A stretch of 25,672 nucleotides of DNA, taken from positions 280,083 to 305,754 of the forward strand of contig MU129987.1 in the NCBI GenBank assembly GCA_015039465.1, written 5' to 3'. This document shows positions 1 through 25,672 of the stretch, one piece after another. A program made the position numbers and the translations under genes. Within the stretch, counting starts at the first letter, position 1. Every line of letters begins with the position of its first letter. This stretch comes from Phlegmacium glaucopus. Taxonomy: Eukaryota > Basidiomycota > Agaricomycetes > Agaricales > Cortinariaceae. The notes beneath the pieces were generated by a model, which saw only the letters and a program-made list of their open reading frames with translations, had not been told where the DNA came from and searched no databases.

Positions 1-561
1 TTGCAGATACAGATAACCGGGAGTATCATTTAGCCGACTAGCACCGGTGAGTCGGTGTTGGCTAGTGAGTTTCGTATCACCTGGTAACAAAGGTGACTTA
101 TGGTCGGCTGAGCAGTTTCATTTCATCATAAGGGTTCACGAAGTAAGTAAAGGTTGAGTACTCATTTACGATTTTTCACTAGCTTTTGGGGCTTAAGTTG
201 GGCTAGTCATAAAACCTAGAATAATATATTTTCTTTCGTTCTCGAATGTACCTAATAGTCAGACCTGTTAAAATATGGTGCCACATGGACCTGGAACTAT
301 CAACTCGTGTATCTTCGGGCGGACTCCACTCTTGAACCGTCGCATTATTCTGCCGAAGCACTGCAGACAATCCCGAAACCCAAGCTGTTCGAAGAGGCTC
401 GAATTACATCCATAGCCTTACCTTTTCTACACAGCAAGTTAGCTTCCAAATCGCCGATGTTTTATCGATCTTTCTATTGCGTTCATTCTATTTTCAACTG
501 AGCCATCGAAGTATTTAATCTTTTTTATGGCTGTATTCCGGAAAGAAACGTAGATATGGAA
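1..561. other. Mirror-reversed block 1 (reversed, not complemented)
   Basis: Read from 561 down to 1 without complementing, this block makes sense. Positions 45-1 then equal 10811-10855 over 45 identical bases, inside an intron of the NLR gene. Positions about 60-105 resemble the small NLR exon at 10753-10803, but with an in-frame stop and mismatches. Positions 466-249 encode a peptidase exon, listed separately. In the given orientation neither strand yields a recognisable product. The right edge lies at or within a few bases of the transposon end at 562/563 and cannot be placed exactly. The mirrored sequence stops at the equivalent of 10855, and the DNA beyond the transposon resumes at the equivalent of 10857. 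The two flanks therefore belong to one NLR-paralogue intron interrupted by the transposon. Confidence 0.9.
249..466. pseudogene. Dipeptidyl-peptidase IV-like exon, readable only in mirror
   Basis: Reading right to left without complementing gives one open exon of about 72 codons. It is preceded by a TTTCTAG acceptor (474-467) and followed by a GTAAGC donor from 248. The translation contains YFVAAKPSIERHIFSIP and later YYAAKFSPQAGFYVLNY, which I recognise as the N-terminal beta-propeller of fungal S9B serine peptidases (dipeptidyl aminopeptidase / DPP IV type). The catalytic alpha/beta-hydrolase domain is not in the window. In corrected orientation the exon would lie on the plus strand, next to a broken NLR-paralogue exon that points the opposite way. 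This is only one internal exon, so whether the gene is whole beyond the window is unknown. The family call is from memory of conserved motifs. Confidence 0.75.
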
Positions 562-603
562 AGAGCCTGTTCAGTAACCGAACCATCAGCGAATTTGTGA
601 AAA
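562..603 (+). repeat. Left terminal inverted repeat of the Harbinger element
   Basis: The 18 bp from 562 match the right end perfectly as an inverted repeat. A second 14-bp matching block follows after about 10 mismatched positions. Confidence 0.85.
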
Positions 604-706
604 ACTGATGCGGAATTTTGTGACCAAATTGTGAGAAACGTGTGACCATGTCGCTACCGTCGCGTCGTTGCAATCTCGCCGTGAACGCCTCAATTCACGC
701 AATCTA

Positions 707-1909
707 ATGCCTCCCCGCGGTGCCGCCTGGTCTGATACGGAAACGAACACGCTCATCGGTTTTCTCGCATCACAGCTGCCTACAGTTGCAGACGGAACTG
801 GCTTCAAACCGATGGTTTGGAACGAGGCTGCTGTGGTCATCAATGCGTTAACCAAGGCTAAGGGCGGGGAGAAGACGTCCTCGAGCTGCAAAAGTAAATT
901 TGCAAGGGTATGGATATTGTCTGACTGTTTTTTTGCTTCTTTTGGTGATTTTTTTTGTGTATGTATATGTAGCTGAAAGAGACCTATAACGTCATTGTCA
1001 AAATCAAGGCTCAATCCGGATTCAAGTGGGATGACGAGAATGGAGCTGATATTGATGAAAGTACTGCGGAAGTATGGGCGGCTTTTGAAAAGGTATGTGA
1101 TTATGTTTTTGAATAGCTATTAGCTACTGAATGACCGAACTGCATTATCAATAGAAACACAAAGGAAGTGCCCCGTTTCGCAACAGGGGTTGGATTTGGT
1201 TCAACAAAGTCCAGCCTCTGATGCCAACAACTCCTCGCGGTGCGAATGTATATCGTGCTTCACAAGGTGTGCAGCCTGAGAGCCAGGAATCACTGCCTGA
1301 GGCTGGCTCACAGGATTCTGACCGCCCTTTCTCAAATTGGGTGCGTTTCCTCTGCGTCTATTGTTTCGCATCTACTCATGTCCTTTACAGTCCCCCTCAC
1401 CTCCTCCGGAAGATCATCAACACACTTCTGACGCTCACGAACCTGTTGATCAGGCCACGGAGACCCACCCACCTGTTCAGGTTCAAGCCACCCCGGCAGC
1501 TGGGTCAAAACGCAAACACTCAGCCCTTTCTTCCGACTATGCTGCATCCATGAAACGTGTGAAGACTGAGGTGCGACCATCAGGTGCCCTTGCGCTGCAT
1601 GGCATGAACGACAAGTTGGGAGATTTTACTGAAGTGTTTCGTGAAGTCATGACTGGTAAAAGGTCTGGTGTTATGTCAACTCCTCAGCGGAAGGCCAAGG
1701 CCATGCAGCGTGCTCAAGAACTCGAGACCACATTGTCGGATCGACGCCTTGTTGGTTTGATTGATTTATTTCGGGCTGATACCACTATGGCTGATACCTA
1801 TCTGTCTCTCTCTCGTGCTGGTATTCGTAAAGAGTGGGTCCATACTCATACCAAGCATATCAAGGAGGTTGAAGAGGGGGAGGAGGATGGGGAAGACTTC
1901 TATGCTTAA
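707..1909 (+). CDS. Myb/SANT-like DNA-binding protein of the Harbinger element (341 aa, 4 exons)
   Basis: Exons are 707-907, 973-1092, 1155-1340 and 1391-1909. The introns of 65, 62 and 50 bp all have GT-AG ends and all fall between codons. The first three exons make a Myb/SANT-like domain: an early tryptophan (AAWSDTETN), GFKPMVWNEAA, the linker CKSKFARLKETY spanning the first junction, SGFKWDDENGA, and a C-terminal PFRNRG. This matches the Myb_DNA-bind_3 type found in Harbinger second proteins. The last exon is Pro/Ser-rich, has a basic KRKHS patch that could be a nuclear localisation signal, and ends in an acidic tail. In this superfamily the protein binds element ends and helps import the transposase. 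The ATG at 707 is the first that opens the domain frame. The stop lies 86 bp from the convergent transposase stop. Confidence 0.85.
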
Positions 1910-1995
1910 TTACTTTAATATCGGATACATGATAGTCTACCATTTTTACGCTCATTACTTGTTGCTCATTACAGTAACTACATATATTGAATAGT

Positions 1996-3300
1996 TTATT
2001 CAAGTCCAAAACCCCTGGTTATAGCCTGATAGCTTGTCCACATAGCCTCAGCAATCTGATCCCTTCTCAAAGTTGCACGAACAATCTCTGCATGTCTAGC
2101 AGGGCCCTCTCCAAGGGCACCATACACACCAGGTGCAGGATCAAATGCTTCTTCAAACTCAAATATTTCATCTGGGTCATGGTCCCGAATAAAGTTATGT
2201 GTTGCAGCAAGTGCTGGTGGTATACGGGCTTGTACCTCCATGCTATATTCTGGTGGACGTGTAAGTATGGTGAAGCGGCGCTTGAGGACACCAAAAATTC
2301 GTTCAACAATATTCCGTGCTGATGCATGACGTAGATTGAAGAGCTCCTCCTTTGTGGTAGGTCTAAATGAAGTCAAGTCAGACCCAGACAGATTATTATT
2401 GTTGGAATACTCACCTCACACTTGCACGCCCCCATTCAGCAAGATGATATCGCACACCACGATATGGGATTAAAAGCGAGTCGCACATTCCAAAGCCTGC
2501 ATCTGCCAAATAATATTTCCCTGCAGGAATGGTGAGATCCGATAGCCGTGCATCATTGTACATGCTGGCATCTGCAGTGCAGCCATCCATTCCACTGAGA
2601 ACATATTGAAAGCGCATGTTGAAGCCACAGCATGCCAATGTATTTTGTGAGACTCCTCCCTTCCGATCTCGGGCAAGGTGGCGCTCATCAATGGCAGGGC
2701 AGCAGTTGATGTGTGTTCCATCCATGGCTCCAATGGCATCCTGGAAGAAAGGGAAGAACTTGGGGTTTGTTGCAATTTCGGATGGAACAGGATCATTGAT
2801 TGTTGGAAGCCGAACATATGTAGTATAGAATGGGGGCGAAGAAAGGGCATATAGAACAGTACAAAAAGATCTAAAAGGAAGGATTTTGGTTATTCCAATG
2901 GATAATATTGAGAGAGCAGAACTTGCTTGGATATTGTTGCATTAGCATGCTGGAATCTTTCTCCAACATGACGAATTGAGAGCCCAGTGACACAGGTATA
3001 GAGAAAAATAGCAACATGTTGTTCCAAGGATATGTAACGGGTTGATTTCACCCCAGCAGCACTCAAAGCTTCCACAAATGCAAGGAAAACATGGAGTCTC
3101 ATCCCGAGCTCTGACTTGATACGGTTGGGATGACCACTCATGAGCTCTGCAACCCACATTTCACCTGTTAGGGCAGAGGTGTGATATGGGGTCTTGTCAT
3201 AAAATGAACCCGCATACATTTGGGCAGCAAATGCCACAGCATTGACCACAAAAGCGGCAGCAGCAGCAGCAAGGCGCTGTGCTTCATGGGGTGGCCGCAT
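1996..3300 (-). CDS. PIF/Harbinger DDE transposase (398 aa, 3 exons)
   Basis: Exons read 3300-2927, 2870-2415 and 2362-1996. Introns are 2871-2926 (56 bp, with a GC donor GCAAGT and an AG acceptor) and 2363-2414 (52 bp, GT-AG). The joined frame is open for 398 aa. The DDE_Tnp_4 catalytic triad is visible: Asp175 in AMDGTHIN, Asp248 in LADAGF, and Glu297 in RNIVERIFGVLKRRF. An N-terminal helix-turn-helix-like part (VAIFLYTCVTGLSIRHVGERF) precedes the catalytic core, as in related fungal elements. The enzyme would cut and insert the element at TWA sites. The start at 3300 was chosen because it begins the conserved alanine-rich lead. An upstream in-frame ATG at 3375 lies inside the terminal repeat and is unlikely. 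With all catalytic residues and frames intact, the copy looks recently active. Confidence 0.88.
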
Positions 3301-3357
3301 CGTGATATAAGAGATTTGATTACATAATGTCACACACAGATCGAATTTGACGTGAAC

Positions 3358-3399
3358 TTTCACAAATTCGCCCACGGTTTTGGTTACTGAACAGGCTCT
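3358..3399 (-). repeat. Right terminal inverted repeat of the Harbinger element
   Basis: This is the reverse complement of the left terminus. The outer 18 bp are perfect, the middle has diverged, and the inner block is GCGAATTTGTGAAA. The next bases (TAATGACG) equal NLR-gene sequence at 10858 onward, which fixes the element boundary at 3398/3399. Confidence 0.85.
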
Positions 3400-3493
3400 T
3401 AATGACGTACCTGGGAGAGCTGGTCCATAATAGTCTTGGTTAATTTCAACACTTGTCCGAGCGTCGAAACTGTGCTCGTCACAGCGTCATTGC
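3399..3493 (-). pseudogene. NLR-paralogue fragment, forward part (exon 3 end plus donor)
   Basis: These 95 bases are identical to 10857-10951 in the NLR gene, in the same orientation. They hold the end of coding exon 3 (minus strand, ending MDQLSQ), its GTACGT donor and the first intron bases. At 3494 the match stops in this orientation but resumes exactly at the next base (10952) in the mirrored block, read from 3807 leftwards. This is part of a second copy of the NLR 5' region, or a duplicate of the same locus created by assembly. Confidence 0.85.
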
Positions 3494-3807
3494 CCGTGTT
3501 ATGTACCACGAGAAGGCTACGAGATGGCACATAGGGCCTGGTTGTAGCTAGCCAAGTTACTAGAGCACCCTGTCGTACTCCCCTTTCATCATCTGAACGA
3601 GCTTTTATCACGCATGGTTACAAACGATATACGTACGTGAGTACCACTTCTGGTAAAATGATCTGCGGTCAAAACTAGACTGCCTATTCTTCCCATAGGG
3701 GTAAGGACGGTTTTACTTTTATAAAGACAGAGCGTAAAGGCCGCTCAGCCAACTGCTATAGTTTTTTAAGTACCTTTTTCAACTGCTACTACAAGCAGCG
3801 GACAGTT
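3494..3807. other. Mirror-reversed block 2: NLR-paralogue continuation plus adapter-like tip
   Basis: Read from 3807 down to 3520 without complementing, this equals 10952-11239 over 288 identical bases, checked line by line. It covers most of NLR exon 3, the intron at 11096-11150 and part of exon 2. Placed after 3493 it continues the forward fragment with no base lost or gained. The remaining 26 bases (3519-3494 in mirror) are unrelated to the NLR gene and begin ATCGGAAGAGCAC, the core of the Illumina TruSeq adapter. The block is therefore a reversed contig extension whose far tip ran into adapter. Confidence 0.92.
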
Positions 3808-3832
3808 AAAAAAAAAAAAAAAAAAAAAAAAA
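3808..3832. other. 25-A run at the join of two mirrored blocks; likely gap placeholder
   Basis: There are exactly 25 A residues, bounded on the left by the NLR base equivalent to 10952 and on the right by the first base of an ankyrin codon in mirror. A biological poly-A tract at exactly this artefactual junction would be a coincidence. A 25-base placeholder written as A instead of N explains it better (inference). Confidence 0.75.
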
Positions 3833-4519
3833 GTCCGTCGCAGTCGCAGCATACTTCCAGTCCTCCACTAGTATTTCGACGATGAACTCTTCCCACGTCT
3901 ACACTTACGTGTCCCTCCTGTGATGCCTTTACGTGAGGTCCGTCGCAGTCTATTGCCAGTGCTTCGTTAGCACTTCGATGACGAACTCTTCCCCCGTTAA
4001 CACTTACGTGTCCCTCCTAAGATGCCTTTACGTGAGGTCCGTCGCAGCATACTTCCAGTACTTCGCTAGCACTTCGACGACGAACTCTTCCCCCGCTTAC
4101 ACTTACGTGTTCCTCCTTATCTACCCTCGCGTGAGGTCCGTCGCAGCAGACTTCCAGTGCTCCACTAACATTTCGACGACGAACTCTTCCCCCGTTTACA
4201 CTTACGTGTTCCTCCCCATATACCCTCGCGTGAGGTCCGTCGTAGCAGATTTCCAGTACTCCGCTAACATTTCGACGACGAACTCTTCCCCCGCTTACAC
4301 TTACGTGTTCCTCTTCCTAAGCCCTCGCGTGAGGTCCGTCGTAGCAGACTTCCAGTACTCCGCTAACATTTCGACGACGAACTCTTCCCCCGCTTACACT
4401 TACGTGTTCTCCCTCTTCTTAAGCCCTCACGTGAGGCTCGTCGTAGTAGATCTCCAGTACTCCGTTAACACTTCGACGACGAGCTCGTACCCCGTCTCTA
4501 CTCACGACGTCGTTGTACT
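3833..4519. CDS. C-terminal ankyrin repeats and stop of the NLR gene, in mirror
   Basis: Taking the plain complement from left to right gives the coding strand, starting CAGGCAGCG at 3833 and ending with TGA at 4517-4519 (228 codons). It encodes seven ankyrin units, mostly 33 aa, with the same core as the forward exon (EAIVKLLLEKGANVNAQG). The final unit is shorter and ends GAEMSAAAT. The forward exon breaks off at 7610 after the codons for GNAL, and this block supplies the expected continuation QAAS. Repeat starts are near 3833, 3938, 4037, 4136, 4235, 4334 and 4436. The 99-bp spacing is a multiple of three, which is why the wrong-way reading also stays open. The first unit is nearly identical to the unit at 7610-7714, apart from one substitution and a 6-bp duplication. 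Confidence 0.9.
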
Positions 4520-5412
4520 CCTTTTACTGTATAACGGAATGATAACTCGAATGAACCAGTGCAAACACAACCTTAACGTTCCAATTGAAGTTGACTTTAC
4601 CTAAATGTGAGTCATGGAGAAAATAGGTGAAATGGCGGTAGGGAAAAAAAAGTTAACGTGGTGTTCTTACGTTACAACTTTATAGTGTTCATATAGAACA
4701 AGTAAGCAATTCATCTAAGTTAAATAGAAAATAGAACTAGTATAGAAAACAAAAAGTAGGGACTCATTTTAATGTATTAGTGTGTGTAAATAAACGAAAC
4801 ACAAAAAATAAATTGTCAGAGTTGAAACTCAACTTCAACTCTGTCACTCATCTAATAGGTGATATGTTTTCAATCAAGATTATTAATAAATCTATATGGT
4901 AGAAAATCCATAAATAAATATGGTTGAAGGAGTTGAAACTCAACTTCAACTCTGTTATATGGTAGAAAATCTGAAATAAAATCAAGACGACGTTTTATGA
5001 AGTTGTCCAATACCCGGGACTTCTGGATAGTTGTTTGAGGTTGGGGTTTAGGGTTTAGTGGTTCGTAAGTTCAAGGATTCGAGACTCTACTACCTTCGTT
5101 GACCAACCTAATGGTTGATTCTTATACTTCTCACTACCCCAGGTTCCCAAGTACCTCTGTGTAACTTCCGTGATGACGGTACGGATCCGACATATCCCCA
5201 CGTACGACATGACATTGTCGATTACCGGCATTCCTATGTCACCAGGTTGCCGTCAACCCTGGGACAGTTGTCATAGTCACTATTTTAAAGGTTCACGGTT
5301 ACCATGTCAACCACCTGTTTTGTCGTTATTTACCGACAGTTACCTCCAAACCATCACGGTTTTTCGAACGTAACATTTTTTTAACTGAATCTTCATGGAT
5401 AGAACGAAGACA
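4520..5412. other. Mirrored AT-rich region without genes; short inverted and direct repeats
   Basis: No coding sequence was seen in any of the four reading senses. There are two near-identical stem-forming motifs, CAGAGTTGAA/TTCAACTCTG at 4817-4843 and a similar one at 4930-4954. Inverted repeats keep their stem-forming nature under mirroring. A 16-base direct repeat, TATATGGTAGAAAATC, occurs at 4893-4908 and 4956-4971 and brackets a 47-base insert that contains the second stem. This could be a small non-autonomous element with its target duplication, or the terminal region of the neighbouring hAT element. Confidence 0.5.
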
Positions 5413-7310
5413 TTAACATACACTCGCTCGGATTCCGCTACGAATTGGTCGTATTCGTGAGATTATCATAGGCCTTAATCTGATCGTGTAGAATTACTAT
5501 ATCATAGTGCAGGAGGTCTCTTTTATACAAGTTGTCGTTGACGTCTTGGACTCCATGCAACATTCCTCACTCAAATCCAAGTAATTTCCGTAGTGATTAC
5601 TTGAATGGACCTTATCTCTTTTACAGTACGTGTTCCGTTATATCTAATCCCTTAACCCTTACAGAAGGTCTGGTAGTATCCTCCCCGAACGTCCTGAGTT
5701 TCAGAAGTACACCATCAAACTTTATAAGGAACTCAAACAGTGGTTATTGAACCAGAAAGAAGACTATCACATTACACTTTAACTGGAAGAGTCCACTCGG
5801 TTCTCTCGAAGGTAACACTCTCCTTTCTCTACTGTTACTAACTCTACCTACATCTCCTACTCCAACCCACCTTCGTCACATTAAACAGACCATCATTCGA
5901 ACATCGACAAAGAACCTAGATAGATCTAGTGACTCCTCCTAACCTAACCTAAACGTTAGTAAAAAGTCCGGAAGTATGTACTATGACACCCCTTCTACTC
6001 GGTCGATGTGTTCCGGTTCGTTCCACCGGACGCCGGAGGAAGGGAAAGGCATAGTATCTGAAACACCGTGGTAACATGATCCACCCGGTGGTACGGTGTG
6101 GAAGTATCATATTCTTGAGAATCTTAATGTCTGGTTTTAGTAAAATAAGAAAATGTGTTGAAATTTTTGTGTTCGAGTAACCAGATTTTTCTGAGATAGG
6201 GGAAGCTATGAACATTGTTAGTGATGTTATGTACCCAGTTCTTGACACATCTCTAATTTACTCTTCTTCCAGTACGTTTTGTAATTGTTCTGAACGACGG
6301 GTACATATTTTCCCACTGAGTAGACTGACCATCATTATGAGTGACTCGAAAACCACACGGAGGTGTTCAGGTAGGAAGTCGAGACAACCCCGTCTTAGTA
6401 CTTCAAGTCGGTTCCAACTCACCTGTACAAGAAATTCAGGGGTCTTTTAACGTACCTGACAACTTTCGTAACCAAGAAAACAGGAGCTGTAAAGTCATCA
6501 ACGTCTTGTCTTTCGAAAGTCGGTCGACCGGTGTTCTCTATACCGATTAGTCGGTAGTCACAGTTCGAGTTCCCTGGTTTCTAGTACCAACGTAGGTTGT
6601 TTTAGTAGTTAGAGGAAACTCTTCAGATCCCGTACAGGACTCCATCTAATATGAAAAATCTTGAAGTAACCGTTCCATACCTATCCTTTTATTTTACATG
6701 AGTAGTAGACCACGCAACTACTGGTCACACAAAACTGTAGATCTTATTCGTAGTTACGTGTGGCCGCGAGAAACGACAAAAGGGGGGATTTACTCAGAAG
6801 TTCAACGAACTTGGTCCCAACGAACGCAACTCCTGAACTGGTTTAGTGTACATACTAAAAAGTTTCGACTTTTTGTAGTCGTCCACTTCAACACAGGTCA
6901 GTACGTTTGTTAACTAACTGATTGGAAAAACTGTCGACCATTTTACAAACGACTAAATAACTCACTGTTTGACTACGGTAGCAGAACTAGTCGTAGGAGG
7001 ACACGACGTCGTAGTAGTAACACCAGTACTGACTCTCCACGACATCAACTCAAAACCATCAAAGGTGACACTCTCCTGTGAAAGAACCGGAGGTAGAACC
7101 TCTAACGGGGTTAACGGAGGTCGTTGAATTTCTCTACCGTATTCAAGACCTTACTATGTTCTACACTGACCAAATGTCTGGAAGTACCGACGGTCCACTT
7201 AACATACTCCGTACGTGGTCTCTGCGTAGTTTTATTTAAGGAAGAAATCGTCGGACGTTAACATAAGGTAACTGGTAACACAGTAACAACCTGCGTAACT
7301 ATCCTGGGTC
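5413..7310. mobile_element. hAT-family transposase remnant, readable only in mirror
   Basis: Reading from about 7310 to 5413 without complementing gives a typical agaricomycete hAT transposase in several exons. Motifs in order: NASNNDTM (around 7298-7274), CMPHTIHLAAMK (around 7216-7181), ATTEMSRTKEPMLSTVHAIF (around 6500-6440), KLSEYYYQSDESPFYTWAA, then the C-terminal dimerisation region with SAVAVEHIFSGGRDTISL and IRVLMLVKHRLRLA (5549-5413). At least one intron is clear: GTAAGT after the IPG codons and CAG before the SAVAVE codons. The first two motifs lie in different frames, so the copy is frameshifted, or the extension sequence carries indel errors. No complete N-terminal zinc-finger domain was found. 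In corrected orientation the gene would be on the plus strand, pointing at the 3' end of the NLR gene. Confidence 0.85.
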
Positions 7311-7367
7311 CTCTGTAGATCCCTACATTTGTGCGATAAAAGTACCAAAGTGTTGGAAGTGTCATAT

Positions 7368-7512
7368 GAGCGTCTACGAGTGTCTATGAACGTCTATGAG
7401 TGTATAGTAACGCCTATGAACACCTAACAGTGTCCAGTAACATCTAGTAACGTATATGAGTGTCTAGTAACGTCTTATGAACGTCTAGTAACGTCTATGA
7501 ACGTCAGTAGTG
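7368..7512. repeat. Degenerate tandem repeat of about 10 bp
   Basis: Units of the type GTCTATGA or GTCTAGTA with two variable bases recur about every 10 bp. The tract lies in the mirrored block, upstream of the recognisable hAT transposase motifs in corrected order. No function is visible. Confidence 0.6.
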
Positions 7513-7609
7513 GTTGTAAGCGTAATAGTAAACGTCAACGGTCGACAAGAGCGTTAGAAATTTGTGTTGAGGTTGTTACCTGTGAGTACACTGACATAAT
7601 GAGTAGTGG

Positions 7610-8440
7610 GAGTGCATTTCCGTAGTGTCCTCCCTGTGCATTCACATCCGCACCCTTCTCAAGTAGCAGCTTTATGATCACCTCCTGACCTTCATACGAC
7701 GCTGCCTGGAGTGCATCCCCATTATAATATCCTTGTACATTTACATTTGCCCCCTTCTCAAGCAGCAGCTTCACAATCGCCTCGTGACCTTTAGATGATG
7801 CTGCATGCAGTGCGGTCCCATAGTATCCTTGCGCATTCACATTCGCCCCTTTCTCAAACAGCAACTTCACAATCGCCTCGTGACCTCCAGACGATGCCGC
7901 CTGGAGTGGCTCCCCACAGTATCCCTCTGCGTTCACATATACCCCTCTCTCAAGCAACTCTGTGGTCACATCGAAACCCGCATGGAGTGCGCTCCCCAAT
8001 TCTCCTTGTGTATTCACATTCGCCCCTTTCTCAAGCAGCAGCTTTACGATCACCTCGTGACCTCCAAACGATGCTGCATGGAGTGCACTCCCGAATTCTT
8101 CTCCTTGTGCATTCACATTCGCCCCTTTCTCAAGCAGCAGCTTTACGATCGCCTCGTGACCTCCAAACGAGGCTGCATGGAGTGCGCTCCCGAATTCTTC
8201 TCCTTGTGCATTCACATTCGCCCCCTGCCCAAGCAGCAGCTTTACGATCGCCTCATAACCTCCAAACGAGGCTGCAAGGAGTGCGCTCCCCAACCCTCCT
8301 TGTGCATTCACATCCGCTCCCTTCTCAAGCAGCAGCTTCACAATCGCCTCATGACCTCCAGACGATGCTGCTTGGAGTGCGCTCCCCAATCGTCCTTCTT
8401 TTGCATTCACATTTACCCCCTTCTCTAATAGATAATCCAA
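7610..8440 (-). repeat. Ankyrin tandem array (forward half), about 99-bp units
   Basis: About eight 33-aa units lie on the minus strand with the core EAIVKLLLEKGANVNAQG. Two neighbouring units (near 8020-8210) are almost identical, and a unit near 7940-8000 is degenerate (FDVTTELLERGVYVNAEG). The array continues in mirror at 3833-4519. High similarity between units suggests recent expansion or gene-conversion-like homogenisation, as is known for repeat domains of fungal NLRs. Confidence 0.85.
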
Positions 8441-11400
8441 CAATGGTTGCATTCCAGCTAGCGAAGCATAATAAAGAGGGGAACAAACTTTAGACTTGTC
8501 CATCGAGAGGTCCTGGCGATCCCACCCATGGGCATGGACATCGATATTGCATATCCGAATCCAATTTGTGAAGGAACCAGTCTCAGATGTGAACAGTCGC
8601 AAGATCAACTTCAGGACAGTGGGGCCCATTCCCCCAGATTTTGCATGGTTGATCCAATAATCAGCTGCATACTGTGCAAGTGGCGAGGAGACAAGCATAG
8701 CCTTGGTCAGGGGCAAAAATGAGTCGAACTGTAGGAGGTAGGCGACTGAGATTTCCGTGATCTTCGAATGAGAGGTTTCCTCGCTGATGCTGAAATCTTT
8801 CTCAACACGAGTAGAGAGGAGATACTCTTTGACAGAGAAATGAGAGAGCCTAATGGTACCTGTCTTCACCATCAGCAAAGACCGACATGCGGGACTAAGC
8901 CGACACTACTTACCTTCTGATTCGTCAACAAGACTTGAACACCTCACTAGCACATCCCGTGGATTAATATACCGTTTCGCCAAGTTAAAAACTGGACCAT
9001 CTTCCGAGGCGAAGTCCACTGTGATAGCTTCAGCAATTTCCGGGATTGTAATCGAACAGTTGGAAAAGGCCAGCCACTGCAGGAACGTCCTGGTGTCGGC
9101 ACGGTATTTCCTGTCAATCTCCTTCAAGATTCGCTTATAGGTTTCGTCTAGACCATCTGGCAGGTCCGCCAGTTGCTGCATTATTTCGTATGTGCTTGAA
9201 CATCTTTCCAATGCGGCAAGTTGCAATGCAACCCATCGAAACCTGGGAACAATATAAACTATAATCCTGTAATGGACTAGATGTTTAAGGTAAACGTACG
9301 ATCCGTCCGCACCCTCCGTCAATCCTGATTTAATAGTCTGTAGAGTTTCTTCATCGTACCCTTTGAATTTTGATTCCATCTGAAGGTTGAGATATGATAC
9401 AATGTCCCGGTTTGCAGTCGCCTCCACAACATTAACTGAATGCAGATCAAGCCGCCCGAAAACCGTCTCAACGTCTGGCAATGGCCGACTGGTGACCACG
9501 ATGTGAAGGTTTTCCGTTTTCCGATCTGTATCCATGACAAGTTCATTTACCCAATTCAGCGTTTCTTTGCGGTCGATACACTCGTCGAGAGCGTCAATGA
9601 CGATATATGCGTGCGAGAATCTGTCGAGAATATCTCGCAGAGTGTCCTGAAGTTGGCTGTCCAATGGCTGCTGAGCTCCGTACTTTCTGTGTAGATTTAC
9701 CAATTCTATGGGTATACCGCCGTAGCGCTTGTCAGAGAACTGTGAAATGAGGGATCGAATGAGCTTGTAGTGAGACTGTAGTTCTGTCTGAGAATCTCTT
9801 CCGTCGAAAAAGAAGTATGCGATTCCAAGTGACGGATCCAGCTGGAGGAGATTATCGACAATCGAAGAACTGAGAAGACAGGTTTCACTTGTACTGTTGC
9901 ACCGCTCATGAACAGGAGGCTCACCATAGAACACTTTTACCGCATCCGGCTATAGAATCATTGAACATGCCAATTCAAGTAGATGAACTGAGAAGCTTAC
10001 GCTTTCCCTTAACCCAAAGAAATCCGGGGGTTTCTCGCCACTTAAGGAATCGTTCGCTTTCAAGAAACCAGGAGCAAGTGTCGACTTGACGTTTCCTATA
10101 TGCTTCATTCCAATTCCGGGAGCTATCAGGTGGGGATAGCCAGCTATGAATTGTCTTGGCTGAGGAATTTGAACAAGTTATTTCGGATTATCGAAGATAT
10201 CTGGAACCGAAAGTACCTAGCGTGTCGTCCTTGATTGCCTCCAACCTCCGTCCTATACCGTGAATAAATTAGAGAAAGACTCGTCAAACGAGTAAAAGAA
10301 ATGTACCGGTCTCCTTCACTTGAGTGTTCGTATCAAGATGGAGTCTACTATAAAAGTCGTCCTTCAGAGCGGCACAGCTTTTTTGGCATTTATCAATACG
10401 CGATTTCAGATCACCGGGTATCTGGATTTTCACAGTTCGCCCTACGAACAAACCATCGTTAGAGTTGACAGGGTCAAGGAGGAGTGGGATCGAATTACCT
10501 ATCCAGGGCAATTTCGTATATTCATGAATGAGGGATGCAACCTGTAGTGATTGACGGCTGATCGCTTCGATGACATCGGTCGTGTGTGGGATCACTGGCA
10601 GGTCAGGAATCGCATTTGCAGTACCCAGCATTTCGCGCAAGGTGATGGCTAGTTCTCGTATGGATTCATCCTGGAGATCCGTCTCCTGTACAGCCTGCCC
10701 GAGGAATGACTTATTCATATCAGTTCGCTTGACATTTCGTAGGACGAGTCACCTGGTAAACAGTGGAAACAATGGTCCACGATGCTTTGAGTATCGGGTG
10801 TACCTGATCACCACGATCAGCCGATTTACTATGAGGGCCAATAGACATAGACGTTATTAATGACGTACCTGGGAGAGCTGGTCCATAATAGTCTTGGTTA
10901 ATTTCAACACTTGTCCGAGCGTCGAAACTGTGCTCGTCACAGCGTCATTGCTTGACAGGCGACGAACATCATCGTCAACTTTTTCCATGAATTTTTTGAT
11001 ATCGTCAACCGACTCGCCGGAAATGCGAGACAGAAATATTTTCATTTTGGCAGGAATGGGGATACCCTTCTTATCCGTCAGATCAAAACTGGCGTCTAGT
11101 AAAATGGTCTTCACCATGAGTGCATGCATATAGCAAACATTGGTACGCACTATTTTCGAGCAAGTCTACTACTTTCCCCTCATGCTGTCCCACGAGATCA
11201 TTGAACCGATCGATGTTGGTCCGGGATACACGGTAGAGCGCAACCTTCATCATTGACGATGGCTCGAACCAGCTGATTCCAAGAGGTGAATATCGATCGA
11301 GAGATTAATCACAAGACCAAGGCCCACATTGTATTGTCTGCATTCCATTCCCATTTGAGTACGGACGAGCTAGGCTTGGACTTTGTCGATTTCGCAACCT

Positions 11401-11515
11401 CCTTGTCGGCCACATAAAGCCGCACAGAGTACTGTGATTGTGTGCTCCGTTTCCCATTTTCAACATCGCCTTCAACCTCGATATCTAGATAACGATCAGT
11501 AGAAAACAACGTCAT
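7610..11515 (-). CDS. NACHT-ankyrin NLR (STAND) receptor, 5' part; completed in mirror at 3833-4519
   Basis: Exons read 11515-11328, 11272-11151, 11095-10869, 10803-10753, 10709-10307, 10252-10217, 10159-10001, 9949-9925, 9869-9300, 9242-8914 and 8859-7610. All introns are GT-AG and every phase fits. This gives 1120 codons here and 228 more in the mirrored block, about 1348 aa in total. Domains: a C2-like N-terminus (1-180, SVRLYVADKEVAK), a helical region (VLKLTKTIMDQLSQ, VHPILKASWTIV), then NACHT. NACHT has Walker A GKPGCGKS (394-401, split by an intron), Walker B VIDALDE (494-500) and TSRP (530-533). A winged-helix-like part with SHFSVKEYL comes near 710, then about 15 ankyrin repeats. Such proteins are thought to detect non-self or stress and trigger heterokaryon-type cell death. 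Neighbours give no operon-like hints. The first ATG of the C2-like frame was taken as start. Confidence 0.88.
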
Positions 11516-11652
11516 TATAGCTATCCGTTCTTACTTCCTAGGATCGCGCTAAGTAGCAACGGTTTATCGGTCGCCATATTGGAAGGAAAGAGAACTATGA
11601 GCGTAAGGGAGGGATGAACTCGAATCTGGCATGCACTCGGTACAGCCACATG

Positions 11653-12122
11653 TCAAGGGCCTGTCAAGTACGTTATAATTATCAATTGACCGTGTCCGGA
11701 GAAAGAGGCATTTTCAAACAGGGACAAATTGAACGTGGCTATGTACGTCGAGGACAACATCGTTGCACCATCGCCGGAAAGACTTGGAATTTCATTCTTG
11801 ATACTACAGAGCGCATAATTAATGCAATCCAGTTCGTGTTCGAGAAGATCGGCGTCATATTCAAGAATTTTTGAGATTCGCTCTCGTTTATTTTCCAATA
11901 AGGAGATGTCCTCGAAACGATGGATAGCATAACCATATACAGATCTACCTGGGTGGATCACTGCGATCTATTACACAATCGATGGTCTGATTGAGATGTG
12001 GTACTGACCTACGAATTCCAGATTCTTTTCATCGCTGTGCTGCAGCGTGGCAAGGTAGCCATAAAGGCTACCGTTCCCAGTTGATTTGTCGCTGAACTGC
12101 TGCTTGGGTTAGATCGTCCATG
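11653..12122 (-). CDS. Possible short spliced gene, unknown function
   Basis: A 102-codon frame ends at 11653. Its most protein-like part is charged and helical (ENKRERISKILEYDADLL, followed by HELDCINYALCSIKNEI), suggesting a short coiled coil. Upstream, an ATG at 12122 opens 16-17 codons that run to a possible GTAGCC donor. Further small exons could link the two, but I could not prove the splice pattern. No family is recognised. It could be a gene remnant between the NLR promoter and the spacer. Confidence 0.25.
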
Positions 12123-14557
12123 TTGCGGAATTCAAGGCCACCAAAGAGAAGTGGAAGGACAAAGATGACATAATTACAGCCCTTTATACGAAAGGGACTA
12201 TTCTTAAATTGGTAAAACAGGCTGCGTCGGTGTACCGTATACGGTCAACATGACGGTGGGAGGCGGCGGCACAGTCACAACAAGACTCGGCGATAGCCGG
12301 AGTTATTGCTGGGATGAAGTAGCAGTCTTATGTAGAGTATCTAATAGTAAGAGGTTCGAACGGTTTATTCAATTTATGTCTCAATCCGGGAGCGTTAGGT
12401 TCTTTTTTTCTTTTGGAGTCGATCTGCACCTTTATATATTCACAAACTTCCATTCCCGCAGTGAGGACTATTCAGAAGCCGACCGGCTAAACCCGCACAA
12501 ATAGATGCCAGCACGAATTTTGCGGGGCTTAGGTTGAGTTCTCAGTATTGAATGTCACGTAATTGGGTGTAGTATTTTTGCTGGAGAGACTATTCAGTGG
12601 TTATATTTCGAAGCAATAAGGACAATAATGCTTGACTGGAGCACTTTTGCAAGCCAACTTTGGACTATTATCGCCTTCAAGCCAGGGTTCCTGCGGAATC
12701 AAATTTCATTGGAGATGAGTTGCAGTGGCAAAGGGACTCGTCGTCATTGATTCATCTTCCAGCCACCAATACCCACCAGGGAAAATGCCGGCGAACGAAT
12801 GCAGGATGGAGTCGTGTGGTGTTACAACGCACTTCCCCAGGTTTGGAGCAAGTTGGTTCAGCAGTATATGGAGCGATATAACTCGAGCTTCCATGTAGAT
12901 TTGTAGATTGATGAAAATTCCGATGCTCGGTACATTATATTAGGCTTATCCATCACCGCGACCGCAAAGCCAGAGTGGGTTTCTATTTGAGACGACATGT
13001 CTCGTTATGTCATTATGTTCTATAGCAGATCTAGAGGCGATGAGGCTATTGAAGTATTCTTTTCGGTGCTATACCACCCTTTCAACCTGGGCTCGGTGTA
13101 GTCGATGTTTGGAATGACTGCGCGGCGGCCGCGTCATCAAAACTCTTGTCGGTCAAGGCATGGGCGTCTGTAATCCACAGTGGGTTAAGGCGAACATGAA
13201 TGATAGAGATCTGGTTTGGCGTCACAGATTAACAGCATGGCCGCCCCCACTGAAGCTTATTTTTGGAGTAGCAAGGCTGATAAAATGGCACATATCCAAC
13301 GGTTGTGCTGTGTGCAATTCCGACATGCTTAAGGTCACGAAATATCGTTTTTCACTGTCAACTGGGTCAAAATTGTTAATTTGCTTTGCAGAATGCAAGG
13401 AAGGCGCGTATAAAAATGATACTAACAAATTTTCTCATCCGTACAATTGCCGTACAAGTAGCCAAAATACACAAAAATTTGACTGAAACTGGGAGGCTAG
13501 GATTGAAACTATAGAGATGATGACTGCAATAAAAAAAGCTAAACCCAGTACGTAGGTATCAGGGCCAATGTAGCTATGCGGAGTACTATAGGGCGAATCG
13601 GGTGGAGAACAGCACTTCGTGGGGTCGCTAATAGGGCTGGCATCCATCTGGAACCAAATCACGGAAATCTCAGTGTCAGATGAGAAAATAGATAGATATC
13701 ACATACTTTTCATCGTACGCGACACCACCACCAGGTTGGTCGACATAGGATGACGAGTTACGGGGAATAGGGAACCATTTGTAACTACGCTTTGAAAGAG
13801 AAAAAGGGCTTTGTGGTCTCGCTTCCCAGGGACAAGCGTGGACACGTGGGTGTAAATTGGGAAGACATCGCACCATGAATCTTCGGAATGGACTTGTATG
13901 TTAAAAACAATCGTACTATACAGTGTGGGGTCATCAAGGTGGTACCGCAGTAGAGATTGCAAGCTGCCGAAGCTAGAAATTCAAATCAATCGTCCTGCAA
14001 GGTCACAGGCACTCTTGTGCGTTTTCGACTTGGTCCCAGGTCATGCATCAAGTTGGCCATCAGCACTGACAGTGGATTGTTGGTAAAGGCCATGACTTCG
14101 TTCTCGTACCCGCGAAGGGTTCATCGGCTGATCTGTCACATGATGCTGCGTGTGACGTTGTAACGCCAGAACCGACACTCCAAGCTCGCACGGAAGCCGA
14201 GGAAGAACTCCTTTGCGCATGGTTAATCAATGATGCCATAAACACCTTCCAATTTGACTTAGGAATACGAATCGTACGATGACGCCGCATCTCAAAAATC
14301 CAAGAAAGACCACGATTGTAGTCTACTGTCATAGTACAGATTGACCGGTCCTCGTATCGACTCTCGACTGCCCTCTTCCTCTTATACGAGGCTCGGTCAC
14401 TAGGCAGGTACAACCCCGGACTTCCCGATGATTGTGACGTCCACGCCCTCGCATTTTCACCGCTCTAGTGTAGGGATTCCTCTTAAAATGACGTTTCCTG
14501 TCCCATCCTTCTCTGTCTCCTTGCCATTTGATTAGCCTCCCAGCTCAAATACCAGTC
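12123..14557. other. 2.4-kb stretch with no confident gene
   Basis: Several short open frames exist on both strands, none with a family I know. The most protein-like are on the minus strand. One, near 14413-14060, contains SWIFEMRRHRTIRIPKSNWK. One at 13962-13699 contains DDPTLYSTIVFNIQV. One near 13660-13480 has a hydrophobic segment, YVLGLAFFIAVIISIVSILA. They could be exons of one membrane protein, but the best splice sites between the last two do not agree in phase. The region around 12660-12900 also looks like eroded coding DNA. No tRNA or repeat was recognised, and a mirrored reading gave nothing clear. Confidence 0.3.
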
Positions 14558-16547
14558 ATGCCAGACACATTTCTTAATGGGAAACTCTATGGATTTCATT
14601 CGCTCACTGCCCTCAGTACGGTGTGTATACAGATCTCATAGCTCCCAATGTGATAATGCTCATGTCTTGATAGCCATCAACAGGCAATTTTCGGAACTAT
14701 ACACCATCGCCGAGGACGATGATCCACTTAAAAAATTAGTTGTTACACAGACGTCGGGAGGCAAGTCCATCACGACAATGGAATGCAAACTCGGTTCTCG
14801 GGAAGCAGTACTCGACATAGCGTCGGGCGTTGTGAAGACTTCTGTTCTTTTTCGTATCAAATTCGAGGATGGCTATTTCTTGGTTCCAACGTTCGGTGAG
14901 CCTAAGTGAGTCGTAGTCTCATCGTCACGGTACTCTGTATCTCTAATATACATTATTCGCATCGATTAAAAAGGAGATACGAGATCAAGAAGTGGGAGCT
15001 GGTGTTCTCTGTGCGCATGCTTTCATCTGTTTTTCGAATGTGCATCGCAAACTCACAATTATTTTATAGGTCAACCTTGAGATAAAGGACTCCTCAGACC
15101 CTACCGCCAAACACAAGAAAATACTGGATCGTCTTGAAGAAGCTGGTTTTGGGAAACCCGGAGATTATAGGATTGGACAGCTTCTATTCGACTTTACCGG
15201 TTTGTTCAGCACTGCACGTGGTATGTGTCATGTGTGCTTACAGACCTGTTCTTAGCTGCTGGTGTGTCAAAATACCGGGAGGACTTGTCGCATATGCCTG
15301 CATTCGACACCGCAGGGAAAACCGATGAAGAGATATCAGACATAGCCGATGCCAAGGGAGCTTTCACCACGTACATCCATAAGTACATTTCACGTAAGTC
15401 CGCAAATCGTTACTGGGGAGGTTCTACATTATCATGCCTTGTCAGGTCTTACGACAATTGATCCTAAGAGCGGAAAGGAACCTTCCGTTCTTGGTTATAT
15501 ACCGCTCGTCAAAAATGAAATGCAACACTCGCGCCGACCAACCTCAGATTCAATACATATCCCTATGAGGATGGAAAGAAGGACGCTGGCTTGAATCTAT
15601 TCCTCTACCTTGAAATGACCAACCACATTGATTTTCCCAGCACATTCCATTACTCTGGAAATTGGATTTCTCCTAGGGGGCAGCGCTCCGGATGGATGCG
15701 TGGCACTGTCAAAGGAAATTTTCTTGGACGACTGGATAATGTCGAAACTGAACGAAGTCAACAAGCTTACCGATATATACTTCGAGAAGCAGGATGATCA
15801 CTTGAAACTTACAAAATCAACGACAGCGAGCCCATTCCAGTATCATGGCTACGCGGATCTGATGGGGTTAAAGTATCACATGTGGGAGTATGAACAAACT
15901 CACGAGGCGTCACTTGCAGATGGTAACCTCAAAGGCACAGGTCAGTTTATCCGTATATCATGCTCATCTGATTTCTAACACCGTTGCTAATGTAGCTGAG
16001 GTCAAAAACTATGTTATGGCTATGGTTGCACAGGCAGATGTATGCGCGATCAAATTGAGTGGGTCGGCTTGGTTAAATTGGTACCTTTATGTATGACCAA
16101 ATACGACCGAGTAAGCCGCAAAATTGGTCCTTTCTTCCTTGTGCTAATCGTATGCCTCGTTAGATACGAGGGTCTATAGGAATGGTCGACGGAACTAAGG
16201 CTGCAAGCCGTCGACAAAGACGGGCGCCTGTCCTTTGAGGTTGACCCTGTCGTTTCAAAATACAGCGTCACTAAAGAAAAAGGTCCCTGGAGCAAATCCG
16301 CAAAAGCCTTGAAACGGATTACCTGAGATTGTGGGATGTAGAGGCTCTGAAGAAAGACCTGAACAAATTTTAGATGGAAGTTATGTGCGTTACCATCCTC
16401 TGACAACAGCGTTTTATCCACTAATCATGGTCACCATGCTCGGATTAGCCGTTTTACTTTGGTCAAGGCCAAGAATGCTCCCTGAAGAACGCAATCTTCA
16501 ATATAGAGGGAGACCTTGTGTGCGAAATGAAATCCAAGGGTGTCTAA
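14558..16547 (+). CDS. Spliced orphan gene, about nine exons, with several frameshifts
   Basis: Exons: 14558-14615, 14674-14905, 14974-15001, 15070-15199, 15244-15393, 15446-15940, 15996-16090, 16180-16384 and 16449-16547. The first five join in phase through GT-AG introns. Segments include AINRQFSELYTIAEDDD, GKPGDYRIGQLLFDFT, LNLFLYLEMTNHIDFPSTF, DGCVALSKEIFLDDWIM, EWSTELRLQAVDKDGRLSFE, LRLWDVEALKKDLNK and NAIFNIEGDLVCEM. To keep this order the frame must shift by single bases near 15550, 15677 (a G5 run), 16285 and 16360, although no long stretch is lost. No family is certain. The beta-rich layout and C-terminal pattern faintly recall TULIP/P47-like lipid-binding proteins, but that is a guess. 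Four shifts in conserved-looking sequence mean either a young pseudogene or indel errors. No signal peptide is obvious. Confidence 0.5.
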
Positions 16548-17055
16548 CTAACCTCACTTTATTGAAAACAAAGAATTGCACAATTCTGCTTGTATGACGA
16601 TGTAAATTTAGCAATGTTTTGATTATTGTATTTGTCTTGTACCAGTACGTTTAAACGAGTAGTATGCAACTTGTTTTTTTTTTCACAGGATGGAGATAAG
16701 AATGGGTTACGACTCCCCTGGGTTTTACCCATCGTAACGAACCCAAAAAACAGCCAAAATGCTCGGGAAATAAATGACTGAGATATGAGAAAAACAATGT
16801 TCTTCGATTCATATCTCATTCAATTCTCAACCGTTTTTGGGCGCTGGCGGGTATAGAAATGCGTTTCAACTTTCCCGTACCCGTGTCCATACTTAAACCC
16901 TTGACTTATCTGCATATATTCTGAGTTTGACTCTGCTTAGACGAGCCTCTTAATGAATAATTGCTACGCCTAGCTCTGCCTAGCTTGCGCCGGTCACAAA
17001 ATGTCGCACGTGCAGTGACTCAGCAGTTGTGCTCCCCAACATACACTCCATCACC
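16548..17055. other. Spacer, nothing recognised
   Basis: AT-rich pieces and short homopolymers (T10 near 16674-16683) follow the gene end. No open frame of interest or known RNA was seen. Confidence 0.4.
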
Positions 17056-17127
17056 ATGCACGCAACCCTCGTCCGCCGTCCGCTTGGAGGTCTAATTCCT
17101 CCCAAAATTGCAACCCCAAAACTCGTC
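17056..17127 (+). pseudogene. Orphan first exon resembling mitochondrial ATP synthase subunit f
   Basis: ATG at 17056 opens 24 codons ending in a good GTAAGA donor at 17128. The peptide starts MHATLVRRPLGGLIPPKIAT. An N-terminal basic stretch followed by LIPPKIA(S/T)P is the start I associate with fungal F1Fo-ATP synthase subunit f (Atp17 type). The expected following exons were not found in the next 400 bp, before the duplicated unit beginning near 17430. Either the gene was cut by insertion of that unit, or this is a copied 5' fragment. The assignment rests on one short motif. Confidence 0.35.
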
Positions 17128-17429
17128 GTAAGAACCTTTTTTCCAATTCTCGTCACCTCGTTTCTTTCCCTGGTTTTTTATTGGGGTTTTCCAAACACGC
17201 TAGTCTGGTGGACCTGGTGCTAGACTAGGGCCTCTCGTAGACTTTTATCTAGCTCACTCCTCCTTTCCGCCCATTTCTTCTCATTCTTTCCTTGAATCCC
17301 GGAAGAAGCTCGCGTTGCGACCATACTCTAGCTTGAACCTTGGGCTGGTATCGCGAAAGAACTTACAAGAAGGATTGAAAGATTGAAAGATTGAGATTCT
17401 ACTACTTAAACTTTTCTTTTTCTTTTAGG

Positions 17430-18490
17430 TAGCTCATGAATCATGAAATTTACCAACCCCTTCTTCTCATGTTGCCGCCAGGGATCTCATCAAATGTACG
17501 ATGATTTTTATTCTAGGTCTTTTATTCAAATCTGCAATCTTTACCTTCCTCTCGATACCCTCAGCTTCAAGCGCTCACTCCACCTTGCATCATTGCCGTC
17601 ACAACACCTAGTCGTAAATGGCTAAGATCCACAATTCCGGACTTGCCATTGGATTTCGTCTAGCATACGTATGCAACCAATGAAATAGCTTAGCGAGGAT
17701 ACAGGCGTCGATAGGACAGTTAGAGGTGCACGCAACCAGGGCATGCTCCACTTGAAGGGGGCACAAAGAGATAGGATCAGAGAACACGGCCCCTCTTGCC
17801 AGTCGACCCTCCTCGCCACTCTCGACAAAGGAAAAAGCAAGAAAAAGCGCCCTTTAGCTCTCACAAATGGAAGTGTGTATCTATTTAATGTCTATGCATG
17901 ATATTGACGCGTTCTAGATGAGCTCGACTTGTCCTCATCTCTTCCTGTCACTCTAGAGGTAACCTTTCTCACGACCGTGTCCGCTCCAACTTGAATGTCA
18001 AAACCCTAACTCTTGCTTTCTCAGATATTAGAAGCTATGCGGACGTGTATCATCGAGCTCGAGGATGAACCGGCCCAACAGCCCCCCAATGAAACGTGCT
18101 CGAACGAGCGTTGCACCAAGCGCGCCTAACACGTCAATGCCAGCTGCTGCCAGACCTTCCGCTGCATCGATTAAAATGAATGAAAAGAAAAGAAAGATGC
18201 CGGTCAAGAATATATTTGATAGGTGCGATTTTTTTCTCTCTTGAGATTTCCTGAAAACTTTTTGTTCACTCAACCCTTTTAAGCTGAAGAAGGAATGCAA
18301 ATCCGAAGCCGTCAACTTTCAAGGCTCTCCCTCAAGTCCATCAGAATCGATGAGGTGTTATTCTGAGGCCGAATTTGACCTCCTGTTCAGCGGGAAAGGA
18401 CTTTTGATACAATCATTCATTTCGCAAGTCCACGATCATCCACCATTATGTTGATTTAGAAGCGCATTGTTGATCACTTCTGTAGAATTC
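17430..18490 (+). repeat. Duplicated unit, second copy mirrored at 24358-25460
   Basis: Long runs match the window end when that end is read backwards. Examples are TTAGCGAGGATACAGGCGTC with the following 30 bases, and GTCAATGCCAGCTGCTGCCA with its flanks. Similarity is clearly below 100% (scattered substitutions, small indels), so this is a real paralogous pair and not the same reads twice. The two copies differ in length near their 5' side by about 100 bp. Confidence 0.8.
18067..18349 (+). CDS. Possible start of an unknown spliced gene
   Basis: ATG at 18067 opens a basic, Ser/Pro/Ala-rich stretch (NRPNSPPMKRARTSVAPSAP, later KKRKMPVKNIFDR) that looks like a disordered nuclear protein N-terminus. 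A GTGCGA donor near 18222 and an AG acceptor near 18283 lead to LKKECKSEAVNFQGSPSSP. The mirrored paralogue lacks one C in the CCCCC run, which shifts its frame, so coding status is doubtful. No family is recognised. Confidence 0.3.
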
Positions 18491-18560
18491 CCAAGCCCAT
18501 ATCGAGTCATTCTTCGTGGATGAGCTCAAACCATTGAAAGGTAACTCGTGGAGCAGGAGC

Positions 18561-19050
18561 GGTGCATGTTAATTCCTTCCATGTTGACGGTCCAGGCCAT
18601 GGATTTATGGTACCAAATGCCTATCAAGGGAGAACGACAAGACTCGATCCGCCCGGCTTTGATGAGTGTAAAAAGAGGTCAATTGCCAACGTTGTCCGAG
18701 TCGTCGATCATCTCTGCCATTTCATCGACCTCGATCACAGAGACGCTACTTATCGCAGGTGTGTTGCGACCAATTCTTCATATTGTCAGCTCGTCAACTT
18801 ACTCTACTGTCCCTCGCGTCTTTAAGTTGAAGTTCAACAAAATTGAATTTCTCTTCCGAGACACCCTCTATCCTCCCTCTGTTCTCCATGCTATCCATGT
18901 ATGTGCTAGGTGACAAATTTTTACAATAGGTCGGCATGTGCTCGACGATTACTTTCATCTTCTTTTAGCTATCGGAAGCCGTTGCATCTGGTCCTTGGAA
19001 GACCAAGGGATAATTCAGAGGTTTCAAGCGTTTGTACACCAATTTCTGTA
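18561..19050 (+). CDS. Exons of an unknown gene
   Basis: Two protein-like segments are present. The first (about 18561-18758) reads HVNSFHVDGPGHGFMVPNAY and then RTTRLDPPGFDECKKRSIAN, and runs to a GTGTGT donor. The second (about 18930-19050) reads RHVLDDYFHLLLAIGSRC and IWSLEDQGIIQRFQAF to a TAA stop. Between them is at least one more possible exon, and one candidate intron would be only about 31 bp. The parts may belong with the basic segment upstream in one gene. I recognise no domain. Confidence 0.35.
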
Positions 19051-19280
19051 AATTATTCAAATAGCTTAAGTATTATAATTCGTACTTGGAGAGATGTCAT
19101 CGAAACAAGTAAAACATGAAATTCATTTTAATAACCGAACGGTGTGATCAAAACGAGTAAAACATAAAATTCATTCCAATAAATATGCATTTGATCCAGT
19201 TTCGCTAGAAAACTCGAACAAGTGGAAAAATGTATGGATAAATAAGCTGAATGTGGACTATTTCTCGGATCCTCCAGAAG

Positions 19281-22279
19281 TTAGGAATATAATTGCATAC
19301 CGTAGTGTTTTCCAGCTTCATCAAGCAATTCTACGTCATGTAAAAAATGGCCATGGTCCTCGACTGTTTCTCTAAACTGGATAACAATGTCATTCCTCCC
19401 TGGCTCAAACGAAAGGTAATCAGATTCAGAAGGACCAGGAATTGGATGGAGGGTTATATCATCAATCGTGAGTGACTCGGATGAGGGGTTAAGTTGAATT
19501 ATGGTTGATCCTAGCGTGACTTCGAGAGGCGCATCTTCTTTGCCGGAATGTTTGAGTCTCAGTACAAGACTTTGGCCAGATATTGGGGCGACGAATGAGA
19601 TTGATATTTTCTGCATCATCCCCAAGTCTAACTGGACCAGAATACATGTCAGAGCCGTCAGCATCCATGAAAATATATGTTGAAAAAGAGTCCAACTCGA
19701 GCCGAATTTCTTTCACGAATGTGATTAAATCATTATCGGGAGATTTTATAAATAGGGGATCATGGTGGATGACAGGTGGGCGTCCAGACCAATCCTGAGA
19801 TATCGAAGTCAGCCATGGTAAATCACAAATTGTAGCCTGAATCCAGTTGACATCGGAATCAGAATAACCGAAAGTGATGTGGATGATGTTTTTGTTTCCT
19901 TCCAGAGCATGCGAGTAGATTTCAAGTGGTGTACTAGTAAAAAGTGTGCTGAGATAGAGCCACTTTGACCGAGAGTACCTGCATTCGAAAAGAGTATCGT
20001 CATCCCAAAATTGATCGAACCGTCCCAATTCAGATCCACGTTTCAAACGGAATGCGGTATCCTCGAGCTCCTTGTCCATTCGTAGACGGATCTCATCTGT
20101 GACCAGAGAAGAATATTTCATCTCTCTCCTCAATTCGGATAGCACTTCTGAATTTGGTTTTTCAACCCCTTCAAAAAACTTGCCGATATATGATGCCCAC
20201 ACTCTCTGAACCATTATTCTTCTATGATCCCAATCATCGTCTTTGTCGAGGTCGGCTAACCTTTTCTCAGCTGCACGCATCTGGGGATTGAGTCTCTTCC
20301 AGCAATTGGCTCCCACTCCCTCGTCAATCTTTCTTTCTCCTCTACTCCATCGTTGCTAATCTGGTCCAGAACATCTTTAAATTTGTTCCAGAAAAGTTGT
20401 TCCCATTCCTTCACTTCGTATACCAGCAACAGCTCCATCAAGTACTGTTCCAAAATCAACAGCTTCTCCATCTCCCACTCTGGGAATTCTATTGCAGGCT
20501 TCTTTTCAACTGCTCGCTTGTTAACCCGATATTCCACTCCTATTTCGCCTTCGAACCTCTCCTTCACCTCTTTGGTCATCATTTCCATTCTCCGTGCAAT
20601 CCACTTGACACGCTTTTCATCCAGCAACCGTCGCTCTCTTTCAATTGACGACTGCATGAAATAATCACATAAAAGCAAAGATTCTTCGTTTTGCTCCTCC
20701 GTTTTCCCCTTCTCAACAGCTGTCTTCCAATTGTCTCCATTTTCTTCCTCCCTTAACCTCTGGAGCGCGCTCATGGTATCCGCCACTTTCATTGTCCAGC
20801 TGTTCTCTATAGTATATGCTTTGCTTACATCAGCAGCTCCTAGTCGATACTGGATGTGCTCTAAGATCGACCGATGATGTTTTCGAAGTGAATCCACATT
20901 ATTGCTATCGCTGGATACTGGGTCAGCTTTAGGATCAATTTCGGCCTGAATTTCCACTTCGAGTAGAAGGTGCCCAACATCAACGAGGGGTGCATCCGAA
21001 TTTGTTGAGTAGAAAGTGTCTATTTCATTGTCTCGGGTGTAAACTCGTGTCGTACGCTCCTTGTGATCGAAAACTGTGATATATAGAATCCGTTCTCCGA
21101 GTTTGTGCTTCTCCGCATTCTCAGGTTCATTGTCCCTATCCTCACGCCTATCTCCCCAAGGACCCCAACCCGCAGGTATGGATGGGCGTTTCCGAGTCAA
21201 AGTATAATAAAGAGAAAGGTCAGGGCTGCCGAATGGCTCAATGAGCCCAGCGAATGATGTGATGATCTTAAGTCTCGCGCTCGGGTGAGAGGCAGCACCT
21301 TGCGTTTTAAGATTTCTTCGTTGTCTTTGTTGCAAGTGGGAAGGGGTTCATGTTCGTCCAGTTCCAAAATAATCTCCAGTGGAGGCGCATCGTCCTTCTT
21401 CGGATTCCAAGCCCAAATACCCAGTCGCATTACAGAAAGCCCAGCTTCCAAGCAGAGCCAACTAATAGGACTGATTTTCGATGTCGAATTCTGAACGACG
21501 CTAAAACATCCAACGTACCCCACAACAGATGCTAGGATACCGATAAGGAGGAGGCATAGCAACAGCCATGTGAGTGCATCCGTTGGGTGTTTCTTCGTGT
21601 CGTGAGGCTTAACGGCCGCCTTGATATCTGTATCAGGCAGCTGGTCTCGTTTGACAAGGTATTGGTCGGAAAGAGTGGTTATTCGTCGTTGTATGAGTAG
21701 CTGAATGAGCGTGGCTGTGATGAAGCCTCCAGTAGCACGCAGAACGGGAAATAACCATCTTGTACTTTTCTGCAGGTTGTTGGCACCCCGATTTAAATAG
21801 ATATATGGAGTGATACTGAAAGCACATAGGAGCGCGGTTGTAGCCACCATTTTGATGTTCCAACCAGTGGACTTGTGGGATACCCCAGTTATTCGGTTTT
21901 TGTCAATGTTCAGTTCCTGGATCAATTCATCCATCCGACTTTCAATGATGTAGCGCCCTTTGTTCCCACCTTTACTAGTGTCAACCATTATCAATGAAAG
22001 GTTCTCTCCCTGTGGCTCGAATCCCATATTCCCAAGTATCTTTGCTCCTTCAATACCCCCGAATGAGAAGCAAGCGACCAACGTCTTGAATCCCGCTCTG
22101 ACCATCCCGAGACTTCCGAAGATAGACATAGGCGTTGCTGCTGCGTAAAGATATCCTCGTGTGAGTGCTGAGCTGACTTGAATCTCGCATTGCTCTGTAC
22201 CGAGCAGTGGTAGAAGCGCGGCGATATCTTGTATTCCGCCTATGAGAGTGGAACTGATTTCTCCACCACTGGATAACAT
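19281..22279 (-). CDS. Large multi-spanning membrane protein, fungal-specific, frame broken in three places
   Basis: Three overlapping minus-strand frames (22279-21197, 21335-20256, 20316-19489, then 19664-19281) read as one protein of roughly 970 aa. The N-terminal third starts MLSSGGEISSTLIGGIQDIA and has hydrophobic spans (MVATTALLCAFSITPYIYL; ALTWLLLCLLLIGILASVVG). The middle is charged and helical (VKERFEGEIGVEYRVNK). The C-terminal part is beta-rich (SISFVAPISGQSLVLRL, SEPSESDYL-like loop, HFLHDVELLDEAGKHYG). Frame changes occur near 21285, 20290 and 19600. The first could be a 32-bp GT-AG intron, which is unusually short. The others look like single-base indels. Similar long membrane proteins of unknown role are, from memory, common in Agaricomycetes. 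Function unknown. The ATG at 22279 is the first of the frame. Confidence 0.55.
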
Positions 22280-24357
22280 GGCAAAGATTTATTGTCGTAG
22301 GGAGTTCTTGATGAAGAATGGCCTAATAGATTGTGAGAACGGTGGCCTCGAGGCAACGTCGAACAATGTACCGAATACGTCTAGAGTACTATCCAAGTTC
22401 ATGAATCATGATGTCAATCTATTATTGTAATGAATGTTATTTTTATCACGATTGAAGCAAGATGGCAGTGAATTATAATAACAACGACTGTGGGAAGTCA
22501 GATTAGTGAGTGGATGAGGGATTCAAAATACACATTCTTTTTTCTGGGACTGAGAACATCAGAACGAAAGAATTCAGAACTGAAACGAATGAATTTTAAA
22601 GAGAGTTTAGTTTTGGAGGTGGGCGTTCTCGTGTATTAAGCGCGCGACGAGGACGATAAACAAATAAAGGACGAAAATAATAAATATATACCTGCTAATA
22701 GTGACTTGGGGGTGCCGGTGGAGAGCTATATGGTTGAACGAAAAACTCCACGAAGGCTCCGGGCCGATGGAGTGCCGGAGGCTAACCCCCAAGGTCAGAC
22801 CAGGTGCCTTAGATACGGCGTTTGTATTTGCGAGAGGGTGGCTGCTAAGTTCTGAAGGTGGTTGGAGGGCAATTTCGTCAAGCGAATACCAGTATCTGTG
22901 AAAGGAATCCGAAGACTATCTGCCCCATGGCTCTGACGACGTCCAGGAATTCCGTGGGGCCGCCAATAGGAAAACAGTTTCCCGTTATACGTGGGTAGCC
23001 AAGCTTGTTGGGTAATGAGTGTGGATGGTGCAGCGACTTCTTTCGTTGATGATGCTAGACGAGATGTGGTATCGTGTTTTAAAAGAGTGTATACACGAAA
23101 ATTCTGAAGGTGATGGAGTCGGAGTGCCTGCGGATGAGGTGGTAGTAGTGTGTTAAGGATAGATGAATTGCGTGACAAGTTAGGGACAGAAAGACCACTG
23201 TCCGCTAAATTATCAGCTGTGATGTTGCGACAGTTTTTATCCCACCCTTTTTGAAATGCCATGAATCCCAAGTGTCATCAAATATGATATCAATCACCCA
23301 TGAGGATGATGCGTCGACCCAGGATTGGATTGATAATTTTATGGGTGGTGCGGCTAGGGAAGATCCTCAGAAAGTAGACAAGTGTTCATGCCACCAATGA
23401 AAATTGTTGATGATGCTTGGGTTTGGGGTCTTGGGAATAAATGGGGATGGTGTAGTAAAAGGATGACGTGAATTGTGATAAGCCAGGTGAACGACTAGTC
23501 TCCTTACACTGTCGAAAGTGCCCCATTCGCATCCGAAAGCTCCAAGCCTGAAGCTTGAAGATCGATCTGGGCATCGGATGAACCATCATTTTGGGTACAT
23601 TTTGTTATCGAGGGTATCATTCAGCTGTTTAAAACGAAGGTGATGAATTTGTTTTGTTTTAAAGTCGTTCTAGGAGAATATTCACGTGTTCTGGAAGAAT
23701 TACTGGGGGGACTGGATTACATGCATAATGACTAGCGATGCGAGTAACCTTAGAAAGAATCTCAGGCCGAGGACAGAATAATACGTACCCAAAGTCTAAT
23801 TGGGGGGCTGAAAAAACTACACGAGTGGCACAAGGCGGTCGAACGAAGGGAGGACTGTGTCCTCGAGATCAGACAGGAGTTATCTTTGGAAAGTCTCTTG
23901 GCCATCTTCTTGAGGTCTGTTCGAAATTGATACCTGAAAAGGATACGAACTGAGAAGCGGAATCCAAGTCATTTACTCCATGAGGGCGTTGGTAAGAAAT
24001 GCTAACCGAGGAGAGTGTTAGCCCTCAGTTAAGTCTTGAGAGAGTCCTTCCATGCTTTGTGGATTAATAGGACGATGTGATTCAGACAAAGGATAAGAAT
24101 TCAAGTTGGAAGGTTTGTTTGTTACATGTTTGTATCAGTTTGTAGGCATGCTGCATGTGCCGCTTGTCCATTCAAACTCTGATGCCACCTCTCTCTCAAG
24201 CTCTCATCTCTGGCTTTGCAATGCTAGATGATGGTTTCTTGGCTTTCGATTGCCACCATCCTCAATTCTCAATTGAGTCCTACGATGTGCTCGTTGAATT
24301 ATAGAATCGGAGCTTGGAGTGGGAAGAGAGCAGCGGTTCTGCAGAGGTTGTTGGGTG
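22280..24357. other. 2.1-kb stretch with no confident gene
   Basis: A 158-codon minus-strand frame (23271-22795) has no recognisable motif. Beside it, a 61-codon frame (22792-22607) carries one hydrophobic span (YIFIIFVLYLFIVLVARLI). They could be pieces of a small membrane protein, but no splice model convinced me. The rest, up to the mirror boundary at about 24358, shows no gene, RNA or repeat I can name. Confidence 0.35.
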
Positions 24358-25672
24358 TCACTAGTTGTTACATGAGGATTTAGTTGTACTACCGTCTACT
24401 AGCCCCTGAACTCTTTATTTATTAACATACCTAGTTTTCAGGAAAGGGTAACTTGTCGTCCAGTTTGAGCCCGGAGTCTTATTGTGGAGTAGCTAAAACT
24501 ACCTGAACCCCCTCTCGGAACCTTGAACTGCCGAAACCTAAACCCAAGGAAGTAGTCGAACTTTCCCAACTCGCTTGCTTGTCAGGGAGTCCTTTAGAGT
24601 TTTCTCTTTTTTAACCGTGGATATTTTATGTAAGAACTGGCCGTAGAAAGAAAAGAAAAGCAAGTAAAATTAACTACGTCGCCTTCCAGACCGTCGTCGA
24701 CCGTAACTGCGCAGTCCGCGCGAACCGCGCTACGAGCGAGTTCGTGCAAAATAACCCCCGACAACCTCAGAAGTAGGAGCTCGAGTTACTATGGCAGGCG
24801 TATCGAAGATTATAGACTTTTTCGTTCTCAATCCCGAAACTGTAGCCGCGTCTGTGCCAGCACTCTTCCCAATGGAGATCTCACTGCCCTTCTCTACTGT
24901 TGTTCAGCTCGTATCTGCAATTTGTCGATGTGAGGAGATAAACGTTCTCGATTTCATGCAAAAAGGGAAACAGCTCTCACCGTTCCCAGCTGACCACTTC
25001 TCTCCGGCACAAGAGATTAACACGGGGGAAGTTCACCTCGTACGGGAGTAACGCACGTGGAGATTGACAGGATAGCTGCGGACATAGGAGCGATTCGGTG
25101 AAGTAAGCAACGTATGGATACGATCTAATTTAGATTCCCGTTCAGTCCTTATAGAATCAGTAGATGCCGATCCACTGTACTGCCGCTACTACGTTCCACT
25201 TCACTCGCGAACTTCAACTCCCATAGCTCTCGTTCTGTTTCCAACAGCTAAACTTAGCTCCTAGATTTTATTTTTACCGTTCGGTTTCAAGTTTTCTCTT
25301 TTGAACTCTTTTGCTTTTGTGTATGCCTGGAGTCTCTCCGTCTGTTTTTTAGATTATAAAGATGCGTTTAATCTTAGGTTATAGGGTTTTATCCGTGTTA
25401 CTTCCACGTACGTTTTAGATTGCTCATAGAAAAAATAAGCACTCGGTAGATTTTGTTTGTCTTTCCAAATCCGTAATCTTAGACTCGTCTTTTTACTTTC
25501 CGTGGTTGATATATGTACGGGCATTTCTTGGGAATATGCTATAGGTCTACGATCTCGTCTTATAGTTTTTTATAAGTATGTTCCTACCGGCCATTGAATG
25601 TGACACGTAGCTTGAAAGTTGCAAAGTTGCGAGTCGAGAGTTGTGACAATTACGTTGGACATTTTCCTGTCC
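24358..25672. other. Mirror-reversed block 4, paralogue of 17430-18490
   Basis: Read from 25672 down to 24358 without complementing, this block aligns with 17430-18490 in order and orientation. The match ends at ATTGTTGATCACT, equal to 18477-18490, and the next bases (24357 leftward) are unrelated, which marks the boundary. Its outermost 200 bases (25460-25672) have no partner in the window. In the given orientation the block holds only artefact frames such as 24791-25051. Confidence 0.9.

What the first reader, a model, noticed from the sequence alone, without database searches (positions are those of the whole stretch)
1..25672. Four blocks of the window are reversed without complementing
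Blocks 1-561, 3494-3807, 3833-7609 and 24358-25672 match known genes, or other parts of this same window, only when read right to left on the same strand. The evidence includes 288 and 45 identical bases to the NLR gene, a seamless ankyrin frame, hAT transposase motifs and a DPP IV exon. No recombination process makes mirror DNA, since strand polarity forbids it. The cause must be assembly, gap filling or file handling. Any annotation or homology search of these about 6 kb as given is meaningless, and ORFs there are spurious.
Basis: seen in the sequence. Interest (0 to 1): 0.95.

Follow-up and report, generated by a model that had tools for sequence, protein, structure and literature searches.

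The report
Gap fills written backwards in assembly
Four stretches of this mushroom's genome record are spelled back to front, each beside an assembly gap or a likely gap placeholder, most likely because a gap-filling program wrote real sequence in the wrong direction, so they are an error of the record rather than biology, and the same error is found beside other gaps of this genome.

Summary
Confirmed and refined. Window blocks 1-560, 3494-3807, 3833-7609 and 24358-25672 (5,966 nt) are reversed but not complemented, in place; reversed back, each rejoins its neighbour. The genome is Phlegmacium glaucopus; the window ends exactly at two N runs. The 25 A at 3808-3832, between two mirror blocks, are almost certainly a gap placeholder: runs of exactly 25 A occur 157 times on + and once on -. 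In 247 kb sampled, 537 of 537 exact mirror matches (22 nt or more) have a member within 4 kb of an N run or A25 run. Two mirror blocks from different gaps agree and indicate that the contigs on either side are true neighbours; the 2.9-kb transposon contig between them is probably misplaced. Best explanation: contig extensions by a gap filler, written backwards. PBJelly is likely: a JGI study that names this species patched its hybrid assemblies with it, and it counts gaps from 25 N. Unexplained: the placeholder is A, not N, and 40 of 60 sampled A25 sides show no significant mirroring. An artefact, with possible reach into sister assemblies.

The parts
1..560 (.). Mirror block 1: leftward extension of the transposon contig, borders the N run C5:278386-280082
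   Evidence: Reversed: 463 nt at 99% to C27:153284-153745, a stretch whose translation matches DPPIV_N, then 115 nt at 90% to the NLR 5' flank, ending in the TTA target duplication. As given: only itself.
561..3493 (.). Normal contig of 2.9 kb carrying a PIF/Harbinger-like transposon (element 562-3398, TTA at 3399-3401); probably misplaced in the scaffold
   Evidence: k-mer orientation score +464; inverted repeat 561-579 / 3382-3400; DDE_Tnp_4 E 6.8e-8
3494..3807 (.). Mirror block 2: rightward extension of the transposon contig
   Evidence: 3399-3493 is identical to 10857-10951 and the reversal of 3807-3520 continues it as 10952-11239, 288 of 288; the remaining 26 nt (3494-3519) match nothing tested
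3808..3832 (+). 25-A gap placeholder
   Evidence: Exactly-25-A runs: 157 on +, 1 on -; exactly 24: 0 and 1; exactly 26: 72 and 1
3833..7609 (.). Mirror block 3: leftward extension of the contig that begins at 7610
   Evidence: Reversed: 3,288 nt at 98.6% to C5:273627-276901 plus 489 nt shared with the mirror block C5:276902-278385; restores an open ankyrin frame across 7609/7610
7610..8878 (-). Ankyrin-repeat part of an NLR-like gene, normal orientation
   Evidence: Pfam Ank E 5.7e-60 for 7610-8521 minus
8906..9934 (-). NTPase part of the NLR-like gene, normal orientation
   Evidence: Pfam NPHP3_N E 3.9e-19
10811..11239 (.). Normal copy of the sequence mirrored in blocks 1 and 2, without the transposon
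   Evidence: Exact mirror and direct matches
24358..25672 (.). Mirror block 4: rightward extension of the main contig, borders the N run C5:305755-319199
   Evidence: Contig end plus reversed block aligns as one stretch over 1,607 columns (93.3%) to C5:414955-416509; as given the alignment stops at 24359

Best explanation
The four blocks are back-to-front copies of genuine fungal DNA, each beside an assembly gap or a likely gap placeholder, most likely put there by a gap-filling step that extended the contig ends and wrote each extension reversed but not complemented. Shown: the reversal, in place, at all four junctions; the position beside N runs or the 25 A; the same pattern at other gaps of the genome. 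Inferred: that a program appended them (a consensus in the opposite orientation complemented without being reversed, or a correctly oriented one reversed once), that PBJelly was the program, and that the 25 A were once 25 N. Also inferred: the 2.9-kb transposon contig was scaffolded between two contigs that are really adjacent, so that extensions from both sides ran past the predicted gap size and a placeholder was left.
For: Mirror identity and continuity. Window bounded by N runs at C5:278386-280082 and 305755-319199. Exactly 25 A: 157 on + and 1 on -, against 46 and 35 in the 80 prokaryote loci that a capped scan returned. 537 of 537 exact mirror matches (313 reverse, 224 complement) of 22 nt or more have a member within 4 kb of an N run or A25 run, while 675 of 1,790 ordinary repeats have none. 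Below the 1% control threshold: 10 of 60 sides of A25 runs, 3 of 14 N-run edges, 3 of 271 controls (1 of the 10 and 1 of the 3 are window blocks). Two extensions from different gaps agree: reversed block 3 ends in 489 nt that differ by 5 bases from the first 489 nt of reversed C5:276902-278385, and each then continues into the other's contig. Methods of a JGI study that names this species: ALLPATHS-LG, then PBJelly for hybrid assemblies (PMC7550596, passages). PBJelly: a stretch of 25 or more N is a gap, flanks are extended, some gaps are overfilled (PMC3504050, passages).
Against: The placeholder is A, while the PBJelly paper speaks of leaving N's. 40 of 60 sampled A25 sides do not pass even the 5% threshold, so either not every side was extended or not every extension was reversed. 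The passages read do not say that this genome was one of the hybrid ones. The reversed extensions have few indels (2 events in 3,288 nt, 0 in 982, 4 of 6-20 nt in 1,315), cleaner than I would expect of a consensus of raw long reads (recalled expectation). N runs can also be withheld stretches in this tool, though nothing suggests that here. No raw reads were examined.
Confidence: 0.92

Rival explanations
1. A file-handling or database error after assembly (for example in the copy searched here) reversed blocks of a finished sequence.
For: Nothing here compares letters with the deposited record; 25 A where N is expected suggests that some letters were altered at some point.
Against: The mirror matches found cluster at gaps and A25 runs, and the blocks rejoin their contigs at the junctions. 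The held contig has the length, 517,700, listed for a public protein of this species. Random reversal would not stop at gap edges.
Confidence: 0.05
2. The gap-filling account is right, but another gap filler or an in-house patching script wrote the extensions, not PBJelly (a variant of the best explanation, so the odds overlap).
For: The placeholder is A rather than N, and the extensions have few indels.
Against: The 25-base unit, flank extension and overfilled gaps fit PBJelly, and the pipeline names it.
Confidence: 0.25
3. Real mirror DNA made in the cell.
For: None found.
Against: Joining a strand in reverse polarity would need 5'-5' and 3'-3' linkages (established chemistry). In the 247 kb sampled no pair of mirror-matching stretches of 22 nt or more has both members more than 4 kb from a gap or placeholder.
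Confidence: 0.002
4. Chance or low-complexity resemblance.
For: Ankyrin repeats match each other in many registers.
Against: Exact mirror runs of 1070, 1019, 790, 512 and 288 nt.
Confidence: 0.001

Closest known systems
Overfilled or partly extended gaps of PBJelly (English et al. 2012, PMC3504050, passages seen)
   Same: Extensions from one or both contig ends, a remaining gap, 25 bases as the gap unit, extensions that exceed the predicted gap
   Different: Extensions here are reversed without complement, and the remaining gap is written as 25 A
Ordinary inverted misassemblies
   Same: Wrong direction of a block at a contig junction
   Different: Those are reverse-complemented and stay readable on the other strand; these are readable on neither strand
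PIF/Harbinger DNA transposon (the probably misplaced contig)
   Same: Terminal inverted repeats, TTA target duplication, DDE_Tnp_4 transposase
   Different: The left target duplication is visible only after block 1 is reversed

Membership tests
PBJelly gap-extension product | Sequence added at contig ends facing a gap and continuing the contig | tested here: met
   All four junctions are continuous after reversal; the blocks border an N run or the A25 run
PBJelly gap-extension product | 25-base unit for a gap | tested here: met
   Exactly 25 A: 157 + and 1 -; exactly 24: 0 and 1
PBJelly gap-extension product | Remaining gap written as N | tested here: not met
   Written as A at 3808-3832, while 7 longer gaps in C5:200001-380000 are N. 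So it is said to work like such a product, and PBJelly is named as likely only
PBJelly gap-extension product | The assembly was patched with PBJelly | tested here: inconclusive
   The Methods passage covers the hybrid assemblies of the study; which kind this genome is was not seen
PBJelly gap-extension product | The program is known to emit reversed extensions | not testable with these tools
   No report in the listings; the source code is not held
Inverted duplication or inversion | Reverse-complement relation to the source | tested here: not met
   Longest reverse-complement match inside the window is 19 nt; junction continuity needs plain reversal
PIF/Harbinger transposon | Terminal inverted repeats and 3-bp TWA target duplication | tested here: met
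   19-nt inverted repeat; TTA on both sides after reversing block 1. That TWA is the family's signature is recalled
PIF/Harbinger transposon | DDE transposase of the DDE_Tnp_4 type | tested here: met
   E 6.8e-8 in 1996-2376 minus; the 2 other frames of the element tested had no hit

The most novel reading that the evidence does not exclude
A whole class of public hybrid fungal genomes from the same ALLPATHS-LG plus PBJelly pipeline carries mirror-written extensions at gap edges, recognisable by plus-strand runs of exactly 25 A, so that many contig ends per genome hold real but unreadable sequence, including true contig joins that could be recovered.
Probability: 0.4. Interest if true: 0.6.

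Novelty: not a real feature. Interest (0 to 1): 0.4.

Why it matters
Mirror-written sequence escapes routine checks: homology searches and read mappers do not see it on either strand (blocks 1 and 4 as given found only themselves), while ORF finders still list ORFs in it (226 stop-free codons in block 3 as given). In this genome it hides an NLR array junction and probably leaves a transposon contig in the wrong place. A simple screen (plus-strand runs of exactly 25 A, then comparing reversed flanks with the genome) could look for it in other assemblies, and reading the blocks backwards gives real sequence and true joins.

Tried and rejected
Illumina adapter idea: the reversed 26-nt tail of block 2 contains 13 nt of an adapter (recalled). 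Genome-wide the mirrored 13-mer occurs 3 times (2 + and 1 -) and the plain one 0 times; about 2 are expected by arithmetic, so the idea is dropped.

No other fungal genome is held.

Annotated spurious gene: the longest ATG/GTG/TTG ORF of block 3 as given (223 aa) has no relative at E 1e-3 (5,452 candidates), so there is no sign that it was annotated. It has one Pfam match, DUF1331 at E 0.0029, below that family's cut-off.

Indels as proof of raw long reads: not borne out; in reversed block 3 the 32 differences are clustered and mostly transitions (24 of 32) with 2 indel events.

Overlaps across the placeholder: in 28 sites the left and right flanks share a mirror match at 4 (L032, L039, L040, L051) and a direct match at 5 (L028, L032, L046, L051, L052), so this does not separate the two.

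A first k-mer scan was trained on sequence that included the window; the numbers used are those. Negative stretches away from gaps exist (for example C5:253181-253848 and 373479-374532), so that test alone does not prove a block. Of five reversed-block translations given to Pfam, two had hits and three none. PMC5689209 was looked at in passages for a known PBJelly fault and showed none.

Full report
WHAT WAS CHECKED. The window is C5:280083-305754 of a 60.5-Mb genome in 259 contigs. A protein of the window matches Phlegmacium glaucopus BYT27DRAFT_6863229 at 99% over 54% of the query, from a contig of 517,700 bases, which is the length of C5. Taxonomy: Agaricales, Cortinariaceae. That this is the species called Cortinarius glaucopus in the paper, and that it is mycorrhizal, is recalled.

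THE REVERSAL IS REAL. Exact mirror matches inside the window reach 288, 55, 48 and 45 nt, while the longest reverse-complement match is 19 nt. In 207 kb of the genome exact mirror runs of 1070, 1019, 790 and 512 nt involve blocks 3 and 4. In local comparisons with that sequence, blocks 1, 2 and 4 as given had 0 hits besides themselves and 4, 4 and 2 hits when reversed; block 3 as given had 29 hits besides itself, of which the 8 displayed lie in itself or in the neighbouring mirror block, and 70 when reversed. In the whole genome, block 4 as given hits itself only and the first 700 nt of its reversal give 37 matches; block 1 as given hits itself only, and its reversal gives 6. Of five translations of reversed blocks, one of block 1 matches DPPIV_N (E 1.5e-8), one of block 3 matches ankyrin repeats (E 6.8e-48), and three have no hit.

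IT IS REVERSED IN PLACE, NOT COMPLEMENTED. Block 2: 3399-3493 equals 10857-10951, and the reversal of the block continues it for 288 identical bases; a last 26 nt match nothing tested. Block 1: only the reversal puts TTA on the left of the transposon to match TTA on its right; leaving the element out then gives the sequence of the copy at 10850-10865. Block 3: reversal turns a frame that meets stops into a continuous ankyrin frame across 7609/7610. Block 4: contig end plus reversed block aligns as one stretch to C5:414955-416509 (1,607 columns, 93.3%), whereas as given the alignment ends at window 24359.

IT SITS AT GAPS. The window begins and ends at N runs, so blocks 1 and 4 border gaps (the tool also writes N for withheld stretches; I take these as gaps). 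Blocks 2 and 3 flank exactly 25 A. Runs of exactly 25 A occur 157 times on + and once on -, exactly 24 A 0 and 1 times, exactly 26 A 72 and 1 times. The 26-A runs are about as many as chance A neighbours of a 25-A unit would give (inference). The 80 prokaryote loci returned for the same pattern show no such strand bias, 46 against 35. So the 25 A are almost certainly a placeholder written in the direction of the record.

IT IS NOT CONFINED TO THE WINDOW. Another mirror block, C5:276902-278385, borders the N run on the left of the window. In the 247 kb sampled (about 94 kb of it within 1.5 kb of an N run or A25 run) there are 537 exact mirror matches of 22 nt or more (313 reverse, 224 complement); 537 have at least one member within 4 kb of an N run or A25 run, 525 within 1.5 kb. 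Of 1,790 ordinary repeats, 675 have none within 4 kb. These pairs are not independent, since repeat arrays count many times. I fetched 28 A25 sites, in list order, besides the 2 in C5:200001-380000, so 30 of 158. By a k-mer orientation test with held-out controls, 10 of 60 A25 sides and 3 of 14 N-run edges fall below the 1% control threshold (control 3 of 271), and 20 of 60 and 4 of 14 below the 5% threshold (14 of 271); one-sided Mann-Whitney p 0.022 and 0.0035. The window's own A25 run gives 1 of the 10 and 2 of the 20; its block 4 is 1 of the 3; block 1 does not pass (p 0.077). So mirroring is frequent at these places but far from universal in this test. At site L051 the left flank (471 nt) mirrors the right flank at 95%.

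WHAT THE BLOCKS SAY WHEN READ CORRECTLY. Reversed block 3 (3,777 nt) is 3,288 nt of the contig ending at C5:276901 (32 mismatches, 2 indel events) plus 489 nt of ankyrin repeats. Reversed C5:276902-278385 is the same 489 nt (5 differences) followed by the start of the contig at 287691 (8 differences in 982 nt). Two extensions from two gaps thus agree that these contigs are neighbours about 0.5 kb apart. The scaffold puts an N run, the 2.9-kb transposon contig and its two extensions between them. I infer that this contig is misplaced and that this is why the extensions overshot. Reversed block 1 joins the NLR flank to a DPP IV-like stretch of C27, which has no N run or A25 run in the 1.6 kb fetched there; around the join its letters resemble both sources, which I read as a blended consensus.

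MECHANISM. Passages of the 2020 study say that JGI assembled Illumina reads with ALLPATHS-LG and patched hybrid assemblies with PBJelly (PMC7550596). Passages of the PBJelly paper say that a stretch of 25 or more N is a gap, that flanks are extended when a gap cannot be closed, that N's are left if a gap is only reduced, and that some gaps are overfilled (PMC3504050). The anatomy fits, with one misfit: A instead of N. A reversed extension arises if a consensus in the opposite orientation is complemented but not reversed, or if a correctly oriented one is reversed once; the data do not separate these. The extensions have few indels (block 4 has 4 events of 6-20 nt against its nearest copy), so they come from fairly accurate sequence; since mirror sequence cannot attract reads, they were probably accurate before they were written (inference).

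PRINT. The listings showed no report of reversed, uncomplemented gap fills; a paper using other words, or in a subscription journal, would have been missed.

VERDICT. It is an artefact of assembly with genuine sequence inside it, of no biological novelty, and of practical importance if other assemblies share it.

Noticed in passing
C5:276902-278385 (left of the window): A fifth mirror block, 1,484 nt, bordering the N run on the left; reversed it runs from the ankyrin array into the contig that starts at about window 7610.
   Followed up: yes
window 562-3398 and 10850-10865: PIF/Harbinger-like element with TTA duplication; the copy of the site without the element reads GACGTTATTAATGACG, i.e. 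keeps both TTA, as an excision footprint would (or the site had two TTA before).
   Followed up: partly
G000:C27:153284-153745: Stretch of a DPP IV-like gene that reversed block 1 copies at 99% over 463 nt before switching to the NLR flank; no gap or A25 run in the 1.6 kb fetched there, so the join may be a chimera of the local assembly.
   Followed up: partly
C5:371329-373334, C5:22040-26423, C5:368688-369178 and C5:418581-419071: Other ankyrin or NLR-flank copies of the same family on this contig; tandem ankyrin arrays probably caused assembly gaps.
   Followed up: no
window 21197-22279, minus strand: Membrane-protein-like ORF with no Pfam domain over its cut-off and 327 relatives; of the 120 listed, the four whose source names an organism are three of Phlegmacium and one of Piloderma.
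   Followed up: no
G000:C82:25316-25342 minus and C158:2920-2971: The only exactly-25-A run on the minus strand, and a place where runs of 24 T and 26 A adjoin.
   Followed up: no
C5:350931-350955: An A25 run with no mirror signal on either side, 397 bases before an N run; not every placeholder has a mirrored flank by this test.
   Followed up: partly
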